Both the position numbers and the translations under genes were made by a program. A stretch of 64,000 nt of DNA from Amycolatopsis roodepoortensis (lineage in GTDB: Bacteria; Actinomycetota; Actinomycetes; Mycobacteriales; Pseudonocardiaceae): the NCBI RefSeq assembly GCF_014873915.1, contig NZ_JADBEJ010000004.1:806001-870000 (forward strand). Direction: 5' to 3'. Shown one piece after another: positions 1 through 64,000 of the stretch (positions are counted from its first letter, which is position 1; every line of letters starts with the position of its first letter). A model generated the notes under the pieces. The model was not told where the DNA came from. It was given only the letters and a program-made list of their open reading frames with translations, and made no database searches.

Positions 1-507
1 AACCGCGACGCCCTGATGCCGACCCGGCGGCAACTCGAGGAAGCCGAGCCGATCGTGCGGGCGGCCACCGAACGGCTGCGTGGCCGCATGGAGATCATCT
101 ACGTCGTCGCCGACTACTACGAGAAGTACCCGAAGCCGTGCATGTACGGCTGGGGCGCACGGCAATTGACCGTGGCGCCCGACGGGAACGTGCTGCCGTG
201 TCCCGCGTCGACGGCGATCGAGACACTGGAATTCGACAACGTGCGCGACAGGCCGCTGGCGTGGATCTGGTACGAATCCGGCTCCTTCAACGCCTTCCGC
301 GGCGAGGACTGGATGCCGGACACCTGTGGCACGTGCGATCGGCGGGGGATCGACTTCGGCGGTTGCCGCTGCCAGGCGTTCCAGCTCACCGGTGACGCCT
401 CGGCGACGGATCCGGTGTGCTCGCGTTCGCCGCATCGAGAGGTCGTCGACCTCATTCTCGCCACGCGGGCGAAAACGGACGAGCTCGTGATGCGGACGCC
501 ACGATGA
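1..507 (+). CDS. pqqE: PqqE, PQQ biosynthesis radical SAM protein (3' part)
   Basis: This is the C-terminal part of PqqE, the radical-SAM enzyme that links the glutamate and tyrosine side chains of the PqqA peptide to start pyrroloquinoline quinone synthesis. The reading frame is open from base 1, so the radical SAM core lies upstream of the window. What remains is the SPASM-type domain. Its cysteine ladder is visible: CMYGWGARQ, VLPCPAS, DTCGTCDRRG, GGCRCQAF and DPVCSRS, which fits ligands for auxiliary iron-sulfur clusters. The stop overlaps the pqqB start by ATGA, so the two genes are translationally coupled. The family call is firm; only the start is unseen. Confidence 0.93.
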   Translation, partial: NRDALMPTRRQLEEAEPIVRAATERLRGRMEIIYVVADYYEKYPKPCMYGWGARQLTVAPDGNVLPCPASTAIETLEFDNVRDRPLAWIWYESGSFNAFRGEDWMPDTCGTCDRRGIDFGGCRCQAFQLTGDASATDPVCSRSPHREVVDLILATRAKTDELVMRTPR

Positions 508-1361
508 GGGTGATCCTGCTCGGCACCGCGGCGGGTGGCGGCTTCCCGCAGTGGAACTGCGCCTGCGCGCTGTGCGTTTCGGGCGCGCCGCCGCGCACGC
601 AGGACTGTGTGGCGGTGAGCGCGGACGGCGAGGGCTGGTACCTGCTCAACGTGTCGCCGGACATCCGCGCGCAGATCCTCGCCACGCCGCCCTTGCGTGC
701 CGGGCCGGGGCCCCGGGAAATCCCGCTGCCCGGGGTGTTGCTGACCGACGCCGAACTCGATCATTCACTCGGCCTGCTTCTCCTGCGGGAAGCGGGCGGT
801 CTGCCGGTGTGGGCGCCGGACGCCGTGCTGGGCGCGCTCTCCGAGCAGTTCCCGGCGCGGTCGATCATCGACGGTTACGGCGGCTGGGACTGGCTGCCGT
901 CGTCGGATGTCTCCATCGACGGTCTCCGCGTGAGCGTGCTACCCGTGAGCGACAAGCGGCCGAAGTACGCGCGTTCGTCCACTGAGGACGGTCCTTGGGT
1001 GGTGGCGTACCGGATCGAAGACGTCGAGACCGGTGGTGTCTTCGTTTACGCGCCCTGCCTGAAGAGCTGGCCGGACGGATTCGACGACTTCACCCGCGAT
1101 GCCGGACTGGTGCTGCTGGACGGGACCTTCTACGCGCCGGACGAGATGTCGGGCGCCACCGCGGCCGAGGCCGGCGCTCAACCGGCGATGGGCCATCTGC
1201 CGATCACCGGCAGCCTCGCGAAGCTCCGGCCCGGCCCTCGGTGGGCGTACACACATCTGAACAACACGAACCCGGTGGTCGATCCGGCGTCGCCCGAACA
1301 CGCCGCCGTGCTGGCCGGCGGCGCCTCGCTTCCCTTGGACGGTACCGAATTCAAGCTCTAG
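504..1361 (+). CDS. pqqB: PqqB, PQQ biosynthesis metallo-hydrolase
   Basis: PqqB is a metallo-beta-lactamase-fold protein of PQQ biosynthesis, associated with oxidation or hydroxylation of the tyrosine-derived intermediate. The start at 504 gives the family's typical N-terminus MRVILLGTAAGGGFPQWNC and about 285 residues, the usual length. The cysteine pair in WNCACALC matches the structural zinc site of PqqB. The ATGA overlap with pqqE supports this start over the longer upstream frame. The gene ends head-on against the aldo/keto reductase, and the two stop regions overlap by 4 bp. Confidence 0.95.
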   Translation: MRVILLGTAAGGGFPQWNCACALCVSGAPPRTQDCVAVSADGEGWYLLNVSPDIRAQILATPPLRAGPGPREIPLPGVLLTDAELDHSLGLLLLREAGGLPVWAPDAVLGALSEQFPARSIIDGYGGWDWLPSSDVSIDGLRVSVLPVSDKRPKYARSSTEDGPWVVAYRIEDVETGGVFVYAPCLKSWPDGFDDFTRDAGLVLLDGTFYAPDEMSGATAAEAGAQPAMGHLPITGSLAKLRPGPRWAYTHLNNTNPVVDPASPEHAAVLAGGASLPLDGTEFKL

Positions 1362-2332
1362 GCGACACCTTCGGGGCTCGCGCCCGACACGGGAACGGCG
1401 TCGGCCGTGAGCCGGTCGATCTCCACGAGATCGTCCGCGGTCAGGTCGATGCCGGCGGCGGCGAGACTGCCCTCGATGTTGGCCACCTTGCGCGCGCCCA
1501 CGATCGCGACGTGCACCCCCGGCTGGGCGAGTGTCCACGCGATCGCGAGCTGGCTGACGGAGATTCCTTTGCCCGCCGCGAATTCCTTGAGCCGGTCGAC
1601 GACGGCGAGATTGCGCCGGAAGGTCTCGCCGGTGAACGCCGACGACCGTGACCGCCAGTCGGTCTTCTCGAACGTCGTCTCCGTCGTGAAGGATCCGGTC
1701 AACAGTCCGCTGCCGAGTGGGCTGTACACGAGCACGCCGATGTCGTTCTCACGCGCGTACGGGAGAGGATCGGTTTCGATGTCGCGGCGGAAAAGGTGAT
1801 ACGGCGGCTGCAGGGTTTCCACGGGCCGGGTCTTGTCGAAGGCGGCCAGCGCCGCGGCGTCGTAGTTCGAAACTCCGACGTGCCGGATCTTCCCGGCGTC
1901 GACGAACTCCTGCAGGATCCCCGCCGTCACTTCGGCCGGAGTGCCTGGGTCGGGCCAGTGGATCTGGTAGAGGTCGATGTGGTCGACGTCGAGGAATCGG
2001 AGGCTGTCCTCGATGCCCTGCGTCAGCCAGTCACGCCGCGAGTCGCGCGGCCGTTCGGAACGAGGCTTGATGCCGCCCTTCGTGGCGATGACCAGGTTGT
2101 CGCGGTCGCGCTTGAGTTCCTCGCGCAGGGCCTTCCCCAGCATCGCTTCGGACTTCCCGAAACCATAGGCCTGTGCGGTGTCGAAGAAGTTCACCCCGAG
2201 TTCGCGGGCGTGGTGGATCGCCGCGATCGCCGCGTCCTCGTCGAACGAACCCCAGTCCCCGCCGAGCTGCCAAGTGCCGAAGGCGATCCTCGACACCTCG
2301 AGACCGCTCCTGCCCAATGTCGTCGTACGCAT
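1358..2332 (-). CDS. aldo/keto reductase
   Basis: A 324-residue NADPH-dependent aldo/keto reductase with a TIM-barrel fold. The start at 2332 gives MRTTTLGRSGLEVSRIAFGTW, the standard N-terminus of the family. The catalytic set is visible: D and Y in VNFFDTAQAYGFGKSE, K in IATKGG and H in YQIHWPD. It is a single-gene unit, divergent from the ArsR-MFS operon and convergent with pqqB. The substrate cannot be read from the sequence. The frame is open further upstream, but that extension has no family similarity and runs into the neighbouring promoter region. Confidence 0.9.
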   Translation of the reverse strand: MRTTTLGRSGLEVSRIAFGTWQLGGDWGSFDEDAAIAAIHHARELGVNFFDTAQAYGFGKSEAMLGKALREELKRDRDNLVIATKGGIKPRSERPRDSRRDWLTQGIEDSLRFLDVDHIDLYQIHWPDPGTPAEVTAGILQEFVDAGKIRHVGVSNYDAAALAAFDKTRPVETLQPPYHLFRRDIETDPLPYARENDIGVLVYSPLGSGLLTGSFTTETTFEKTDWRSRSSAFTGETFRRNLAVVDRLKEFAAGKGISVSQLAIAWTLAQPGVHVAIVGARKVANIEGSLAAAGIDLTADDLVEIDRLTADAVPVSGASPEGVA

Positions 2333-2439
2333 GTCTCCAGCAGAGCACAGACCTCGGATCACCGCACCGGATCTCCCGGCCAATGAAACCCCCAAATAAC
2401 TGTTTGACGGTTCGCGTCCCGGCAGTCGATACTCGTCCC

Positions 2440-2958
2440 ATGCCCGAGTCCCCCGGCCTCGACGAGCTGCGCGTCCTCGCCCATCCCGTCCGGCTGCGCA
2501 TTCTGTCCCTTTTGACCGGTGCCGCGATGAGCGCGGCCGAAGCCGCGCGCGAACTCGGTGAGACACAAGCGAATGTCAGCTATCACCTGCGGCGGTTGCA
2601 CGAGGCCGGCCTGCTGGACGTCGTCGAGGAGGTCCGGATCCGGGGTGGGCTGGCGAAACGCTACCGGCACGACCCGGAGTCCGGATCGCGGTTCACCTCG
2701 GCGAATCCGCGGGAGGAACAGCTCCTCATCGCGACAATGGCCGAAGAACTCAAGCGCCGCAGCGAATTCCGCGTTCCCGGCAAACCGGGGTCGACGAGCG
2801 ACGCGGAGATGTGGGTCGACCGCGAGACCTGGGGGAAGGCGCTCGAACACGCCCGCGAACTGAGCGACCTTCTGCACTCCGCCGCGAAGCCGCCCCGCAC
2901 CCGGGGCACGATCCCGGTCAGCGCGACGGTCTCGCTGTTCGAAATGAGGCGACGGTGA
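2440..2958 (+). CDS. ArsR-family transcriptional regulator
   Basis: A 172-residue winged-helix regulator. The HTH is clear near the N-terminus (LRVLAHPVRLRILSLLTG, then AAEAARELGETQANVSYHLRRL). The rest is a helical C-terminal region with no metal-binding cysteine motif, so a metal sensor is unlikely. It overlaps the MFS start by GTGA and is the first gene of a two-gene operon, so it probably controls that transporter. Upstream, TTGACG at 2404-2409 and GATACT at 2428-2433 lie six bases before the ATG, which predicts a leaderless mRNA and supports this start. Confidence 0.88.
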   Translation: MPESPGLDELRVLAHPVRLRILSLLTGAAMSAAEAARELGETQANVSYHLRRLHEAGLLDVVEEVRIRGGLAKRYRHDPESGSRFTSANPREEQLLIATMAEELKRRSEFRVPGKPGSTSDAEMWVDRETWGKALEHARELSDLLHSAAKPPRTRGTIPVSATVSLFEMRRR

Positions 2959-4175
2959 CGTCCCTGCGCGAACCACTACGCCATCACAACTTCCGCTGGC
3001 TGATCGGCGGCCGCACGTTCGGGGAGTTCGGCAACGCCGTCGCCCCGCTCGCGCTCGCGTTCGCGGTGATCGACCTGACCGGTTCGGCCGTCGACATCGG
3101 CATCGTCGTCGGCGCGCGGTCCGTGGCGAGCGTGGTCCTGCTGCTGTTCGGCGGGGTGCTGGCGGACCGGCTGCCGAGGTCGGTGATCCTGCAGGGCACC
3201 GAACTCGCCGCCACGCTGACCCAGGCGGTCATCGCGGCGAGCGTCCTTTGTGGATTCGCGTCGATCCCGCTGCTGGTCGGCCTGAGCGTGGTCAACGGCG
3301 CGGTGGCCGCGATCTCCGCACCGGCGTCGGCGTCGCTCACCCCACTGACCGTGCCCGCCACCCTGCTCGCGCAGGCCAACGCGCTGGCCAGACTGTTGTC
3401 GAACTCCGGCCGGATCGCCGGCGCCGGGCTCGGCGGGATCCTCGTCACCGCGGTCGGCCCCGGCTGGGCGCTCGCCGGGAACGCGCTGCTGTTCCTGGGC
3501 TCCGCCCTGTCCTACCGGTGCATCCGCCTCAGCCGCCGGGAACGGATCCCCGGCAGCCGCCCGCTGGCGGAACTCGTCGAAGGCTGGCACGAGTTCCGGT
3601 CGCGCACCTGGGTGTGGGTCGTGGTCGTGCAGTTCATGGTGGTGAACGCCGTCATCGCCGGAGGGATCGCGGTGCTCGGCCCCGTCGTCGCCGACGGCAC
3701 TTTCGGACGCTCCGGCTGGGGATTCGCCCTCGCCGCGCAGACGATCGGCTCACTCGTCGGCGGGATCCTCGTGGCCCGATGGCAGCCGCGGCGCGCGCTG
3801 TTCGTCGGTGTCGCGGTGATCCTCTTCGAGGCGCCTCCCCTGATCCTCCTCGGCCAGGCTCCCTTGCTGCCGCTGCTGCTGGCGGCCATGTTCGTCTCCG
3901 GGCTGGCGATCGAGCAGTTCGTGGTCGCGTGGGACGTCTCGCTGCAGGAGAACGTGCCCGAGGACAAACTCGCGCGCGTCTACTCCTACGACATGCTCGG
4001 TTCCTTCATCGCCCTGCCCCTCGGGCAGATGGCGGCCGGGCCCGCCGCGCAGCACTTCGGGGTCAGCACCACCTTGCTCGCGTGCGCCGCGCTGGTCGTG
4101 GCCGCCACCGGTCTCGCGCTGTGCAGCGGCCAGGTGCGCGGCCTGGTCCGGAAGTCCCACGCCGCGCAGCCCTGA
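2955..4175 (+). CDS. MFS transporter
   Basis: A 406-residue major facilitator superfamily protein with about twelve hydrophobic segments, of the DHA3/enterobactin-exporter-like group. The GTG start overlaps the ArsR stop and begins VTSLREPLRHHNFRWLIGGRTFGEFG, a typical cytoplasmic lead into helix 1. The inter-helix motif GGVLADRLPRSVIL is the MFS signature loop. It is co-transcribed with the ArsR regulator, which suggests inducible efflux of a small molecule. The substrate is unknown. A half-size palindrome follows the stop at 4197-4213. Confidence 0.88.
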   Translation: MTSLREPLRHHNFRWLIGGRTFGEFGNAVAPLALAFAVIDLTGSAVDIGIVVGARSVASVVLLLFGGVLADRLPRSVILQGTELAATLTQAVIAASVLCGFASIPLLVGLSVVNGAVAAISAPASASLTPLTVPATLLAQANALARLLSNSGRIAGAGLGGILVTAVGPGWALAGNALLFLGSALSYRCIRLSRRERIPGSRPLAELVEGWHEFRSRTWVWVVVVQFMVVNAVIAGGIAVLGPVVADGTFGRSGWGFALAAQTIGSLVGGILVARWQPRRALFVGVAVILFEAPPLILLGQAPLLPLLLAAMFVSGLAIEQFVVAWDVSLQENVPEDKLARVYSYDMLGSFIALPLGQMAAGPAAQHFGVSTTLLACAALVVAATGLALCSGQVRGLVRKSHAAQP

Positions 4176-4196
4176 CCCGTCGCCCCGCGAAGTGGT

Positions 4197-4213
4197 AGCA
4201 AAGGTCCCTTGCT
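4197..4213. repeat. single-arm palindrome between convergent genes
   Basis: AGCAAAGGTCCCTTGCT is a 17-bp near-perfect palindrome in the 51-bp gap between the MFS transporter and the amidase, whose 3' ends face each other. The same 17 bases recur at 62973-62989 and, with one change, at 54799-54815. It looks like one arm of the nested-palindrome family described at other gene ends, and it could act as a bidirectional terminator hairpin. Confidence 0.6.
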
Positions 4214-4226
4214 CCCTTTCCGCAGG

Positions 4227-5603
4227 TCACGGCCAGGGACGGACCTCCTCGAGGAGCTTCGCGACCGCGAGCACCAGGTCGTCGGAGTGCCGCGGGCCGA
4301 CGATCTGCAGGCCGACCGGGAGGCCCCGCGAGGTGCGGCCCGCCGGCACGCTGATGGCGGGCTGCTGGGTCATGTTGAACGGGTAGGTGAACGGCGTCCA
4401 GTCCGGCCAGCTGCTCAGCCCGCTGCCCGGCGGCACCTCGTGCCCGGCTTCGAAGGCGGTGATCGGGAGGGTCGGTGTGATCAGCACGTCGTAGCGCGTG
4501 TGGAACTCGCCCATCAGGATGCCCAGCGCGGCCCGCTCGGCGTTGGCGCCGAGGTAGTCGCTCGCGGAGAAGGTCTTGCCGAGTTCCCACACCTTCCGCA
4601 GCCCGGGATCGACCTTCGTCTCCGAACCGGCGGGGAAGGTGTCCAGCCACTTGGCCGCACCTGTCGACCACAGGATGTCGAAGGCCGCTTTCGGGTCGGT
4701 GAAACCGGGATCGGTCTCTTCGATGTGCAGGCCCGCGTCGCCCAGCGACCGGACCGCCGACTTGACGATCTCCGCGACCTCCGGGTCGACGTCGACGTAG
4801 CCGAGCGTCGGCGAGTAGGCGGCGATCAGCCCGCGCACGTCCCGGCGGACGGCCTCGCGATAGGTCGAGACCGGCGGGGCGAGCGCGGCCGGGTCGCGGT
4901 GATCGGGCAGCGCGAGGACGTCGAGGAGCAGCGCCGTGTCGTCGACCGAACGCGCCATCGGGCCGGCGTGCGAAAGCGGTCCGAACGGGCTCGCCGGGAA
5001 CAGCGGGATCCGGCCGTGTGTCGGTTTCAGCCCGACGATTCCGCAGAACGAAGCCGGGATCCGGATCGAGCCGCCGCCATCGGTGCCGACGGAGAGTTCA
5101 CCCATCCCCGCCGCGACGGCCGCGGCGCTGCCCCCGCTCGAACCGCCCGCCGTCGTCGACGGGTCGATCGGGTTGCGGGTGATCCCGGTCAGCGTGTTGT
5201 CGGTGACGCCCTTCCACGCCAGCTCCGGCGTCGTGGTCTTTCCCAGCAGCACCAAGCCGTTCTCACGCAGCCGCGCGGTGACCGGGCTGTCGACGTCCCA
5301 CGGCTGGTCCGGGTCGATGCATCGCGAACCGCGCAACGTCGGCCAGCCCTGGGTCAGGAACATGTCCTTGATCGAGGCCGGAACGCCGTCGAGCCAGCCG
5401 ATCGGGTTGCCGTCCCGCCAGCGGATCTCGGACGCTTTCGCCTGTTCGAGCGCGCCGTCGGCGTCGACCAGGCAAAAGGCGTTGGTCTCGCCGTCGCGTT
5501 CCTCGATGGCGCGCAAGGCGTTCTGGGTGGCCTCGACCGGCGACAGCTCTCCGGTGGCATACGCCGCGACGAGCTCGCTCGCGGTCGACTTGGTGTCGTT
5601 CAT
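4227..5603 (-). CDS. amidase (amidase signature family)
   Basis: A 458-residue amidase signature enzyme that hydrolyses an amide to a carboxylate and ammonia. The Ser-cisSer-Lys triad is recognisable: K79 in GVPASIKD, the serines of GGSSGGS near 153-159, and S179 in GTDGGGSIRIPAS. The length is normal. It lies 7 bp downstream of the D-2-hydroxyacid dehydrogenase on the same strand, so the two form an operon that starts from the GATTGTCAACAATC-controlled divergent promoter near 6600. That ties it to the catabolic regulon, where it may release a carboxylic acid from an amide substrate. The real substrate is unknown. Confidence 0.9.
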   Translation of the reverse strand: MNDTKSTASELVAAYATGELSPVEATQNALRAIEERDGETNAFCLVDADGALEQAKASEIRWRDGNPIGWLDGVPASIKDMFLTQGWPTLRGSRCIDPDQPWDVDSPVTARLRENGLVLLGKTTTPELAWKGVTDNTLTGITRNPIDPSTTAGGSSGGSAAAVAAGMGELSVGTDGGGSIRIPASFCGIVGLKPTHGRIPLFPASPFGPLSHAGPMARSVDDTALLLDVLALPDHRDPAALAPPVSTYREAVRRDVRGLIAAYSPTLGYVDVDPEVAEIVKSAVRSLGDAGLHIEETDPGFTDPKAAFDILWSTGAAKWLDTFPAGSETKVDPGLRKVWELGKTFSASDYLGANAERAALGILMGEFHTRYDVLITPTLPITAFEAGHEVPPGSGLSSWPDWTPFTYPFNMTQQPAISVPAGRTSRGLPVGLQIVGPRHSDDLVLAVAKLLEEVRPWP

Positions 5604-5610
5604 CCGGCCC

Positions 5611-6600
5611 CTAACCTTGGCGAAGCGTCTCCGACGGCACGTACCCGAGCTGCTTGTCCACGACGTTGCGCAGCGGCTCCCCCGCGCGCCAGCGACGGAA
5701 GTTGTCCGCGAACACCTCTACCAGAGTATTACGCCAGCCGACGAAGTCGCCCGACATATGCGGCGAGATCAGCACGTTCTCCATAGTCCACAAAGGACTG
5801 TCGGAGGGCAGTGGCTCGGTGTCGAAGACGTCGAGCGCCGCGCCGCCGAGCGGCCCGTCCCGCAGTGCGCCGATCAGGTCCGAGGTGACGACCAGTTCGC
5901 CGCGGCCGACGTTGATGAACCGCGCTCCGGGCTTCATCGCGGCGAAGGTCTCGGCGTCGAACATGCCCTTCGTCTGCTCGGTCAACGGCGCGACCGCGAC
6001 GACGTAGTCCGCCCCGGGAAGGTGGCGCGCGAGGTCCGAAGACGCGTACACGTCCCCGAAGTCGGGATCGTCCTCACGAGGACGACGTCCGACGCCCGCC
6101 ACCGACATCCCGGCCGCCCGCAGCAGCCGCGCGATCGACCGGCCGATCGGACCCGTGCCGACCACGAGGACCCGGCGGCCGGAGATCCGCTCGCTCTCGC
6201 GGTGCTTCCACTGCTTTCGCCGCTGCAGGTCCCACGAACGAACGAAGTCTTTGGCGAACGCGAGGACGACTCCGAGGACGTACTCGGCGATGGCCCCGTC
6301 GAAGACCCCTCGGGAGTTGGTGAGCACGACGTCGCTCTCCTGCAGCCCCGGGAAGAGGACGGGGTCGACGCCCGCACTGGCGATGTGCAGCCAGCGCAGC
6401 TTGTCGGCCGCGTGCCAGGCGCCCGGGACGGCGGTCGAAAGGAAGTCGTAGACGAAGAACGCGTCGGCTCCGGATAACGCGTCAGCCAACCCGGCCTCGC
6501 CGGTGTAACGAACCACCGCTCGGTCTTCGATAGCGCGCATGTCCGGTGGGCGCGTGTCTCCGCAGAGCACCGCCAGCACAGGGGTCTCCGAGGCGATCAC
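5611..6600 (-). CDS. D-2-hydroxyacid dehydrogenase
   Basis: A 329-residue NAD(P)-dependent D-isomer 2-hydroxyacid dehydrogenase, interconverting a 2-keto acid and a D-2-hydroxy acid. The Rossmann motif is VVGTGPIGRSIARLL. The catalytic residues are R in NVGRGELV, E in FDTEPLPSD and H in LISPHMSG. The GTG start at 6600 is strongly supported: on the minus strand TTGACA, a 17-bp spacer and TACGGT end six bases before it, giving a leaderless promoter. The frame extends further upstream but would cross that promoter. It is the first gene of an operon with the amidase and divergent from the maleate-isomerase-like gene. Confidence 0.9.
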   Translation of the reverse strand: MIASETPVLAVLCGDTRPPDMRAIEDRAVVRYTGEAGLADALSGADAFFVYDFLSTAVPGAWHAADKLRWLHIASAGVDPVLFPGLQESDVVLTNSRGVFDGAIAEYVLGVVLAFAKDFVRSWDLQRRKQWKHRESERISGRRVLVVGTGPIGRSIARLLRAAGMSVAGVGRRPREDDPDFGDVYASSDLARHLPGADYVVAVAPLTEQTKGMFDAETFAAMKPGARFINVGRGELVVTSDLIGALRDGPLGGAALDVFDTEPLPSDSPLWTMENVLISPHMSGDFVGWRNTLVEVFADNFRRWRAGEPLRNVVDKQLGYVPSETLRQG

Positions 6601-6601
6601 G

Positions 6602-6640
6602 TTGACACCGTAAAAGTGGCTCGTATGATTGTCAACAATC
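6602..6640. promoter_or_regulatory. divergent promoter with GntR-type operator GATTGTCAACAATC
   Basis: Plus strand: TTGACA (6602-6607), 16 bp, TATGAT (6624-6629), near consensus. Minus strand: TTGACA (6635-6630), 17 bp, TACGGT (6612-6607), then six bases to the GTG at 6600. The palindrome GATTGTCAACAATC (6627-6640) covers the plus -10 and the minus -35, so one bound repressor would silence both directions. The same palindrome recurs at 7453-7466 and 12669-12682. The GntR protein encoded at 8258 is the obvious candidate ligand-responsive repressor; that link is an inference. Confidence 0.82.
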
Positions 6641-6698
6641 CGAGGAACGACCCCCGGAGCACCGGACTGTGACAGCAGAAGTTTCCGGAGGCTGAGAC

Positions 6699-7439
6699 TT
6701 GGATTTCGACTTACTGGAGTTCGAAGGCCCGTTGGCGCAGCGCGGTATCGGCGTGATCGCCCCCTTCGACCTGGCCCTGGAACGCGAGCTGTGGCGCTGG
6801 GTGCCCATGGAGGTCTCCCTCCACCTGGCCCGGACACCGTACGAGCCCGTGCCCGTCAGCATGGAGATGGCCCAGCTCGTCAGCGACAGCAGGCATCTCG
6901 CCGCCGCCACGCGGGACGTGCTCCACGTGGAGCCCGAAGTCGTCGCTTATCTGTGCACCTCCGGCAGTTTCGTCAACGGTGTGGACTACGAACGTTCTCT
7001 GACCAAGGCGATCTGCGACGCGGGCGCGACGGACGCCGTCACCACGTCCGGAGCACTGGCGGAGGTCCTGCATCAGCTCGACCTCCACCGGGTCTCGGTG
7101 CTCACCCCCTACGACGGCGACCTGACCGGGAAGCTGCACGACTTCCTGGCCGAGCTCGGCGTCGACACCGTCTCGAGCGACCATCTCGGCCTGGGTGGCG
7201 GTATCTGGAAGGTCAGCTACCGGACCATCGCCGAGCGCATCCTCGCCGCCGACCACGCCGACGCCGAAGCCATCTTCGTCAGCTGCACCAACCTCCCCAC
7301 CTACGATCTGATCGAGCCACTCGAAAGCGCGCTCGGCAAACCGGTCCTCACCGCGAATCAGCTCACCATGTGGGCCTGCCTCCGGCGGATGAACCTGCCG
7401 ATCGTCGGGCCCGGCAAGTGGCTCCGGGAGGTCGACTGA
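6699..7439 (+). CDS. maleate isomerase / arylmalonate decarboxylase family protein (two-cysteine form)
   Basis: A 246-residue member of the Asp/Glu racemase superfamily closest to maleate cis-trans isomerase and arylmalonate decarboxylase. It keeps both active-site cysteines, in YLCTSGSF and SCTNLPTYD, as maleate isomerase does. The TTG start at 6699 is chosen because GGAG lies eight bases upstream and the next sequence is the family N-terminus. It is the first gene of a unit with the paralogue at 7484 and the GntR regulator, controlled by the operator at 6627-6640. Possible roles are maleate to fumarate isomerisation or racemisation/decarboxylation of a related diacid. Confidence 0.82.
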   Translation: MDFDLLEFEGPLAQRGIGVIAPFDLALERELWRWVPMEVSLHLARTPYEPVPVSMEMAQLVSDSRHLAAATRDVLHVEPEVVAYLCTSGSFVNGVDYERSLTKAICDAGATDAVTTSGALAEVLHQLDLHRVSVLTPYDGDLTGKLHDFLAELGVDTVSSDHLGLGGGIWKVSYRTIAERILAADHADAEAIFVSCTNLPTYDLIEPLESALGKPVLTANQLTMWACLRRMNLPIVGPGKWLREVD

Positions 7440-7452
7440 CCTCTTCGCCTAC

Positions 7453-7466
7453 GATTGTCGACAATC
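7453..7466. promoter_or_regulatory. GntR-type operator GATTGTCGACAATC
   Basis: A perfect 14-bp palindrome in the 44-bp gap between the two isomerase-family genes. It overlaps a TACGAT -10-like hexamer (7450-7455) and ends 17 bp before the start codon of the second gene, with GGAGG at 7475-7479 in between. No convincing -35 hexamer is visible. The site could be an internal repressor-controlled promoter for the second gene plus the regulator, giving GntR autoregulation. Confidence 0.78.
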
Positions 7467-7483
7467 TGCCCTCCGGAGGTTCC

Positions 7484-8254
7484 GTGCCCATCACGCCGTT
7501 CGCCCCACCCGAGCCGCCGTCCGAGACGACCACCATCGGGTTCATCTACCCCGATCACGCGGCCGAAGACGACTACCCGCTCGCGGAACAGCTCCTCGGC
7601 GGGGACATGGCCGGGATCAAGCTGCCGGTCGAGCACATCTACGGAACCGATCTGCACGCCGTTCCCGAGCTCTTGGACCTCGGCAGCGAAAGCCGGCTCG
7701 CCGACGGCGCCGCGCTCCTGGCCAAACACGAACCCGACGCGGTGGTGTGGGCGTGCACCAGCGGCAGTTTCGTCTACGGCTGGGAAGGCGCCCGCGATCA
7801 GGCCGACCGGCTCTCCGCCGTCGCAGGTGTCCCGGCGTCGAGCACTTCCTTCGCCTTCGTCAACGCCGCGCGGGCCCTCGGTGTCCGGCGGGTCGCGGTC
7901 GCCGCCAGCTACCCGGACGACGTCGCCCGGCTGTTCGTCGAGTTCCTCGGCGCGGGCGGGGTCGAAGTGGTCTCGATGGGCAGCGCGGACATCGACACCG
8001 CGGCCGAGGTCGGCGAACTCAGCCCGGAAGCCGTCGTCGAGCTCGCGGTGAGCCGGGACCACCCGGCCGCCGACGCGCTGCTCGTCCCCGACACCGCCAT
8101 GCGGACGCTCGGCGAGATCAACACGCTCGAAACCAGGCTCGGCAAGCCCGTGCTGACCGCCAACCAGGTCACCGTCTGGGAAGGGTTGCGGCTCACCGGG
8201 AAGTCGCCGCTCGTCCGCACACTGGGCGCGCTGTTCGGGAGAAGGGACCACTGA
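7484..8254 (+). CDS. Asp/Glu racemase-superfamily protein (one-cysteine paralogue)
   Basis: A 256-residue paralogue of the preceding protein. The first active-site cysteine is kept (WACTSGSF), but the second position reads LVPDTAMRTL, so the second catalytic cysteine is missing. In maleate isomerase both cysteines are used; in arylmalonate decarboxylase only the second is kept. This protein keeps only the first, which is the opposite pattern. It may have a different reaction or work as a partner of the upstream protein. The GTG start at 7484 has GGAGG five bases upstream. The stop lies 3 bp before the GntR start. Confidence 0.8.
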   Translation: MPITPFAPPEPPSETTTIGFIYPDHAAEDDYPLAEQLLGGDMAGIKLPVEHIYGTDLHAVPELLDLGSESRLADGAALLAKHEPDAVVWACTSGSFVYGWEGARDQADRLSAVAGVPASSTSFAFVNAARALGVRRVAVAASYPDDVARLFVEFLGAGGVEVVSMGSADIDTAAEVGELSPEAVVELAVSRDHPAADALLVPDTAMRTLGEINTLETRLGKPVLTANQVTVWEGLRLTGKSPLVRTLGALFGRRDH

Positions 8255-8257
8255 ACC

Positions 8258-8950
8258 ATGTCCTTGCCGGATATCGAGCCGGTCAGCCGGGAGTCGACCG
8301 CCGGGATCATCGCGCGCCAGTTGCGGGACGCGATCATGACCGGCGCTCTCCCTCCCGGCACCCAGCTCGGTGAAACGGATCTGGCCTCCCGGTTCCAGGT
8401 TTCGCGGGGGCCGCTGCGCGAGGCGATGCAGCACCTCGTCTCCGAAGGGCTCCTGCGCAGCGAGCGCCACCGCGGCCTGTTCGTGATCGACCTCGAACCC
8501 GGCGACGTCTACGACATCTACTCGGCGCGCTCGGCCATCGAGCGCGCCGCGATGCTGCGCGCGCTGCGCGGGGACAGGGAGCGGGTCGCCGCCGAACTCG
8601 AAGAGGCCGTGCGTGCCATGGCCACCGCCGCGGACGACGACGACCCGACCGCGCTCTCCTGGGCGGATCTCCGTTTCCACGAGGCGCTGATCGCCGCTTC
8701 CGGCAGCAAACGGCTCGTGCGCATGGCCAGGACCCTGCTGATCGAGACCCGGATGTGCCTCACCGCGCTGCAGGGCACCTATCAGCGGGTCGAAGAACGG
8801 GTCACCGAGCACACCAGGATCATCGAAGCCCTGCGCGCCGGCGACGAGGAGACCGCGCTGTCGCTGCTGGAAGCCCATATGGAGGACGCCGTCCAGCGGC
8901 TGGCCCCGGGAACCAGCCTGCGGGAAGGCGAAGCGCCCGCGGTGCCTTGA
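8258..8950 (+). CDS. GntR/FCD-family transcriptional regulator
   Basis: A 230-residue FadR-type GntR regulator. The N-terminal winged helix is clear (ALPPGTQLGETDLASRFQVSRGPLREAMQHL, residues about 27-60). The C-terminal helical FCD domain carries likely metal or acid ligand positions, including D in LSWADLRFHEALIAASG and H in VTEHTRIIEAL. Such regulators bind carboxylic acids and usually repress short palindromes. It is co-directional with, and 3 bp from, the isomerase-family gene. The three GATTGTCRACAATC palindromes in this region are its most likely operators. Confidence 0.9.
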   Translation: MSLPDIEPVSRESTAGIIARQLRDAIMTGALPPGTQLGETDLASRFQVSRGPLREAMQHLVSEGLLRSERHRGLFVIDLEPGDVYDIYSARSAIERAAMLRALRGDRERVAAELEEAVRAMATAADDDDPTALSWADLRFHEALIAASGSKRLVRMARTLLIETRMCLTALQGTYQRVEERVTEHTRIIEALRAGDEETALSLLEAHMEDAVQRLAPGTSLREGEAPAVP

Positions 8951-8954
8951 GCCT

Positions 8955-9431
8955 TCAGCCACGGCCCCGCACCCCCAGCACCGGCTGACCGCCCGTCCCG
9001 CCGCGGAAATCACCGTCCCACGGCCAATTGCCGTGCTCGTCCTCGTAGACCAGTTGCAGCGCACGGAATTCTTCGCCGTACAGGAGAACCGCGGTGAGCA
9101 GATGGGCCGACGGTGAACTGAGCGAAACGACCTCGAACGACGGCCATCCCACCGCGGCGGGCAGCACCTCACCCGCCTCCGGAGGCCCCGACCGGACCAC
9201 CTGCTGGGCGAAGTAGTTCAGCAGCTGGCCGGATCTTCGCTCCCTCAGGCCGGTGACGACGAGTTCCGGCAGCCCGGCGTCGGTGAGCCCGACCGTGTAC
9301 GCGAAGCCAGGTTGGACCGTGCCGCGCTCGACCGTCTGCACCATCCAGCCGTACTTCCGGATCAGCGGCCGCACTTCCTCGACGAGGTAGTCGGCGCGGG
9401 TCTTTCCGGGGTTGTCGCAATGCCAGCACAT
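8955..9431 (-). CDS. DUF4262 domain protein
   Basis: A 158-residue protein of the DUF4262 family, common in actinobacteria and of unknown function. It starts MCWHCDNPGKT with a CxxC-like pair, and has the family blocks GWMVQTVERG, FAYTVGLTDAGLPELVVTG and YGEEFRALQLVYEDEHGNWPW. It ends 4 bp from the GntR stop, convergent with it. Nothing in the context indicates membership in the catabolic regulon: no copy of the palindromic operator is found upstream. Confidence 0.82.
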   Translation of the reverse strand: MCWHCDNPGKTRADYLVEEVRPLIRKYGWMVQTVERGTVQPGFAYTVGLTDAGLPELVVTGLRERRSGQLLNYFAQQVVRSGPPEAGEVLPAAVGWPSFEVVSLSSPSAHLLTAVLLYGEEFRALQLVYEDEHGNWPWDGDFRGGTGGQPVLGVRGRG

Positions 9432-9790
9432 CAGCGCTCCTCAAGTCGTCGAATCCGATGACCGGCACTGTGCACCGGGGCACCGACAAAAACTCGCGAC
9501 CCGGGGTGACGCGCAGGCGGCGAACGGGCTTTCGTGCTCGATTTCGCGCAGATACTCCCTTTCAGGGCAACACTTTCGACTTGCTAGGAAGAAATTCGAC
9601 GGAGTTCCGGAGAGGCAAGGAACCGGGCTCGCGATGGACTGCCAGCGCCGTCGCCTCGGAAGTGACATGCGCTCGGCATGGAATGCTTGCAGGGATCCGA
9701 ATTCACCGGCCCGCGGCGCCACTCAACGACTCCACTGCCCCATCGGGAAGGCTGAATGAGTCACCCCGACATGTCTCCCTGAGCGACGCT
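9432..9790. other. non-coding gap with no recognisable gene
   Basis: About 360 bp upstream of the DUF4262 gene. It has a noticeably lower GC content than its neighbours, including an AT-rich stretch around 9535-9600, and no reading frame on either strand resembles a protein. No tRNA-like cloverleaf or operator palindrome was seen. It probably holds the DUF4262 promoter, and may be a remnant of lost sequence. Confidence 0.4.
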
Positions 9791-9847
9791 GTGTCGCGAA
9801 AGCCACTTTCGGGACATAAGACGTCCTCAGAGTGGCTTTCGCGACAC
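9791..9847. repeat. nested inverted repeat, GCGAAAGCCACTTTC type
   Basis: 17-bp perfect arms (9791-9807 and 9831-9847) around a 23-base centre. The left arm contains GAAAGCCACTTTC, itself a palindrome with apex CCA. The same arm sequence recurs in elements at 45839, 46046 and 61521. It lies in the gap beyond the 3' end of the dehydrogenase gene that stops at 10094. Confidence 0.8.
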
Positions 9848-9957
9848 GGCTGCGGAGATCTCGTCGTATCTGAACGCCACAGGAGCACGAGTGGCGAACC
9901 AAAGGCCGCCGGGTTCCGCACCACACCTAACGCGGCTACAGCCTTACGCCCCCTGAA

Positions 9958-10010
9958 TACGTGAAGGCCCCCTTCACTGCGTCTAGCGCAGTGAAGGGGG
10001 CCTTCACGTA
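9958..10010. terminator. nested palindrome, GTGAAGGCCCCCTTCAC type
   Basis: A perfect 24-bp-arm inverted repeat (9958-9981 and 9987-10010) with a 5-base loop. Each arm contains GTGAAGGCCCCCTTCAC, a palindrome in its own right. It sits about 85 bp after the stop of the minus-strand dehydrogenase, and would form a very stable hairpin in that transcript. There is no U-tract, as is common for actinobacterial terminators. Confidence 0.75.
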
Positions 10011-10032
10011 CATTCAATTCTGTTCTACTTCC

Positions 10033-10065
10033 AGGAAGCCATGAATGTACCGTTCATGACTTCCT
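10033..10065. terminator. inverted repeat at gene 3' end
   Basis: 13-bp arms (10033-10045, 10053-10065) with a single mismatch and a 7-base loop. It starts 29 bp beyond the stop of the minus-strand gene at 10094 and so is the first of two hairpins after it. A candidate intrinsic terminator for the semialdehyde dehydrogenase operon. Confidence 0.55.
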
Positions 10066-10093
10066 AGACTTGACACCCCACTGTGCGGATGGT

Positions 10094-11167
10094 TCAAGAT
10101 AGAGCGGCGACCACCGCGGACCCGAGTTCGGCGGTGGTGGACTTCCCGCCGAGGTCGGGGGTTTGCACGGCCCCCTCCTCGAGAACCTTTTCCACCGCCG
10201 CGCGTACGGCCTGTGCCGCAACGGTTTCCCCGAGATGGTCGAGCAGCATCGCCCCCGCCAGGATCTGCGCCACCGGATTCGCGATGCCCTGTCCGGCGAT
10301 GTCGGGAGCGCTGCCGTGCACCGCCTCGAACATGGAAGGGAGCTCACCGGTCGGATTGATGTTGCCCGAAGGCGCCATTCCGAGCCCGCCCGTCACGGCC
10401 GCCGCCAGGTCGCTCAGGATGTCGCCGAACAGATTGGAAGCCACCACGACGTCGAGCCGGTCCGGCGCCTGCACCATCCGCGCGGCGAGCGCGTCGACAT
10501 GGCACTGCTCGGCGTGCACGTCCGGGTACTCCGCGGAGATTTCCGCGAAGATCTCGTCCCAGAACGGCATCGAGTGGATGAGCCCGTTGGACTTGGTCGC
10601 CGAACAGACACGTCCCGTGCGTGTCTTCGCCAGTTCGAACGCGTAGCGGATGATCCGCTCGACCCCGACCCTCGTGAACACGGATTCCTGTAAGACGAAC
10701 TCGTTCCCCAGCCCACGATTGTGCCTGCCGCCGAGCTCCGAGTACTCGCCCTCGGAGTTCTCCCGGACGATCACCATCTCCAGTTCGTCGGCGCCGCGGC
10801 CGGCCAGCGCCGACGTCGTCCCCGGCAGCAGCCGGACCGGCCGGAGGTTGACGTACTGGCTGAACGCACGCCGGACCGGAATGAGGAGACCCCACAACGA
10901 CACGTGGTCCGGGACGCCGGGAAAGCCGACGGCGCCGAGAAAGATCCCGTCGAAAACCGAAAGCCGCTCGATCCCGTCGGCGGGCATCATCGCGCCGGTC
11001 TTGGCGTACCGCTCACAGCTCCAGTCGAACTCCGTCCAGGACAAGGAGAAACCATGCGATGCCGCCGCGCGGTCGAGGACCTTGCGGGCCTCGACCGTCA
11101 CGTCCACGCCGATCCCGTCGCCGGGAATGCTCGCGATCCGATAGGAGGTCCCTGCTCGAGAAATCAC
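10094..11167 (-). CDS. isopropylmalate/isocitrate-type dehydrogenase, D-malate/tartrate dehydrogenase-like
   Basis: A 357-residue metal-dependent beta-decarboxylating dehydrogenase. The family blocks are [14 protein letters not shown], the substrate-binding arginines in [28 protein letters not shown], and the nicotinamide-site block [19 protein letters not shown]. The ENSEGEYS loop and [10 protein letters not shown] resemble tartrate dehydrogenase and D-malate dehydrogenase more than LeuB. It would convert a 2-hydroxydiacid to a keto acid plus CO2. The GTG start overlaps the stop of the aldehyde dehydrogenase by 4 bp, so it belongs to the operon controlled by the operator at 12669. Confidence 0.85.
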
Positions 11168-12627
11168 AGGGCCACCGCGATGTACTTGGTCTCGAGGAAC
11201 TCGTCGATGCCGACGCTGCCGCCTTCACGGCCGAGCCCGGACTGCTTGATCCCGCCGAACGGTGCCGCCGGGTTCGAAACCAGTCCCTGGTTGAGGCCGA
11301 TCATGCCCGCTTCCAGCCGCTCCGAGACCCGCAGTGCCCTTTTGAGATCGGAGGTGTACACATAGGACACGAGCCCGAACTCGGTGTCGTTCGCCGCCGC
11401 GATGGCCTCGTCCTCGCTGTCGAACGGAGTGATCGGGGCGACCGGCCCGAAGATCTCTTCTGAAGCGAGCCTGGCGTCCTTGGGCACGTCGGTGAGGACC
11501 GTCGCCTGGTAGAAGTTGCCCGGACCGTCCACTGTGGATCCACCGGTGAGGACGCGCGCCCCTCGCTCGGTGGCGTCGGCGACCAGGCCGCTGACCTTCT
11601 CGACGGCGGCTTCGTCGATGAGCGGGCCGACGACGACACCCTCCTCGGTGCCGCGCCCCATCGGCAAGGCCTCCATACGCTCGGTGAGGCGCCGGGAGAA
11701 CTCGTCGACGATGCCTCGCTGGACATAGAAGCGATTCGCGGCCGTGCAGGCCTCACCGATGTTGCGCATCTTCGCGGTCATCGCTCCGTCGATCGCCGCG
11801 TCGAGGTCGGCGTCTTCGAAGACGAGGAAGGGGGCGTTGCCGCCGAGTTCCATCGAGGTCCGGAGCACCTTGTCCGCGCACTGCTCCAGCAGCTTCCGCC
11901 CGACGCCGGTCGAGCCGGTGAAGGACAGCTTCCGCGCGCGGCCGTCGCGGATCAACGGCTCCATCACGCCGCCGGAGTCCGACGTCGTGAGCACGTTCAG
12001 CACACCTTCCGGCAGTCCCGCTTCGGCGAGGATCGCCGCGAGGGCCAACATCGAAAGGGGGGTTTGAGCGGCGGGTTTGATGACCATCGTGCAGCCTGCC
12101 GCGACCGCGGGCCCGATCTTTCGGGTGCCCATCGCCATGGGGAAGTTCCACGGCGTGATCAGCAGACACGGACCGACGGGCTGCTTCGTCACGAGGAACC
12201 GGCCCGACCCGTTGGGAGCCACGGCGTAACCACCGTCGATCCGGACGGCCTCCTCCGCGAACCAGCGGAAGAATTCGGCCGCGTAGGTGATCTCGCCCTT
12301 CGATTCCGCGAGCGGTTTGCCCATCTCGAGGGTCATCAGCAGCGCGAGTTCGTCGGCGCGCTTGATCAGCAGCTCGTAGGCGCGGCGCAGGATCTCGCCG
12401 CGTTCGCGCGGGGCGACGTTCGCCCAGTCGGCCTGTGCGGCGACGGCCGCGTCAAGTGCGCTGACACCGTCCGCCGGTGACGCGTCGGCCACCTCGCACA
12501 GGGCTTCACCTGTCGAGGGGTCGAGAACGGGGAAGGTCTTCCCGTCCGTGGCGGGCACCCACTTGCCGCCGATGAACAGTTCCTTGCCGACCGACGTGAC
12601 CACGCCGGCCTCACTGATCGAGCTCAT
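11164..12627 (-). CDS. gabD: NAD(P)-dependent succinate-semialdehyde dehydrogenase-like
   Basis: A 487-residue aldehyde dehydrogenase of the GabD class, oxidising an omega-semialdehyde to the diacid. The catalytic E is in MELGGNAPFLVF, the nucleophilic Cys in IGEACTAANRFYV and the cofactor loop in FTGSTGVGRKLL. The start at 12627 gives MSSISEAGVVTSVGKELFIGGKW, with GGAGG just upstream. The longer open frame to 12741 would run through the promoter. The gene is divergent from gabT across an operator-bearing promoter, which supports a 4-aminobutyrate or similar amino-acid degradation pair. Confidence 0.9.
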   Translation of the reverse strand: MSSISEAGVVTSVGKELFIGGKWVPATDGKTFPVLDPSTGEALCEVADASPADGVSALDAAVAAQADWANVAPRERGEILRRAYELLIKRADELALLMTLEMGKPLAESKGEITYAAEFFRWFAEEAVRIDGGYAVAPNGSGRFLVTKQPVGPCLLITPWNFPMAMGTRKIGPAVAAGCTMVIKPAAQTPLSMLALAAILAEAGLPEGVLNVLTTSDSGGVMEPLIRDGRARKLSFTGSTGVGRKLLEQCADKVLRTSMELGGNAPFLVFEDADLDAAIDGAMTAKMRNIGEACTAANRFYVQRGIVDEFSRRLTERMEALPMGRGTEEGVVVGPLIDEAAVEKVSGLVADATERGARVLTGGSTVDGPGNFYQATVLTDVPKDARLASEEIFGPVAPITPFDSEDEAIAAANDTEFGLVSYVYTSDLKRALRVSERLEAGMIGLNQGLVSNPAAPFGGIKQSGLGREGGSVGIDEFLETKYIAVAL

Positions 12628-12644
12628 CCCAACGCTCCTCCATG

Positions 12645-12687
12645 TTGTCCCGAACGCCATGCTATGGATATTGTCAACAATCGACAA
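12645..12687. promoter_or_regulatory. divergent gabD/gabT promoter with GntR-type operator
   Basis: The palindrome TATTGTCAACAATC lies at 12669-12682, identical to the 6627 site except for the first base. Plus strand: TTGTCC (12645-12650), 16 bp, GATATT (12667-12672), overlapped by the operator. Minus strand: TTGTCG (12687-12682), 17 bp, TAGCAT (12664-12659), with the operator filling the spacer. The arrangement mirrors the 6627 site, so one regulator probably represses both pairs. Confidence 0.78.
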
Positions 12688-12715
12688 CAGCTCAGCCGAC
12701 CTAGGAGCGCAGCCC

Positions 12716-13966
12716 ATGGCCCAGCTATCACCGCTGCTCAAGCAGGCAACGCCGGTCGTGGTCGACCACGGTGAAGGGGTTTACCTCTACGGCACCGATG
12801 GCAAACGTCACCTGGACTTCACCGCCGGTATCGGCGTGACCAGCACCGGCCACTGTCACCCGCACGTGGTGAGCGCGGCCCGGGAGCAGATCGGCAAACT
12901 CGTCCACGGGCAGTACACGACGGTCATGCACAAGCCGATGCTGGAGCTGACCGAGAAGCTGGGTGGTGTCCTCCCGGAAGGCCTCGATTCCCTCTTCTAC
13001 GCGAACTCGGGCAGCGAGGCGGTCGAGGCGGCGCTCCGGTTGTCGCGGCAGGCCACGAAGCGGCCCAACGTGATCGTCTTCCAGGGCGGGTTCCACGGCC
13101 GGACCGTCGCGGCGGCGACGATGACGACGTCGGGCACCCGGTTCAGCGCCGGGATCTCGCCGCTCATGTCCGGCGTGCACGTCGCGCCGTTCCCCTACGC
13201 GTTCCACTACGGCTGGGACGAGGAGACGGCGACGAAGTTCGCACTGCGCGAACTCGACTACCTCTTCGCGACGGTCTGCGCGCCCAACGAGACGGCCGCG
13301 TTCTTCATCGAGCCGGTGCTCGGCGAGGGCGGGTACGTCCCGGCGAACACCGAGTTCCTGGCCGGGCTGCGGGAACGCGCCGACAAGCACGGCATCCTGC
13401 TGGTGATGGACGAGATCCAGACCGGCTTCGGCCGGACGGGCCGGTTCTGGGGACACGAGCACTTCGGCGTGCGCCCGGACATCGTGCTCATCGCGAAGGG
13501 ACTCGCGAGCGGGTTCCCGATCTCGGGTATCGCCGCGTCGGAGGAGCTGATGGCGAAGGCTCTCCCCGGTTCCCAGGGCGGGACCTACGGCGGCAACGCG
13601 GTGGCCTGTGCGGCGGCGATCGCCACGCTCGAGGTGATCCAGCAGGAGGGCCTGGTCGAGAACGCCGCCGAACGAGGACGCCAGCTTCTGGAGGGCGTGC
13701 GGGTGATCGCGGACAAGTCACCGTCGATCGGCGACGTCCGCGGGCTGGGGCTGCTGGTCGGTTCCGAGTTCACCACACCGGAAGGCGAACCGGACACCGC
13801 GAAGGCCCAGGCGGCTCAGAAAGCCGCGTCCTCCAACGGATTGCTGCTGCTGACCTGCGGGGCGTACATGAACGTCGTCCGGATGGTGCCACCGCTGATC
13901 GTCGACTCCGCGCAGGTCGACGAGGCGCTGCGCATCTGGGGTGACGTGGTGGCGGGGGCCGAGTGA
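12716..13966 (+). CDS. gabT: 4-aminobutyrate-type aminotransferase (class III)
   Basis: A 416-residue class III PLP aminotransferase that moves an omega-amino group to a keto acid and yields a semialdehyde. The PLP features are NSGSEAVEAALRL, VMDEIQTGFGRTG (the Asp that contacts the pyridine nitrogen) and the Schiff-base Lys in IAKGLASGFP. The start at 12716 has AGGAG eight bases upstream. It is divergent from the semialdehyde dehydrogenase, the classical gabT/gabD pairing, under one operator. The amine could be GABA or another omega-amino acid; the sequence cannot separate them. Confidence 0.9.
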   Translation: MAQLSPLLKQATPVVVDHGEGVYLYGTDGKRHLDFTAGIGVTSTGHCHPHVVSAAREQIGKLVHGQYTTVMHKPMLELTEKLGGVLPEGLDSLFYANSGSEAVEAALRLSRQATKRPNVIVFQGGFHGRTVAAATMTTSGTRFSAGISPLMSGVHVAPFPYAFHYGWDEETATKFALRELDYLFATVCAPNETAAFFIEPVLGEGGYVPANTEFLAGLRERADKHGILLVMDEIQTGFGRTGRFWGHEHFGVRPDIVLIAKGLASGFPISGIAASEELMAKALPGSQGGTYGGNAVACAAAIATLEVIQQEGLVENAAERGRQLLEGVRVIADKSPSIGDVRGLGLLVGSEFTTPEGEPDTAKAQAAQKAASSNGLLLLTCGAYMNVVRMVPPLIVDSAQVDEALRIWGDVVAGAE

Positions 13967-14463
13967 TGGCCCGCTACATCACCATCACGCTCGACAAGCG
14001 CGGAGTGTCCTGCCGGGCCCGGCTGCTCGACGCCGAAGCCCCGCGGACCTGCCGCGCTGTCTGGGACGCGTTGCCGCAGAGCGGTTCGGCGTACCACGCG
14101 AAGTACGCGCGCAACGAGGTCTACACGCTCGTGCCGCCCTTCGCCGAACCGAAGCCGGGCCGCGAAAACCCCACGGTGACCCCGATTCCGGGGGATGTCG
14201 TGTACTTCGGGTTCGAGGCCTGGGAGATCGGCAACCCGGCGTACGGCTACGACGAAGGCAGTGAGGCGCACAGCGACCAGGGCGCGACGGACCTCGCGAT
14301 CTTCTACGGCCGCAACAACCTGCTGATCAACGGCGACGCGGGCTGGGTGCCCGGCAACGTGTTCGCGACGATCGAAGAGGGACTGGCGGAAATGGCCGAA
14401 GCCGCCCAGGACCTCTGGCTGCGAGGTGTCGAGGGCGAGACGCTTTCGTTCGCACGCGCGTGA
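13966..14463 (+). CDS. DUF3830 family protein
   Basis: A 165-residue DUF3830 protein, a small cyclophilin-like fold family of unknown function often found beside amino-acid or hydantoin catabolic genes. The family blocks CRAVWDALP, GDVVYFGFEAWE and DLAIFYGRNNLL are visible. The start overlaps the aminotransferase stop (TGATG), so it is translated together with gabT and shares its control. Co-expression suggests an accessory or second-substrate role in the same degradation pathway. Confidence 0.82.
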   Translation: MARYITITLDKRGVSCRARLLDAEAPRTCRAVWDALPQSGSAYHAKYARNEVYTLVPPFAEPKPGRENPTVTPIPGDVVYFGFEAWEIGNPAYGYDEGSEAHSDQGATDLAIFYGRNNLLINGDAGWVPGNVFATIEEGLAEMAEAAQDLWLRGVEGETLSFARA

Positions 14464-14520
14464 AACCCGTGGGCGGTGCGGGTTTCCCTCACCGCCCACG
14501 GGCCGGCACCCCACCCTGGC

Positions 14521-15062
14521 TTACTGTCGCGCTTCGGCGAGCCGGTATTCGACGCCGCCCACCTCTTCACCGCGCTGGTCGACCTGGGTCACGTGGACGG
14601 TGAACTGCCCGCCCGCCGCTTCGGCGCCGGCGGTGAAGCTCAGCTTGGCGCCCACCTGTTCGCCCGATTGGAAGGTCAGGCCGCTGATCCGGGCTCGCTG
14701 CGGATAACATTTCGTCGTTCTCCACCAGGGAATCGGCGCGGACCTTGACCGCGACCGTTTGCGCGTCCGCCCTTCCGGCCCAGGTCAGCGTGCCCGCACG
14801 CCGGATCGACCGGCGAGCCGTTGCCTTCGATCGTCCGGTATTCGACCGTGCCCTGCGGCGCGCAGCCGCCATCGGTGAGTGAAACGATGAAGACAAGGGT
14901 GGTGTACTCGGCGCTCGTCCCCTCGGCCTGACCGACTCCGCTGACGTTCGCCACGGGCGCCGTGCAGGCCGCCTGCTCGCCTTCGGCCGCCGGTACCGCG
15001 AGCCCGAACGGGATCGCCAGCGCCGCCCCCAGCGCCGCGATCCGTCTCATCCTGGATCCCAT
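14521..15062 (-). pseudogene. frameshifted secreted Calx-beta-like protein
   Basis: Reading on the minus strand from 15062 gives MGSRMRRIAALGAALAIPFG and a signal peptide, then a beta-rich region (TTLVFIVSLTDGGCAPQGTVEYRT). The frame is lost near 14810. Homology resumes in a second frame as AGTLTWAGRADAQTVAVKVR and SLVENDE, a Calx-beta hallmark, and shifts again near 14705 to a third frame (ISGLTFQSGEQVGAKLSFTA) that ends in TAA at 14521. Two frameshifts in one small gene indicate a pseudogene, unless both are sequencing errors. The intact product would be an exported protein of about 175 residues. Confidence 0.65.
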
Positions 15063-15227
15063 CGAGCGTCCACCCCTTCCGGCGGGCCGCCCGGCCCGCT
15101 GCGACATGGGAACCGAGCGAGGTTGTGGCTCCAAGAAAGGCAAACATGAAAAGGATTCATGGCCATCCTCGCCCTCGAAGTACTACGCTTCGGTAACCAG
15201 GCAATGAGGCGTGAGGAAGGGCAGTCG

Positions 15228-16610
15228 ATGGGCGATGTTGCGGCACGGTTCGCCGAGATCGTCGGGGACACGAACTTGCTCTCGGGCGAGGCGATCCCCG
15301 AGGACTACGCGCACGACGAGGCTTTGACCACCACCGCGCAGCGGCCCGCCCACCTGGCGAAACCGGGAAGCGCCGAGGAGGTCGCGGAGCTGCTCAAGGC
15401 GGCGAGTGAACACGGCGTGCCGGTCACCGCGAGAGGGTCGGGCACGGGGCTTTCGGGTGGCGCGCGGCCACGCGAGGACGGGCTGGTGATCTCTTTCGAG
15501 CGAATGAACGCGGTACTGGAGATCGACACCGAGAACCACGTCGCCGTCGTCCAGCCCGGCGTCACACTGTCCGAATTGGACGAAAAGACCACGGAAGCGG
15601 GACTCGGCTACACCGTCTACCCCGGCGAGCTGAGCGCGAGCGTCGGCGGCAACGTCGGGACGAACGCGGGCGGCATGCGCGCGGTCAAGTACGGCGTCAC
15701 GCGGCACAACGTCGTGGGCCTGCAGGCCGTGCTGCCGACCGGCGAGATCATCCGGACCGGTGGCAAGACCTCGAAGGTGTCGACCGGGTACGACCTGACC
15801 CAGCTGATCATCGGCTCCGAAGGCACCCTCGCGCTCGCGACCGAGGTCATCGTGAAGCTGTACCCACGCCTCCCGCACGGCGCCACGGTGTTCGCCCCGT
15901 TCGAGACCTTCGACGAGGTGATGACGGTCGTCCCGAAGATCGTCGCCAGCGGGCTCGCCCCGCACATCCTCGAGTACATCGACAATCTGACGCTCGCCGC
16001 GATCAGCTACAACGAGAAGCTCAGCCTCGGCGTCCCGGACGCGATCCGCGACAAGGCGCAGGCGTATCTGGTGGTGGCACTGGAAAATCGCGACAGCGAT
16101 CGGCTACACGCCGATGTCGAAGAACTCGGCGGCCTGTTGGGTGACGTCGGCGCGATGGACGTGTACGTGCTCGAAGGCCCGTCGGCACGCAAGCTGATCG
16201 AGGCACGCGAGAAGGCGTTCTGGACGGCCAAGGCGGCCGGCGCGGACGACGTCATCGACGTGGTCGTCCCGCGGTCCGCCATGCCTGAGTTCCTGCGCAA
16301 GGCCAGGGAAATGGCGTTGTCGCGCGAGTCGGGCGCGCTCGGCTGCGGGCACGCCGGCGACGGCAACGTCCACCTGGCCATCTTCTGCAAGGACGCGGAG
16401 AAGCGGAAGCAGCTGCTGACCGACATCTTCGCGCTCGGCATGGAACTCGGCGGTGCGATCTCCGGCGAGCACGGCCTCGGCCGGGCCAAATCCGGCTACT
16501 TCCTCGAACTGGAGGACCCGGCGAAGATCGCGCTGATGCGCCGGATCAAGGAGAGCTTCGACCCGGCCGGGATCCTCAACCCCGGCGTTCTTTTCGCTGA
16601 GAGGGCTTGA
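15228..16610 (+). CDS. FAD-linked 2-hydroxyacid oxidase/dehydrogenase (GlcD type)
   Basis: A 460-residue FAD-binding oxidoreductase of the GlcD/D-lactate dehydrogenase class. The PCMH FAD domain shows VTARGSGTGLSGGARP, then ELSASVGGNVGTNAGG and IIGSEGTLALATEV. The C-terminal FAD-oxidase domain has the H pair of GCGHAGDGNVHLAIF and the closing GAISGEHGLGRAK. The start at 15228 has GAGGAAGG seven bases upstream and gives the family's usual length; the frame is open to 15159. It overlaps or nearly touches the TPP enzyme gene, so 2-hydroxyacid oxidation and keto-acid decarboxylation or ligation are probably coupled. Confidence 0.9.
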   Translation: MGDVAARFAEIVGDTNLLSGEAIPEDYAHDEALTTTAQRPAHLAKPGSAEEVAELLKAASEHGVPVTARGSGTGLSGGARPREDGLVISFERMNAVLEIDTENHVAVVQPGVTLSELDEKTTEAGLGYTVYPGELSASVGGNVGTNAGGMRAVKYGVTRHNVVGLQAVLPTGEIIRTGGKTSKVSTGYDLTQLIIGSEGTLALATEVIVKLYPRLPHGATVFAPFETFDEVMTVVPKIVASGLAPHILEYIDNLTLAAISYNEKLSLGVPDAIRDKAQAYLVVALENRDSDRLHADVEELGGLLGDVGAMDVYVLEGPSARKLIEAREKAFWTAKAAGADDVIDVVVPRSAMPEFLRKAREMALSRESGALGCGHAGDGNVHLAIFCKDAEKRKQLLTDIFALGMELGGAISGEHGLGRAKSGYFLELEDPAKIALMRRIKESFDPAGILNPGVLFAERA

Positions 16611-16612
16611 AA

Positions 16613-18175
16613 GTGAGTGAGATGAACGGCGCCCAGTCCCTGATCCGCACGCTCGTCGACAGCGGTGTCGACGTGTGCTTTTCGAATCCGGGCACCTCGG
16701 AGATGCACTTCGTGGCCGCCCTCGACTCCGTGCCCGAGATGCGCGGTGTGCTCGGCCTCTTCGAAGGCGTCGTCACCGGTGCCGCGGACGGCTACGCGCG
16801 GATCGCCGACAAGCCGGCGGCCACGCTGCTGCACCTCGGACCCGGTCTCGGCAACGGGCTCGCGAACCTGCACAACGCGCGTCGCGCGCACACCCCGATC
16901 GTCAACGTGATCGGCGACCACGCGACCTACCACAAGCAGTACGACGCCCCGCTCGAATCGGATATCGAGGCCGTCGCCGGTTCACTGGAAGGCTGGGTCC
17001 GCCGCTCCGAGCACACGAAGGACGTCGGTGCCGACGCCGCCGCGGCGGTCGCGGCCTCCCAGGACGCCCCCGGCCAGGTGGCCACGCTGATCCTCCCCGC
17101 CGACGCGTCCTGGGGTGAGGGCGGCGAGACCTGCGCGCCCATCCCGCCGCGGATCCCGCAGGCCGTCGACGCGACGACGGTGAAGAACATCGCCGAAGTG
17201 CTGTCCAGCGGTGAACCGGTCGCGCTGCTCGTCGGCGGCAGCGGCTGCCGTGAGGCCGGGTTGCGCGCGACCAGCCGGATCGCGGCCGCGACCGGTGTGA
17301 AGGCGTTCGTCGAGACCTTCCCCGCCCGGCTCGAACGCGGCGAAGGCCTGCCGACGATCGAGCGGCTGGGCTACCTCGCCGAGCAGGTCGCGTACCAGCT
17401 CGACGGGATCAAGCACGTGATCGTCGCCGGCACGAAGGCGCCCGTTTCGTTCTTCGCCTACCCCGGCAAGGCGAGCAACCTGGTTCCCGAAGGCGCACAG
17501 GTCCATGTGCTGGCCGAAATCGCGCAAGACGTGCCGCGAGCGCTGAACGACGTCGCCGAGCTGGTCGCCGCCGAGACGGAGCCGGTGCTGCAGGAGGCTT
17601 CCCGGCCCGCTCTGCCGTCCGGGCCATTGACGCCGCAGAACTGGGTCGACGTGATCGGCGCGCTGCTGCCGGAGCGCGCGATCATCGCGGACGAGGCGAA
17701 CACCTCCGGACTGCTGCTGCCCGCCGCGACCGCCGGCGCGCCGCGGCACGACGTGCTGACCCTGACCGGCGGCGCGATCGGCTACGGCATGCCCGTCGCG
17801 ACCGGGGCGGCCGTCGCCGCGCCGGACCGCCCGGTGATCAACCTGCAGTCCGACGGCAGCGCGCTGTATACCATTTCGGCGCTCTGGACGCAGGCCCGGG
17901 AGAACCTCAACGTCACCACGGTCCTGCTGAACAACCGCGCGTACGCGATCCTGCGGCTGGAGTTGCAGCGGGTCGGCGCGGACGCCAACGGCCCCAAGGC
18001 GAACGAACTGCTCGACCTCTCCCGGCCCGACATGGACTTCGTCAAGATCGCCGAGGGCATGGGCGTCCCCGCGACCCGGGCGACGACGGCGGAGGAGCTG
18101 GCCGAGCAGTTCCAGCGCGCGCTCGCCGAACCGGGGCCGCACCTGATCGACGCGATCGTCCCGACGCTCTTCTGA
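16613..18175 (+). CDS. TPP-dependent enzyme, acetolactate synthase/benzoylformate decarboxylase-like
   Basis: A 520-residue thiamine-diphosphate enzyme with the usual Pyr, central and PP domains. The activating Glu is present in LGLFEGVVTGAADGYARI. The Mg-TPP motif is degenerate at its first residue (QSDGSALYTISALW in place of GDGS) and continues to LLNNRAYAILRLE. The catalytic Glu argues against glyoxylate carboligase, which lacks it. A GTG start at 16613 is preferred, 9 bases after GAGAGG; TTG at 16607 or ATG at 16622 are alternatives. It is co-transcribed with the GlcD-type oxidase. The keto-acid substrate is unknown; a role in valine synthesis is unlikely without a small subunit. Confidence 0.82.
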   Translation: MSEMNGAQSLIRTLVDSGVDVCFSNPGTSEMHFVAALDSVPEMRGVLGLFEGVVTGAADGYARIADKPAATLLHLGPGLGNGLANLHNARRAHTPIVNVIGDHATYHKQYDAPLESDIEAVAGSLEGWVRRSEHTKDVGADAAAAVAASQDAPGQVATLILPADASWGEGGETCAPIPPRIPQAVDATTVKNIAEVLSSGEPVALLVGGSGCREAGLRATSRIAAATGVKAFVETFPARLERGEGLPTIERLGYLAEQVAYQLDGIKHVIVAGTKAPVSFFAYPGKASNLVPEGAQVHVLAEIAQDVPRALNDVAELVAAETEPVLQEASRPALPSGPLTPQNWVDVIGALLPERAIIADEANTSGLLLPAATAGAPRHDVLTLTGGAIGYGMPVATGAAVAAPDRPVINLQSDGSALYTISALWTQARENLNVTTVLLNNRAYAILRLELQRVGADANGPKANELLDLSRPDMDFVKIAEGMGVPATRATTAEELAEQFQRALAEPGPHLIDAIVPTLF

Positions 18176-18180
18176 GCGGA

Positions 18181-18223
18181 GCGCCCCTGCGTGCGATGAG
18201 GTCCGTCATCGCACGCAGGGCGC
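18181..18223. terminator. bidirectional hairpin between convergent genes
   Basis: Inverted repeat with an 18-19-bp stem (18181-18199 and 18206-18223, one bulged C) and a 6-base loop, filling the whole space between the TPP enzyme and the MFS gene, whose stops face each other. It would form a strong hairpin in both transcripts. Unlike the other elements its arms are not self-palindromic. Confidence 0.75.
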
Positions 18224-19650
18224 TAGCGGACCGAGGCGACCACTGATTCGGGCTGGCGTTGTTTCGGCACGAAAACGGTCAGGACGAGCCCCAGGAGCGC
18301 CGCACCGGCGGCGACCACGAAGCTCAGGCGGAACCCCGTCGCGGACGGGACGGAAACCCCGCCGACGGTGATCGCCAGCGACGCGAGCATGGACGCCATC
18401 ACCGCACTGGACGTCGACGTGCCGACGGAGCGCATCAGCGAGTTCAACCCGTTCGCGGACGCGGTTTCGGTGACCGGGACCGAACCCATGATCAGCGCGG
18501 GCATAGCCGCGTAAGCGATGCCAACGCCGCCGCCGATGATGACCGACGCCGTGATCAGCTCGAAGGCGTTGTCCATCAACACGGTCGCGAAGGCGTATCC
18601 GGCCGCGATGGTGGTCGCGCCGACCATCAGCGTCGTTCGTGGTCCGTAGCGCTCGATGAGCCGGGCCGAAACCGGCGACAGCATGAACATGACCAGGCCG
18701 TTCGGCGCGAGGCAGAGCCCGGCCTGCACCATGGTCAGGCCGAGGCCGTAGCCGGTCGACGCGGGTGCCTGCAGCAACTGCGGGAACGACAACGCCATCG
18801 AGTACAGCGCGAACCCGATCATGATCGACGCGAGGTTGGTGAACAGCACCGGCCGCCGCGCGGAGACCCGCAGGTCCACGAGCGGATCACGCCGCCGCAA
18901 CTGGTAGGCGCCCCAGACCAGCAGGATCACCACCGCGCTCCCTGCGAAGACGAGGGTGCGGCCGCTTCCCCAGCCCCATTCGCCGCCCTTGACGATCGGT
19001 AACAGCAGGCAGACCAGTCCGGCCGTCAGCCCCAGCGCGCCGAGGTGGTCGAACGGCGCCGGCGTCTTCACCGGCGACTCCGGCACCACGAACAGGATCA
19101 GCAGGCCACAGACGAGCCCGAGCCCCGCCGACGCCCAGAACAGGACGTGCCAGTCGGCGTTCTGCGCGACCAGCGCGGACACCGGGAGCCCGATGGCACC
19201 GCCGACGCCGAGCGTCGAACTCATCACCGAGATCGCGGCGCCGACCCGTTCCGGCGCGAGTTCGTCGCGCATGATGCTGATGCCCAGCGGGATCGCGCCC
19301 ATCGCGCAACCCTGCAGCCCTCGCCCGAGGACCATCAGCGCGAGCGAACTGGTCAGCGCGGACACCACCGAACCGGCCACCAGGAAGCCGAGGCTGATCA
19401 GCAGCAACCGGCGTTTGCCGTAGAGGTCGCCGAGCCTGCCGCTCACCGGCATCACCACGGCTCCGGCGATCAGGGTCGCCGTCACCACCCACGACGCGTC
19501 CGACGGAGTCGCGTCGAGCAGCCGGGGAAACGCCGGGATGAGCGGTACGACGAGCGTCTGCATGAACGAGGCCACCAGACCGCAGGTGGCGAGCACGACG
19601 ACGAAGATCCGGGGCGAAGGTGCCCGTCCGACCGGTTTCACCATGCGCAT
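18223..19650 (-). CDS. MFS drug-resistance-type transporter (DHA2/EmrB family)
   Basis: A 475-residue, about 14-helix major facilitator of the EmrB/QacA group. The inter-helix motif GRLGDLYGKRRLLLISLGF and motif C-like run SSTLGVGGAIGLPVSALV point to a proton-driven exporter. The start at 19650 gives MRMVKPVGRAP; MVKP six bases on is equally possible. It stands alone, with no regulator beside it, so the substrate is unknown. The nearest gene on the same strand, a lipoprotein, lies 57 bp upstream. Confidence 0.88.
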   Translation of the reverse strand: MRMVKPVGRAPSPRIFVVVLATCGLVASFMQTLVVPLIPAFPRLLDATPSDASWVVTATLIAGAVVMPVSGRLGDLYGKRRLLLISLGFLVAGSVVSALTSSLALMVLGRGLQGCAMGAIPLGISIMRDELAPERVGAAISVMSSTLGVGGAIGLPVSALVAQNADWHVLFWASAGLGLVCGLLILFVVPESPVKTPAPFDHLGALGLTAGLVCLLLPIVKGGEWGWGSGRTLVFAGSAVVILLVWGAYQLRRRDPLVDLRVSARRPVLFTNLASIMIGFALYSMALSFPQLLQAPASTGYGLGLTMVQAGLCLAPNGLVMFMLSPVSARLIERYGPRTTLMVGATTIAAGYAFATVLMDNAFELITASVIIGGGVGIAYAAMPALIMGSVPVTETASANGLNSLMRSVGTSTSSAVMASMLASLAITVGGVSVPSATGFRLSFVVAAGAALLGLVLTVFVPKQRQPESVVASVR

Positions 19651-19707
19651 CCCATGATCCGACCTTACACAGCACCACCCTTCCCAGTGAACGGTTGACC
19701 GACGGGA

Positions 19708-20190
19708 TCACAGCCAGGTGCGAACCCCACCATGGCCGGAACAGGTACCGCGGCGATTCTGGCTGTAGCTATAGGAACCGTCCTTGCAGAGGGCGGTCGC
19801 TCCGTCGGCCGCGCCGGGTCCGGCCGACGGCCGGTGGACACAGACACCGTCGGTGTTGCGGTAGTAGTCGCTTCCACACTCCGCCGAGTTCGGTGCCTTC
19901 GCGGCCTGTGTGGTCTTCGGAGGTGTTTTCGTCGGTTTCGGCTCGACCTGCTTCGGCACCTCGACCGCGGCCGTGGTCGTCGGCACGAACCGCTGGGGTG
20001 CCGGCGCAGGGGTGGCCGTACTCGTGGGCGGCGTCCCAGTGCTGGACGACGCCGGCACCGTCGACACTGTTGGCACCGGGCTGCTTTGCGGCGTGACCCG
20101 CCCGGTGGGCACGGTCTCCACGCCGCAGCCTCCGGCGACCAGAAGCCCGATCGCCAGTGCCATGCCCAGCTTCGTCGTCGTCTTCGGCAT
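19708..20190 (-). CDS. lipoprotein with DUF3761 domain
   Basis: A 160-residue exported lipoprotein. The N-terminus has a short positive region, a hydrophobic core and the lipobox LLVAGGC (Cys about residue 22). A Thr/Pro/Ala-rich disordered linker (about residues 30-95) follows, then a cysteine-containing C-terminal domain. That domain ends CKDGSYSYSQNRRGTCSGHGGV, the DUF3761 signature, seen in small cell-surface proteins of unknown function. The long linker suggests that the domain is held away from the membrane in the cell wall. Confidence 0.82.
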   Translation of the reverse strand: MPKTTTKLGMALAIGLLVAGGCGVETVPTGRVTPQSSPVPTVSTVPASSSTGTPPTSTATPAPAPQRFVPTTTAAVEVPKQVEPKPTKTPPKTTQAAKAPNSAECGSDYYRNTDGVCVHRPSAGPGAADGATALCKDGSYSYSQNRRGTCSGHGGVRTWL

Positions 20191-20262
20191 AACGACCTCC
20201 CCAGCACCGGTAGTGCCGCGTAGTCGGGAGATCGTCCGCCGTTGTTACGGCGAGGCCGGCGC

Positions 20263-21015
20263 CTAGTCCACCATCGCGCCGCAACTGATGTTCAACGCGG
20301 TCGCCGTCATGCTGCGCGCATGGTCCGATGCGGCGAACGCGGCCACCCGGGCGACGTCTTCGAGCGACGCCGTCCGCCTGAGCATCGTCGCGTCGACCAT
20401 GTCACGAATGGCGTCGTCGAGGCCGGCGCCCGCCGGAATCGTCTCCGGGATCCCGCCGGTGCGAAGGGTCACGACCCGGATGCCCTGCGGCCCGAGTTCG
20501 CACGCCAGCCCGCGCCGCAACGCCTCCATCGCGCTGAACGCGACCTGCAACCCGCCGAGGTGGTATCCCGGCAGCGGATCACCGTCGCCACCGAACATCA
20601 GGATGACTCCGGACCCCTGCCGGATCATGTGCCGGGCGGCGGCCCGCGCGGTGAGGAAGTTCGTCCGCACCGCCGTCCGGACCGGGCTTTCGAGGTCCTC
20701 CAACGACATCTCGACCAGCGGGGTGCCCTGGACGTCGTTGTGCGTGATCACGTTCATCGAGATGTCGACACTGCCCGCCGAGGAGGCCACCGAAGCGGCA
20801 TGCTCGTCGATGGCGGCTTCGTCGAGCGCGTCGAACTCCGCCGTTTCGGCTTTCCCGCCCGCCGCCCGGATTTCATCGGCCAGCGCGTCGAGCTTCTTCA
20901 AGGTGCGACCGGTGAGGTGGACGGTCGCGCCCTCCCTGGCGAACCCGCGGGCGACCGCGCCGCCGATTCCACCGGCGGCCCCATAGATGATCGCGTTCCT
21001 GCCTTCGAGCAACAT
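20263..21015 (-). CDS. SDR-family protein without the canonical catalytic triad
   Basis: A 250-residue short-chain dehydrogenase/reductase fold. The cofactor motif YGAAGGIGGAVA is intact. The usual Ser, Tyr and Lys are not at their expected places: aligning on EALRRGLACELGPQGIRVV puts Leu and Phe where YxxxK should be, and the serine strand reads LMFGGDGDP. A nearby Tyr (PGYHLGG) is offset. The protein may therefore bind NAD(P) without normal reductase chemistry. It is the third gene of the ArsR-SRPBCC-SDR operon, 9 bp after the SRPBCC stop. Confidence 0.78.
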   Translation of the reverse strand: MLLEGRNAIIYGAAGGIGGAVARGFAREGATVHLTGRTLKKLDALADEIRAAGGKAETAEFDALDEAAIDEHAASVASSAGSVDISMNVITHNDVQGTPLVEMSLEDLESPVRTAVRTNFLTARAAARHMIRQGSGVILMFGGDGDPLPGYHLGGLQVAFSAMEALRRGLACELGPQGIRVVTLRTGGIPETIPAGAGLDDAIRDMVDATMLRRTASLEDVARVAAFAASDHARSMTATALNISCGAMVD

Positions 21016-21024
21016 CGCTTCCTC

Positions 21025-21918
21025 CTATTTGCCGTCCAAGGTGATGAGTCCTTCGGGTGCGCCCTCCAGCTGGACATCGACCCACAACGGGCGCCACGGG
21101 CGAACTTCGTGGAACCTGCGCAGTTCGGCCAGTCCGCTGAGCCAGCCCATCCACGCGCCGTACGGCGGTTTTTCGTCGGAGAATCCACTTTGGACGAAGG
21201 TCAGCTTCGTCCCGCCGCCGGAGTCCTCGAGTTCCCAAGTGGCGACGACACCGTCCTGGTACGCGAGCGACATCTTCGAGCCGGGCACCAGATCGACGAT
21301 CTTCGCCGGTTCCGGGTCGATTTCCAGCGACCCCATCGCCCAGCGGCCGCCGACCTGGGGCTCCGCCTCGATCCGGGCGCCGAACCAGCGCGTGAACACG
21401 GCGGGATCGGCGATCGAGGAGTAGACCTCACCGCGTGGCGCGTCGATCCGCACTTCTTCGCTCATCAGCGGGGAGGTGAGGTCGCAGCGGGCGGTGAGCG
21501 GGCGTCCTTCGACGTGGTCGGCGAGATTCGAGACGGAAAGCGCCCAGAACGTGTACATCAGGCCGAGTGACGAATCCGGGTCGGCCAGCATCGCGGTGTA
21601 GTCCGGCAGACCGCTCTGGCTGAACGAAAAGGACGTCCCGTCCCCGTCTTCCGTCAGCGCGATCTCGACGACGGTCTCCTTCCCGCCGACGGTCCACGCG
21701 AACCGCAGGACGTTGTCCTCGGCCAGCAACAGTCGCTGGCGCGGACGATCGCCGTCCGGCGTGTAGCGGCCCCAGAACTCGTACCGGGACGGCAGATCGA
21801 CTTCCGCGTACTCGGAAAGCCACTCGCGCAGTGCCCCGGGATCGGTCAGCGCGTGCCAGACCTCGTCGATCGGCGCGCGCAGGCGCAACTGGAACCTCGT
21901 CGGTTCAGTCACGGGCAT
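21025..21918 (-). CDS. tandem SRPBCC (AHSA1/START-like) domain protein
   Basis: A 297-residue protein with two START/Bet v1-like domains. The first runs about residues 8-135 (FQLRLRAPIDEVWHALTDPGALREWL) and the second about 150-290 (EEVRIDAPRGEVYSSIADPAVFTRWFG). Each has the AHSA1-type entry helix and closing amphipathic helix. Such proteins bind hydrophobic ligands, and many are encoded with ArsR regulators, as here: its start overlaps the ArsR stop by 14 bp. The ligand is unknown. Confidence 0.85.
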   Translation of the reverse strand: MPVTEPTRFQLRLRAPIDEVWHALTDPGALREWLSEYAEVDLPSRYEFWGRYTPDGDRPRQRLLLAEDNVLRFAWTVGGKETVVEIALTEDGDGTSFSFSQSGLPDYTAMLADPDSSLGLMYTFWALSVSNLADHVEGRPLTARCDLTSPLMSEEVRIDAPRGEVYSSIADPAVFTRWFGARIEAEPQVGGRWAMGSLEIDPEPAKIVDLVPGSKMSLAYQDGVVATWELEDSGGGTKLTFVQSGFSDEKPPYGAWMGWLSGLAELRRFHEVRPWRPLWVDVQLEGAPEGLITLDGK

Positions 21919-22462
21919 CTCCCTTCGGGTAACAGGCCACGGCGAGCTTGAAGGCGTCGCCTTCCGCTCCGCCGTAGCGGGTGAACAGGTCCTGCAAAGT
22001 CGTCTTCAGTTCGTCGAGGAACTCCTGGCGCCGCTCGGGCGCCACCCGGATCTCGCCGGAAACACCGATCGACGGCAACTCCGGCGCGGTCCGGTCGAGC
22101 GCGGCGACGTCCGCCTGGACCTCCTCCATGAGGTCCACCAGGTAGCCAAGGCTCAGCTCGTCCCGCGCCACCCGAGGGCCGAGCCGCCCGACCAGCCCGG
22201 GTGACAGCCAGTACGAACGGGCGGTCGCCTGGTACACGCCCTCACTGACGGCGCGCACCTTCCGCTCCGACACCTGCTTCACGAGACCGGCTTCCACCAG
22301 TCGCTTCACGTGGTAATAGACCCGCTGCGGCGTCTGATCCAGCACCGTCGCCACCTCGGTGCACGACCGCGGCTCCGCCAGCTGCCGCAGGACGTCCACC
22401 CGCTGCGGTTTCAGCAACGCCTCCGCCTGGTCCAGCCGATCGAGGTACTCCACATCCTTCAC
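21905..22462 (-). CDS. ArsR/HTH_20-type transcriptional regulator
   Basis: A 185-residue regulator. The winged helix is at the N-terminus (QAEALLKPQRVDVLRQLAEP, then EVATVLDQTPQRVYYHVKRLVEAGLV). The remainder is a helical sensory or dimer domain. The GTG start at 22462 gives VKDVEYLDRLDQAEALL; the frame continues to 22510 but would enter the AT-rich promoter. It heads the SRPBCC-SDR operon and is divergent from a histidine kinase gene. It probably represses its own operon through the AT-rich repeats at 22483-22513. Confidence 0.85.
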   Translation of the reverse strand: MKDVEYLDRLDQAEALLKPQRVDVLRQLAEPRSCTEVATVLDQTPQRVYYHVKRLVEAGLVKQVSERKVRAVSEGVYQATARSYWLSPGLVGRLGPRVARDELSLGYLVDLMEEVQADVAALDRTAPELPSIGVSGEIRVAPERRQEFLDELKTTLQDLFTRYGGAEGDAFKLAVACYPKGDARD

Positions 22463-22482
22463 GACGCCACACCCTTGATCAC

Positions 22483-22540
22483 AAAAATCAGTTTGAACGT
22501 AAAAATCCATTTTGTCAATCGGGCCGGATCGCGCTACTCT
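22483..22540. promoter_or_regulatory. divergent ArsR / histidine kinase promoter with AT-rich direct repeats
   Basis: Two AAAAATC repeats start at 22483 and 22501, 18 bp apart, in an otherwise GC-rich genome. On the plus strand TTGTCA (22512-22517), 17 bp and TACTCT (22535-22540) end six bases before the kinase GTG, predicting a leaderless transcript. The repeats flank this promoter and lie just upstream of the ArsR start, so they are candidate ArsR binding sites. Confidence 0.55.
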
Positions 22541-22546
22541 CGTCGT

Positions 22547-23623
22547 GTGGCGATCCTGCGGCGGTACGCGGCGGACATCGCGGTCACCGCGGCGGTGATC
22601 GCGGGTTCCGTCGTGGCCTCACTCGGGGACGGCGCGGAAGCACCGCGCAACGCGGTCGTCGGCTGGGTCTGCGTGATACTCGCCTGCGCGGCACTGTTCC
22701 TGCGCCGCCGGTATCCGCTCCCCGTCGCGATCTTCACCGCGGTGTGCTGCGCGATCTACTACCCGCAGACCGACCCCGACGGATTCGTGCTGCTCGCGTT
22801 CGCCTTCGCGCTGTACAACACCGCCTCGACCGGGCGGATCCGCAGCGCGGCGGTCGTCGCGGCGGCCTCGATGGGCGGTGTCGCGATCGGCGAGGCGCAG
22901 GCCGGCGCCGCACGACAGGTGGACGACTTCGCGTTCCTGTTGATGGCGGGGTGGTTCATCGCGCTGGTCGCGGTCGGCGCGGTGACGTACTACCGCCGCG
23001 AAGCCGAACGCACCAAGGAGGACGAGGCACGGCGAAGGGCCACGGACGAGCGGCTCCGGATCGCGCGCGAACTGCACGACGTCCTCGGCCACAACCTGGC
23101 GCTCATCAACGTCCAGGCGGGCGCGGCCCTGCACGGCAAGGATCCGGCGAAATCCGAGGAGGCACTGACCACGATCAAACAGACCAGCAAGGAGGCGTTG
23201 CGCGAACTCCGCGCCACACTGGGCATGCTGCGGCAGGCGGACACGCCGAGCCTGGCCAGGGTCGCCGAACTCGCCGAGTCGGCGGGCGCGCACGGGCTGA
23301 CCGTCCGGACCGAGATCGACGGCACGGCCACGGAACTGCCGCCCGACGTCGAGCACGCCGCCTTCCGGGTCGTCCAGGAGGCGCTGACCAACGTCGCGCG
23401 CCACGCCGCCGCGAACACCGTCGTGGTGCGGATCGGCTACACGCCCCATGATGTGTCCGTGCAGATCGACGACGACGGCCGAGGCGGCACCGCGAAACCG
23501 GGCAACGGCATCCGCGGCATGACCGAACGGGCCGAGGCACTCGGCGGCGAGCTCGTCGCGGCCGCGCGCGAAGAAGGCGGCTTCCGGGTGCGCGCCCGGC
23601 TTCCCTTGCGGGTGAGGAAATGA
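22547..23623 (+). CDS. two-component sensor histidine kinase (HisKA_3 family)
   Basis: A 358-residue membrane histidine kinase of the NarL-partner class. About four to five hydrophobic segments fill residues 8-147, followed by a short coiled region and the dimerisation/phosphoacceptor block RIARELHDVLGHNLALI, with H177 as the likely phosphorylated residue. The ATPase domain has VVQEALTNVARHA (N box) and DDDGRGG and GNGIRGMTERAEALGG (G boxes). The GTG start at 22547 follows a promoter by six bases. It overlaps the response regulator gene by ATGA. With most of the sensor inside the membrane, it may sense envelope stress, as LiaS/DesK types do. Confidence 0.92.
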   Translation: MAILRRYAADIAVTAAVIAGSVVASLGDGAEAPRNAVVGWVCVILACAALFLRRRYPLPVAIFTAVCCAIYYPQTDPDGFVLLAFAFALYNTASTGRIRSAAVVAAASMGGVAIGEAQAGAARQVDDFAFLLMAGWFIALVAVGAVTYYRREAERTKEDEARRRATDERLRIARELHDVLGHNLALINVQAGAALHGKDPAKSEEALTTIKQTSKEALRELRATLGMLRQADTPSLARVAELAESAGAHGLTVRTEIDGTATELPPDVEHAAFRVVQEALTNVARHAAANTVVVRIGYTPHDVSVQIDDDGRGGTAKPGNGIRGMTERAEALGGELVAAAREEGGFRVRARLPLRVRK

Positions 23624-24288
23624 TCCGCGTCCTGCTCGTCGACGACCAGCGGCTGGTCCGCGCCGGATTCAAGTCCATATTGGACGGTGAAGACGACATC
23701 ACCGTGGTCGCCGAAGCGGCCGACGGCCGCGAATCCCTCCAAGCCGCGCACGAACACCGGCCCGACGTCGTCCTGATGGACATCAGGATGCCCAGGATGG
23801 ACGGGCTCACCGCGACCCGGCACCTGCTCGAAGACCCGGCGCTGACCGGGATCAAGGTCGTCATCCTGACCACCTTCGACCTGGACGAGGACGTCTACGG
23901 CGCGTTGCGCGCGGGTGCCAGCGGGTTCCTGGTCAAGGACACCGAACCGGAGGAGCTGATCCACGGCGTCCGCGTGGTCGCCAGGGGCGACGCGCTGCTC
24001 GCGCCGTCGATCACCCGCCGCCTGATCTCCGAATTCGCCTGCCGGGTGGACCGGCCCGTCCCCTCGCCCACCCTGAACCGGCTCACCGAACGGGAACGCG
24101 AGGTGATGAGCCTGGTCGCGGCCGGCCTGTCCAACGACGAGATCGCGAAGGAACTCGTGCTCAGCCCGGCGACGGCGAAGACGCACGTCAGCCGGATCAT
24201 GACCAAGGTGGACGTCCGTGATCGCGCCCAGCTGGTCGTGCTCGCCTACGAATCGGGCATGGTCACCCCTCGCTGGTTGACCCCGTGA
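23620..24288 (+). CDS. NarL/FixJ-family response regulator
   Basis: A 222-residue response regulator and partner of the upstream kinase. The receiver domain has the acidic pair D8-D9, phosphoacceptor D54 (VVLMDIRMPRMDG), a Thr at about 84-85 and K106. The LuxR-type HTH is C-terminal (LTEREREVMSLVAAGLSNDEIAKELVLSPATAKTHV in part). The gene overlaps the kinase stop. The MMPL transporter gene begins about 97 bp downstream on the same strand and is the most obvious target; the sequence does not prove this. Confidence 0.93.
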   Translation: MIRVLLVDDQRLVRAGFKSILDGEDDITVVAEAADGRESLQAAHEHRPDVVLMDIRMPRMDGLTATRHLLEDPALTGIKVVILTTFDLDEDVYGALRAGASGFLVKDTEPEELIHGVRVVARGDALLAPSITRRLISEFACRVDRPVPSPTLNRLTEREREVMSLVAAGLSNDEIAKELVLSPATAKTHVSRIMTKVDVRDRAQLVVLAYESGMVTPRWLTP

Positions 24289-24385
24289 ACGCAACCCCAG
24301 TAGTACGGGAGGCGCCTTAGGGGTACCCAGAAGTTGCGACCGGAGTGCCCGCCGGAGCCCGACGATATGCGGGCCGGGAAAGCCG

Positions 24386-26500
24386 ATGCTTTCCGCCATG
24401 GACACCATCACTCTTTCCCCGAGACAGCCGCCTGGGGGCGCGCTCTCGAAGCTGGCGGGCTGGTCGCAGCGTCATCGCTGGCTCGCCGTTTCGCTCTGGC
24501 TGCTCACCCTCGTCGGTGTCACGCTGGGCTCACAGCTGGCGGGCAGCGCGTACCACGACGACCATTCCCTGCCGGGCACCGAATCCCAGCAGATCATGGA
24601 CCTGTTCAAGGCACAGGCTCCGGCTCAGACCGGCGCGACGGCCGAGATCGTCTTCAAGACCGAGGGCGGACTCGCGACCGCACGCGGATCGATAGACCGG
24701 ATGCTCGCCGAGGTCCGGAGCCAGCCGCACGTGAAGGCGGTGACGAGCCCGTTCGACACCCCGACGGCCATCTCACGCGAGGGCACGATCGGTTACGCGG
24801 CGGTCGCTTTCGACCTCGAATCGAAGGATCTGCCGTACGACGACATCGTGCGCGTCGTCGACACCGCGAAGAAGGCGGAGTCCGCCGGGCTCCAGGTCGA
24901 ATTGGGCGGCGACCCGATCAAGCGGACCGGCGGGGGCGGCGGCCCGTCGGAAGGCGTCGGGTTGCTGGCCGCGCTCGTGATCCTCGTCTTCCTGTTCCGC
25001 TCGATCCTCGCCGCCGGGCTCCCGGTGATCACGGCGATCTTCGCCGTCGGCAGCACCCTCGGCGTGATCGTGCTCGTGAGCAGATTCGTCGACATCGCGA
25101 GCTACACGGCGCCGCTGATGATGCTGGTCGGGTTCGGCGTCGGGGTGGACTACGCGCTACTCATCTTTTCCCGCTATCGCGGCGAAATCCTGGCCGGCCT
25201 CGACCGCGAGCAGGCGGCGCGGCGAGCGCTGGACACCGCGGGCCGCTCGGTGCTGTTCGCCGGCGGCACGGTGATCATCGCGCTGCTCGGCCTGCTCGCG
25301 CTGGGTCTCGGTTCGCTGCGCGGGGTCGCCCTCGCCGTGGCGCTGACCGTGCTCGTGACGATGCTCGCCTCGATCACCCTGCTGCCCGCGCTGCTGTCCC
25401 TTTTCGGCCGCCGTTTGGAAAAGGGCATCCGGAAGCACGCCTCGAAACGGGAACACGGCAGGGCGTGGGGCAAGCTCGGGGACGCGGTCCAACGACGGCC
25501 GATGGTGCCGCTCGCGATCGGGCTGCTCGTCCTGATCGGTCTTTCCTTGCCGGCGCTCGGCATGCGCCTCGGATTCGCCGACTCTGGCACGGATCCGGAG
25601 ACATCGACCACCCGGCAGGCCTACGACCTGATGGCGGAGGGTTTCGGCCCCGGCTTCAGCGAGCCGTTGATCGTCGTCACCGAGAACGGCGATGGTGCCG
25701 CGCTGCAACGAAAACTCGAAGCCACCCCAGGGATCGCGGAGGCGACACCGCCGATGGGGCAGGGCGTCACGACGGTTCTCGCCTTCCCCGCGTCTTCGCC
25801 GCAGGACGCGGCGACCGCCGAGCTGGTGGAACGGTTGCGGACGGAGGTGTTGCCGGGCCTGCCGGGCAAGTACCTGGTCGGCGGGAGTGTCGCGGCGGCC
25901 GTGGACTTCGCGGACGCCGTCGGTGACCGGTTGCCGCTGTTCGTGCTGGTGGTCGTCGGGCTGTCGGCGTTACTGCTGATGGTCGTGTTCCGCTCGATCC
26001 TGATCCCGCTCAAAGCGGCCCTGCTGAACCTGCTGAGTATCGGCGCCGCGCTGGGGGTGATGACGGCGGTGTTCGGCGACGGCCTGTTCGGAGCGCAGCC
26101 GGGACCGATCGAAGCGTTCGTGCCGGTGCTGATCTTCGCGATCGTGTTCGGGCTTTCCATGGACTACGAGGTGTTCCTCGTTTCCCGGATGCACGAGGAA
26201 TGGCGGCGCACCGGCGACGCGCGCCACGCGGTCCGCGAAGGACTCGCCTCCACCGGTGGGGTGATCACGGCCGCGGCGGCGATCATGATCGTGGTGTTCG
26301 GGGCGTTCCTGCTCAATCCCGACCGGATGCTGGCGCAGTTCGGTCTCGGGCTGGCGGTCGCGGTGCTGGTGGACGCGTTCGTGATCCGCTGTCTCGTGGT
26401 GCCCGCGGTGATGCGGCTGCTCGGGGAACGCGCCTGGTGGCTGCCGCGGTGGCTGGACCGGCGGTTGCCGCACGTGGCGCTGGAACCGTCGGCTCGCTGA
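24386..26500 (+). CDS. MMPL-family RND transporter
   Basis: A 704-residue MMPL/RND-superfamily membrane protein with two repeats, each a single helix, an extracytoplasmic domain and a helix bundle. The conserved intramembrane blocks are GFGVGVDYALLIFSRYR and VFGLSMDYEVFLVSRMHEEW; the Asp-Tyr pairs are the proton-relay residues of the family. Such proteins export lipids or drugs. The start is 24386 or the second ATG at 24398; neither has a clear ribosome site. It follows the two-component system and is likely controlled by it. A 47-bp palindrome follows the stop. Confidence 0.88.
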   Translation: MLSAMDTITLSPRQPPGGALSKLAGWSQRHRWLAVSLWLLTLVGVTLGSQLAGSAYHDDHSLPGTESQQIMDLFKAQAPAQTGATAEIVFKTEGGLATARGSIDRMLAEVRSQPHVKAVTSPFDTPTAISREGTIGYAAVAFDLESKDLPYDDIVRVVDTAKKAESAGLQVELGGDPIKRTGGGGGPSEGVGLLAALVILVFLFRSILAAGLPVITAIFAVGSTLGVIVLVSRFVDIASYTAPLMMLVGFGVGVDYALLIFSRYRGEILAGLDREQAARRALDTAGRSVLFAGGTVIIALLGLLALGLGSLRGVALAVALTVLVTMLASITLLPALLSLFGRRLEKGIRKHASKREHGRAWGKLGDAVQRRPMVPLAIGLLVLIGLSLPALGMRLGFADSGTDPETSTTRQAYDLMAEGFGPGFSEPLIVVTENGDGAALQRKLEATPGIAEATPPMGQGVTTVLAFPASSPQDAATAELVERLRTEVLPGLPGKYLVGGSVAAAVDFADAVGDRLPLFVLVVVGLSALLLMVVFRSILIPLKAALLNLLSIGAALGVMTAVFGDGLFGAQPGPIEAFVPVLIFAIVFGLSMDYEVFLVSRMHEEWRRTGDARHAVREGLASTGGVITAAAAIMIVVFGAFLLNPDRMLAQFGLGLAVAVLVDAFVIRCLVVPAVMRLLGERAWWLPRWLDRRLPHVALEPSAR

Positions 26501-26504
26501 TACA

Positions 26505-26551
26505 AGGAACGGTCCTTTCCTCGCGAAATTCGCGAGGAAAGGACCGTTCCT
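26505..26551. terminator. nested palindrome between convergent genes
   Basis: A perfect palindrome with 23-bp arms (26505-26527, 26529-26551) around one central base. The arm contains GGAACGGTCCTTTCC, itself close to palindromic. It starts 4 bp after the MMPL stop and ends 25 bp before the fadB stop on the other strand, the right place for a bidirectional terminator. Confidence 0.78.
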
Positions 26552-26576
26552 AGCACGCTAAAGCGGGTGAAGCGGC

Positions 26577-28748
26577 TTACTCGTAGATCTCGCCCTTCGC
26601 GGCCTTCTCGACCAGCGACGCGGGCGGGGTGAAGTGGTCGCCGTAGCGGTCCGCGAGCTCACGAGCCCGGTCGACGAAGCCCTGCAGGCCACCCTCGTAC
26701 TGGTTGATGTACTGGATGACACCACCGGTCCACGCCGGGAAACCGATACCGAAGATCGAGCCGATGTTGGCGTCGGCGACGGTGGTGAGCACGCCCTCGT
26801 CGAAGCACTTCACGGTCTCGAGCGCCTCGGCGAACAGCATGCGCTCCTTGAGATCCTCGAACGGAACCTCGGCGCTGCCCGACTTGAACGCGTCGCGCAG
26901 GCCCGGCCAGAGACCGGTCCGCTTGCCCGACTCGTCGTAGTCGTAGAAGCCCGAGCCGGTGGAGCGGCCCTTGCGGTCGAACTCCTCCACCATCCGGTCG
27001 ATGACGCCCTCGGACGCGTGCGCGTTCCAGGTGCCGCCGGCGGCCTCGATCGCTTCGCGGGTCTCCTTGCGGATCTTGCGCGGCAGCGTCAGGGTCAGCT
27101 CGTCCATCAGCTGCAGCGGCGGGGCCGGATATCCGGCCTGCGAACCGGCCTGCTCGATCGACGCCGGCTCGACACCCTCGCCCAGCGCGGCCACGGCCTC
27201 GTTGAGGAACGTGCCGATGACGCGCGAGGTGAAGAAGCCGCGGCTGTCGTTGACGACGATCGGGGTCTTCTTGATCTGCAGGGTGTAGTCGAAGACCTTC
27301 GCCAGCGTGGCGGGCGAGGTCTTCTCACCGCAGATGATCTCGACCAGCGGCATCTTGTCCACCGGCGAGAAGAAGTGGATCCCGATGAAGTCCTCGCTCC
27401 GCTGGACACCCTCGGCGAGCGCGGTGATCGGCAGCGTCGAGGTGTTGGAACCGAGCACGGCGTCGGGGTTGACGATGCCCTCGATCTCCTGGAACACCTT
27501 GTGCTTCAGCTCGACGCTCTCGAAGACGGCCTCGATCACGAAGTCGACGCCGGCGAAGTCCTCCGCCTTGTCGGTCGGCTTGATCTTGGCGAGCAGCGCG
27601 TCGGACTTCTCCTGCGTGGTCTTGCCGCGGGAAAGAGCCTTCTCCTCCAGCTTGACCGCGTAGCCCTTGCCCTTTTCGGCGCCTTCGAGGGTGACGTCCT
27701 TGAGCACGACGTCGATACCGGCCTTCGCCGAGACGTACGCGATCGCGGCGCCCATCATGCCCGCGCCGACGACGCCGACCTTCTTGGCGGTGTACTTCTC
27801 GAAGCCCTCCGGACGCGAGCCGCCGGAGTTGATGCTCTGCAGGTCGAAGAAGAACGCCTTCGTCATGTTCTTCGAGACCTGGCCGGTGGCGAGGCTGACG
27901 AAGTAGCGGGTCTCGACGGTGATCGCGGTGTCGAAGTCGACCTGCGAACCCTCGATGGCCGCGGCGAGGATCGCGCGCGGGGCGGGCATGTTGGCGCCCT
28001 TGATCTGCTTGCGCAGGTTCGCCGGGAACGCGGGCAGGTTCGCCGCGAAGCTCGGGTTCGACGGGGTGCCGCCCGGGATCTTGTAACCCTTGACGTCCCA
28101 CGGCTGCACGCCGCCCTCGGGGTTGGCCTTGATCCACGCCTTCGCGGCCGGGACCAGCTCCTCCACGGTGCCGACGAGCTCGTGCACGAGGCCGAGCTCC
28201 TTGGCCTTGGCCGGGCGGTGGCGCTGGCCCTGCAGCAGCACGTTCAGCAGCGCGCTCTGGATGCCCAGCAGGCGCACGGTGCGGACGATGCCACCGCCGC
28301 CGGGGAGCAGGCCGAGGGTGACCTCGGGGAGGCCGATCTGGCTGCCCTTGACGTCGGCCGCGATGCGGTGGTGCGTCGCGAGCGCGAGTTCGAGACCGCC
28401 GCCGAGCGCGGCGCCGTTGATGGCGGCCACGACCGGCTTGCCCAGCTGCTCGAGCCGGCGCATCTGGCCCTTCATCAGGCCGCTGCTCTCGGTGATCTCG
28501 GCCGCGTTCTCCGGCTTGGCCTGGATCAGGTCGTTCAGGTCGCCGCCGGCGAAGAAGGTCTTCTTGGCCGAGGTGAGGACGACACCGGTGATGCTGTCCT
28601 TCTCCGCCTCCAGGCGGTCGACGACGACGCCGAGCGACTCGCGGAAGTCGGCGTTCATCGTGTTGGCGGACTGCTTCGGGTCGTCCAGGGTGAGCACGAC
28701 GATGCCGTCGGCGTCCTGCTCCCAGCGGATGGTCTTCGCTTCAGTCAT
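26577..28748 (-). CDS. fadB: FadB-like multifunctional enoyl-CoA hydratase / 3-hydroxyacyl-CoA dehydrogenase
   Basis: A 723-residue bifunctional beta-oxidation enzyme. The N-terminal crotonase domain (about residues 1-300) has the oxyanion and catalytic loops SAKKTFFAGGDLND and INGAALGGGLELALATHHRI, followed by PEVTLGLLPGGGG. The dehydrogenase half starts near 328 with the NAD loop VGVVGAGMMGAAIAYVSAKAG and has the catalytic H in FIGIHFFSPVDKMPLVE. It lies 10 bp after the thiolase gene on the same strand, forming the fadA-fadB trifunctional pair. This matches actinobacterial FadB (Rv0860-like) in size. Confidence 0.95.
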   Translation of the reverse strand: MTEAKTIRWEQDADGIVVLTLDDPKQSANTMNADFRESLGVVVDRLEAEKDSITGVVLTSAKKTFFAGGDLNDLIQAKPENAAEITESSGLMKGQMRRLEQLGKPVVAAINGAALGGGLELALATHHRIAADVKGSQIGLPEVTLGLLPGGGGIVRTVRLLGIQSALLNVLLQGQRHRPAKAKELGLVHELVGTVEELVPAAKAWIKANPEGGVQPWDVKGYKIPGGTPSNPSFAANLPAFPANLRKQIKGANMPAPRAILAAAIEGSQVDFDTAITVETRYFVSLATGQVSKNMTKAFFFDLQSINSGGSRPEGFEKYTAKKVGVVGAGMMGAAIAYVSAKAGIDVVLKDVTLEGAEKGKGYAVKLEEKALSRGKTTQEKSDALLAKIKPTDKAEDFAGVDFVIEAVFESVELKHKVFQEIEGIVNPDAVLGSNTSTLPITALAEGVQRSEDFIGIHFFSPVDKMPLVEIICGEKTSPATLAKVFDYTLQIKKTPIVVNDSRGFFTSRVIGTFLNEAVAALGEGVEPASIEQAGSQAGYPAPPLQLMDELTLTLPRKIRKETREAIEAAGGTWNAHASEGVIDRMVEEFDRKGRSTGSGFYDYDESGKRTGLWPGLRDAFKSGSAEVPFEDLKERMLFAEALETVKCFDEGVLTTVADANIGSIFGIGFPAWTGGVIQYINQYEGGLQGFVDRARELADRYGDHFTPPASLVEKAAKGEIYE

Positions 28749-28758
28749 TGTCTCTTCC

Positions 28759-29970
<1,212 letters not shown>

Positions 29971-30013
29971 AGAAAAACTCCTCCGCGTACGGCGCTGTAT
30001 CAGGGGTGAAACG

Positions 30014-30025
30014 TACCGGCCGGTA
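30014..30025. promoter_or_regulatory. TetR-type palindrome TACCGGCCGGTA
   Basis: A perfect 12-bp palindrome 44 bp upstream of the thiolase GTG, in the gap to the divergent double-TetR gene. On the minus strand a TAGCAT -10-like hexamer lies just upstream of it. A near copy, TACCGGCCAGTA, occurs at 52039-52050. A TetR protein with two DNA-binding domains is encoded next to it and is the natural candidate to bind here. Confidence 0.5.
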
Positions 30026-30116
30026 GCCATGCTAATGCCGATTAACATAAACCGCGATAACCCCATGGTGTCAATGGGTTGCGATGCACGCAACCGGCGC
30101 TATCGTGTGTTCACCT

Positions 30117-31304
30117 ATGGATCACCCGACCGAGCGCTCGACCCGACCGCGCGACCGCAAGGCCCAGCTGGCAGGCCTCGCCGCGGAGCTCTTTCGCGCC
30201 CGCGGGTTCCACGGCGTCGGCATCAACGACATCGCCGCCGCGGCCGGGATCACCGGGCCGGCGCTGTACCGGCATTTCGCGGACAAGCAGGCCGTGCTGT
30301 CCTACGTCGTGCTCTCCGGCATCGACGACATGGAGGCGGCCACCACCGAGACGCTCGCCGACGGTCTCCCCGTCCCCGCCCAGGTCAACGCCCTCTTGGG
30401 CACCCTCGCCGCGCAGGCGGTGGAGCGGCGTGAGGTCGCCGCGCTGTGGCGCTGGGAGGGCAGGCATCTGCCCCGGGAGGAGCGGCGCGAGATCCGGCGC
30501 CGGTCGGGCGCCGTGCTCGAAGCGTGGTCGAAGGCGCTGCTCGCGTTGCGTCCCGAACTGACCCCCGACGACGCCGAGTTGCTGTGCTGGGCGGGGCTGA
30601 GCGTGTTCGGCAGTGTCTCCGTGCATCACACGTCCGTGGCGAAGAAACGCTTCGCGCAGATCCTGGTGCAGCTGGCGGAGTCGGTGCTGCATGTCACACT
30701 GCCCGAGCCCTCGGAACCGCTGGAGGAGACGCCGTCGCTCGCACTCGGTGAACCGTCCCGCCGCGAGCAGATCCTCGCGGCCGCGACGGAACTGTTCGGG
30801 CAACGCGGCTTCCGTTCGGTGAGCATGGAGGAGATCGGCGCGGCCGCCGGGATCGCCGGGCCCAGCGTGTACCGGCACTTCCCCAGCAAGGCCGCGCTGA
30901 TGGTGGCGATCGGGCATCGCGCGGCCGACCGGCTGGCGCTCGCCGCGGAACGCGCGTTGCGGACCGGCGACGAACGCGACGCGCTCCGCAGGCTCGCGGC
31001 GTCCTATGTGCACACCTTGCTGCACACGCCCGAACTGCTGGTGTCGTTCTCCGGCAGCCCCATGGAGCTGCCGGAACGCGACAAGGCGGACCTGATCCGG
31101 GTCCAGCGGGACTACGTCGCGCGCTGGATCGCGCTGACCTCGGAAGTCCATCCGGAAGTGAGCCTGCGCGAAGTGAAGATCACCGTGCACGCGGCGCTGA
31201 CCATCGCGAACGACCTCGCGCGCACCCGGCGCGTCAACGGCCGCCCGAACTTCGAGGCCGAGCTGACCGCGCTGACGCACGCCGTCCTGAAAGTCAGCTC
31301 TTAG
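30117..31304 (+). CDS. double TetR-family transcriptional regulator
   Basis: A 395-residue protein made of two complete TetR units in tandem. Unit 1 has an HTH at about residues 15-60 (ARGFHGVGINDIAAAAGITG, then ALYRHF). Unit 2 has an HTH at about 208-255 (QRGFRSVSMEEIGAAAGIAG, then SVYRHF). Each is followed by its own helical ligand domain, so a single chain could mimic a TetR dimer. TTGCGA (30079-30084), 16 bp and TATCGT (30101-30106) form a promoter just before the ATG at 30117. It is divergent from fadA-fadB and probably controls it. Confidence 0.88.
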   Translation: MDHPTERSTRPRDRKAQLAGLAAELFRARGFHGVGINDIAAAAGITGPALYRHFADKQAVLSYVVLSGIDDMEAATTETLADGLPVPAQVNALLGTLAAQAVERREVAALWRWEGRHLPREERREIRRRSGAVLEAWSKALLALRPELTPDDAELLCWAGLSVFGSVSVHHTSVAKKRFAQILVQLAESVLHVTLPEPSEPLEETPSLALGEPSRREQILAAATELFGQRGFRSVSMEEIGAAAGIAGPSVYRHFPSKAALMVAIGHRAADRLALAAERALRTGDERDALRRLAASYVHTLLHTPELLVSFSGSPMELPERDKADLIRVQRDYVARWIALTSEVHPEVSLREVKITVHAALTIANDLARTRRVNGRPNFEAELTALTHAVLKVSS

Positions 31305-31342
31305 CAAACTCCCGTGTCCGGCGAAGACGTGACGGGCACGAT

Positions 31343-32611
31343 ATGCGCGTGCCCAAGAAACGCGGCCTGCATCTGGTGACCCGGGAAGAAGACCACAAGG
31401 TCACCACGCTGGAACTCTTCTTCGACCTGGTCTTCGTCTACGCCATCACCCAGACCACGCAGCTGATGGCCGATCACCTCACCCCGCTCGGCATCGGGCA
31501 GGGCGTCGCGATGATCGCCGTGCTGTGGTGGTGCTGGTGCGCCTACGCCTGGCTGGCCAACACCCTGCACGTCGACCGCGGCATCGCCCAGCTGGCGATG
31601 TTCGCCGCGATGGGGACGATGTTCCTGGTCTCGCTGACCATCCCCGAGGCGTTCACCGACCTGCCCGGCGGCCTGTACGCGCCGCTGATGTTCGTCGGCT
31701 GCTACTTCCTGGTCCGGCTGCTGCACCTGACCGCGTACTTCGGTGCCGCGCGGACCGACCCCGAGCTGCGCAAGACCGTCCTGAAGATGTTCGTCGGGCT
31801 GCTGCCGAGCGTCGCGCTGCTGACCGCCGCCGCGTTCTTCTCGGGCTGGGTACAGCTCGGCATCTGGGCCGTCGCGCTGCTCGCCGACTACGTCAACGTC
31901 TTCCGGACCCGGTCGTCGGACTGGCGACTGCACCAGCCCGGCCACTTCGCCGAGCGATTCGGGCTGATCGTGATCATCGCGCTCGGCGAGTCGATCGTGG
32001 CGATCGGCATCGGGATCAGCTCGTACCCGATGTCGTGGCCGATCACGCTGGCCGCCGTCTTCGGGCTCACGCTCGCTTCGGCGATGTGGTGGATGTACTT
32101 CGCCGTCGTCGCGCACGTCTCCGAACACAACCTGAAGCGCGCGGACGGTGTCGAGCGGGTGCGGATCGGGACGGACACGTACACGTTCCTGCACCTTCCG
32201 CTGATCGCCGGGATCGTGCTCGTGGCGCTCGGGCTGAAGAAGTCGCTGCTGTACGTGTCCGACACCGAGCACCACTCGCTCGCCGACGGTCTGCACGGGA
32301 CGCCGATCTGGGCGCTCACCGGCGGGCTCGCGCTGTACCTGATCGCGTTGAGCGGGCTGCGGCGGCGGAACCTGGGCTCGTGGAACGTCCAGCGACTGGT
32401 GTTCGCGGTGGTCTTGCTGGCGGCGACGCCCTTGCTGGAGCTGGTGCCGGCGATCGTCCTGGTCGGCGTGGTAGCGCTGGCGGCGGTGGCGCTGGTGCTG
32501 TTCGAGAGGCGCAAGCTCGTGAGTAATCCCGGACTCCTCGCCCCCCCGGAATCACTCACCGGCGTGACGTTCGCCTCCCCCGTGGTAGCGCATCCGCCCA
32601 AGGAGAGTTAA
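31343..32611 (+). CDS. ltrA: low temperature requirement protein A (LtrA) family
   Basis: A 422-residue membrane protein with about twelve hydrophobic segments, of the LtrA family. Named after a Listeria cold-growth locus, its biochemical role is unknown. The N-terminal family motif is clear (VTTLELFFDLVFVYAITQ), as is the internal block HFAERFGLIVIIALGESIVAIG. It starts 38 bp after the TetR stop, so it may be co-transcribed with the regulator. The stop overlaps the palindromic operator of the following acyl-CoA dehydrogenase gene. Confidence 0.88.
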   Translation: MRVPKKRGLHLVTREEDHKVTTLELFFDLVFVYAITQTTQLMADHLTPLGIGQGVAMIAVLWWCWCAYAWLANTLHVDRGIAQLAMFAAMGTMFLVSLTIPEAFTDLPGGLYAPLMFVGCYFLVRLLHLTAYFGAARTDPELRKTVLKMFVGLLPSVALLTAAAFFSGWVQLGIWAVALLADYVNVFRTRSSDWRLHQPGHFAERFGLIVIIALGESIVAIGIGISSYPMSWPITLAAVFGLTLASAMWWMYFAVVAHVSEHNLKRADGVERVRIGTDTYTFLHLPLIAGIVLVALGLKKSLLYVSDTEHHSLADGLHGTPIWALTGGLALYLIALSGLRRRNLGSWNVQRLVFAVVLLAATPLLELVPAIVLVGVVALAAVALVLFERRKLVSNPGLLAPPESLTGVTFASPVVAHPPKES

Positions 32612-32628
32612 CCTACTCACGAGTAGGT
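32611..32628. promoter_or_regulatory. palindromic operator ACCTACTCACGAGTAGGT
   Basis: 18 bp with perfect 8-bp arms and a 2-base centre. It begins at the last base of the LtrA stop codon and ends 22 bp before the GTG of the acyl-CoA dehydrogenase gene. The position and size fit a TetR-family repressor site controlling the two acyl-CoA dehydrogenase genes. No second copy was noticed in the window, so the regulator may be encoded elsewhere. Confidence 0.6.
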
Positions 32629-32650
32629 AAGCGAGGCAGGGAGACTCACC

Positions 32651-33973
32651 GTGGGTGCGCCTAGGAAACGAGACGCGATGGGCCTTGGCCTGTCCGCGCT
32701 CACCCGGCTGGCCGGGAGCAAGGTCATTGAACGGGCCGGACTTCGGAAGCCCGTGCAGAACCTGGTCAGTGCCGGGACGCGCAACGGCTTCCGGGTCGCG
32801 GGCGCGGCGGGACGGACCTTCAAATCCGCACAGAAGCTCGGCAAACCCGCGCGGCTCGCGCCCGCCGAGGACACCGGACTGTTCGACCTCACCCCGAGTG
32901 AGGACCAGCAGCTCATCGTCGAGACCGTGACGGAGTTCGCGGCCGAACAGCTGCGGCCCGCCGCGGCCGACGCCGACGCGAAGCTCCAGGCCCCCGAGGG
33001 CCTGCTGAGCCGCGCCGCCGAACTCGGCATCACGCTCGTCGGCATCCCCGAGGAGCTGGGCGGCGTCGGCACGGAGCGGTCGGTGGTCACCAACGCGCTG
33101 GTCGCCGAAGCCCTCGCGCACGGCGACCTCGGCCTGGCGGTCGCGGTGCTCGCGCCGTCCGCGGTCAGCACCGCGCTGGTGTCCTACGGCGACGAGCAGC
33201 AGCAGGCGGACTACCTGCCCGCGTTCGTCGGCGAGAACGTCCCGGCCGCGGCGCTCGCGCTGCAGGAGCGCACCGCGCTGTTCGACCCGTTCAAGCCCGC
33301 CACGAAGGCCCGCCGTACCCCGAAGGGCTACCAGCTCGACGGCGTGAAGTCGCTGGTCCCGCGGGCGGCGGACGCCGAGCTGTTCATCGTGTCGGCCGAC
33401 CTCGAAGGTCGCGGCCCCGCGCTGTTCCTCGTCGAGTCGTCGAACTCCGGTGTCACCATCGAGTCCGAACCGGCGATGGGCCTGCGCGGCGCGGCGACCG
33501 GGAAACTGCACCTGGAGAAGGTCGCGCTGCCCGCCGGAGCACTGCTCGGCGGCGGCAAGGCCGAGATCTTCACCGAGGTCGTCCGGCTCTCGCGGCTCGG
33601 CTGGGCCGCGCTGGCCGCCGGTACCGCGAAGGCCGTCCTCGACTACGTGGTGCCGTATGTCAACGAGCGCAAGGCGTTCGGCGAACCGGTGAGCCACCGG
33701 CAGGCCGTCGCGTTCTCGGTGGCCGACATCGCCATCGAGCTGGAGGGGCTGCGGCTGGTGACGTTGCGCGCCGCTTCTCGCGCCGAACAGGGCAAGCCGT
33801 ACGCCCGTGAGGTCGCGCTGGCCCGGAAACTGGCCGCCGACAAGGGAATGCAGATCGGCAGCGCCGGCGTGCAGCTGCTCGGCGGGCACGGGTTCGTCAA
33901 GGAGCACCCAGTCGAGCGCTGGTACCGCGACCTCCGCGCGATCGGCGTCATGGAAGGCGCCGTCCTTCTCTAG
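32651..33973 (+). CDS. acyl-CoA dehydrogenase (FadE family)
   Basis: A 440-residue flavin-dependent acyl-CoA dehydrogenase. An N-terminal extension of about 75 residues (GLSALTRLAGSKVIE) precedes the normal fold (LTPSEDQQLIVETVTEFAAEQLRP). The mid-domain flavin contacts are weak: the usual Thr-rich block is replaced by LALQERTALFDPF. The C-terminal domain is regular, ending VQLLGGHGFVKEHPVERWYRDLR. It is followed 18 bp later by a second fadE; in mycobacteria such pairs often form heteromeric dehydrogenases, which the degenerate flavin site would fit. GTG start at 32651. Confidence 0.85.
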   Translation: MGAPRKRDAMGLGLSALTRLAGSKVIERAGLRKPVQNLVSAGTRNGFRVAGAAGRTFKSAQKLGKPARLAPAEDTGLFDLTPSEDQQLIVETVTEFAAEQLRPAAADADAKLQAPEGLLSRAAELGITLVGIPEELGGVGTERSVVTNALVAEALAHGDLGLAVAVLAPSAVSTALVSYGDEQQQADYLPAFVGENVPAAALALQERTALFDPFKPATKARRTPKGYQLDGVKSLVPRAADAELFIVSADLEGRGPALFLVESSNSGVTIESEPAMGLRGAATGKLHLEKVALPAGALLGGGKAEIFTEVVRLSRLGWAALAAGTAKAVLDYVVPYVNERKAFGEPVSHRQAVAFSVADIAIELEGLRLVTLRAASRAEQGKPYAREVALARKLAADKGMQIGSAGVQLLGGHGFVKEHPVERWYRDLRAIGVMEGAVLL

Positions 33974-33991
33974 GACTTTCGAAAGGCAATC

Positions 33992-35200
33992 ATGATCAAC
34001 CTTGAGGTTCCGAAGAAGGCCGGCACCCTGATCAACCAGGCGTACCAGGCCGCGGCCGAGGTGTTCCGGCCGATCTCGCGCAAGTACGACCGCGCCGAGC
34101 ACACCTACCCGGCCGAGCTCGACATGTTCGCCGCGCTGCTGGACGGGCTGAACTCCTCCGGCGAGGGCGGCGCGGGCGCGGCGGGCGTGCGCCGGTCCGA
34201 GAAGAACGAGAAACCGGGCAACCGCAACGGTTCCAACCTCAACATCGTGCTCGGCACGATCGAGATGTGCTGGGGCGACGTCGGTCTGCTGCTGTCCATG
34301 CCGCGCCAAGGGCTCGGCAACGCCGCCATCGGCTCGGTCGCCACCGACGAACAGCTCAAGAAGTTCTCCGGGCTGTGGGCCGCGATGGCGATCACCGAGC
34401 CGGACTGCGGCTCGGACTCCGCCGCGATCACCGCGACCGCGCGGCTGGACGGCGACGAGTACGTGATCAACGGCGAGAAGATCTTCGTGACCGCGGGCGA
34501 GCGCGCGGACGCCGTCGTCGTCTGGGCCACCCTGGACAAGACGAAGGGCCGCGCGGCGATCAAGTCGTTCGTCGTCGAGAAGGGGACGCCCGGCTTCGAG
34601 GTGGTGCGAGTCGAGCACAAGCTCGGCATCCGCGCCTCCGACACCGCCGTGCTGCGGTTCGAGAACGTGCGTGTGCCCAAGGAAAATCTCCTCGGCACGC
34701 CGGAGATCGACACCGCCAAGGGGTTCGCCGGGGTCATGCAGACCTTCGACAACACCCGCCCGCTGGTCGCCGCCATGGCCATCGGTGTCGCCCGCGCGGC
34801 GCTGGAAGAGACCCGGAAGATCCTCACCGACGCCGGGGTGACCATCGACTACGACAAGCCCGTCCACAGCCAGCACGCCGCGGCGGCGACATTCCTGCAG
34901 CTGGAGGCCGACTACGAAGCGGCGTACTTGCTGACCATGGAATCGGCGTGGATGGCCGACAACCGCAAGCCGAACTCGCTGCAGGCCTCGATGGCCAAGG
35001 CGAAGGCCGGCCGGTCGGTCGTCGAGATCACGCTGAAATGCGTCGAGCTGGCCGGAACCCTGGGCTACACCGAGGAATCGCTGCTGGAGAAGTGGAGCCG
35101 GGACGCGAAGATCCTGGACATCTTCGAAGGCACGCAACAGATCCAGCAGCTGATCGTGGCGCGCCGGATCCTGGGAAAGACGAGCGCGGAGCTCAAGTAG
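33992..35200 (+). CDS. acyl-CoA dehydrogenase (FadE family)
   Basis: A 402-residue acyl-CoA dehydrogenase with a normal active site. The flavin/substrate block WAAMAITEPDCGSDSAAITATA is intact, as is the catalytic-loop region near GTLGYTEESLLEKWSRDAKILDIFEGTQQIQQL. It is probably the catalytic partner of the protein encoded 18 bp upstream, whose flavin block is divergent. The chain length specificity is not readable. The 3' end faces the PHA-synthase-like gene, with a 55-bp palindrome between them. Confidence 0.92.
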   Translation: MINLEVPKKAGTLINQAYQAAAEVFRPISRKYDRAEHTYPAELDMFAALLDGLNSSGEGGAGAAGVRRSEKNEKPGNRNGSNLNIVLGTIEMCWGDVGLLLSMPRQGLGNAAIGSVATDEQLKKFSGLWAAMAITEPDCGSDSAAITATARLDGDEYVINGEKIFVTAGERADAVVVWATLDKTKGRAAIKSFVVEKGTPGFEVVRVEHKLGIRASDTAVLRFENVRVPKENLLGTPEIDTAKGFAGVMQTFDNTRPLVAAMAIGVARAALEETRKILTDAGVTIDYDKPVHSQHAAAATFLQLEADYEAAYLLTMESAWMADNRKPNSLQASMAKAKAGRSVVEITLKCVELAGTLGYTEESLLEKWSRDAKILDIFEGTQQIQQLIVARRILGKTSAELK

Positions 35201-35210
35201 AGCGCGGCCA

Positions 35211-35265
35211 GCGCGTGAAGGCCTCCTTCCCTCGGCTGAGCCGAGGGAAGGAGGCCTTCACGCGC
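35211..35265. terminator. nested palindrome between convergent genes
   Basis: A perfect 55-bp palindrome (27-bp arms, one central base). It starts 11 bp after the acyl-CoA dehydrogenase stop and overlaps the last bases of the convergent gene (stop at 35258). Each arm holds GAAGGCCTCCTTC, a palindrome. The arm outer half and centre match the element at 43650-43704, with CCT in place of CCC at the apex. Confidence 0.8.
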
Positions 35266-36325
35266 TTTCGGGAGCGATCTGTTCGTCCAGGAAACGGTCG
35301 AGGTAGCGCCACGTGGTCCCGCGCGCCTTCCGGCCGGTGAGGACGCCGAGGTGGCCGCCGGGCGCGGTCTCGAAGGTCACCGACGGCGAGTTGTCCAGCA
35401 GGTCGGTGAGCCGTTCGACGGCGGCGCGCGGGGCGATCGTGTCGTTCTGCCCGGCGATGACCAGCGTCGGCACCTTGACCCCGGACAGCGCGATGATGCG
35501 GCCGTTGAGGTCGACCGTGCCCTCGGCGAGGTCGTTGGCGCGGAAGAACCGGTGGTAGATCTGGCCGAACGTCCGCCCGGGGTAGGCGATCATGTTGTCC
35601 ATGAAGTGGTCGACGGCCTCGATCTGCGCCAGGTAGTCCCGGTCGTCGAGATTCTTCAGGATGGCAAGGGGTTTGGTGATCTCCTTGCTGATCCCGGTCG
35701 CCCGGAAGACGCGGCTGACCAAATAGGACGGTGCGCCGCCGAGCGCCCGGTAGAACGGGGTCAGCAGGTGGCCGCCGGTGAGGTCCACCAGCGGACGGAA
35801 CGGGGCGATCAGCGGGATCGCGGTGAAATCGAACGGCGACGCGATGGTCGCGATCGATTCGATCGGCAGATCGGGCTGGTCGGCGGTGGTCAGCAACGAG
35901 AAGATCCCGCCGAGGCACCAGGCGACGACGTGCACGCCCTGGCCGCCGGAGTCCTCGCTGACCTTGCGGATCGCGCGCGGGAGCACCTCCTCGATCCAGT
36001 GCTCGATACCGAGCCGCCGGTCCGAGAACGCGACGTTCCCGTAGTCGACGAGGTAGGTGTTGCGGCCGCCCTCGACCAGGTGCTCGGCGAGGCTGCAGCC
36101 GCGGCGCAGGTCGAAGCACAGCGCGGGCGCGGCCAGCGGCGGCACCAGCAGCACCGGCGGGCCCGCCTGGGGCTCCTCGCCGTTGGTCAGCCGGTAGAGC
36201 GAACGATTCGGGCCCTGGTCGATCAGGACGCGCGGCACCGGGCGAAGATCGGCGACACCACCGTGCAGCACCTTCCCGACGACGTTCGACGCGGCGGCGG
36301 CGAGCCGTGCCGGGGGTGTGGCCAT
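35258..36325 (-). CDS. PHA synthase-like alpha/beta hydrolase
   Basis: A 355-residue alpha/beta-hydrolase-fold protein resembling class III polyhydroxyalkanoate synthase PhaC. The nucleophile elbow reads VAWCLGGIFS, with Cys in place of the lipase Ser, as in PHA synthases. The other triad residues appear as D in IAGQNDTIAPR and H in APGGHLGVLTG. The N-terminal VLLVPPLAAPALCFDL is the PhaC oxyanion region. No phaE or phaR gene is beside it, so a thioesterase or acyltransferase role remains possible. Upstream, CGGTAAGA and TCTTGCCG (36348-36368) form a possible operator. Confidence 0.75.
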   Translation of the reverse strand: MATPPARLAAAASNVVGKVLHGGVADLRPVPRVLIDQGPNRSLYRLTNGEEPQAGPPVLLVPPLAAPALCFDLRRGCSLAEHLVEGGRNTYLVDYGNVAFSDRRLGIEHWIEEVLPRAIRKVSEDSGGQGVHVVAWCLGGIFSLLTTADQPDLPIESIATIASPFDFTAIPLIAPFRPLVDLTGGHLLTPFYRALGGAPSYLVSRVFRATGISKEITKPLAILKNLDDRDYLAQIEAVDHFMDNMIAYPGRTFGQIYHRFFRANDLAEGTVDLNGRIIALSGVKVPTLVIAGQNDTIAPRAAVERLTDLLDNSPSVTFETAPGGHLGVLTGRKARGTTWRYLDRFLDEQIAPESA

Positions 36326-36347
36326 GGTGTGCCTCCTGGGGAATCAA

Positions 36348-36368
36348 CGCGGTAAGACGTAATCTTGC
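36348..36368. promoter_or_regulatory. imperfect palindrome upstream of PHA-synthase-like gene
   Basis: CGGTAAGA, five bases, then TCTTGCCG: 8-bp arms with one mismatch, 22 bp upstream of the minus-strand start at 36325. It is a candidate repressor site or part of the promoter of that gene. No assigned regulator. Confidence 0.4.
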
Positions 36369-36442
36369 CGCCTGGGAGCGCACGACTCAACACCCCGGCC
36401 GTCACAGCCGGTCCTTTTCGGACAGTGGCTAGGCCGTACGAG

Positions 36443-37306
36443 TTAAGAATCGGCACCCTTTTCCGCCGCCGGAGCACTCCGCGCGGCACGCGATTCGTAC
36501 TCCGCGCGAGCACTGGAATGCGTTGCGGAGGACAGAATCCTGTCGCCGCCGAGCGCACGGAGCAGTCCTTCGCCGAGGCGACGCGGAAGCAGCCGTGTGA
36601 TCCTGCCCATGGCGTCCAGCGATGCGGGAACGAAGACGTCGAACTTGGGACGGCGCAACGCATCGACAATGGCCTGCGCCACATCTTCCGGCTGCACCGA
36701 TTTGAAGAACTTCGCCTCGCCGAGCCCGCTGGCCAGTTCCGTACGCACCACCGCGGGCATCACGCAGGACACCAGCACGCCCGTCCCGTGCAATTCCAGA
36801 TGCACCGATTCCGACAGGCCGACGACGGCGTGTTTCGTGGCGCAGTAGGTGGCGGCGCCGGGGAAACCGGCCTTTCCCGCCATCGAGGCGATGTTGACGA
36901 TGTGGCCGGTGCCACGCGGGCGCATCCGCTTCACGGCTTCCCTGGTGCCGTGGATGACGGCGTGCAGGTTGATCTCGAGCAGCCTGCGGGTCGCCGCGTC
37001 GTCCTCTTCGTCGAGCGGCGCGAGCGGCATGATGCCCGCGTTGTTGATCAGCACGTCGATCGGGCCGACGCGCCGCTCGACCTCGTCGAGGAACTCGGTG
37101 AAGCCCTTCGTGTCGGTGACGTCGAGCGGCAGCGCCTCCGCGCCCAGTTCGGCGGCGGTCTTCTCGGCGAGGACCTGGTCCAGGTCGCCGATGACCACCT
37201 TGGCGCCGAGCCGGGACAGCGCCGTCGCGGTACTGGCCCCGATGCCCTGCGCCGCTCCGGTGATCACGACGACCTTGCCTGCCAGGGAACGTTCACGCTT
37301 GGCCAT
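36443..37306 (-). CDS. short-chain dehydrogenase/reductase
   Basis: A 287-residue classical SDR. The cofactor motif TGAAQGIGASTA, LINNAGIMPLAP (NNAG) and the catalytic residues S (VNIASMAGKAGFPG) and YxxxK (ATYCATKHAVVGLSE) are all present. A C-terminal extension with arginine-rich segments (MGRITRLLPRRLGEGLL) resembles mycobacterial SDRs linked to lipid metabolism. Divergence of the acidic residue after the second beta strand (VVIGDLDQ) suggests NAD(H). It is a single gene; its substrate is unknown. Confidence 0.9.
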   Translation of the reverse strand: MAKRERSLAGKVVVITGAAQGIGASTATALSRLGAKVVIGDLDQVLAEKTAAELGAEALPLDVTDTKGFTEFLDEVERRVGPIDVLINNAGIMPLAPLDEEDDAATRRLLEINLHAVIHGTREAVKRMRPRGTGHIVNIASMAGKAGFPGAATYCATKHAVVGLSESVHLELHGTGVLVSCVMPAVVRTELASGLGEAKFFKSVQPEDVAQAIVDALRRPKFDVFVPASLDAMGRITRLLPRRLGEGLLRALGGDRILSSATHSSARAEYESRAARSAPAAEKGADS

Positions 37307-37392
37307 GCTGGGCTCCTCTGCGACTTCACTGTCCGGGGCACTGTTGGCGTTGTGTCAACTATGGTGCACCGGAAGCCGTGAGGACGCCAGTC

Positions 37393-37899
37393 CTACGGGC
37401 GCTGCTCGAACACCTGCCCGATCCAGCCCTTGACGTCGAAGCGTTCCGTCGGCTTGAAGCCCTGGCTCTCGTAGTAGCGCTGCAGGTCGCCGTCGCCGCC
37501 GGCCCAGCAATCGACCCGCACCAGGCCGATGCCGCGTTCCCGCGCCTCGGCCAGCGCGAACTCGATGAGCCGCGAGCCGACGCGGTGGCCGGTGAACCGG
37601 CGCGAGGTCAGCAGCAGGCCGATGTAGATCTCCGGCTCGTCGACCGGCGAGACATGCGGGAACCGGTCACCGAGGATGATCGCCCCGGCCGCCTGGCCGT
37701 CGATCTCGGCGATGTACAGCCCCGGCCCGTCGGCCATCCCCCGGACCCGCTCGACCCGTTTCGGGATCGTGGACCACGGCTCGCTCCCCCACTGCCCCTC
37801 GCTGCCGCGCGAGGCCAGCCACGCGACGACCTCGTCGAACATGTCCAGCAACGTTTGGAAGTCCCCAGAACCACCCTGACGGATGATGAAATCGCTCAT
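37393..37899 (-). CDS. GNAT-family N-acetyltransferase
   Basis: A 168-residue GNAT acetyltransferase. The acetyl-CoA loop is recognisable at LLLTSRRFTGHRVGSRLIEFALAEAR (R/Q-x-x-G-x-G/A variant), followed by the motif B strand LVRVDCWAGGDGDLQRYYESQGF, common in acetyltransferases acting on small molecules or N-termini. It lies 9 bp downstream of the methionine aminopeptidase gene, so both act after the map promoter. Pairing with map hints at N-terminal acetylation after Met removal, but this is speculative. Confidence 0.87.
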   Translation of the reverse strand: MSDFIIRQGGSGDFQTLLDMFDEVVAWLASRGSEGQWGSEPWSTIPKRVERVRGMADGPGLYIAEIDGQAAGAIILGDRFPHVSPVDEPEIYIGLLLTSRRFTGHRVGSRLIEFALAEARERGIGLVRVDCWAGGDGDLQRYYESQGFKPTERFDVKGWIGQVFEQRP

Positions 37900-37908
37900 T
37901 CTTCCGTT

Positions 37909-38676
37909 CTACAACATCGTGAGGACGCGCGGACCTTCTGTGGTGATCGCGACGGTGTGCTCGACGTGCGCGGCCCTGGCGCCGCGTACGGTGCGCAGCG
38001 TCCAGCCGTCGTCGTCGATGCGGTAGCCGTCGCGGCCGTCGGCGATGAACATCGGCTCGATCGCCAGCACCAGCCCGGGCTTGAGCCGCATGCCGCGGCC
38101 CGGCCTGCCCTCGTTCGGCAGATGCGGGTCCTCGTGCATGCTGCGGCCGATCCCGTGGCCGCCGTGGTGCGCGAGGAGGCCGTAGCCCGCTTCGCGCCCG
38201 ACCGTGCCGACGACATGGGAGATGTCGCCCATCGTGTTCCCCACCTGGGCGGCGGCGATCCCCGCGGCCAGCGCGCGTTCGGTGGTCGCGATGAGTTCGA
38301 GGTCGACGGGATGGGGGTCGCCGACGACGTAACTGATCGCCGCGTCGCCGTGCCAGCCGTCGATGTAGGCGCCGGCGTCGATGCTGACCAGGTCGCCGTC
38401 ACGCAGGCGGTAGTCCGACGGGATGCCGTGGACGACGGCGTCGTTGACGCTCGCGCAGATGACGGCAGGGAACGGGGTCGGCGCGGAATGCGGCCGATAG
38501 TGGAGGAACGACGGTTTCGCGCCGGCGTCCCTGATCAGCTGCGCGGCGAGCTCGTCCAGCTCTTTCAGGCTCACACCGATCGCGGACGCCTCTTTCACCG
38601 CTCGCAACGTCTGCGCCACGACACGACCGGACTCACGCATGACGTCCAGTTCGGCGGCGGATTTCAGCTCGACCAT
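37909..38676 (-). CDS. map: methionine aminopeptidase, type I
   Basis: A 255-residue methionine aminopeptidase that removes the initiator Met from new proteins. All five metal ligands are visible: D and D in VSIDAGAYIDGWHGDAA, H in GHGIGRSMHEDPHLPNEG, E in LAIEPMF and E in AITTEGPRVLTML. There is no N-terminal SH3-binding extension or zinc finger, so it is the short bacterial form. The ATG lies inside a 38-bp perfect palindrome; TATAGT precedes it by seven bases, which predicts a leaderless mRNA. Actinobacteria often have two map genes, so this may be the second copy. Confidence 0.93.
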   Translation of the reverse strand: MVELKSAAELDVMRESGRVVAQTLRAVKEASAIGVSLKELDELAAQLIRDAGAKPSFLHYRPHSAPTPFPAVICASVNDAVVHGIPSDYRLRDGDLVSIDAGAYIDGWHGDAAISYVVGDPHPVDLELIATTERALAAGIAAAQVGNTMGDISHVVGTVGREAGYGLLAHHGGHGIGRSMHEDPHLPNEGRPGRGMRLKPGLVLAIEPMFIADGRDGYRIDDDGWTLRTVRGARAAHVEHTVAITTEGPRVLTML

Positions 38677-38710
38677 GCCGATAACTATACCGGTATAGTT
38701 ATCGGCATGG
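38673..38710. promoter_or_regulatory. 38-bp perfect palindrome over the map promoter and start codon
   Basis: The arms 38673-38691 and 38692-38710 are exact inverted copies, centred on ACTATACCGGTATAGT. The minus-strand start codon of map (38676-38674) is inside the left arm, and its -10 TATAGT is in the palindrome. The right arm carries the mirror-image -10 and an ATG at 38707. It is either a large operator or an inverted duplication of a promoter and start region. Confidence 0.7.
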
Positions 38711-38719
38711 TCAAGGGTG

Positions 38720-39874
38720 TCAGCCGACGCCGAGGTGCCGCGCGATCAGCATCCGCTGCACCTCCGAGGTCCCTTCGCCGATCTCCAGGATCTTCGCGTC
38801 CCGGTAGAACCGGCTCACCGGGAACTCGTTCATGAAGCCGTACCCGCCGAAGATCTGCGTCGCGTCGCGCGAGTTGTCCATGGCGGCGTTCGACGCGACG
38901 AGCTTCGCGATCGAGGCCTCCTTCTTGAACGGCTCGCCGCGCAGCATCTTCGACGCCGCCGCGTAGTACGCCAGCCGCGCGGTGTGCGTGCGCACCTCCA
39001 TGTCGGCGATCTTGAACTGGATCGCCTGGTACTCGCCGATCTTGTGCCCGAACGCCTCACGTTCCTTGACGTACCGCAGGCATTCGTCGACACAGCCCTG
39101 CGCGAGCCCGACGCTCAGCGCGGCGATCGCCACCCGGCCTTCGTCCAAAATGGACAGGAACTGGGCGTAGCCTCGGCCGCGTTCGCCGACCAGGTTCTCG
39201 GCCGGGACACGGACGTCGTCGAACGAGAGCTCGTGCGTGTCCGAGCAGTTCCAGCCGACCTTGGAGTACTTCGGCGCGACGGCGAAACCCGGGGTGCCGG
39301 ACGGGACGATGATCGCCGAGATCTCCTTGCGCCCGTTCTCCTTCACGTCGGTGACGGCGGTGACCGTGACCAATTTCGTGATGTCGGTGCCGGAGTTGGT
39401 GATGAACGATTTGCTGCCGTTGATCACCCAGGTGTCGCCGTCGAGTTTCGCGCGGGTGCGGGTGGCGCCGGCGTCCGAGCCGCCGCCGGGTTCGGTGAGC
39501 CCGAAGGCGCCGAGCGCGGTGCCGGCGCACAGCTCCGGGAGCCACTTCTGCTTCTGCTCCTCGGTGCCGAACCGGTAGATCGGCATGGCGCCGAGGGAAA
39601 CACCGGCCTCGACGGTGATCGCGACCGAGGAATCGACGCGCGCCAATTCCTCCAGCGTCAGGCAGAGCGCGAAGTAGTCGCCGCCCATGCCGCCGTATTC
39701 CTCGGGGAAGGGCAGGCCGAACAGGCCCATCTCGGCCATCTTCGCGACGATCTCATACGGGAATTCCTCCCGCTCGTAGAGATCGCCGATGACCGGGGCG
39801 ACCTCGGAACGCGCGAATTCCTCGACCGTCTTGCGCAGCGCTTCGTACTCGTCATCCAGCCGAAAGTCGATCAT
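38720..39874 (-). CDS. acyl-CoA dehydrogenase, isovaleryl-CoA/branched-chain type
   Basis: A 384-residue acyl-CoA dehydrogenase of the short/branched-chain class. The flavin block LGAFGLTEPGGGSDAGATRT and the C-terminal IFGGYGFMNEFPVSRFYRDAKILEIGEGTSE are fully conserved. The catalytic Glu is likely the one in the EIGEGTSE region or helix G equivalent. It overlaps the biotin carboxylase gene by ATGA, so it belongs to an accD1-accA1-fadE operon. In mycobacteria this order (with FadE19) serves leucine/isovalerate breakdown, and that is the likely role here. Confidence 0.93.
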   Translation of the reverse strand: MIDFRLDDEYEALRKTVEEFARSEVAPVIGDLYEREEFPYEIVAKMAEMGLFGLPFPEEYGGMGGDYFALCLTLEELARVDSSVAITVEAGVSLGAMPIYRFGTEEQKQKWLPELCAGTALGAFGLTEPGGGSDAGATRTRAKLDGDTWVINGSKSFITNSGTDITKLVTVTAVTDVKENGRKEISAIIVPSGTPGFAVAPKYSKVGWNCSDTHELSFDDVRVPAENLVGERGRGYAQFLSILDEGRVAIAALSVGLAQGCVDECLRYVKEREAFGHKIGEYQAIQFKIADMEVRTHTARLAYYAAASKMLRGEPFKKEASIAKLVASNAAMDNSRDATQIFGGYGFMNEFPVSRFYRDAKILEIGEGTSEVQRMLIARHLGVG

Positions 39875-41856
39875 TGCTCATCCTTTTGGGGTGTCACGAC
39901 GGCTACCGTCTCGTCCAGCGCGACCTGTTGGCCCGCCCGGACGGGGAGTTCGCTGACCACGCCGTCGATCGGCGCGGTGATCGTGTGCTCCATCTTCATC
40001 GCCTCGACGACCACGAGCGGCGTCCCGGCGCTCACCACGTCACCGGCGGCGGCCTTGACGACCAGCACGGTCCCGGGCATCGGGCTGGTGACCGGTCCGG
40101 CGCCGCCCGCGGCACCGGCGGCCGAGCGCAGCCTCTCGCGCTCGCCGATGGCGAAGCTGTGGCCGTCCCGCGCGAGCCACACCGTCCGCCCGGCCCCGGC
40201 CGCGTGCCGGTAACGGTGGAAACCGGTGGGATGCCGGACCTCCAGCAGATCGCCCTCGCGCCGGGCGGAAACCCGGATCGGCTCGGCGCCGTCGACACTC
40301 ACGCGCGCGTTCGCCGGCGTGCCCTGCACCCGCACGACGACTTCGGAGCTTCCCGACTTCAACGCGAAGTCGATCCCGCCGGAGCCGCCGAGCCGCCAGC
40401 CGTCCGGCACGTCCCACGGGTCGATGACGGATCCCTGTGGTTGCAGGGAAAGCAGCCGGTCGAGCGCCGCGGCGACGAAGAACTCCGGCGGCACCTCCTC
40501 GGAGACCAAAGTGGACAGTCGCCGGTCGACGAGGCCGGTGTCGAGCTTGCCGTCGCGGACGTCGCCGTCGGCGAGCAGCCCGCGCAGGAAGGCGACATTG
40601 GTGCCGACGCCGAGCAGCGCGGTGTCCGCGAGCGCCAGGTCGAGCCGGTGCAACGCGGCCGCGCGGTCCGGGCCCCAGGCGATGACCTTGGCCAGCATCG
40701 GGTCGTAGTTCGAGCCGATGACCGCGCCCTCGCTCATCCACGAGTCGACGCGCACGCCCTCACCCGACGGCTCGTGGACCGCGAGCACGGTGCCACCCGT
40801 CGGGATGAAACCGCGAGCGGGATCTTCGGCGTAGACCCGGGCTTCGACGGCGTGGCCGGCCAGCCGGACGTCGTCCTGCGACACGGTGAGCACGTCACCC
40901 GCGGCGATTTTGACCTGCCACTCCACGAGATCCAGCCCGGTCACCAGCTCGGTCACCGGATGCTCGACCTGGAGCCGGGTGTTCATCTCCATGAAGAAGA
41001 ACTCGTCGGGCGCGGTGGCCGACACGATGAACTCGACCGTCCCCGCGCCGACGTAACCCACCGAGCGCGCGGCCTCGACGGCGGACGCGCCCATCTTCGC
41101 GCGCGTCGCTTCGTCGAGGAGCACGGACGGCGCCTCTTCGATGATCTTCTGGTGCCGCCGCTGAAGACTGCACTCACGTTCGCCGAGGTGGATCACGTTG
41201 CCGTGCGTGTCGGCGAGCACCTGGATCTCGATATGGCGCGGCGTGGTGACGAACCGCTCCATGAGCAGCGTGTCGTCGCCGAAGGAACCCTTGGCCTCAC
41301 GACGAGCGGACTCGACGGCCGCGTCCAATTCGGACAGTTCGTTGACCAGCCGCATCCCCTTGCCGCCCCCACCGGCGGACGGCTTGAGCAGCAGCGGGAA
41401 CCCGACCTTCTCGGCGGCGGCCGCGAAACCACCTTCGGGAATGTCCACATCGGACGCACCGGGCACCACCGGGACACCGGCCTTGGACACCGTCGCCTTG
41501 GCGCGGATCTTGTCGCCCATGGCGTCGATGGCCTCGACCGGCGGGCCGATGAAGACCAGGCCGGCGTCGGCGCAGGCGCGGGCGAACTCCGCGTTCTCCG
41601 CGAGAAAGCCGTAGCCGGGGTGGACCGCCTGCGCGCCCGTGTCGACCGCCGCCTGGACGATCGCCGGGATGGACAGATAGCTCTTCGCCGCTTCGGCCGG
41701 GCCGATGCGCACGGCGGTGTGCGCCTCCCGGACGTGCCGGGCGTCGGCGTCCGCGTCGCTGTACACCGCGACCGAACGGATGCCGAGCCCCTGCAGCGAG
41801 CGGATCACGCGGACCGCGATCTCCCCGCGGTTGGCGACCAGAACCGTGTCGAACAT
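39871..41856 (-). CDS. accA1: acyl-CoA carboxylase alpha subunit (biotin carboxylase + BCCP), AccA1-like
   Basis: A 661-residue biotin-dependent carboxylase alpha chain. The biotin carboxylase domain begins MFDTVLVANRGEIAVRVIRS and contains the ATP-grasp loop KPSAGGGGKGMR and the catalytic EMNTRLQVEHPVTE. The C-terminal carrier domain has the biotinylation site EAMKMEH. The start at 41856 has AGGA eight bases upstream; the open frame beyond is not homologous. Together with AccD1 it forms a 3-methylcrotonyl-CoA-type carboxylase in leucine catabolism. Confidence 0.94.
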   Translation of the reverse strand: MFDTVLVANRGEIAVRVIRSLQGLGIRSVAVYSDADADARHVREAHTAVRIGPAEAAKSYLSIPAIVQAAVDTGAQAVHPGYGFLAENAEFARACADAGLVFIGPPVEAIDAMGDKIRAKATVSKAGVPVVPGASDVDIPEGGFAAAAEKVGFPLLLKPSAGGGGKGMRLVNELSELDAAVESARREAKGSFGDDTLLMERFVTTPRHIEIQVLADTHGNVIHLGERECSLQRRHQKIIEEAPSVLLDEATRAKMGASAVEAARSVGYVGAGTVEFIVSATAPDEFFFMEMNTRLQVEHPVTELVTGLDLVEWQVKIAAGDVLTVSQDDVRLAGHAVEARVYAEDPARGFIPTGGTVLAVHEPSGEGVRVDSWMSEGAVIGSNYDPMLAKVIAWGPDRAAALHRLDLALADTALLGVGTNVAFLRGLLADGDVRDGKLDTGLVDRRLSTLVSEEVPPEFFVAAALDRLLSLQPQGSVIDPWDVPDGWRLGGSGGIDFALKSGSSEVVVRVQGTPANARVSVDGAEPIRVSARREGDLLEVRHPTGFHRYRHAAGAGRTVWLARDGHSFAIGERERLRSAAGAAGGAGPVTSPMPGTVLVVKAAAGDVVSAGTPLVVVEAMKMEHTITAPIDGVVSELPVRAGQQVALDETVAVVTPQKDEQ

Positions 41857-41950
41857 GCTCACATCCTGTGTTTTCCGGCGGCGCGTAGGTTCGAGTCGTA
41901 CACAGCGCGCCGGCTTCGGCCGAGTCGGGCGATCCTCCGCATCGTCGCGC

Positions 41951-43564
<1,614 letters not shown>

Positions 43565-43580
43565 GGCTCCTCGTCGCCAA

Positions 43581-43624
43581 GTTAGCCGTCGTTAACTCGC
43601 GTGCACAGGTTAACGCCCACTAAC
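43581..43624. promoter_or_regulatory. two TetR-type half-palindromes upstream of accD1
   Basis: GTTAGCCGTCGTTAAC (43581-43596) and GTTAACGCCCACTAAC (43609-43624), 28 bp apart centre to centre, sit 17-60 bp upstream of the accD1 start. Both keep the outer GTTA and TAAC arms of the cleaner palindrome GTTAGCGCTCGCTAAC at 44636-44651, in front of the TetR gene. They are therefore candidate sites for that regulator. Confidence 0.6.
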
Positions 43625-43649
43625 CCACTCTGTCCACCGCGTCCCCGAA

Positions 43650-43704
43650 GCGCGTGAAGGCCCCCTTCCCTCGGCTGAGCCGAGGGAAGGGGGCCTTCAC
43701 GCGC
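43650..43704. terminator. nested palindrome after the SGNH lipase gene
   Basis: A perfect 55-bp palindrome (27-bp arms) that begins 8 bp beyond the lipase stop on the minus strand. The arm carries GAAGGCCCCCTTC, a self-palindrome. It is nearly the same sequence as the 35211-35265 element, including the CTCGGCTGAGCCGAG centre. Confidence 0.8.
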
Positions 43705-43711
43705 GAAACGG

Positions 43712-44521
43712 TCAGCCGATCGCGGCGACCAGCGGGTTGTAGTAGCCGCCGCGCTGACCGGCGACGGTCGGGTGGTACGAGTTCACGATCGGCCAGGTGA
43801 GGCTGTGCAGGTAGTCGTCGGCCGACGAGCAGATGTTGTGCCCGGTGAAGGCGGGCCGCACGTCGACGAACTTCGCGCCGTGCGCGGCGGCACGGGCCGA
43901 GATCACCGACGCCAGCGTGTCGGAGCCCGAGTTGATCGCCGAGCGCTTGGTGTCGCTCAGCCCGACCGAGCACGAACCCGGCACCGTGTAGAAGCGCGGG
44001 TACCCCAGGACGACCAGCTTCGCGCTGGGCGCCTTCGACTTGATCTTGCTGTAGACGTTGTTCAGCAGCCCGGGAAGCGTGTTGTTCACGTAGTTCTTCG
44101 CGGTGTTGACCCGGTTGACGCAGGTCTGGTCGCTGCCGGTGGTGCAGGTGGTCATGACGTCGGCGAACCCGGCGTCGTTGCCGCCGACCGAGACCGTCAC
44201 CAGCGTGGTGCTGGAGGTGACGTTCGCGATCTGGTTGAGCACGTCGCCGGTGCGCGCCCCCGAGCACGCGACGAACTTGAAGGTGGTCCCGGCGTGGGCG
44301 TTCGCCCACAGCTGGGGATAGGCGTTGGCACTGCGCATGCAGTCGCCCGAGTTCCCGTAGCTGCCGGCACCGACGCCGGACGAGTACGAATCGCCGAGCG
44401 CCACGTAGTTGGTCGCCGCTTGGGCGGTGCCCGCGAGACCGAAGGTGGCAAGGACAGCGACCCCCAGGGCCGCACCTAAACGAGTGAAGGAAAGAGCTTT
44501 GATCCGAGCAGGGACGGCCAT
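43712..44521 (-). CDS. secreted SGNH/GDSL hydrolase (lipase/esterase)
   Basis: A 269-residue exported esterase. A signal peptide spans about residues 1-35 and ends ATFGLAGTAQAAT (AxA cleavage). The SGNH blocks are visible: block I GDSYSSGVGA (catalytic Ser), block II CSGARTGDVL (Gly), block III SVGGNDAGFADV (Asn), and the catalytic His near SYHPTVAGQRGGY (block V). Three Cys pairs fit the disulfides of Streptomyces-type lipases. The start at 44521 has GGAG five to six bases upstream. It is secreted and probably releases fatty acids for the nearby beta-oxidation genes. Confidence 0.92.
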   Translation of the reverse strand: MAVPARIKALSFTRLGAALGVAVLATFGLAGTAQAATNYVALGDSYSSGVGAGSYGNSGDCMRSANAYPQLWANAHAGTTFKFVACSGARTGDVLNQIANVTSSTTLVTVSVGGNDAGFADVMTTCTTGSDQTCVNRVNTAKNYVNNTLPGLLNNVYSKIKSKAPSAKLVVLGYPRFYTVPGSCSVGLSDTKRSAINSGSDTLASVISARAAAHGAKFVDVRPAFTGHNICSSADDYLHSLTWPIVNSYHPTVAGQRGGYYNPLVAAIG

Positions 44522-44635
44522 GGTCACTCCTTCGTGACAAGTTGACGAGAGACAGCATTACCAGGTGGTAACCCCACGCAAAAGGGTCATTTCCCCAGGT
44601 AGCCCACTTGGCTCAGGCTGGAAGTACGGCCGCCT

Positions 44636-44651
44636 GTTAGCGCTCGCTAAC
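44636..44651. promoter_or_regulatory. TetR-type operator GTTAGCGCTCGCTAAC
   Basis: A 16-bp palindrome with 7-bp perfect arms. It covers the -35 region of the TetR gene promoter: TTAGCG at 44637-44642, 18 bp, TAATAT at 44661-44666, then six bases to the ATG at 44673. This is the expected layout for negative autoregulation. Confidence 0.7.
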
Positions 44652-44672
44652 ACGCGGCCTTAATATGGCCAG

Positions 44673-45263
44673 ATGCCGGCGAACCCCACCCCACTCGTGA
44701 ACGGCGAGAAGGCGAACAGGCGCGAACAGATCATGGCCGCCGCCGCCGAGCTCTTCGCCCACCACGGTTTCCACGGCGTCGGCATCGACGACATCGGCGC
44801 GGCCGTCGGCATCTCGGGACCGGCGCTGTACCGGCATTTCCGCAGCAAGGACGCCATCCTCGGCGAGATGCTGAACTCGATCAGCCGCTACCTCCTCGAC
44901 GGTGGGACGGCGAGGGCGAGCCAGCGGGACGAGCCGGGCGAGGTTCTCGAAGCACTGGTGGATTTTCACGTCGACTTCGCCCTCACGCATCCCGCGCTGA
45001 TCACCGTCCAGGAACGCAACCTCGCGAATCTCACCGACAGTGACCGCAAACAGGTCCGGGCCCTGCAGCGCCAGTACGTCGAGGTGTGGGTGCGCGCGAT
45101 CAGCGACGCCGTCCCCGGCATCGGCGAACGGCAGGCGCGGTCGGCGGCGCACGCGGTCTTCGGGTTGATCAACTCGACGCCGTACAACCGCCATCTCGGT
45201 GACAGCGAACTGGCCGAAATGCTCTGCCGGCTCGCGCTGGGTGCACTGCACTCCGCCAAGTGA
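44673..45263 (+). CDS. TetR-family transcriptional regulator
   Basis: A 196-residue TetR regulator. The HTH spans about residues 12-58 (REQIMAAAAELFAHHGFHGV, then IGAAVGISGPALYRHFRSKDAIL). The C-terminal domain is of the TetR_C type found in acyl-CoA-responsive regulators. The mRNA is predicted leaderless, with TAATAT six bases before the ATG. Its own promoter and the accD1 promoter share GTTAGCG-type sites, so it probably controls the branched-chain acyl-CoA carboxylase operon; the ligand may be an acyl-CoA of that pathway. Confidence 0.88.
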   Translation: MPANPTPLVNGEKANRREQIMAAAAELFAHHGFHGVGIDDIGAAVGISGPALYRHFRSKDAILGEMLNSISRYLLDGGTARASQRDEPGEVLEALVDFHVDFALTHPALITVQERNLANLTDSDRKQVRALQRQYVEVWVRAISDAVPGIGERQARSAAHAVFGLINSTPYNRHLGDSELAEMLCRLALGALHSAK

Positions 45264-45320
45264 CCACGACCGGGTTTCGGCCTATCCCCACTTTTCCGTC
45301 CGCTGGTGTTTGATAGGCAC

Positions 45321-45818
45321 GTGGAGCCGGACAGGAGCGAGTACGAGCGGAGGCTCGTCGAAAAGGCGCAGCGTGCGCTCGTGGCGATCAGCCTCGGGGA
45401 GGACGCCGAGGCGCTCGACGAGCTCACGCCGACCGCCGTCGAGCCCCGAGCCCGCTCCGAAGAGACCAAAGAGCTCGTGATGATGCTCTTCGGTGAATGC
45501 AGCGCGATGGTGTCGACCCTCGGTGACGGCGGCAGCGCGCCGGTCAAGGTCCAGGTGTTCGACGAGGACGGTGAAGAGGTCTCGATCGACCAGGCGGACC
45601 CGCCCGTGCGGACGGCCGTGCGCACGCTGCTGGCCGAGGTGCACGGCAACAGCGAGGCCGCGCAGGAACAGGTCGAGATCGCGCTCGCCAACGCCGCGCC
45701 GGACGAGGTCGACAGCCTGGTGCTGCAGGCGCTGCGCTGGACGATCCGGCTGTCGGCGGAATGCCTGGACCGGGACCTGCCGGTGGCGCCCTGGATCTCG
45801 GACGCGGTGGCGGACTAG
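45321..45818 (+). CDS. conserved hypothetical protein
   Basis: A 165-residue acidic, soluble protein that I do not recognise. It has no signal peptide, membrane segment or metal motif. It is rich in helix-forming segments (EYERRLVEKAQRALVAISLGED near the N-terminus; AALRWTIRLSAEC-like helix near the C-terminus). TTTGAT at 45309-45314 lies six bases before the GTG at 45321, supporting this start and a leaderless mRNA; a GTG at 45306 in the same frame would fall before that promoter element. The 3' end opens into a repeat-rich gap. Confidence 0.7.
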   Translation: MEPDRSEYERRLVEKAQRALVAISLGEDAEALDELTPTAVEPRARSEETKELVMMLFGECSAMVSTLGDGGSAPVKVQVFDEDGEEVSIDQADPPVRTAVRTLLAEVHGNSEAAQEQVEIALANAAPDEVDSLVLQALRWTIRLSAECLDRDLPVAPWISDAVAD

Positions 45819-45838
45819 GGCGGGTAGCTCCGCCAGGC

Positions 45839-45891
45839 GTCGCGAAAGCCACTTTCGCGACGCCTGATGTCCCGAAAGTGGCTTTCGCGAC
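45839..45891. terminator. nested inverted repeat after hypothetical gene
   Basis: 19-bp perfect arms (45839-45857, 45873-45891) with a 15-base centre, 21 bp after the stop at 45818. The left arm continues as GTCGCGAAAGCCACTTTCGCGAC, a palindrome by itself with CCA apex. Same family as 9791, 46046 and 61521. Confidence 0.78.
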
Positions 45892-45958
45892 ACGCTTGCC
45901 GACGGCTTGGGCGACTGATCGCCGAGCTTGAGCGACTTCGGGAGCTGGGCAGGTTGCC

Positions 45959-46011
45959 GATGTCGCATTCGAGACGCTCAGTGTCCCCAATGCGACATCG
46001 GGGACGCTGAG
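45959..46011. repeat. interleaved inverted repeats (pseudoknot-like A-B-A'-B')
   Basis: GATGTCGCATT (45959-45969) pairs with AATGCGACATC (45989-45999). CTCAGTGTCCCC (45977-45988) pairs with GGGGACGCTGAG (46000-46011), with one mismatch. The four segments interleave and the last three abut exactly, the arrangement of an H-type pseudoknot if transcribed. It lies in the 550-bp gap between convergent genes. Confidence 0.6.
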
Positions 46012-46045
46012 GGACATCGGCTGGGCGCGCGAGCCGGCGGGAACG

Positions 46046-46100
46046 CGTTGCGAAAGCCACTTTCGCAACCTTCAACGTTGCGAAAGTGGCTTTCGCAACG
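46046..46100. repeat. nested palindrome, copy 1 of an identical 54-bp element
   Basis: 24-bp perfect arms (46046-46069, 46077-46100) and spacer CTTCAAC. Each arm is a palindrome with 10-bp stem GTTGCGAAAG and apex CCA or TGG. Bases 46046-46099 are identical to 61521-61574, spacer included. It lies in the gap between the hypothetical gene and metX. Confidence 0.85.
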
Positions 46101-46211
46101 GCACCTTTCCTCGCCAGTAGACGCCGCGGACCAGGCCGTGTCCTGTGAGTATCGCCTGGCGTGCTGACCTGCGGAAAGAGAGCGGGGGACCTTTGGTATC
46201 GCGGGAGGGGT

Positions 46212-46250
46212 GTGTGGATATGGGGACGTTGAGTGTCCCTATATCCACAC
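46212..46250. repeat. hairpin with GTGTGGATAT arms
   Basis: 16-bp arms (46212-46227, 46235-46250) with one mismatch and a 7-base loop, GTTGAGT. The inner part, GGGGACGTTGAGTGTCCC, shares its design with the GGGGACGCTGAG / CTCAGTGTCCCC segment of the 45959 element, so the two are related modules. Confidence 0.65.
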
Positions 46251-46308
46251 GGTCACCGCGCGGGGGACCGCGAAATCACTTGCGGGCACGGCCTAGCCAC
46301 CCCGCAAC

Positions 46309-46368
46309 GGACGACTCGCGTGTCCGGATTGACGACACGCGTGATCAGCCGGACATCACCCGTGTCGC
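46309..46368. repeat. 21-bp-period tandem repeat, short array
   Basis: Three diverged copies begin at 46309 (GGACGACTC), 46330 (TGACGACAC) and 46351 (GGACATCAC), exactly 21 bp apart, each continuing with CGTGT- or CGTGA-type sequence. The array ends at the stop of metX on the minus strand. The same 21-bp unit forms a longer array at 61280-61478. Confidence 0.65.
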
Positions 46369-47463
46369 CTAACCCAGCAGCAGCTTCACCAGCCGCCCGA
46401 TCTGCTCGACCTCGATCAGGAACGAGTCGTGCCCGTACGGCGAGCCGATGACCGCGAACTCCGCCCCGCCGATCCCGTCCGCGATGGCCCGCGACTGGTA
46501 CAGCGGGTAGAGCCGGTCACTGTCCACCCCGGCCGCGACCGTCCGCGCGGTGATCCGGCCGAGCGCGTTCGCGACACCGCCCCGCCCGCGCCCGACGTCG
46601 TGCGTGTTCATCGATTCGGTGAGCACCACGTAGCTGCCGGCGTCGAACCGGCGCGCCAGCTTCCCGGCGTGATGGTCCAAATAGGACTCGACAGCGAACC
46701 GCCCGCCGCGCAAGGGGTCTTCGCCGTCCTGATGGCGACGCCCGAAGCGTTGCGCCAGTTCGGCTTCGCTGCGGTAGGTCGCGTGCGCGATACGCCGCGC
46801 GATGCCGAGGCCGGCGTCCGGGCCGCCGCCGGGGACGTCGTGATAGTCGCCGCCGTGCCAGCCCGGATCGGCGCGGATGGCGTGCAGTTGCGGCGCGGAC
46901 CAGGCGATCTGGTCGGCCGACGCCTGCGCCGTCGACGCGAGCACGAGCAGCGCCGAGACCCGGTCCGGCTCGCTCACCGCCCATTCCAGCGCGCGCATCC
47001 CACCCATGGAACCGCCGATCACCGCCGCCCACCGGCCGATGCCCAGCGCGTCGGCGAGGACGACCTCGGCGCCCACCTGATCCCGCACGGTCACGGCGGG
47101 AAACCTGCTGCCCCAAGGTTTTCCGTCCGGATGCCGCGAAGACGGACCGGTCGAGCCCTGGCAGCCGCCGAGCACGTTCGGGACCACCACGAAGAACGTG
47201 CCGGTGTCGATCGCCTTGCCCGGCCCGATCAGGCCGTCCCACCAACCGGGGCTGACGTGGCCTTCTTCCGCGGGACCGGCGGCGTGGCTGTCACCGGTCA
47301 GCGCGTGCTCGACGAGGATCGCGTTGGAGGCACTGGGATCCAGCGTCCCCCAGGTCTCGTAGGCGAGCGTGAAAGGCAGCGTGCCGCCGGTTTCGAGCGC
47401 CTGGACGCCGGTGACGAAACGGCGGCGTCCAGGCGGCTCTCCCTCCCGCCACGCACCGGTCAC
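46369..47463 (-). CDS. metX: homoserine O-acetyltransferase MetX
   Basis: A 364-residue alpha/beta-hydrolase-fold acyltransferase that activates homoserine with acetyl-CoA for methionine synthesis. The nucleophile elbow is VIGGSMGGMRALEW (Ser). The oxyanion and substrate blocks are VLGGCQGSTGPSS and the catalytic D and H are in the late DSDRLYP and SPYGHDSFLIE segments. The GTG start overlaps the metY stop by 4 bp, forming a metY-metX operon. Its length and motifs are standard for actinobacterial MetX. Confidence 0.95.
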   Translation of the reverse strand: MTGAWREGEPPGRRRFVTGVQALETGGTLPFTLAYETWGTLDPSASNAILVEHALTGDSHAAGPAEEGHVSPGWWDGLIGPGKAIDTGTFFVVVPNVLGGCQGSTGPSSRHPDGKPWGSRFPAVTVRDQVGAEVVLADALGIGRWAAVIGGSMGGMRALEWAVSEPDRVSALLVLASTAQASADQIAWSAPQLHAIRADPGWHGGDYHDVPGGGPDAGLGIARRIAHATYRSEAELAQRFGRRHQDGEDPLRGGRFAVESYLDHHAGKLARRFDAGSYVVLTESMNTHDVGRGRGGVANALGRITARTVAAGVDSDRLYPLYQSRAIADGIGGAEFAVIGSPYGHDSFLIEVEQIGRLVKLLLG

Positions 47464-48761
47464 AGAGCGGCCTTGGCCGCCCGGAATCCGGCCTCGAGAT
47501 CGGCCTTGAGGTCCTCGATCCCTTCCAGCCCGACGGCGAGCCGCACGAGACCAGGCGTGACACCGCTGGAAGCCTGCTGCTCCGGCGTGAGCTGGCTGTG
47601 CGTCGTCGAGGCCGGGTGCACGATCAGGCTGCGCACGTCACCGATGTTGACCAGCTGGCTGTGCAGCTCGGTACCGTCCACAAAGGCCCGTCCGGCATCG
47701 ACGCCGCCGCGCAGGTCGAACGACAGCACCGCGCCCGCCCCCTTCGGCAGATACTTCTTCGCGGCCTCGTGGTACGGGCTAGACGGCAGCCCGGCGTAGT
47801 ACACCTTCTCGACCTCGTCGCGCTGCTCCAGCCATTCGGCCAGGGCCTGCGCGTTGGACACGTGCCGTTCCAGACGCAGCGAAAGCGTCTCGATCCCTTG
47901 CAGGATAAGGAAACTGTTCAACGGTGCGATCGCGGCGCCGGTGTCGCGCAGGAGCTGGACCCGGGCCTTGGCGGCGAACGCGCCCGGGCCGAGGGCCTCC
48001 CAGTACTTGAGCCCGTGGTAGCTCGGGTCGGCCTCGTTGAACCCCGGGAACCGCGCCGGGTCCTTGCCGAAGTCGAAGGTGCCGCCGTCGACCAGCACCC
48101 CGGCGACCGTGGTGCCGTGCCCGCCGAGGTACTTGGTCGCCGAGTGGACCACGACGTCGGCGCCGTGCTCGATCGGGCGCACGAGGTACGGCGTCGGCAC
48201 GGTGTTGTCCACGATCAGCGGGACCCCGGACTCGTGCGCGGCGTCGGCGACCGCGCGGATGTCGAGCACGTTGCTGCCCGGGTTGGCCAGCGTCTCGGCG
48301 AAGAACAGCTTGGTGTTGGGCCGGACGGCGGCCTTCCACTGCTCGATGTCGTCCTGGTCCTCGACGAACGAGACCTCGATGCCGAGCTTGGGAAGCGTGT
48401 AGTGGAAGAGGTTGTAGGTGCCGCCGTACAGCGAAGGGCTGGAGACGAAATGGTCGCCCGCGTTCGCCAGGTTGAGAATGGCCGCCGTCGTCGCCGCGCT
48501 CCCGGAGGCGAACGCCAGCGCCGCGACGCCGCCTTCGAGCGCGGCGAGCCGCTGCTCCAGGACGTCCTGCGTGGGATTGTTGATCCGCGTGTAGATGTTG
48601 CCGGGCTCGGCGAGGCTGAAGAGGTCGGCGCCGTGCTGGCTGTCGCGGAACACGTACGAGGTCGTCTGGTAGATCGGGGTCGCCCGCGCGCCGGTGGCGG
48701 TGTCCGGCGCCGCACCCGCGTGGATCTGCTTGGTCTCGAACGACCATCCGTCCGCGCTCAT
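47460..48761 (-). CDS. metY: O-acetylhomoserine sulfhydrylase MetY
   Basis: A 433-residue Cys/Met-metabolism PLP enzyme that makes homocysteine from O-acetylhomoserine and sulfide. The PLP lysine is in SATKYLGGHGT and the phosphate-binding block is FASGSAATTAAILNL. The length and the N-terminus FETKQIHAGAAPDTATGAR are those of MetY rather than MetB. AGGAG lies eight bases before the ATG. It is transcribed before metX. Upstream only a short hairpin (stem TTCGG/CCGAA on the minus strand) was seen, with no recognisable SAM riboswitch. Confidence 0.95.
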   Translation of the reverse strand: MSADGWSFETKQIHAGAAPDTATGARATPIYQTTSYVFRDSQHGADLFSLAEPGNIYTRINNPTQDVLEQRLAALEGGVAALAFASGSAATTAAILNLANAGDHFVSSPSLYGGTYNLFHYTLPKLGIEVSFVEDQDDIEQWKAAVRPNTKLFFAETLANPGSNVLDIRAVADAAHESGVPLIVDNTVPTPYLVRPIEHGADVVVHSATKYLGGHGTTVAGVLVDGGTFDFGKDPARFPGFNEADPSYHGLKYWEALGPGAFAAKARVQLLRDTGAAIAPLNSFLILQGIETLSLRLERHVSNAQALAEWLEQRDEVEKVYYAGLPSSPYHEAAKKYLPKGAGAVLSFDLRGGVDAGRAFVDGTELHSQLVNIGDVRSLIVHPASTTHSQLTPEQQASSGVTPGLVRLAVGLEGIEDLKADLEAGFRAAKAAL

Positions 48762-48839
48762 CGCGATTCTCCTAGCGGCTCAAGGGTTTCGGCTGTTGTC
48801 ACCGAAGCTAGCCCCGCCGGAAGGAGCACCCAACCACTC

Positions 48840-49238
48840 TCAGGAGGTGGGATTCCTTTCCTGAAGAGCGAACCTGTTGCCCTCCGAATCGGTGAACATC
48901 GCCCACCAGCCCCACGGCTGCTTCTCCGGGCGGGCGGGGAATTCGACTCCCTTCGCCGAAAGCTCTTCGTACGTCTTTTCGATGTCGTCGGCGTAGAAGA
49001 AGAAATTGCCCGTCGGCAATTCGTCACGCACTTCGAACCGCTTGAGGTCCTCCGGCGCGGTACTCAGGACGAGCGCCGTCGCGCCATCGGCCGACGTGAC
49101 CTCGACCCACCGGTTCCCCTCGTCGTCGTAGGGCACGTCGGTGGTGATCTCGAACCCGACGACCTCGGACCAGAACCGCTTCGCCCGTTCCTGGTCCCGC
49201 ACCCCGACGACGATCTTGTGCACGCCCTGGATCCCCAT
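48840..49238 (-). CDS. VOC-superfamily (glyoxalase-like) protein
   Basis: A 132-residue single-chain vicinal oxygen chelate protein with two beta-alpha-beta-beta-beta modules (GVHKIVVGVRDQERAKRFWSEVVGFEITTD and NFFFYADDIEKTYEELSAKGVEFPARP). Candidate metal ligands are the N-terminal His and a late Glu (DSEGNRFALQE). It may act in detoxification, or bind a drug as bleomycin-resistance proteins do. The start has AGGAG five bases upstream. It is divergent from a PadR gene over a 15-bp palindrome, so it is probably PadR-controlled. Confidence 0.85.
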   Translation of the reverse strand: MGIQGVHKIVVGVRDQERAKRFWSEVVGFEITTDVPYDDEGNRWVEVTSADGATALVLSTAPEDLKRFEVRDELPTGNFFFYADDIEKTYEELSAKGVEFPARPEKQPWGWWAMFTDSEGNRFALQERNPTS

Positions 49239-49251
49239 GCCGGCTCCTTTG

Positions 49252-49288
49252 TATCCATAATGGATATAACGAGATCGGAGTGTATAGT
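49252..49288. promoter_or_regulatory. PadR-type operator TATCCATAATGGATA and promoter
   Basis: A perfect 15-bp palindrome (7-bp arms, central A) at 49252-49266 lies in the 56-bp gap between the VOC gene and padR. It overlaps the -35 region of the padR promoter, whose TATAGT (49283-49288) ends six bases before the ATG. It lies 14 bp upstream of the VOC start on the other strand. PadR proteins typically bind ATGTnNNNACAT- or similar AT-rich palindromes, so this is a good candidate site. Confidence 0.72.
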
Positions 49289-49294
49289 TCCCGG

Positions 49295-49645
49295 ATGGCC
49301 GACGGCAACCCGCAGCTCACCCCCGCGGCGTTCCAGACCCTGCTGGCGCTCGCGAAAGGTCGCGCGCACGGCTACGCGATCATGGGTTTCGTCGACGAGG
49401 TGAGCGGCGGTACCGCCCAGCTCGGTCCCGGCACGCTGTACCGGACGCTCGCCCGGCTCGTCGCCGACGGCCTGGTCGAAGAGGCCCCGGACGCGAGCGA
49501 GGACCAGCCGCACGACTCGCGCCGCCGCTACTACCGGCTGACCCGCGCCGGCCGGGACGTCGCCGCCCGCGAGGCGGAGTTCCTGAGCAGGCTCGTCGCC
49601 GTGGCCGGGCAGGCCGGGCTGCTGAAGCGGGCGGAGTCGGCGTGA
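49295..49645 (+). CDS. PadR-family transcriptional regulator
   Basis: A 116-residue short PadR repressor. The winged helix includes FQTLLALAKGRAHGYAIMGFV and LGPGTLYRTLARLVADGLVEEA, and the C-terminal dimer helix is the segment DVAAREAEFLSRLVAVAGQAGLL. The ATG at 49295 is chosen because TATAGT lies six bases upstream. The GTGA overlap with the following VOC gene shows an operon. It probably represses itself, that gene and the divergent VOC gene in response to a small aromatic or toxic compound. Confidence 0.88.
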   Translation: MADGNPQLTPAAFQTLLALAKGRAHGYAIMGFVDEVSGGTAQLGPGTLYRTLARLVADGLVEEAPDASEDQPHDSRRRYYRLTRAGRDVAAREAEFLSRLVAVAGQAGLLKRAESA

Positions 49646-50079
49646 GCAGGCCGCTCGGTTTGACGCCGCATCTGTTCGTCAAGGCCGTCGACGCGTCGCT
49701 TTCCTTCTACACCAAGGCGTTCGGCGCCGTGGAGCTGTTCCGCAACGTGCTGCCGAACGGCGTCGTGCTGTTCGTGGAGGTCGCGGTCGGCGACGCGCGG
49801 CTGCTGGTGAGCCAGGAGATCCCGCAGCTGGACGCGCTCGCACCCGCCACCCTCGGCGGCACCCCGATGCTGCTGGTCCTGGAGACCGAGGACCCCGACG
49901 ACCTCGTGCGGCGCGCCGTGTTCGCGGGCGCCAGGGTGGAGGCGCCGGTCGAGGAGATGTTCTTCGGCGAGCGCTACGGCCGGATCATCGACCCTGACGG
50001 CCACCGATGGGCACTGACGACCAAACGGGAGCGGTTCACACCCGAAGACATCGACGCGAGGACGCCACGCGAGGTCTGA
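49642..50079 (+). CDS. VOC-superfamily protein (PhnB-like)
   Basis: A 145-residue VOC protein of the PhnB/YP_ type (LTPHLFVKAVDASLSFYTKAFGAVELFRN; VVLFVEVAVGDARLLVSQE; RYGRIIDPDGHRWALTT). The GTG start overlaps the PadR stop (GTGA), so it is made with the regulator. A second VOC gene lies on the other side of the regulator, so one PadR appears to govern two VOC proteins. Substrate unknown. Confidence 0.85.
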   Translation: MSRPLGLTPHLFVKAVDASLSFYTKAFGAVELFRNVLPNGVVLFVEVAVGDARLLVSQEIPQLDALAPATLGGTPMLLVLETEDPDDLVRRAVFAGARVEAPVEEMFFGERYGRIIDPDGHRWALTTKRERFTPEDIDARTPREV

Positions 50080-50115
50080 CGTGTGCGGTGGTCCCACCTG
50101 CTGGACAATCGCCGC

Positions 50116-51669
50116 ATGGTTTCCGTGCGCAGTGTCGTCGACCGGGTGGGGCCGACGCTGTTGCACGCCCTTCAGGTCCCCGAAGAGTCCCCGGCCGTCG
50201 GCGACGTCGTCATCGCCGAACCCGGCAACACCCTCGCCGCGGGCGACCTCGTCCTCGGCGTCGCGATCAACGAAACGCCGGACGCCGCGGAACTCGTCCG
50301 GCTCAGCGCGGCCAAAGGCGCCGCCGCCGTCCTGCTGAAACCGCCGCTCGCGGCGAAACCTTCGGTGAAACGGGCGGCGAAATCGGCGGACATCGCGTTG
50401 ATCGAGGTGCGCTCGGCGACGTCGTGGGCCCAGCTCGTCTGGCTGCTCAGGACGGTCCTCGACGCGCTGGCCGACGAGTCGGACGCGCTGGAGGACGGCG
50501 GCGGACCCGGTTCCGGTGACCTGTTCCGGCTCGCGGACGCCGTCGCTTCGGTGGTCGACGCGCCCGTGACCATCGAGGACACCAACTCGCGGGTGCTCGC
50601 CTACTCCGCCCGGCAGGACCTGACCGACTCGGCGCGCGTGTCCACGATCATGGGCCGCCGCATCCCCGACGACGTGCTCGCGCGGTTCCGGTCGCGAGGG
50701 GTGTTCCGCGAGCTTTCCCGCGGGCGGCAGACGATCTTCGTGCCCGCGCAGCGCGACGGCACCCTGCCCCGGCTCATCGTGCCGATCCGGATGGGCGGCG
50801 AGCTGCTGGGTTCGATGTGGGCGGTCGTCGCGGGCCCGGTCTCCGACGAACGCGCGGCCGCGTTCGCCGACGCGGCGCCCGTCGTCGCGCTGCACCTGCT
50901 GCGCCGCCGCGCGCACACCGATTCGCAACGCCGGGTCTCGGCCGAACTCCTGCGTGCCGTGCTGGAAGGGAAGGCCAGCCCGCGCAAGGCGATCGCGGAA
51001 CTCGACCTCTCCGAGGAGCCGCACCGGGTCGTCGTCATCGAGGTCGCCGGTGGCGACGGCCGCGACGACGAGGGCCTGCGGCTCGCCCTCCTCGAACGGA
51101 TCTCTCAAGGTGTCGGCAGGCGGCCGGTGGCCACCGAACTCGGCGGCGTGCTCTACGCGGTCGTCCCGGACGGCGACGGCTGGGACGAACTCCGGGCCGC
51201 GCTCGAAGCCCTGCCGTCGTCGAGGAAGGGCGGGACACCGCGGGCGGCCGCGGGGTCGGCCTGCGAAATCGGCGAACTCGCGACATCGCGACTTCAGGCC
51301 GACGAGGCGTTGGGGCTGCTCCGCGCGAAGCTGGTGCCCGGTCGCGTCGTGGTCTTCGACGAGGCGTGGACCGCCCTTTCACTGCATCGCGGGGCGACGG
51401 CGGCCAGTACCGCGAAGGTCGCCGAGCTCGGCCCGCTCGGCTTGCTGCGCGCGCACGACGAAACCCACGAGAGCGGCTACGTCGACACGCTCTACCAGTG
51501 GCTGCGCCATCCCGGTGACCCGCGCGCGGCCGCGAAGGAACTCCGGATCCATCCCAACACGCTGCGGTACCGGATGCGGCGGCTGCTCGACCTCGTCCCG
51601 CTGGACCTCGACGATCCCGACGTCCGGCTGGCGCTGCTCACGCAACTCGTTTCCCTGCGGTGGAGCTGA
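50116..51669 (+). CDS. PucR-family transcriptional regulator
   Basis: A 517-residue PucR/CdaR-type regulator. The N-terminal PucR domain (about residues 20-125) is followed by a GAF-like central region and a GGDEF-like degenerate segment. The C-terminus is the HTH_30 domain (YVDTLYQWLRHPGDPRAAAKEL, then HPNTLRYRMRRLLDLV). GACAAT ends six bases before the ATG at 50116, which supports this start over the GTG at 50083. Bacillus AdeR, a PucR-type protein, activates alanine dehydrogenase, and ald lies 2 kb away here; the link is only a suggestion. Confidence 0.88.
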   Translation: MVSVRSVVDRVGPTLLHALQVPEESPAVGDVVIAEPGNTLAAGDLVLGVAINETPDAAELVRLSAAKGAAAVLLKPPLAAKPSVKRAAKSADIALIEVRSATSWAQLVWLLRTVLDALADESDALEDGGGPGSGDLFRLADAVASVVDAPVTIEDTNSRVLAYSARQDLTDSARVSTIMGRRIPDDVLARFRSRGVFRELSRGRQTIFVPAQRDGTLPRLIVPIRMGGELLGSMWAVVAGPVSDERAAAFADAAPVVALHLLRRRAHTDSQRRVSAELLRAVLEGKASPRKAIAELDLSEEPHRVVVIEVAGGDGRDDEGLRLALLERISQGVGRRPVATELGGVLYAVVPDGDGWDELRAALEALPSSRKGGTPRAAAGSACEIGELATSRLQADEALGLLRAKLVPGRVVVFDEAWTALSLHRGATAASTAKVAELGPLGLLRAHDETHESGYVDTLYQWLRHPGDPRAAAKELRIHPNTLRYRMRRLLDLVPLDLDDPDVRLALLTQLVSLRWS

Positions 51670-51728
51670 TTCAACGACAAACTGTGCGACAACGAACACT
51701 TTGTAGTTCTACAAAACCGCGCCCAGAC

Positions 51729-51781
51729 GTCAGGAAAGGGTCTTTCAGGACGAGAAAAATCTTGAAAGACCCTTTCCTGAC
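51729..51781. terminator. nested palindrome between convergent genes
   Basis: 19-bp perfect arms (51729-51747, 51763-51781) with a 15-base AT-rich loop. The arm contains GAAAGGGTCTTTC, a palindrome with GGT apex. It lies between the PucR stop (51669) and the stop of the minus-strand small protein (51792). Confidence 0.8.
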
Positions 51782-51791
51782 ATCCGACGGT

Positions 51792-52019
51792 TCAGTGCGC
51801 GCTGGCGCGATAACCGTCCTCAATGGTCTGCCGCACCGCGGCGAGCAGATCGGCACCGGGGTAAAGCGGCAAAAGAACACCGGGGCCGCCGTCGACCCGC
51901 AGCGCGGCTTCGTAGCCGTTTCCCGGGGTTTCGACCAGGCCCACGATGACATCTGCCGGATTGCCTTCGGTGTCGACGGTGCGGACACGCCGCTCCCGCC
52001 GCCAGTCCTGATTTGTCAT
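51792..52019 (-). CDS. small conserved hypothetical protein
   Basis: A 75-residue soluble protein with no recognised family. It is preceded at 52037-52052 by CTTACCGGCCAGTAAG, a palindrome with one mismatch, so it probably has its own regulated promoter. The sequence is compact (VDTEGNPADVIVGLVETPGNGYEAALRVDGG) and suggests a small beta-rich fold. It ends 10 bp from the nested palindrome that separates it from pucR. Confidence 0.6.
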   Translation of the reverse strand: MTNQDWRRERRVRTVDTEGNPADVIVGLVETPGNGYEAALRVDGGPGVLLPLYPGADLLAAVRQTIEDGYRASAH

Positions 52020-52036
52020 GCGGAACAGAATGGCAG

Positions 52037-52052
52037 CTTACCGGCCAGTAAG
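52037..52052. promoter_or_regulatory. palindrome CTTACCGGCCAGTAAG upstream of small gene
   Basis: 16 bp, 8-bp arms with one mismatch, 18 bp upstream of the minus-strand start at 52019. Its core TACCGGCCAGTA differs by one base from the palindrome upstream of the thiolase gene at 30014-30025. It is a candidate TetR-family operator. Confidence 0.5.
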
Positions 52053-52111
52053 ATCAACATCTTGACTCGATCGTGCTGCATTTACCGTTTCGCAGGTTGC
52101 GCGGCCGTTCG

Positions 52112-52531
52112 TCATACCCGATACCCGAGGTCTTGGGCGACGAATCTCTTCGGCACCATCCGGACCCAGACCGTCCCTTTCACCTCGGGATCGTCATGCA
52201 GATAAGAACGAAACCGCGCATCCCATTCACGTTCGTCCCGGCCGAGGTACCGGCTCAGCAGCCGCCGTCCACGCGGGACATCGAACGGCAGCACCTCGGC
52301 TTCACCGCGCGCGAGCACTTGCCGCGCGAGGCCGGTGCCGACGTCGCACACGTCGACGGTCACCGCGATCGACGGCGATTCGCGGACGAGACCGGCCAGC
52401 CGCGCCCATGGCCCGGTGAGGATCCAGAAGGCCGGTTTCTCCCAGAGGTACCAGACCGGCCGCACGGTCGGCCCGGCCGCGGCGACCCTGGCGGTGAGCG
52501 GACCGGCGAGGAATTCGTCGACGTCGAACAT
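52112..52531 (-). CDS. pyridoxamine 5'-phosphate oxidase-like (FMN/F420-binding split-barrel) protein
   Basis: A 139-residue split-barrel flavin-fold protein. The pattern is that of actinobacterial PNPOx-like or F420-dependent reductases (TVRPVWYLWEKPAFWILTGPWARL, then SIAVTVDVCDVGTG), which reduce or bind small molecules with FMN or F420. The start at 52531 forms an ATGA overlap with the quinone oxidoreductase gene, so the two are co-transcribed. The cofactor cannot be decided from the sequence. Confidence 0.75.
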   Translation of the reverse strand: MFDVDEFLAGPLTARVAAAGPTVRPVWYLWEKPAFWILTGPWARLAGLVRESPSIAVTVDVCDVGTGLARQVLARGEAEVLPFDVPRGRRLLSRYLGRDEREWDARFRSYLHDDPEVKGTVWVRMVPKRFVAQDLGYRV

Positions 52532-53472
52532 CAGACCTCGAGCAAGGTCTTGCCGATCGCGCCACGCGACTGCATGACCGCGTGCGCGTCGGCCGCCCGG
52601 TCGAGCGGGAACCGTTGGCCGATCACGGGTTCCAGCCGTCCGGCGGCGGCTTCGGCGAGTGCCGACTCGGTGAACGCCCGCATCTCGGCCGGCCCGCCGA
52701 GCCCCCGGATCACGGTGACCCCGCGCGCGGCGGCGTCCTCTTCGGACACCTCCGTCCACGAGCCGCTCGACAGCCCGTAGATCAGCATTCGGCCGCCCGG
52801 CTTCAGCAACCCGAACGACGTCCGCCCGATCTCGCCGCCGACGCCGTCGAACACGACGTCGACCTCGCCCGCCTTCGCCGCCCAGCCCGGCTCACGGTAG
52901 TCGAGCGCCACATCCGCACCGTGTTCCCGGACGTGCTCGGTCTTCGCCGCACCCCCTGCCGCGCCGACGACCTCGGCGCCGGCCGCCTTGGCGAGCTGGA
53001 CGACCAGCCCGCCGACGCCACCCGCCGCGGCTTCCACCAGCACGCGCTCGCCGGGGCGGATACGCGCGGCGGTCACCAGCGCGGTCGCCGTGCGGCCGTC
53101 GGCGAGGATCGCGACCGCGGCGTCGAGGGCCAGGCCGTCCGGCACCTCGAAGACACCGTCGGCGGCGACCGCGACCCGTTCCGCGTACGCGCCGGAACCG
53201 CCCGTCGAGGTGACGACGCGTGTGCCGACCAGACCGGGGTCGACCCCCTCCCCGGCCGCGCTGATCACGCCGCCGACGCCGTTGCCGGGGATCATCGGCA
53301 GCTCCGCGCGGAACGGCCCGCCCCCGCCTGCCCGGAACTGCGTCTCGACGAACGTGATGTTGGCGAACGCCACCTCGACCAGGACCTGGCCCGGTGCGGG
53401 CACCGGATTCGGGGCATCGCCCGCGACGAGCACTTCGGGCCCGCCGAACTCTTTCAACCACACGGCTCTCAT
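52531..53472 (-). CDS. NADPH:quinone oxidoreductase-like zinc-type dehydrogenase
   Basis: A 313-residue medium-chain dehydrogenase of the QOR class, without the catalytic zinc ligands of alcohol dehydrogenases. The NADPH-binding motif is VLVEAAAGGVGGLVVQLAKAAG; the substrate domain starts MRAVWLKEFGGPEVLVAGDAP. It has a C-terminal PNPOx-like partner by ATGA overlap. The start at 53472 is just upstream of a MerR-type promoter, so the pair probably responds to redox-active drugs or quinones. Substrate not known. Confidence 0.9.
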   Translation of the reverse strand: MRAVWLKEFGGPEVLVAGDAPNPVPAPGQVLVEVAFANITFVETQFRAGGGGPFRAELPMIPGNGVGGVISAAGEGVDPGLVGTRVVTSTGGSGAYAERVAVAADGVFEVPDGLALDAAVAILADGRTATALVTAARIRPGERVLVEAAAGGVGGLVVQLAKAAGAEVVGAAGGAAKTEHVREHGADVALDYREPGWAAKAGEVDVVFDGVGGEIGRTSFGLLKPGGRMLIYGLSSGSWTEVSEEDAAARGVTVIRGLGGPAEMRAFTESALAEAAAGRLEPVIGQRFPLDRAADAHAVMQSRGAIGKTLLEV

Positions 53473-53485
53473 GGGACCCAAGGTG

Positions 53486-53510
53486 CAAGCTCCAGTCGAC
53501 TGGAGGTCAA
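53486..53510 (-). promoter_or_regulatory. MerR/SoxR-type promoter with operator CTCCAGTCGACTGGAG
   Basis: On the minus strand TTGACC (53510-53505) is followed by a 19-bp spacer containing a 16-bp perfect palindrome (53490-53505) and a weak -10 (CACCTT). A long 19-bp spacer with a symmetric operator is the hallmark of MerR-family activated promoters. The palindrome resembles SoxR-type sites, which centre on CCTCAAG-type arms. It drives the quinone oxidoreductase gene. No MerR gene is in the window. Confidence 0.6.
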
Positions 53511-53638
53511 GCGATTGTTCCCGCGAAACCATGATCGGTTCCCAACACTGTCGTCGCCGCACGATGACACCGCCGTCCGGGTGGCTCACCGTGAGTGGCA
53601 GCACCTTTGTTCGCAGACCCGCCGCCAGGAGGCCTTCC

Positions 53639-54754
53639 GTGCGTATCGCCGTCCCCCGTGAGATCAAGAAGCACGAATACCGGGTGGCGCTCACCCCGGC
53701 GGGCGTGCACGAACTGACCGGGCGCGGCCACGACGTCTTCGTCGAGACCGGCGCCGGCCTCGGCTCGTCCATCACCGACGAGGAGTACGTCACCGCGGGC
53801 GCGAAGATCCTCGCGACCGCGGAGGAGACCTGGGCCGAAGGCGAGCTCGTGCTCAAGGTCAAGGAGCCGATCGCCGAGGAGTACCCGCGGCTGCGCGCCA
53901 ACCAGGTGCTGTTCACCTACCTGCACATCGCCGCGGACCGCCCGCTGACCGACGCGCTGCTGGCCGCGGGCACCACCGCGATCGCCTACGAGACGGTGCA
54001 GACCCCGAACCGCGCGCTGCCGCTGCTCGCGCCGATGTCCGAGGTCGCCGGACGGCTGGCCCCGCAGGTGGGCGCGTTCTCGCTGATGAAGCCGAGCGGC
54101 GGACGCGGTGTGCTGCCCGGCGGCATCCCCGGTGTGCACCCGGCGCGCGTGGTCGTCATCGGCGGCGGTGTCGCGGGCCTCAACGCGGCGCGGGTCGCGC
54201 TCGGCCTCGGCTCGGACGTCGAGATCCTGGACACGAACGTCGACCGGCTCCGTCAGATCGACAACGACTTCGGCGGCCGCATCCGCACGGTGACCTCGAA
54301 CGCGCTGTCGGTGGAGCAGTCCGTGCTGGAGGCCGACATGGTCATCGGCGCGGTGCTCGTGCCCGGCGCGAAGGCGCCGAAGCTGGTCTCGAACGAGCTC
54401 GTTTCGCGGATGCGCCCGGGCAGTGTGCTGGTGGACATCGCGATCGACCAGGGCGGCTGCTTCGCCGACTCGCGGCCGACCACGCACGACGAGCCGACCT
54501 ACAAGGTCCACGAGTCGGTGTTCTACTGCGTCGCGAACATGCCGGGCGCGGTGCCCCGGACGTCGACCTACGGGCTGACCAACGTGACGCTGCCGTACGC
54601 CGTGCAGTTGGCGGAGCACGGCTGGCTGAAGGCGCTGCAGGCCGACGCTTCGCTGGCGAAGGGCCTCAACACGCACGCGGGCGCGCTGACCAATGCCCCC
54701 GTCGCCGCCGCGCACGGCCTCCCGGCCACCGACCTGGCCGACGTCCTGGCCTGA
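53639..54754 (+). CDS. ald: alanine dehydrogenase
   Basis: A 371-residue NAD-dependent L-alanine dehydrogenase. The substrate residues are the R in [11 protein letters not shown] and the K in LVLKVKEP; the nucleotide-binding block is [21 protein letters not shown] perfect AGGAGG (53627-53632) lies six bases before the GTG at 53639, which fixes the start. It converts alanine to pyruvate and ammonia, feeding central metabolism or nitrogen recycling. It is divergent from the quinone oxidoreductase operon and is followed by a structured non-coding region. Confidence 0.95.
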
Positions 54755-54774
54755 CCCCCACGCCACACCCCCAC

Positions 54775-54832
54775 GCGAGGGGCCTTTGCCACCCCAGTGA
54801 GCAAAGGTCCCTCGCTCCTTTTATGGAGCGAG
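54775..54832. terminator. overlapping hairpins after ald
   Basis: Stem 1 pairs 54775-54789 with 54801-54815 (15 bp, one mismatch). Stem 2 pairs CTCGCTCC (54811-54818) with GGAGCGAG (54825-54832). They share 54811-54815, so only one can form at a time, as in an attenuator or a back-up terminator. Stem 1 contains the recurring GCAAAGGTCCCTC motif. Confidence 0.6.
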
Positions 54833-54899
54833 CTTCACACCGCTGGTCATCCATCTCACCAGGCCACGGCGCTCTGCGCCGTAGGCCACCACCCCGCCA

Positions 54900-55065
54900 A
54901 CCGGCGCCGGCCGCGCCGCGGGGGTCCGGGGGGCTCGGCCCCCCGGGTGATACGACGAAGCCCCACCTTCGGGAAGACGCGCCAGCGTCGACCGAAGTGG
55001 GGCAAAGGGGCTGAGGGCGGCCCGCTCAACCAGCCTGGGGGTCACTGGGAGCGGGCCGCCTCCTC
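54900..55065. ncRNA. structured non-coding region of unknown function
   Basis: About 590 bp separate ald from the ABC-transporter gene. Three strong hairpins follow each other: 54926-54946 (8-bp all-GC stem), 54960-55003 (12-bp stem with one bulge and a nested 5-bp GACGC/GCGTC stem) and 55016-55060 (12-bp perfect stem GGCGGCCCGCTC with a 21-base loop). No open frame here resembles a protein. Candidate roles are a small RNA, tandem terminators, or a structured leader. The strand is not established. Confidence 0.4.
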
Positions 55066-55349
55066 CATCGTAGGTAATAAGTCGCCGTCGCGCTGCATGA
55101 GGTCGCCATGTCTTCCGAATTATTTGTTCACCGGCCTCCTTCCTGGTCGGTGATTTTCCATGCTCGGCGGCGCATATCCGGTAGTCAGCGGCCATTCGGC
55201 GCAGCGACGGCTGCGCTGGAGGACGGGCTCGTCACCGTGCCGGACGTGACGAAGGTCGCTTTCGGCGGATTGACCCCTTCCTCGGGTGCGGGCTCACCCC
55301 GTGAGGCAGGATGTCGCGTGATCGGCCTTCGTCAACAAAAGGGGACGGT

Positions 55350-56501
55350 ATGCACGACGGCAGTGGCCGCATCGCGGTGCAGAACCTGAGCAAGCAGTTC
55401 GGTGCGGTCAACGCGGTCCAGAATCTGAGCTTCACGGTGGAGCCCGGGTCGGTGACCGGCTTCCTGGGGCCCAACGGGGCCGGGAAGACCACGACGCTCC
55501 GGATGCTGCTCGGGCTGGTGACGCCCACGAACGGCACGGCGACCATCAACGGGCGCCCGCACGACCAGCTGGGGAATCCGGCGCGGGTCGTCGGTTCGGT
55601 GCTGGAGAACGAGGGCTTCCACCCGGGACGGACGGCGCGGAATCACCTGCGCGTGTACTCGGCGGCGATCGGGATGCCGGATCAGCGGGTGGACGAGGTA
55701 CTGGGGCTGGTCGGCCTTTCGTCGGCGGCGGACCGCAAGGCGGGCGGGTTCTCGCTCGGTATGCGGCAGCGGCTGGCACTGGCGACGGCGTTGCTGGGGA
55801 ACCCGCAGGTGCTGGTGCTGGACGAGCCGACGAACGGTCTCGACCCCGAGGGCATCCTGTGGCTTCGGAACTTCCTGCGCGCGTACGCGCGTGAGGGGCG
55901 CACGGTGCTGGTCTCGAGCCACCTGCTGAACGAGGTGGAGCAGACGATCGACCAGGTCGTGATCATCAGCCAGGGCATGACGCGCTACAACGGCTCGCTG
56001 GACCAGTTGCGCAAGAGCAACCAGTCCCGCGTGCTGGTTCAGTCGGCCGACGCGAACGGTCTCGTCTCCGCGTTGCAGGAGGCGGGAATCACGCAGGTCG
56101 CGCCGATGCCGGACGGCCGGGTCGCGGTCTCCGGCGCGACGGTGCAGCAGATCGGTGACATCTCCGCCAAGGCGAGCATCGCGGTCTACGGCATGCAGGA
56201 GGAGACCGCGGATCTGGAGCGGATGTTCTTCCAGCTGACGCAGGGTCAGTACGCCGCGCCGCCGCCCGGGTTCCAGCAGGGCCCGCCGCCGGGCTACCAG
56301 GGTCCGCCTCCGGGTTACCAGGGCCCGCCGCCCGGATATCAGGGGCCGCCTCCCGGCTACGCGCCGCAGAACACGCCGCCGCCTGGTTTCGCTCCGCCGC
56401 AGCAGCAGTTCCAGCAGCAGCAACCGCAGTATCAGCAGGCCCCGCCTCAGCAGCAGGCGCAGCAGCAGGGCCAGAACGAGGGCTGGGGAGGCCAGGGCTG
56501 A
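55350..56501 (+). CDS. ABC transporter ATP-binding protein with PPPGYQG-repeat tail
   Basis: A 383-residue ABC-2-type ATPase. Walker A is GPNGAGKTT (residues about 40-48), the signature is FSLGMRQRLALA and Walker B is VLVLDEPTNGLD. After the catalytic region (ends about 295) the protein carries a disordered tail of Pro, Gly, Tyr and Gln with repeated PPPGYQG units, then QQQ-rich segments. The tail has no counterpart in typical exporters of this class. It is translated with the permease (TGATG overlap). Function probably membrane remodelling or export; the tail suggests interaction with another protein. Confidence 0.88.
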   Translation: MHDGSGRIAVQNLSKQFGAVNAVQNLSFTVEPGSVTGFLGPNGAGKTTTLRMLLGLVTPTNGTATINGRPHDQLGNPARVVGSVLENEGFHPGRTARNHLRVYSAAIGMPDQRVDEVLGLVGLSSAADRKAGGFSLGMRQRLALATALLGNPQVLVLDEPTNGLDPEGILWLRNFLRAYAREGRTVLVSSHLLNEVEQTIDQVVIISQGMTRYNGSLDQLRKSNQSRVLVQSADANGLVSALQEAGITQVAPMPDGRVAVSGATVQQIGDISAKASIAVYGMQEETADLERMFFQLTQGQYAAPPPGFQQGPPPGYQGPPPGYQGPPPGYQGPPPGYAPQNTPPPGFAPPQQQFQQQQPQYQQAPPQQQAQQQGQNEGWGGQG

Positions 56502-57385
56502 TGGGCAACCTGATCAAGGCGGAGTTCCGCAAGACGCTCACGCTCAAGGCGTGGTGGGCGCTGATGATCCCCGCGGTGGTCTTCGCTTTCGCGTTCGCCC
56601 TGTTCTGGGGCATGGTCACCAACGACTTCAGCGACTTCCTCGGCCGCTCCGACACCCGTGAGCTGACCGAGGCGCTCGGCATCTCGACCGGCGAACTGCC
56701 CGTCGGGCTGCTCGCGCTCGGGCACGGCATCAACATCGGCACGATGATCCCGATCATCTTCGGTGTCTTCGCCCTCGCCGGCGAGTACACGAAGAAGACG
56801 ATCACCACGACGTTCCTCACCGCCCCGAACCGGGTTTCGGCGTTGAGCGCGAAGATGATCACCTACATCGCCTGGGGCGCGATCTACGGCGTGATCATCG
56901 TGGGCGCGGCGAGCCTCGGCACCGTGATCACGGTCGACAGCCAGCGCCTGCCGACGGCGGGCCAGTGGCTGGGCGTGCTCGGCGCGGGTGTCCTCGCGAC
57001 GATCCTGGCGACCCTGTTCGGCATCGGGGTCGGCGCGGTGTGGCGCAGCGTGGTCGGCAGCATCATCACGCTGACCATCTGGATGCTGGTGGTCGAGAAC
57101 GTGCTGGTGTTCGTCATGTTCGGCGCCGCCGACATCACGTGGCTGGGCGGCGTCCTGCCGAACGGCACGGTCAACGGCATCGTGGGCGCCATCGGCGCCG
57201 AGGCGTTCGGTGCCGCCGGCGTGAAGGTGCCCGGCCTGCAGGACGAGACGGCGTGGGCGCTGCAGTACGCGGCCGGCGCGCCCGGCGCGTTCTCGTGGTG
57301 GGCCTCGGCGCTCATCTTCTTCGGCTGGACGATGATCTTCTTCCTCGCCGGCTGGGCCGTGAACCAGAAGAAGGACATCACCTAG
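56501..57385 (+). CDS. ABC-2-type transporter permease
   Basis: A 294-residue membrane protein with six hydrophobic segments (MGNLIKAEFRKTLTLKAWWALMIP start; hydrophobic core near AGEYTKKTITTTFLTAP). It is the membrane partner of the upstream ATPase; their reading frames share the last base of the stop (TGATG). This is a small ABC-2 pair common in actinobacteria. The substrate is unknown. It ends before a nested palindrome that separates it from the next transporter. Confidence 0.88.
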   Translation: MGNLIKAEFRKTLTLKAWWALMIPAVVFAFAFALFWGMVTNDFSDFLGRSDTRELTEALGISTGELPVGLLALGHGINIGTMIPIIFGVFALAGEYTKKTITTTFLTAPNRVSALSAKMITYIAWGAIYGVIIVGAASLGTVITVDSQRLPTAGQWLGVLGAGVLATILATLFGIGVGAVWRSVVGSIITLTIWMLVVENVLVFVMFGAADITWLGGVLPNGTVNGIVGAIGAEAFGAAGVKVPGLQDETAWALQYAAGAPGAFSWWASALIFFGWTMIFFLAGWAVNQKKDIT

Positions 57386-57403
57386 GTCACACTCACACGT
57401 GAC

Positions 57404-57450
57404 ATGAAAGGCCCCTTCATCGCGAAATCCGCGATGAAGGGGCCTTTCAT
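57404..57450. terminator. nested inverted repeat after ABC-2 permease
   Basis: 21-bp perfect arms (57404-57424, 57430-57450) with a 5-base loop, 19 bp after the permease stop and 60 bp before the next gene on the same strand. The arm contains TGAAAGGCCCCTTCA, a near-palindrome. Same design as the elements at 9958 and 43650. Confidence 0.78.
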
Positions 57451-57509
57451 CGCGTTCGGCCCTGCGCGAACCGGCCGGTCCTGTCGGTGCGGACGCATAG
57501 GCTTGCGGG

Positions 57510-60500
57510 GTGACTACTGCTCCACCTCGTCCGCGTCAAGCCAGTCCGGCTCGTGAGACCGCCCCCGCGCCCACCGGAGGTTGGATCCGCCGCCTGGCCG
57601 CTTCGTGCTGGAAACATCCATGGCTGGTCGTGCTCTCGCTGGGCGCGGCCATCATCGGCGTCGGGCTGCAGGCCGCCGGTCCGCTGCTGATCCGCGAGGC
57701 GCTGGACGACGCCGTCGCGGGCGACACCTCCCGGCTCGGCCTGCTCGCCGCGGTGATGGCGGTGCTGCAGGTGCTGACCTTCGGCAACGCCTTCGCCCGC
57801 CGGTACGTCGGCGGGCGGCTGGCCCTCGACGTCCAGCACGATCTGCGCCGTCAGGTGTTCGGCGCGGTCTCCCGGCTCGACGGCGGCAAGCAGGACGCGC
57901 TGCGCACCGGCCAGGTCGCCTCCCGCGCGATCTCGGATCTGCAGCTGGTCACGTCGGTCCTGATGCAGGTGCCGCTTTCGGCGGGTTCGGTGATCTTCGC
58001 GCTGCTGTCCCTCGGCGCGATGCTGTGGATGTCCCCGACGCTGACGTTGATCGCGATGGTGGTCGCCCCGGCGATCGCGATCATCATGGCGGTAAGCCGG
58101 AAGCGGCTCTTCCCGGCGACGTGGGCGGCCCAGCAGCGCGCGGCCGACGTCGCGCAGCAGGTCGAGGAGACCGTCACCGGCGTACGCGTCGTGAAGGGCT
58201 TCGGCCAGGAAGCGCGCGAAGTCGCGAAGCTGGAGAAGACGGCGAAGAAGCTCTTCGCGGAACGCATGCGCGCGGCCCGGCTCTCGTCTCTGCCGACGGC
58301 CACGACGGCCGCATTGCCCGCGGCGGGTCAGGTCGCGGTGCTGGCAGTGGGTGGTGTCCTCGCGCTGAAGGGCGAAGTCAGCCTCGGCACCTTTCTGGCG
58401 TTCGCGACCTATCTGTCCATCCTGATCGGCCCGGCCAGGATGATCTCCAGCCTCGTCGTCCAGGCCCAGCTGACCAGGGCGGGCGCGGAACGGGTCAACG
58501 AACTGATCGACGCGCAGCCGGACGTCGTCGACAGCCCGGACGCGCAGCCGCTGCCCGAAGGCCCGCTCGGTGTCCGGCTGGAAGACGTCTCCTTCGGCTA
58601 CACGCGGTCGGATCCCGTGCTCGACGGGCTCACCCTGGAGGCCCGGCCGGGCGAGACGCTCGCGCTGGTCGGCACGGCCGGGTCCGGCAAGTCGACGATC
58701 TCCCTGCTGCTCCCCCGGTTCTACGACGTGCACAGCGGCTCGGTCCAGGTCGGCGACCTCGACGTCCGCGACGTCCGGCAGCGAGACCTGCGCAGCGTCA
58801 TCGGCGTGGTCTTCGAGGAGGCTTTCCTCTTCTCCTCCTCGGTACGCGACAACATCGCCTACGGCAGACCGGACGCGAGCGACGAGGAGATCCGCGCGGC
58901 CGCGCGGGCGGCGGAGGCGGACGAGTTCATCCAGCGCCTCCCCGACGGCTACGACACGCTCGTCGGCGAGCGCGGTCTCACGCTCTCGGGCGGGCAGCGG
59001 CAGCGGCTCGGTCTCGCCAGGGCGCTGATGACCGATCCGCGCGTGCTGGTCCTCGACGACGCGACGTCCGCCATCGACACGGTCACCGAGGCGGCGATCC
59101 ACGACACGCTGCGTTCGGTCACCGCGAGCCGGACGACGCTGCTGATCGCGCACCGCCGCTCCACCCTCGCCCTCGCCGACCGGATCGCCGTGCTCGACAA
59201 GGGCCGCGTCGTCGACGTCGGCACCGAGGAGGAGCTGCTCGCGCGCTGCCCGCTGTTCCGCGAACTCGTCGCGGGTCCGGGTGACGACGTCGAGGAACCC
59301 CATCGCTGCGAGGGTCTCGACTGCGGTCCCGCCGGGATCACCCCCGCGTTGTGGCCGGAGCAGGACAAGGCCGACGAGCTGGCGGGCGAGCGGAAGGGCT
59401 CGGGCGGCGAATGGGACGTCGACCTGCCGCCGAGCCAGGAGCTCATCGATGGCGTCCGGAAACTGCCGCCCGCCACGGACGTCCCCCGCCTGCCGGGCAC
59501 CGACGTCACCGCGCCCGAACCGAAGTTCCGCCTAGGCCGCCTGCTGAAACCGGTGCGCGCCCCGCTCGCCGTGGTGATCGGGCTGGTCGCGGCGGACGCG
59601 CTGGCCACCATCGCGATGCCCGCGCTGTACCAGTACGGCATCGACAGCGGGGTGCGTGCCGGGGCGGAGGCGGTGATCTGGCTGGCCGCCGGGATCGGCG
59701 CGCTGGTGATCCTCACGGACTGGCTGGTGGTCTACCTCCAGACCAGGATGACCGCGCGGGTCGGCGAGACGGTGCTGTATTCGCTGCGCGTCCGCAGTTA
59801 CGCCCATCTGCAACGGCTCGGGCTCGACTTCTACGAACGCGAACTGTCCGGGAAGATCATGACCCGGATGACCACCGACGTCGACGCGCTTTCGACGTTC
59901 CTGCAGACCGGTGTCGCGCAGGCCGTGGTGAGCGCGCTGACCCTGGTCGGGATCGCGGCGGCGCTGATGATCACCGACATCGGCCTGGCGGCGTACGCGC
60001 TCGCGGTGCTGCCGATCCTCATCGTGGCGACGGTGATCTTCCGCCGGGCGTCGTCCAAGGCGTACACCGAGGCCCGGGAGCGGGTCAGTGTCGTCAACGC
60101 GGACATGCAGGAGAACGTGAACGGGCTGCGGGTCGCGCAGGCGTACACGCGCGAGGAGCGGACAGCGGAGAAGTTCGCCTCACGCAGCGACGAGTACCGG
60201 CGTTCGCGGCTGCGTGCCCAGCGCTATGTCGCGACGTACTTCCCTTTCGCGGCAATGCTTTCCGGCTTGGCCGAAGTGGTCGTGCTGATCGTCGGCGCGA
60301 ACCGGGTCGCGGCGGGCACACTGTCGGCCGGTGTACTGGTGGCGTTCCTGCTCTACCTCGGCCAGTTCTTCTCGCCGATCCAGCAGCTGTCCTCGGTGTT
60401 CGACGGCTACCAGCAGGCGCGGGTCGGCCTGACGCGTATCGGTGATCTGCTGCGTACGCCGACTTCCGTTCCGGCGGCGGAGAACCCGGTGCCGGTCCCG

Positions 60501-61232
60501 GAGCGGCTGCGGGGCGAGGTCTCCTTCAAGGATGTCGATTTCGCTTACACCGCAACGGATGATCCCGCGCTCAAGCAGCTGACGCTGGAGGTCGCGCCCG
60601 GGGAGACCGTCGCCTTGGTCGGTGCGACGGGCGCCGGGAAGTCGACGGCGGTGAAGCTCGTCGCGCGTTTCTACGACGCGACAGCCGGTGTGGTCCGGAT
60701 CGACGGCACCGACATCCGCGAGTACGACCTGGGCGCCCTGCGCACGCGAATGGGCGTGGTGCCCCAGGAAGCGCATCTGTTCTCGGGGACCGTCGCGGAC
60801 AATGTGCGCTACGGCAGGCCTTCCGCGACGGACGCGGAGGTCGAGGAAGCGGTGCGGTCCGTCGGCGCGCTCGACGGTGTCGCCGCGCTTCCGGCCGGTT
60901 TCCACCAGCCCGTCGGTGAACGCGGACGGTCTCTTTCGGCCGGGCAACGGCAACTCGTCGCCCTCGCCCGCGCCGAACTCGTGGACCCGGACGTCCTCCT
61001 GCTCGACGAGGCGACCGCGGCGCTGGACCCGTCCACCGAAGCCGCCGTCCTGCGCGCGACGGAACAGCTCGCGCGCCGCCGCACGACCTTCGTGGTCGCG
61101 CACCGCCTCGCCACCGCCGCCAAGGCGGACCGGATCGTGGTGCTGGACCACGGCCGGATCATCGAACAGGGCACGCACGCGGACCTGGTCGCGGCGAACG
61201 GCCACTACGCGCGCCTTTGGTCCCTCGGCTGA
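57510..61232 (+). CDS. fused ABC multidrug exporter (two TMD-NBD units in one chain)
   Basis: A 1240-residue protein formed by two complete ABC-exporter halves in tandem. Half 1: six helices, then Walker A GTAGSGKST (about 390), signature LSGGQRQRLGLARAL and Walker B DDATSAID, where Asp replaces the catalytic Glu. Half 2: helices from about residue 680, then Walker A GATGAGKST, signature LSAGQRQLVALARAE and Walker B DEATAALD. This asymmetry, one degenerate and one consensus ATP site, is typical of heterodimeric exporters such as TmrAB or BmrCD. TAGGCT lies six bases before the GTG. Confidence 0.9.
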   Translation: MTTAPPRPRQASPARETAPAPTGGWIRRLAASCWKHPWLVVLSLGAAIIGVGLQAAGPLLIREALDDAVAGDTSRLGLLAAVMAVLQVLTFGNAFARRYVGGRLALDVQHDLRRQVFGAVSRLDGGKQDALRTGQVASRAISDLQLVTSVLMQVPLSAGSVIFALLSLGAMLWMSPTLTLIAMVVAPAIAIIMAVSRKRLFPATWAAQQRAADVAQQVEETVTGVRVVKGFGQEAREVAKLEKTAKKLFAERMRAARLSSLPTATTAALPAAGQVAVLAVGGVLALKGEVSLGTFLAFATYLSILIGPARMISSLVVQAQLTRAGAERVNELIDAQPDVVDSPDAQPLPEGPLGVRLEDVSFGYTRSDPVLDGLTLEARPGETLALVGTAGSGKSTISLLLPRFYDVHSGSVQVGDLDVRDVRQRDLRSVIGVVFEEAFLFSSSVRDNIAYGRPDASDEEIRAAARAAEADEFIQRLPDGYDTLVGERGLTLSGGQRQRLGLARALMTDPRVLVLDDATSAIDTVTEAAIHDTLRSVTASRTTLLIAHRRSTLALADRIAVLDKGRVVDVGTEEELLARCPLFRELVAGPGDDVEEPHRCEGLDCGPAGITPALWPEQDKADELAGERKGSGGEWDVDLPPSQELIDGVRKLPPATDVPRLPGTDVTAPEPKFRLGRLLKPVRAPLAVVIGLVAADALATIAMPALYQYGIDSGVRAGAEAVIWLAAGIGALVILTDWLVVYLQTRMTARVGETVLYSLRVRSYAHLQRLGLDFYERELSGKIMTRMTTDVDALSTFLQTGVAQAVVSALTLVGIAAALMITDIGLAAYALAVLPILIVATVIFRRASSKAYTEARERVSVVNADMQENVNGLRVAQAYTREERTAEKFASRSDEYRRSRLRAQRYVATYFPFAAMLSGLAEVVVLIVGANRVAAGTLSAGVLVAFLLYLGQFFSPIQQLSSVFDGYQQARVGLTRIGDLLRTPTSVPAAENPVPVPERLRGEVSFKDVDFAYTATDDPALKQLTLEVAPGETVALVGATGAGKSTAVKLVARFYDATAGVVRIDGTDIREYDLGALRTRMGVVPQEAHLFSGTVADNVRYGRPSATDAEVEEAVRSVGALDGVAALPAGFHQPVGERGRSLSAGQRQLVALARAELVDPDVLLLDEATAALDPSTEAAVLRATEQLARRRTTFVVAHRLATAAKADRIVVLDHGRIIEQGTHADLVAANGHYARLWSLG

Positions 61233-61279
61233 GCGTGAAGGACGGTCGTGTCTCAGGTACCTCCTTCGCGTGACTGAAC

Positions 61280-61342
61280 GGACGACACACGTGCTGGGAG
61301 GGACGGCACACGTGATCGGGCGGTCGACTCGTGGCGGAACCA
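61280..61342. repeat. inverted copies of the 21-bp repeat
   Basis: Three copies with 21-bp spacing start at 61280 (GGACGACAC), 61301 (GGACGGCAC) and 61322 (GGTCGACTC). They run opposite to the six copies at 61353-61478, so the whole forms an imperfect inverted array. It begins 48 bp after the stop of the fused exporter gene. Confidence 0.65.
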
Positions 61343-61352
61343 CGCCACGCTC

Positions 61353-61478
61353 GTGTCGTCCGCCCAATCACACGTGTCGTCCGTTCAGCCACGCGTGTCG
61401 TCCGTTCAGCCACGCGTGTCGTCCCCCTGATCACACGTGTCGTCCGTCTGATCACCCGTGCCGTCCGCCCAATCACGC
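61353..61478. repeat. six tandem copies of a 21-bp repeat
   Basis: GTGTCGTCC-type units start at 61353, 61374, 61395, 61416, 61437 and 61458, exactly 21 bp apart with no spacers. Most carry CCGTTCAGCCACG or CTGATCAC-type tails. Two central copies match exactly. Together with the inverted copies they could form a long hairpin in transcripts from either strand, in the gap between convergent genes. Confidence 0.75.
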
Positions 61479-61520
61479 GAAACTGCCGTCACCCACCCGG
61501 AAACGCGGCTCCGGCGGAGG

Positions 61521-61574
61521 CGTTGCGAAAGCCACTTTCGCAACCTTCAACGTTGCGAAAGTGGCTTTCGCAAC
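61521..61574. repeat. nested palindrome, copy 2 of an identical 54-bp element
   Basis: Identical base for base to 46046-46099, including the CTTCAAC spacer. Arms 61521-61544 and 61552-61574. It lies 16 bp before the stop of the minus-strand gene at 61590 and 289 bp after the fused-exporter stop. Confidence 0.85.
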
Positions 61575-61589
61575 CACCGCCAACGCCGC

Positions 61590-61901
61590 TCACGCAGCGA
61601 CGAGGTCCAGCTGGAATTGCGCCCCCGGAGCCGACGGCTCCCACCCACGAGCCAGCGCCAGCCGGATGGCCCGTTCGACATCCGAAGGCAGCACGGCCTT
61701 CGACGGCACCCCCATGTAGTTCAACGGGTGCGCGTGATCCGTCCGGACCACCAGCACCGCACCCCGCGCGTCCTCCAATTCCACCCCGTACGAAAGGAAA
61801 CACCCACCGTCCTGTGCGTAGGTGGGCTTCCGCCGGACGATCCACCGGTAAGCGGCGTCGTCGACGACGATCCGTCGCGATCCCTTGCGCAGCAATGCCA
61901 T
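61590..61901 (-). CDS. small conserved hypothetical protein
   Basis: A 103-residue protein of unknown function (MALLRKGSRRIVVDDAAYRWIVRRKPTYAQDGG). A start at 61901 is preferred because an upstream extension to 61997 would run into the divergent gene. It is followed by the nested palindrome at 61521. It has the look of a small basic regulatory or nucleic-acid-related protein, without a recognised motif. Confidence 0.6.
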   Translation of the reverse strand: MALLRKGSRRIVVDDAAYRWIVRRKPTYAQDGGCFLSYGVELEDARGAVLVVRTDHAHPLNYMGVPSKAVLPSDVERAIRLALARGWEPSAPGAQFQLDLVAA

Positions 61902-61975
61902 GAAGCCAGCATGAACCGGCGGGCAAGGGAATTTCGGTCGCCCGCATCCAAAGCAGCTGTCACGCTGTACGGGAA

Positions 61976-62545
61976 ATGAAAGAAGAGATCCCGGCACGGC
62001 AGATCCGCGCCGTACACACCGAAACCACGATCCGCGTCTATCAGGCGTACTCGCCGGCCATCGCCGACGCCGCGCTGAAGGCGGGCACCTTCGTGCCGCC
62101 GTTCAAACGCGAACGCATGACCTGGATCAAGCCGTCCTTCCTCTGGATGGCGTACCGCTGCGGCTGGGCGGCGAAGCCCGGCCAGGAGCGCGTACTCGCC
62201 CTCGACATCACTCGCGAGGGTTTCGCCTGGGCGCTCGAACACGCGGCGCTCAGCCACTACGACCCCGACGTCCACCCCGACCGGAAGACGTGGCAGGACG
62301 AGGTCAAGGCCAGCCCGGTCCGCATCCAGTGGGATCCGGAACGCGGCATCCGGCTCGGCGCGCTGAAGCACCGTTCGCTCCAGATGGGCCTGAGCGGCGA
62401 AGCCGTCGATCGCTATGTCGACAAGTGGATCACGGCGGTCACCGACGTCACCCCGCTCATGCGCGAGGTCGGCGCCCTGGTCGCGGCGAACCGCATCGAA
62501 GACGCCGAAGCCCTGCTACCCGCGGAGCGCCCGTACCCCGGCTAA
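61976..62545 (+). CDS. DUF4291 family protein
   Basis: A 189-residue DUF4291 protein of unknown function. The family blocks are IRVYQAYSPAIADAAL, RMTWIKPSFLWMAYRCGWA, and VRIQWDPERGIRLGALKHRSLQMGL. Conserved polar residues suggest an enzyme or nucleic-acid-related activity, but none is known. It ends 4 bp before the stop of the convergent gene at 62542. It is divergent from the small gene at 61901. Confidence 0.82.
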   Translation: MKEEIPARQIRAVHTETTIRVYQAYSPAIADAALKAGTFVPPFKRERMTWIKPSFLWMAYRCGWAAKPGQERVLALDITREGFAWALEHAALSHYDPDVHPDRKTWQDEVKASPVRIQWDPERGIRLGALKHRSLQMGLSGEAVDRYVDKWITAVTDVTPLMREVGALVAANRIEDAEALLPAERPYPG

Positions 62546-62808
62546 GGCCGCCACTTGAGGCCGCTCATCCCGGCGACCTCGAGGTCCTGGGGCGAAGCCC
62601 AGCGGACGGTCCCCGGCCGGACGTGCACCCCGGCCGTCACCGTCCAGTCCGGCTCGTCGGGCTCGACGTGCTCCATCTCCTTGAAGTCGTCGAGCGTCGG
62701 CCAGACCGCCGAGCACGAGTCGCACATCAGCACGACCTTGCCGGACTCGGTGACCAGCGGGCGCACGCGCCCCTCGTCCCAGAACGACGGGCACTCGTCG
62801 AGCCACAT
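62542..62808 (-). CDS. small hypothetical protein with a CxxC pair
   Basis: An 88-residue protein (MWLDECPSFWDEGRVRPLVTE, VVLMCDSCSAVW). The MCDSC motif and an earlier Cys suggest partial zinc-ribbon character. The start at 62808 is the most reasonable; the frame is open to 63087 but that part is not protein-like. It overlaps the DUF4291 stop by 4 bp. Function unknown. Confidence 0.6.
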   Translation of the reverse strand: MWLDECPSFWDEGRVRPLVTESGKVVLMCDSCSAVWPTLDDFKEMEHVEPDEPDWTVTAGVHVRPGTVRWASPQDLEVAGMSGLKWRP

Positions 62809-63169
62809 CGGCTGCCACCACCTCGCGGGCGATCGGCGGCCGGCACGACACCGGCCGCATCCTCCACCCAGCGAAACCCCCCGACGTGAACTCCAGGCTG
62901 TCCGGGCACGACGACCCAGCCAACCTTTACCGACGGGACAGTGACCTGACCTGCACGGACGGTGAAAGTGACAGCAAAGGTCCCTTGCTCCCCCGCCGGA
63001 GGCGGACCGGGCCGGATTTCGGTCTCTTGATCGAGACAGTGACCCATCACCTAGTGCGCCACGCCTCACACAGGCCAGTTCCATCACACGGCTGCGACCG
63101 AGGGGGTTAGCCTGGTAGGCGCATCAGCGGTGTTCAAGATCTCGAGACGGATAGAGGCGAGTCCAAGCC
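62809..63169. other. intergenic region upstream of the 2-oxoglutarate decarboxylase gene
   Basis: A 361-bp gap between divergent genes. It contains AGCAAAGGTCCCTTGCT at 62973-62989, identical to the palindrome at 4197-4213, but here it is not at a gene 3' end. Otherwise only promoter sequence for the plus-strand gene is likely. No coding sequence or tRNA was recognised. Confidence 0.5.
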
Positions 63170-64000
63170 GTGTCCAGCAGCAGCCCTGCGTCACAATTCG
63201 GCCCCAACGAGTGGGTCGTCGAGGAAATGTACGACCAGTTCCTTGCCGACCCCAGCTCAGTCGATGCCGCCTGGCACGACTTCTTCGCGGACTTCAAGCC
63301 AACGCAGGACGCGCAGGCGAAGGCTGACGACGCACGTCAGACCTCTGCGGAGGGAAGCGCGGACGCCAACGGCCAGGCCGCCAAGCCGACGCCGCAGACG
63401 GTCCGCAACGCCGAGTCCGCCGCGAAGCAGACCGCCCCGGCGAAGGCTGCGCCGAAGACGGCCCCGAAGACCGAGGCGAAGGCGGCGGCGCCCAAGGCCG
63501 CGCCCAAGGCGGCCGAGAAGACGGCCGAGAAGGCCCCCGCCAAGCCCGCCGAGAAGGACGCCGAGCCGGAGTCGAAGCAGCTCCGCGGCGCCGCGGCGGC
63601 GATCGCGAAGAACATGGACGCCTCGCTGTCCGTGCCGACGGCCACGAGTGTGCGCGCCGTCCCGGCGAAGCTGATGGCCGACAACCGCATCGTCATCAAC
63701 AACCACCTCAAGCGCACGCGCGGCGGCAAGATCTCCTTCACGCACCTCATCGGGTACGCGATGGTCCGCGCGCTGAAGAACTTCCCGAACATGAACCGGC
63801 ACTACCAGCTGATCGACGGGAAGCCGTTCGCGGTCACGCCGGAGCACGTGAACTTCGGTCTCGCGATCGACATGAAGGGCAAGGAAGGCGCCCGCACGCT
63901 CGTCGTGGCCTCCATCAAGGCCACCGAGAACATGACCTTCATGCAGTTCTGGCAGGCCTACGAGGAGATCGTCAAGAAGGCCCGCAACGGCAAGCTGACC
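63170..64000 (+). CDS. kgd: multifunctional 2-oxoglutarate decarboxylase/dehydrogenase (Kgd/OdhA), 5' part
   Basis: The first 277 residues of the actinobacterial fused E1/E2-type 2-oxoglutarate dehydrogenase component; the gene runs past the window. Residues 1-40 ([33 protein letters not shown]) are the E1 N-terminal helix. An Ala/Lys/Pro-rich linker follows (about 45-138), then the acyltransferase (E2-catalytic) domain starts near 150 ([37 protein letters not shown]). The lipoyl domain is missing, as in the Kgd family, and the TPP domain lies downstream. It works in the TCA cycle. GTG start at 63170. Confidence 0.9.

What the first reader, a model, noticed from the sequence alone, without database searches (positions are those of the whole stretch)
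4197..62989. Nested-palindrome family at gene 3' ends
At least nine long inverted repeats (9791, 9958, 26505, 35211, 43650, 45839, 46046, 51729, 57404, plus 61521) have arms that are themselves palindromes with a shared core GAARG, a three-base apex (CCA, CCC, CCT or GGT) and CYTTC. All lie just after gene stops, usually between convergent genes, and are very GC-rich without U-tracts. They look like a family of modular bidirectional terminators in which outer stems vary and the core is fixed. Single-arm forms occur at 4197 and 62973; the latter is not at a 3' end. I know of no name for this family.
Basis: partly seen in the sequence, partly recalled or inferred. Interest (0 to 1): 0.83.

Follow-up and report, generated by a model that had tools for sequence, protein, structure and literature searches.

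The report
Mobile palindrome families at gene ends
An Amycolatopsis genome carries hundreds of copies of several unrelated palindromic DNA repeats that keep appearing, disappearing and replacing one another just after genes, where many probably act as two-way stop signals for transcription.

Summary
The ten palindromes are real. Nine of ten carry the GAARG-NNN-CYTTC core (19 window matches against 0.15 expected) and nested arms are far above chance. They are not one family but at least three classes.

(i) Dispersed families (F1 to F7, my names), each with its own near-fixed stems: about 266 F1, 107 F3 and 94 F4 copies in this genome. Of the genomes searched only congeners have them, mostly one group of close relatives, in very different numbers. 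At orthologous gene ends a family was shared in 16 of 62 comparisons, single-copy hairpins in 22 of 27. Empty sites and exchanges are seen.

(ii) Ordinary inherited hairpins (51729, 57404).

(iii) The 'single-arm' motif at 4197 and 62973: a separate, inherited, regionally clustered palindrome.

Best reading: REP/BIME-like repeats of unknown mobiliser. The RAYT domain is absent from 36 of 36 congeneric genomes and no GTAG head was seen in F1, F2, F3. F2, F3, F4 and F6 usually abut stop codons and probably serve as U-less bidirectional terminators; F1 does not. Termination itself was not tested.

The parts
9788..9850 (.). F1 element, right arm partly decayed; tandem context, 246 nt from the nearest 3' stop
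   Evidence: absent from the orthologous end in G019
9958..10010 (.). F2 element (full palindrome AAGTAC-GTGAAGG...CCTTCAC-GTACTT in other copies)
26505..26551 (.). Hairpin between convergent genes (MMPL transporter and 3-hydroxyacyl-CoA dehydrogenase); no GAARG core; relatives have hairpins of other sequence at the same end
35210..35266 (.). F3 element between convergent acyl-CoA dehydrogenase and alpha/beta hydrolase genes; overlaps the end of the second by my gene call; F4 stands here in G019 and G014
43650..43704 (.). F3 element 7 nt after a stop (tandem genes); G014 has another hairpin here
45839..45891 (.). F1 variant a (GTCGCG foot), 20 nt after the stop at 45818
45957..46001 (.).
46046..46100 (.). 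F1 variant b (GTTGCG foot)
46212..46250 (.).
51726..51784 (.). Nested hairpin, stems shared with G019 and G014, loop variable: inherited
57404..57450 (.). Nested hairpin shared with G014 and, with several changes, G019
61521..61575 (.). F1 variant b, 289 nt after a stop; absent from G019, whose gap holds an F4-type foot
4198..4212 (+). Single-arm palindrome GCAAAGGTCCCTTGC at a convergent end; 15/15 identical in G019 and G014
62974..62988 (+). Same single-arm motif in a divergent gap; 15/15 in G019, 14/15 in G014

Best explanation
Most of the listed elements are members of several lineage-specific dispersed palindromic repeat families. They resemble in build and behaviour the REP/BIME repeats of proteobacteria: two inverted hairpin units, 44-80 bp, extragenic, many copies. 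Each family was amplified independently, mainly within one group of close Amycolatopsis species, and is gained and lost quickly at gene 3' ends, so relatives often have different families at the same end (shown). As RNA each listed element would fold into one long hairpin, with two short hairpins as a weaker alternative (computed). Families F2, F3, F4 and F6 mostly sit within about 15 nt of stop codons, without U-tracts, and would act as bidirectional I-shaped terminators or 3'-end protectors (inferred). F1 sits further out and is more likely passive or a secondary barrier (inferred). The mobilising enzyme is unknown; the RAYT tyrosine-transposase domain was searched for and is absent. Elements 51729 and 57404 are ordinary inherited 3'-end hairpins.
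For: Near-identical copies at unlinked sites: found by structure alone, and with unrelated flanks for 48 F1, 21 F3, 8 F2, 6 F2b copies picked by pattern. Copy numbers, own / other carrying genomes: F1 core 533 matches / 4 to 371; F3 107 / 1 to 41; F4 94 / up to 255; F6 105 arms / 2 to 285; zero in the 24 non-congeners, reversed-pattern controls zero. Sharing at orthologous ends 16 of 62 for families, 22 of 27 for single-copy hairpins, Fisher p 1.4e-6 (two relatives pooled). Empty F3 site in both relatives (L119:5446). At the end after the gene at 46369-47463, 11 of 12 close genomes (own included; typed by eye) carry one or more families in changing combinations and one none. 3'-end bias. Tandem F2, F3, F4, F6 within 15 nt of the stop: 18 of 22, 4.8 expected; other hairpins 12 of 19, 4.3 expected; F1 0 of 26, 1.8 expected. 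Stem covariation in F4. U-less hairpins are a large class of mapped RNA 3' ends in Streptomyces clavuligerus (353 of 535 highly structured ends; PMC8269248, passages).
Against: No transcript 3' ends were examined. No target-site duplication beyond chance was found in F1, F2, F2b, F3 and no mobiliser, so transposition is inferred from presence and absence only; gene conversion could also spread copies. At convergent ends the chance of finding another element in the relative is not clearly higher where own has a non-shared family than where own has none (G014 4 of 14 against 10 of 32, p 1.0; G019 4 of 8 against 3 of 23, p 0.05); at tandem ends it is (7 of 12 against 2 of 150; 8 of 12 against 2 of 179), but the tandem controls include gaps inside operons. 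A demand for 'some hairpin' at these ends is therefore not shown. F4 is not confined to the close group: G009 has 19 forward/14 reverse matches and G051 one.
Confidence: 0.66

Rival explanations
1. One family of modular bidirectional terminators with a fixed GAARG-NNN-CYTTC core and freely varying outer stems.
For: Shared core well above chance, 3'-end bias, no U-tract and strong hairpins. Nested hairpins of other sequence also stand at one gene end in three more distant congeners (L163, L167, L169, by eye).
Against: Stems are about as conserved as cores within F1, F2, F3; F4, F6 and F7 occupy the same kind of site with no such core or another one; nesting is at chance level in the loci of other genera and of other Amycolatopsis; copy numbers vary independently per family.
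Confidence: 0.1
2. Selfish or neutral REP-like repeats without any terminator role, kept at 3' ends only because insertion elsewhere breaks genes or promoters.
For: Fast turnover, lineage-specific bursts, F1 lying away from stops, empty convergent ends in relatives, no raised exchange rate at convergent ends.
Against: Stop abutment of F2, F3, F4 and F6 is tighter than uniform placement in tandem gaps and like that of other hairpins; U-less GC-rich hairpins are mapped RNA 3' ends in a Streptomyces (PMC8269248).
Confidence: 0.25
3. DNA-level binding sites for a nucleoid, gyrase or segregation protein, palindromic because the protein is a dimer.
For: Four near-identical half-sites per nested element; the single-arm motif has near-constant copy number and clusters in one region.
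Against: F1, F3, F4 and F6 differ greatly in copy number between close relatives, unlike sites of a conserved protein. This rival fits the single-arm motif better than the finding's main elements.
Confidence: 0.08
4. Independent local origin of hairpin terminators by mutation or template switching at each end.
For: Orthologous ends of more distant species carry unrelated hairpins.
Against: Many near-identical 44-60 bp copies at unlinked ends are not expected from independent origin.
Confidence: 0.04

Closest known systems
REP / BIME repeats (GTAG-tagged, RAYT-associated)
   Same: High-copy extragenic imperfect palindromes, often inverted pairs, mainly between convergent and codirectional genes and in two species mostly under 20 bp from stops of convergent genes (PMC3733652 and PMC2817692, passages); targets of insertion sequences (PMC1525189, passages; here an IS481-like element in F4).
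   Different: No GT(A/G)G head beside the palindromes of F1, F2, F3; no RAYT domain PF01797 in 36 of 36 congeneric genomes; several families of unrelated sequence in one genome; actinobacterial host. The words Amycolatopsis, Streptomyces and Actinobacteria do not occur in the main text of PMC3733652.
CGTC-tagged REPs
   Same: Palindromic repeats, frequent dimers, no dedicated transposase known (PMC3733652, passages). F1 variant a has GACGTC at the inner end of its left arm in its consensus.
   Different: F1 variant b lacks it; no unpaired tag was seen in F1, F2 or F3.
MITEs
   Same: Short, non-coding, dispersed, inverted repeats, presence and absence between relatives (features of MITEs recalled).
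   Different: No target-site duplication above chance in F1, F2, F2b or F3 and no parent transposon found in the part looked at.
I-shaped (U-less) intrinsic terminators
   Same: Stable GC-rich hairpin just after the stop, no U-tract, conserved in GC-rich genomes (PMC8269248, passages).
   Different: Ordinary terminators are not dispersed near-identical copies that swap between ends (inference).
Double-hairpin or repetitive hairpin elements of mitochondrial DNA
   Same: Compact hairpin repeats confined to groups of close relatives, mobility inferred from presence and absence (PMC2800124, passages).
   Different: Mitochondrial; the passages seen give no link with gene ends as here.
Inverted pairs of DNA uptake sequences acting as terminators
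   Same: Closely spaced complementary copies of a fixed motif forming terminator hairpins (mentioned in PMC2267715, passages). Resembles the single-arm motif's inverted pairs.
   Different: Uptake sequences (Neisseria, Haemophilus) number in the hundreds to thousands (recalled); the motif here has 60 to 95 copies in 14 of the 15 genomes that carry it and is itself palindromic.

Membership tests
REP/BIME (GTAG type) | Extragenic palindromic units in about 100 or more copies | tested here: met
   F1 266 forward/267 reverse, F3 107, F4 94 in this genome; 5 of 186 inverted repeats in CDS by my gene calls
REP/BIME (GTAG type) | Inverted pairing of units | tested here: met
   F1 48 pairs, all in one order, 11 solo arms
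REP/BIME (GTAG type) | GT(A/G)G head beside the palindrome | tested here: not met
   Flank profiles of 48 F1, 21 F3, 8 F2, 6 F2b; the F4 and F6 patterns of that call were too strict (0 and 1 copy), so these were not profiled
REP/BIME (GTAG type) | Cognate RAYT (PF01797) | tested here: not met
   0 of 36 congeneric genomes, 3 of 24 others; control positive in 5 of 14
CGTC REP | Unpaired CGTC tag at one end | tested here: inconclusive
   GACGTC in the F1a consensus at the inner arm end, absent in F1b
MITE | Target-site duplication | tested here: not met
   No clear excess in F1, F2, F2b, F3; a single GATC duplication at one empty F3 site
MITE | Parent transposon with the same ends | tested here: inconclusive
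   Only solo arms in the 1.264-Mb sample were listed; whole genome not available as a file
I-shaped intrinsic terminator | Stable hairpin without U-tract close to the stop | tested here: met
   F2, F3, F4, F6: 18 of 22 tandem copies within 15 nt of the stop; no flank with 5 or more T. Not met for F1: 0 of 26 within 15 nt
I-shaped intrinsic terminator | RNA 3' ends at the hairpin | not testable with these tools
   No transcript data
Rfam families | Match at gathering score | tested here: not met
   0 matches in the window

The most novel reading that the evidence does not exclude
Mobile terminators: an unknown enzyme, not a RAYT, copies whole hairpin cassettes into the first nucleotides after stop codons. 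Unrelated cassette families compete for and replace each other at the same gene ends, so a genome's transcription stop signals are partly a population of selfish elements.
Probability: 0.2. Interest if true: 0.82.

Novelty: new variant of a known kind. Interest (0 to 1): 0.56.

Why it matters
REP-like repeats have been catalogued mainly in Proteobacteria, the GTAG kind with RAYT enzymes (PMC3733652, PMC2817692, passages). Here several independent families, without RAYT, have spread in a group of actinobacteria and sit where transcription must stop. That makes it testable whether repeats supply terminators, how fast stop signals turn over, and what moves such repeats. It also warns against reading long hairpins at Amycolatopsis gene ends as one conserved terminator class.

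Tried and rejected
Rejected: a single family (stems fixed within families, several unrelated cores). RAYT mobilisation. Known Rfam RNA. Target-site duplications (best excess 4.6 of 48 copies after trying many offsets). An arm-only covariation count for F6 was discarded because its filter admitted coding sequence chosen for pairing. A parent transposon for F4: the 1.3-kb insert seen in G019 is an IS481-like element inserted in the F4 apex, not the parent. The idea that the single-arm motif marks the replication terminus: its main cluster lies about 1.1, 1.2 and 2.2 Mb from the parS pair (parS sequence recalled) in G022, G047 and G019; GC skew of 20 stretches of G047 was too noisy to place origin or terminus.

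Dropped before a count: the F8, F9 and single-arm types were left out. In the first typing F8 and F9 were shared in 8 of 16 cases and the single-arm motif in 4 of 4, while F1 to F6 were shared in 13 of 63 and hairpins in 20 of 27.

'Close group' rests on one protein (90-94% identity; G047 and G048 were not in that call).

Papers: passages only were read of PMC3733652, PMC8269248, PMC1525189, PMC2800124, PMC2817692 and PMC2267715. No paper on these Amycolatopsis repeats appeared in the listings; one search listed 15 of 599 papers, and subscription papers are not held.
Full report
SETTING. The window is G000:C4:806001-870000 of a 9.11-Mb genome in 8 contigs. Named loci closest by a protein of the window are from Amycolatopsis pittospori, A. 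coloradensis and A. regifaucium (97-98% identity), so the host is an Amycolatopsis. Gene positions come from my own codon-usage caller, not from an annotation. The own-genome sample is the window plus 60 stretches, 1.264 Mb, 13.9% of the genome. Tool tallies of '60 genomes' include the genome itself: 35 congeners and 24 genomes of other families of the order are the relatives; no other genus of the same family was among them.

OBSERVATION. All ten inverted repeats are where stated. The core GAARGNNNCYTTC occurs 19 times in the window against 0.15 expected; nine of ten elements carry it, 26505 does not. In the sample there are 186 inverted repeats; in six of the sequences a shuffle gave 0 against 24 real. 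Arms are themselves self-complementary (score 5 or more) in 98 of 186 against 10.7 for shuffled arms. In 80 loci of named organisms the same measure is 3 of 11 against 0.2 in the three closest Amycolatopsis and 6 against about 5 in the other 77, so strong nesting is a feature of this group. By eye, though, three more distant congeners also have nested hairpins at one end (L163, L167, L169). Folded as RNA, the long hairpin has -38 to -61 kcal/mol in all ten; the two separate arm hairpins together reach at most about -28.

FAMILIES. Sorting the 186 repeats (names F1 to F9 are mine) gives 52 F1 (GTCGCGAAAGCCACTTTCGNGAC-spacer-inverse, variants a and b), 44 with GAAGG-NNN-CCTTC (F2, F2b, F2c, F3), 15 F4 (CTCGTGAGTGG...GGTTCTAACC...), 10 F6 (CGCATTTCGTCCTCTGGATGCG...), 3 F5, 1 F7 and 61 others. 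Within F1, F2, F2b and F3 copies are nearly identical with unrelated flanks (copies picked by pattern; the listing rests on structure alone and shows the same). F1 arms come in one fixed order, 48 of 48 pairs, with 11 solo arms. Both the between-arm and within-arm pairs of F1 covary above shuffles, largely through the a/b difference (23 distinct copies), and the F4 stem covaries (18 distinct copies). Related copies limit the weight of this.

DISTRIBUTION. Exact patterns counted in 60 genomes: F1 in 14, F3 in 12, F4 in 13, F6 in 14 (own included), all congeners, reversed-pattern controls zero. The carriers among those also seen are genomes whose test protein is 90-94% identical to ours; the exception is F4, also in G009 (19/14; 78% identical) and once in G051. 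Copy numbers vary independently: G018 has F4 255 but F3 0; G015 has F6 285 arms but F4 0; this genome has the most F1 and F3.

TURNOVER. Ends orthologous to this genome's were compared in G019 (210 of 345) and G014 (263 of 345), flank identity about 95%. With revised typing (F8, F9 and the single-arm motif left out) a dispersed family was shared in 16 of 62 cases and a single-copy hairpin in 22 of 27 (Fisher p 1.4e-6; the two relatives are pooled, so an end can count twice). Exchanges include F3 for F4 (35211, L124:12508), F1 for F4 (L118:16220 in G019; G014 there has both) and a clean empty F3 site in both relatives at L119:5446, where the convergent genes nearly abut and GATC is duplicated around the insert. 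After the gene at 46369-47463, twelve close genomes (own included, typed by eye) show F1a, F1b, F2b-like, F4-like, F5, F6 or F7, alone or combined, in 11 and nothing in 1. Against this, some ends keep their family (L126:16963 F3 shared with G014), and at convergent ends the relative's chance of carrying a different element is not clearly raised (G014 4 of 14 against 10 of 32; G019 4 of 8 against 3 of 23).

POSITION. Inverted repeats: 99 convergent, 67 tandem, 6 divergent, 5 CDS, 9 at stretch edges; intergenic regions over 40 bp: 108, 314, 208 (Fisher p 1.6e-18 for divergent avoidance). In tandem gaps F2, F3, F4 and F6 lie within 15 nt of the upstream stop in 18 of 22 cases, 4.8 expected if uniform; other hairpins in 12 of 19, 4.3 expected; F1 in 0 of 26, 1.8 expected. 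So two behaviours exist: stop-abutting families, placed like ordinary hairpins, and the looser F1.

MECHANISM. Shown: repeat families, restricted amplification, fast gain and loss, 3'-end bias, stable U-less hairpins. Inferred: copy-and-insert mobility (gene conversion not excluded), and terminator or 3'-protector function of F2, F3, F4 and F6. In Streptomyces clavuligerus 353 of 535 highly structured mapped 3' ends have fewer than three U after the stem (PMC8269248, passages), which makes the function plausible. No mobiliser is known; PF01797 is absent from 36 of 36 congeneric genomes.

ORDINARY HAIRPINS. 51729 and 57404 are inherited: stems kept, loops or single bases changed, in both relatives. 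18185 shows a compensatory A-T to G-C change in G014. At the 26505 end G019 and G014 each have a hairpin of different sequence, and so, by eye, do most of the 26 more distant loci printed: structure retained, sequence turned over, as expected of terminators.

SINGLE-ARM MOTIF. GCAAAGGTCCCTTGC (4198, 62974) is something else. With N at the centre it has 60 to 95 copies in this genome and 13 relatives, 10 in a 14th (G021), none in the other 45 relatives; the reversed control gave one match in all. In this genome 62 of 94 lie in 404 kb (4.4% of the genome), a second group of 13 in 158 kb. G019 and G022 have like clusters (58 of 88 in 414 kb, 39 of 62 in 308 kb), collinear with ours above 20 shuffles each (scores 54.4 against at most 30.4; 41.8 in reverse order against at most 24.2). 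Of 30 own sites tested against loci at hand, 9 gave 11 spanning alignments, with the motif 98.8% and its flanks 85.8% identical and 9 of 11 motifs perfect; 12 sites aligned only in pieces that did not span the motif and 9 not at all, so conservation is shown for a minority. In 20 stretches of G022, 50 sites of a slightly relaxed pattern lie 25 convergent, 18 tandem, 2 divergent, 3 CDS, 2 edge, often as inverted pairs. That cluster holds core-type genes (RF-1/PCRF, ABC and FtsX domains, an rRNA operon). It looks like a conserved binding site or an old, frozen repeat.

VERDICT. REP/BIME-like in working, but failing two defining tests of GTAG REPs, hence a new variant rather than a member. Interesting for multiplicity, turnover and the missing mobiliser; function needs transcript data.

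Noticed in passing
window 4198-4212 and 62974-62988; G000:C5:3250230-3653253 and C4:1000047-1158408: GCAAAGGTCCCTTGC: near-constant copy number in 14 of 15 carrying genomes, about two thirds of sites in one 0.3-0.4 Mb region with conserved order in three genomes, and where alignable more conserved than its flanks. Candidate chromosome-organising or regulator site; absent from roughly half of the chromosome in G019 and G022.
   Followed up: partly
L191:652 onward, L219, L220 (G019): A 1.3-kb IS481-like element (NCBIfam 215.8 bits, curated cut-off 224) sits at the same point of the F4 apex in three copies, flanked by 16-bp repeats of the apex (differing at two bases in one copy). The copies were found through F4 matches, so insertions elsewhere would have been missed.
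   Followed up: partly
window 61232-61500; L114:10078, L114:10880, L020:2178: Arrays of GACGACACGCGTGATC-like and GGCGTAACTCGCG-like repeats (my F9, F8) in 3' gaps, forming imperfect long hairpins.
   Followed up: no
L117:9635 and L121:4579 and their G019 counterparts: F6 reduced to about one arm in G019 where this genome has both arms; at L117:9635 the TAG in the F6 foot may be the gene's stop codon.
   Followed up: no
window 38671-38712: Perfect 21-bp palindrome overlapping the start of the minus-strand gene 37909-38676, kept in G019 with a matching change on both sides, missing in G014; possibly an operator.
   Followed up: no
window 45818-46369: Four repeat elements of three families (F1a, F7, F1b, F5) packed in one 550-bp convergent gap.
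   Followed up: partly
L126:16963-17211: In this genome a segment with an F1 copy follows a repeated copy of the gene end and the F3 foot, compared with a plain shared F3 in G014; suggests duplication with insertion.
   Followed up: no
window 57404-57450 and 26505-26551; L117:26, L125:12859, L047:14275: Hairpins with an apex like GCGAAATTCGC and ATGAAAGG-type arms recur, so 57404 and 26505 may belong to a looser family rather than being strictly single-copy.
   Followed up: no
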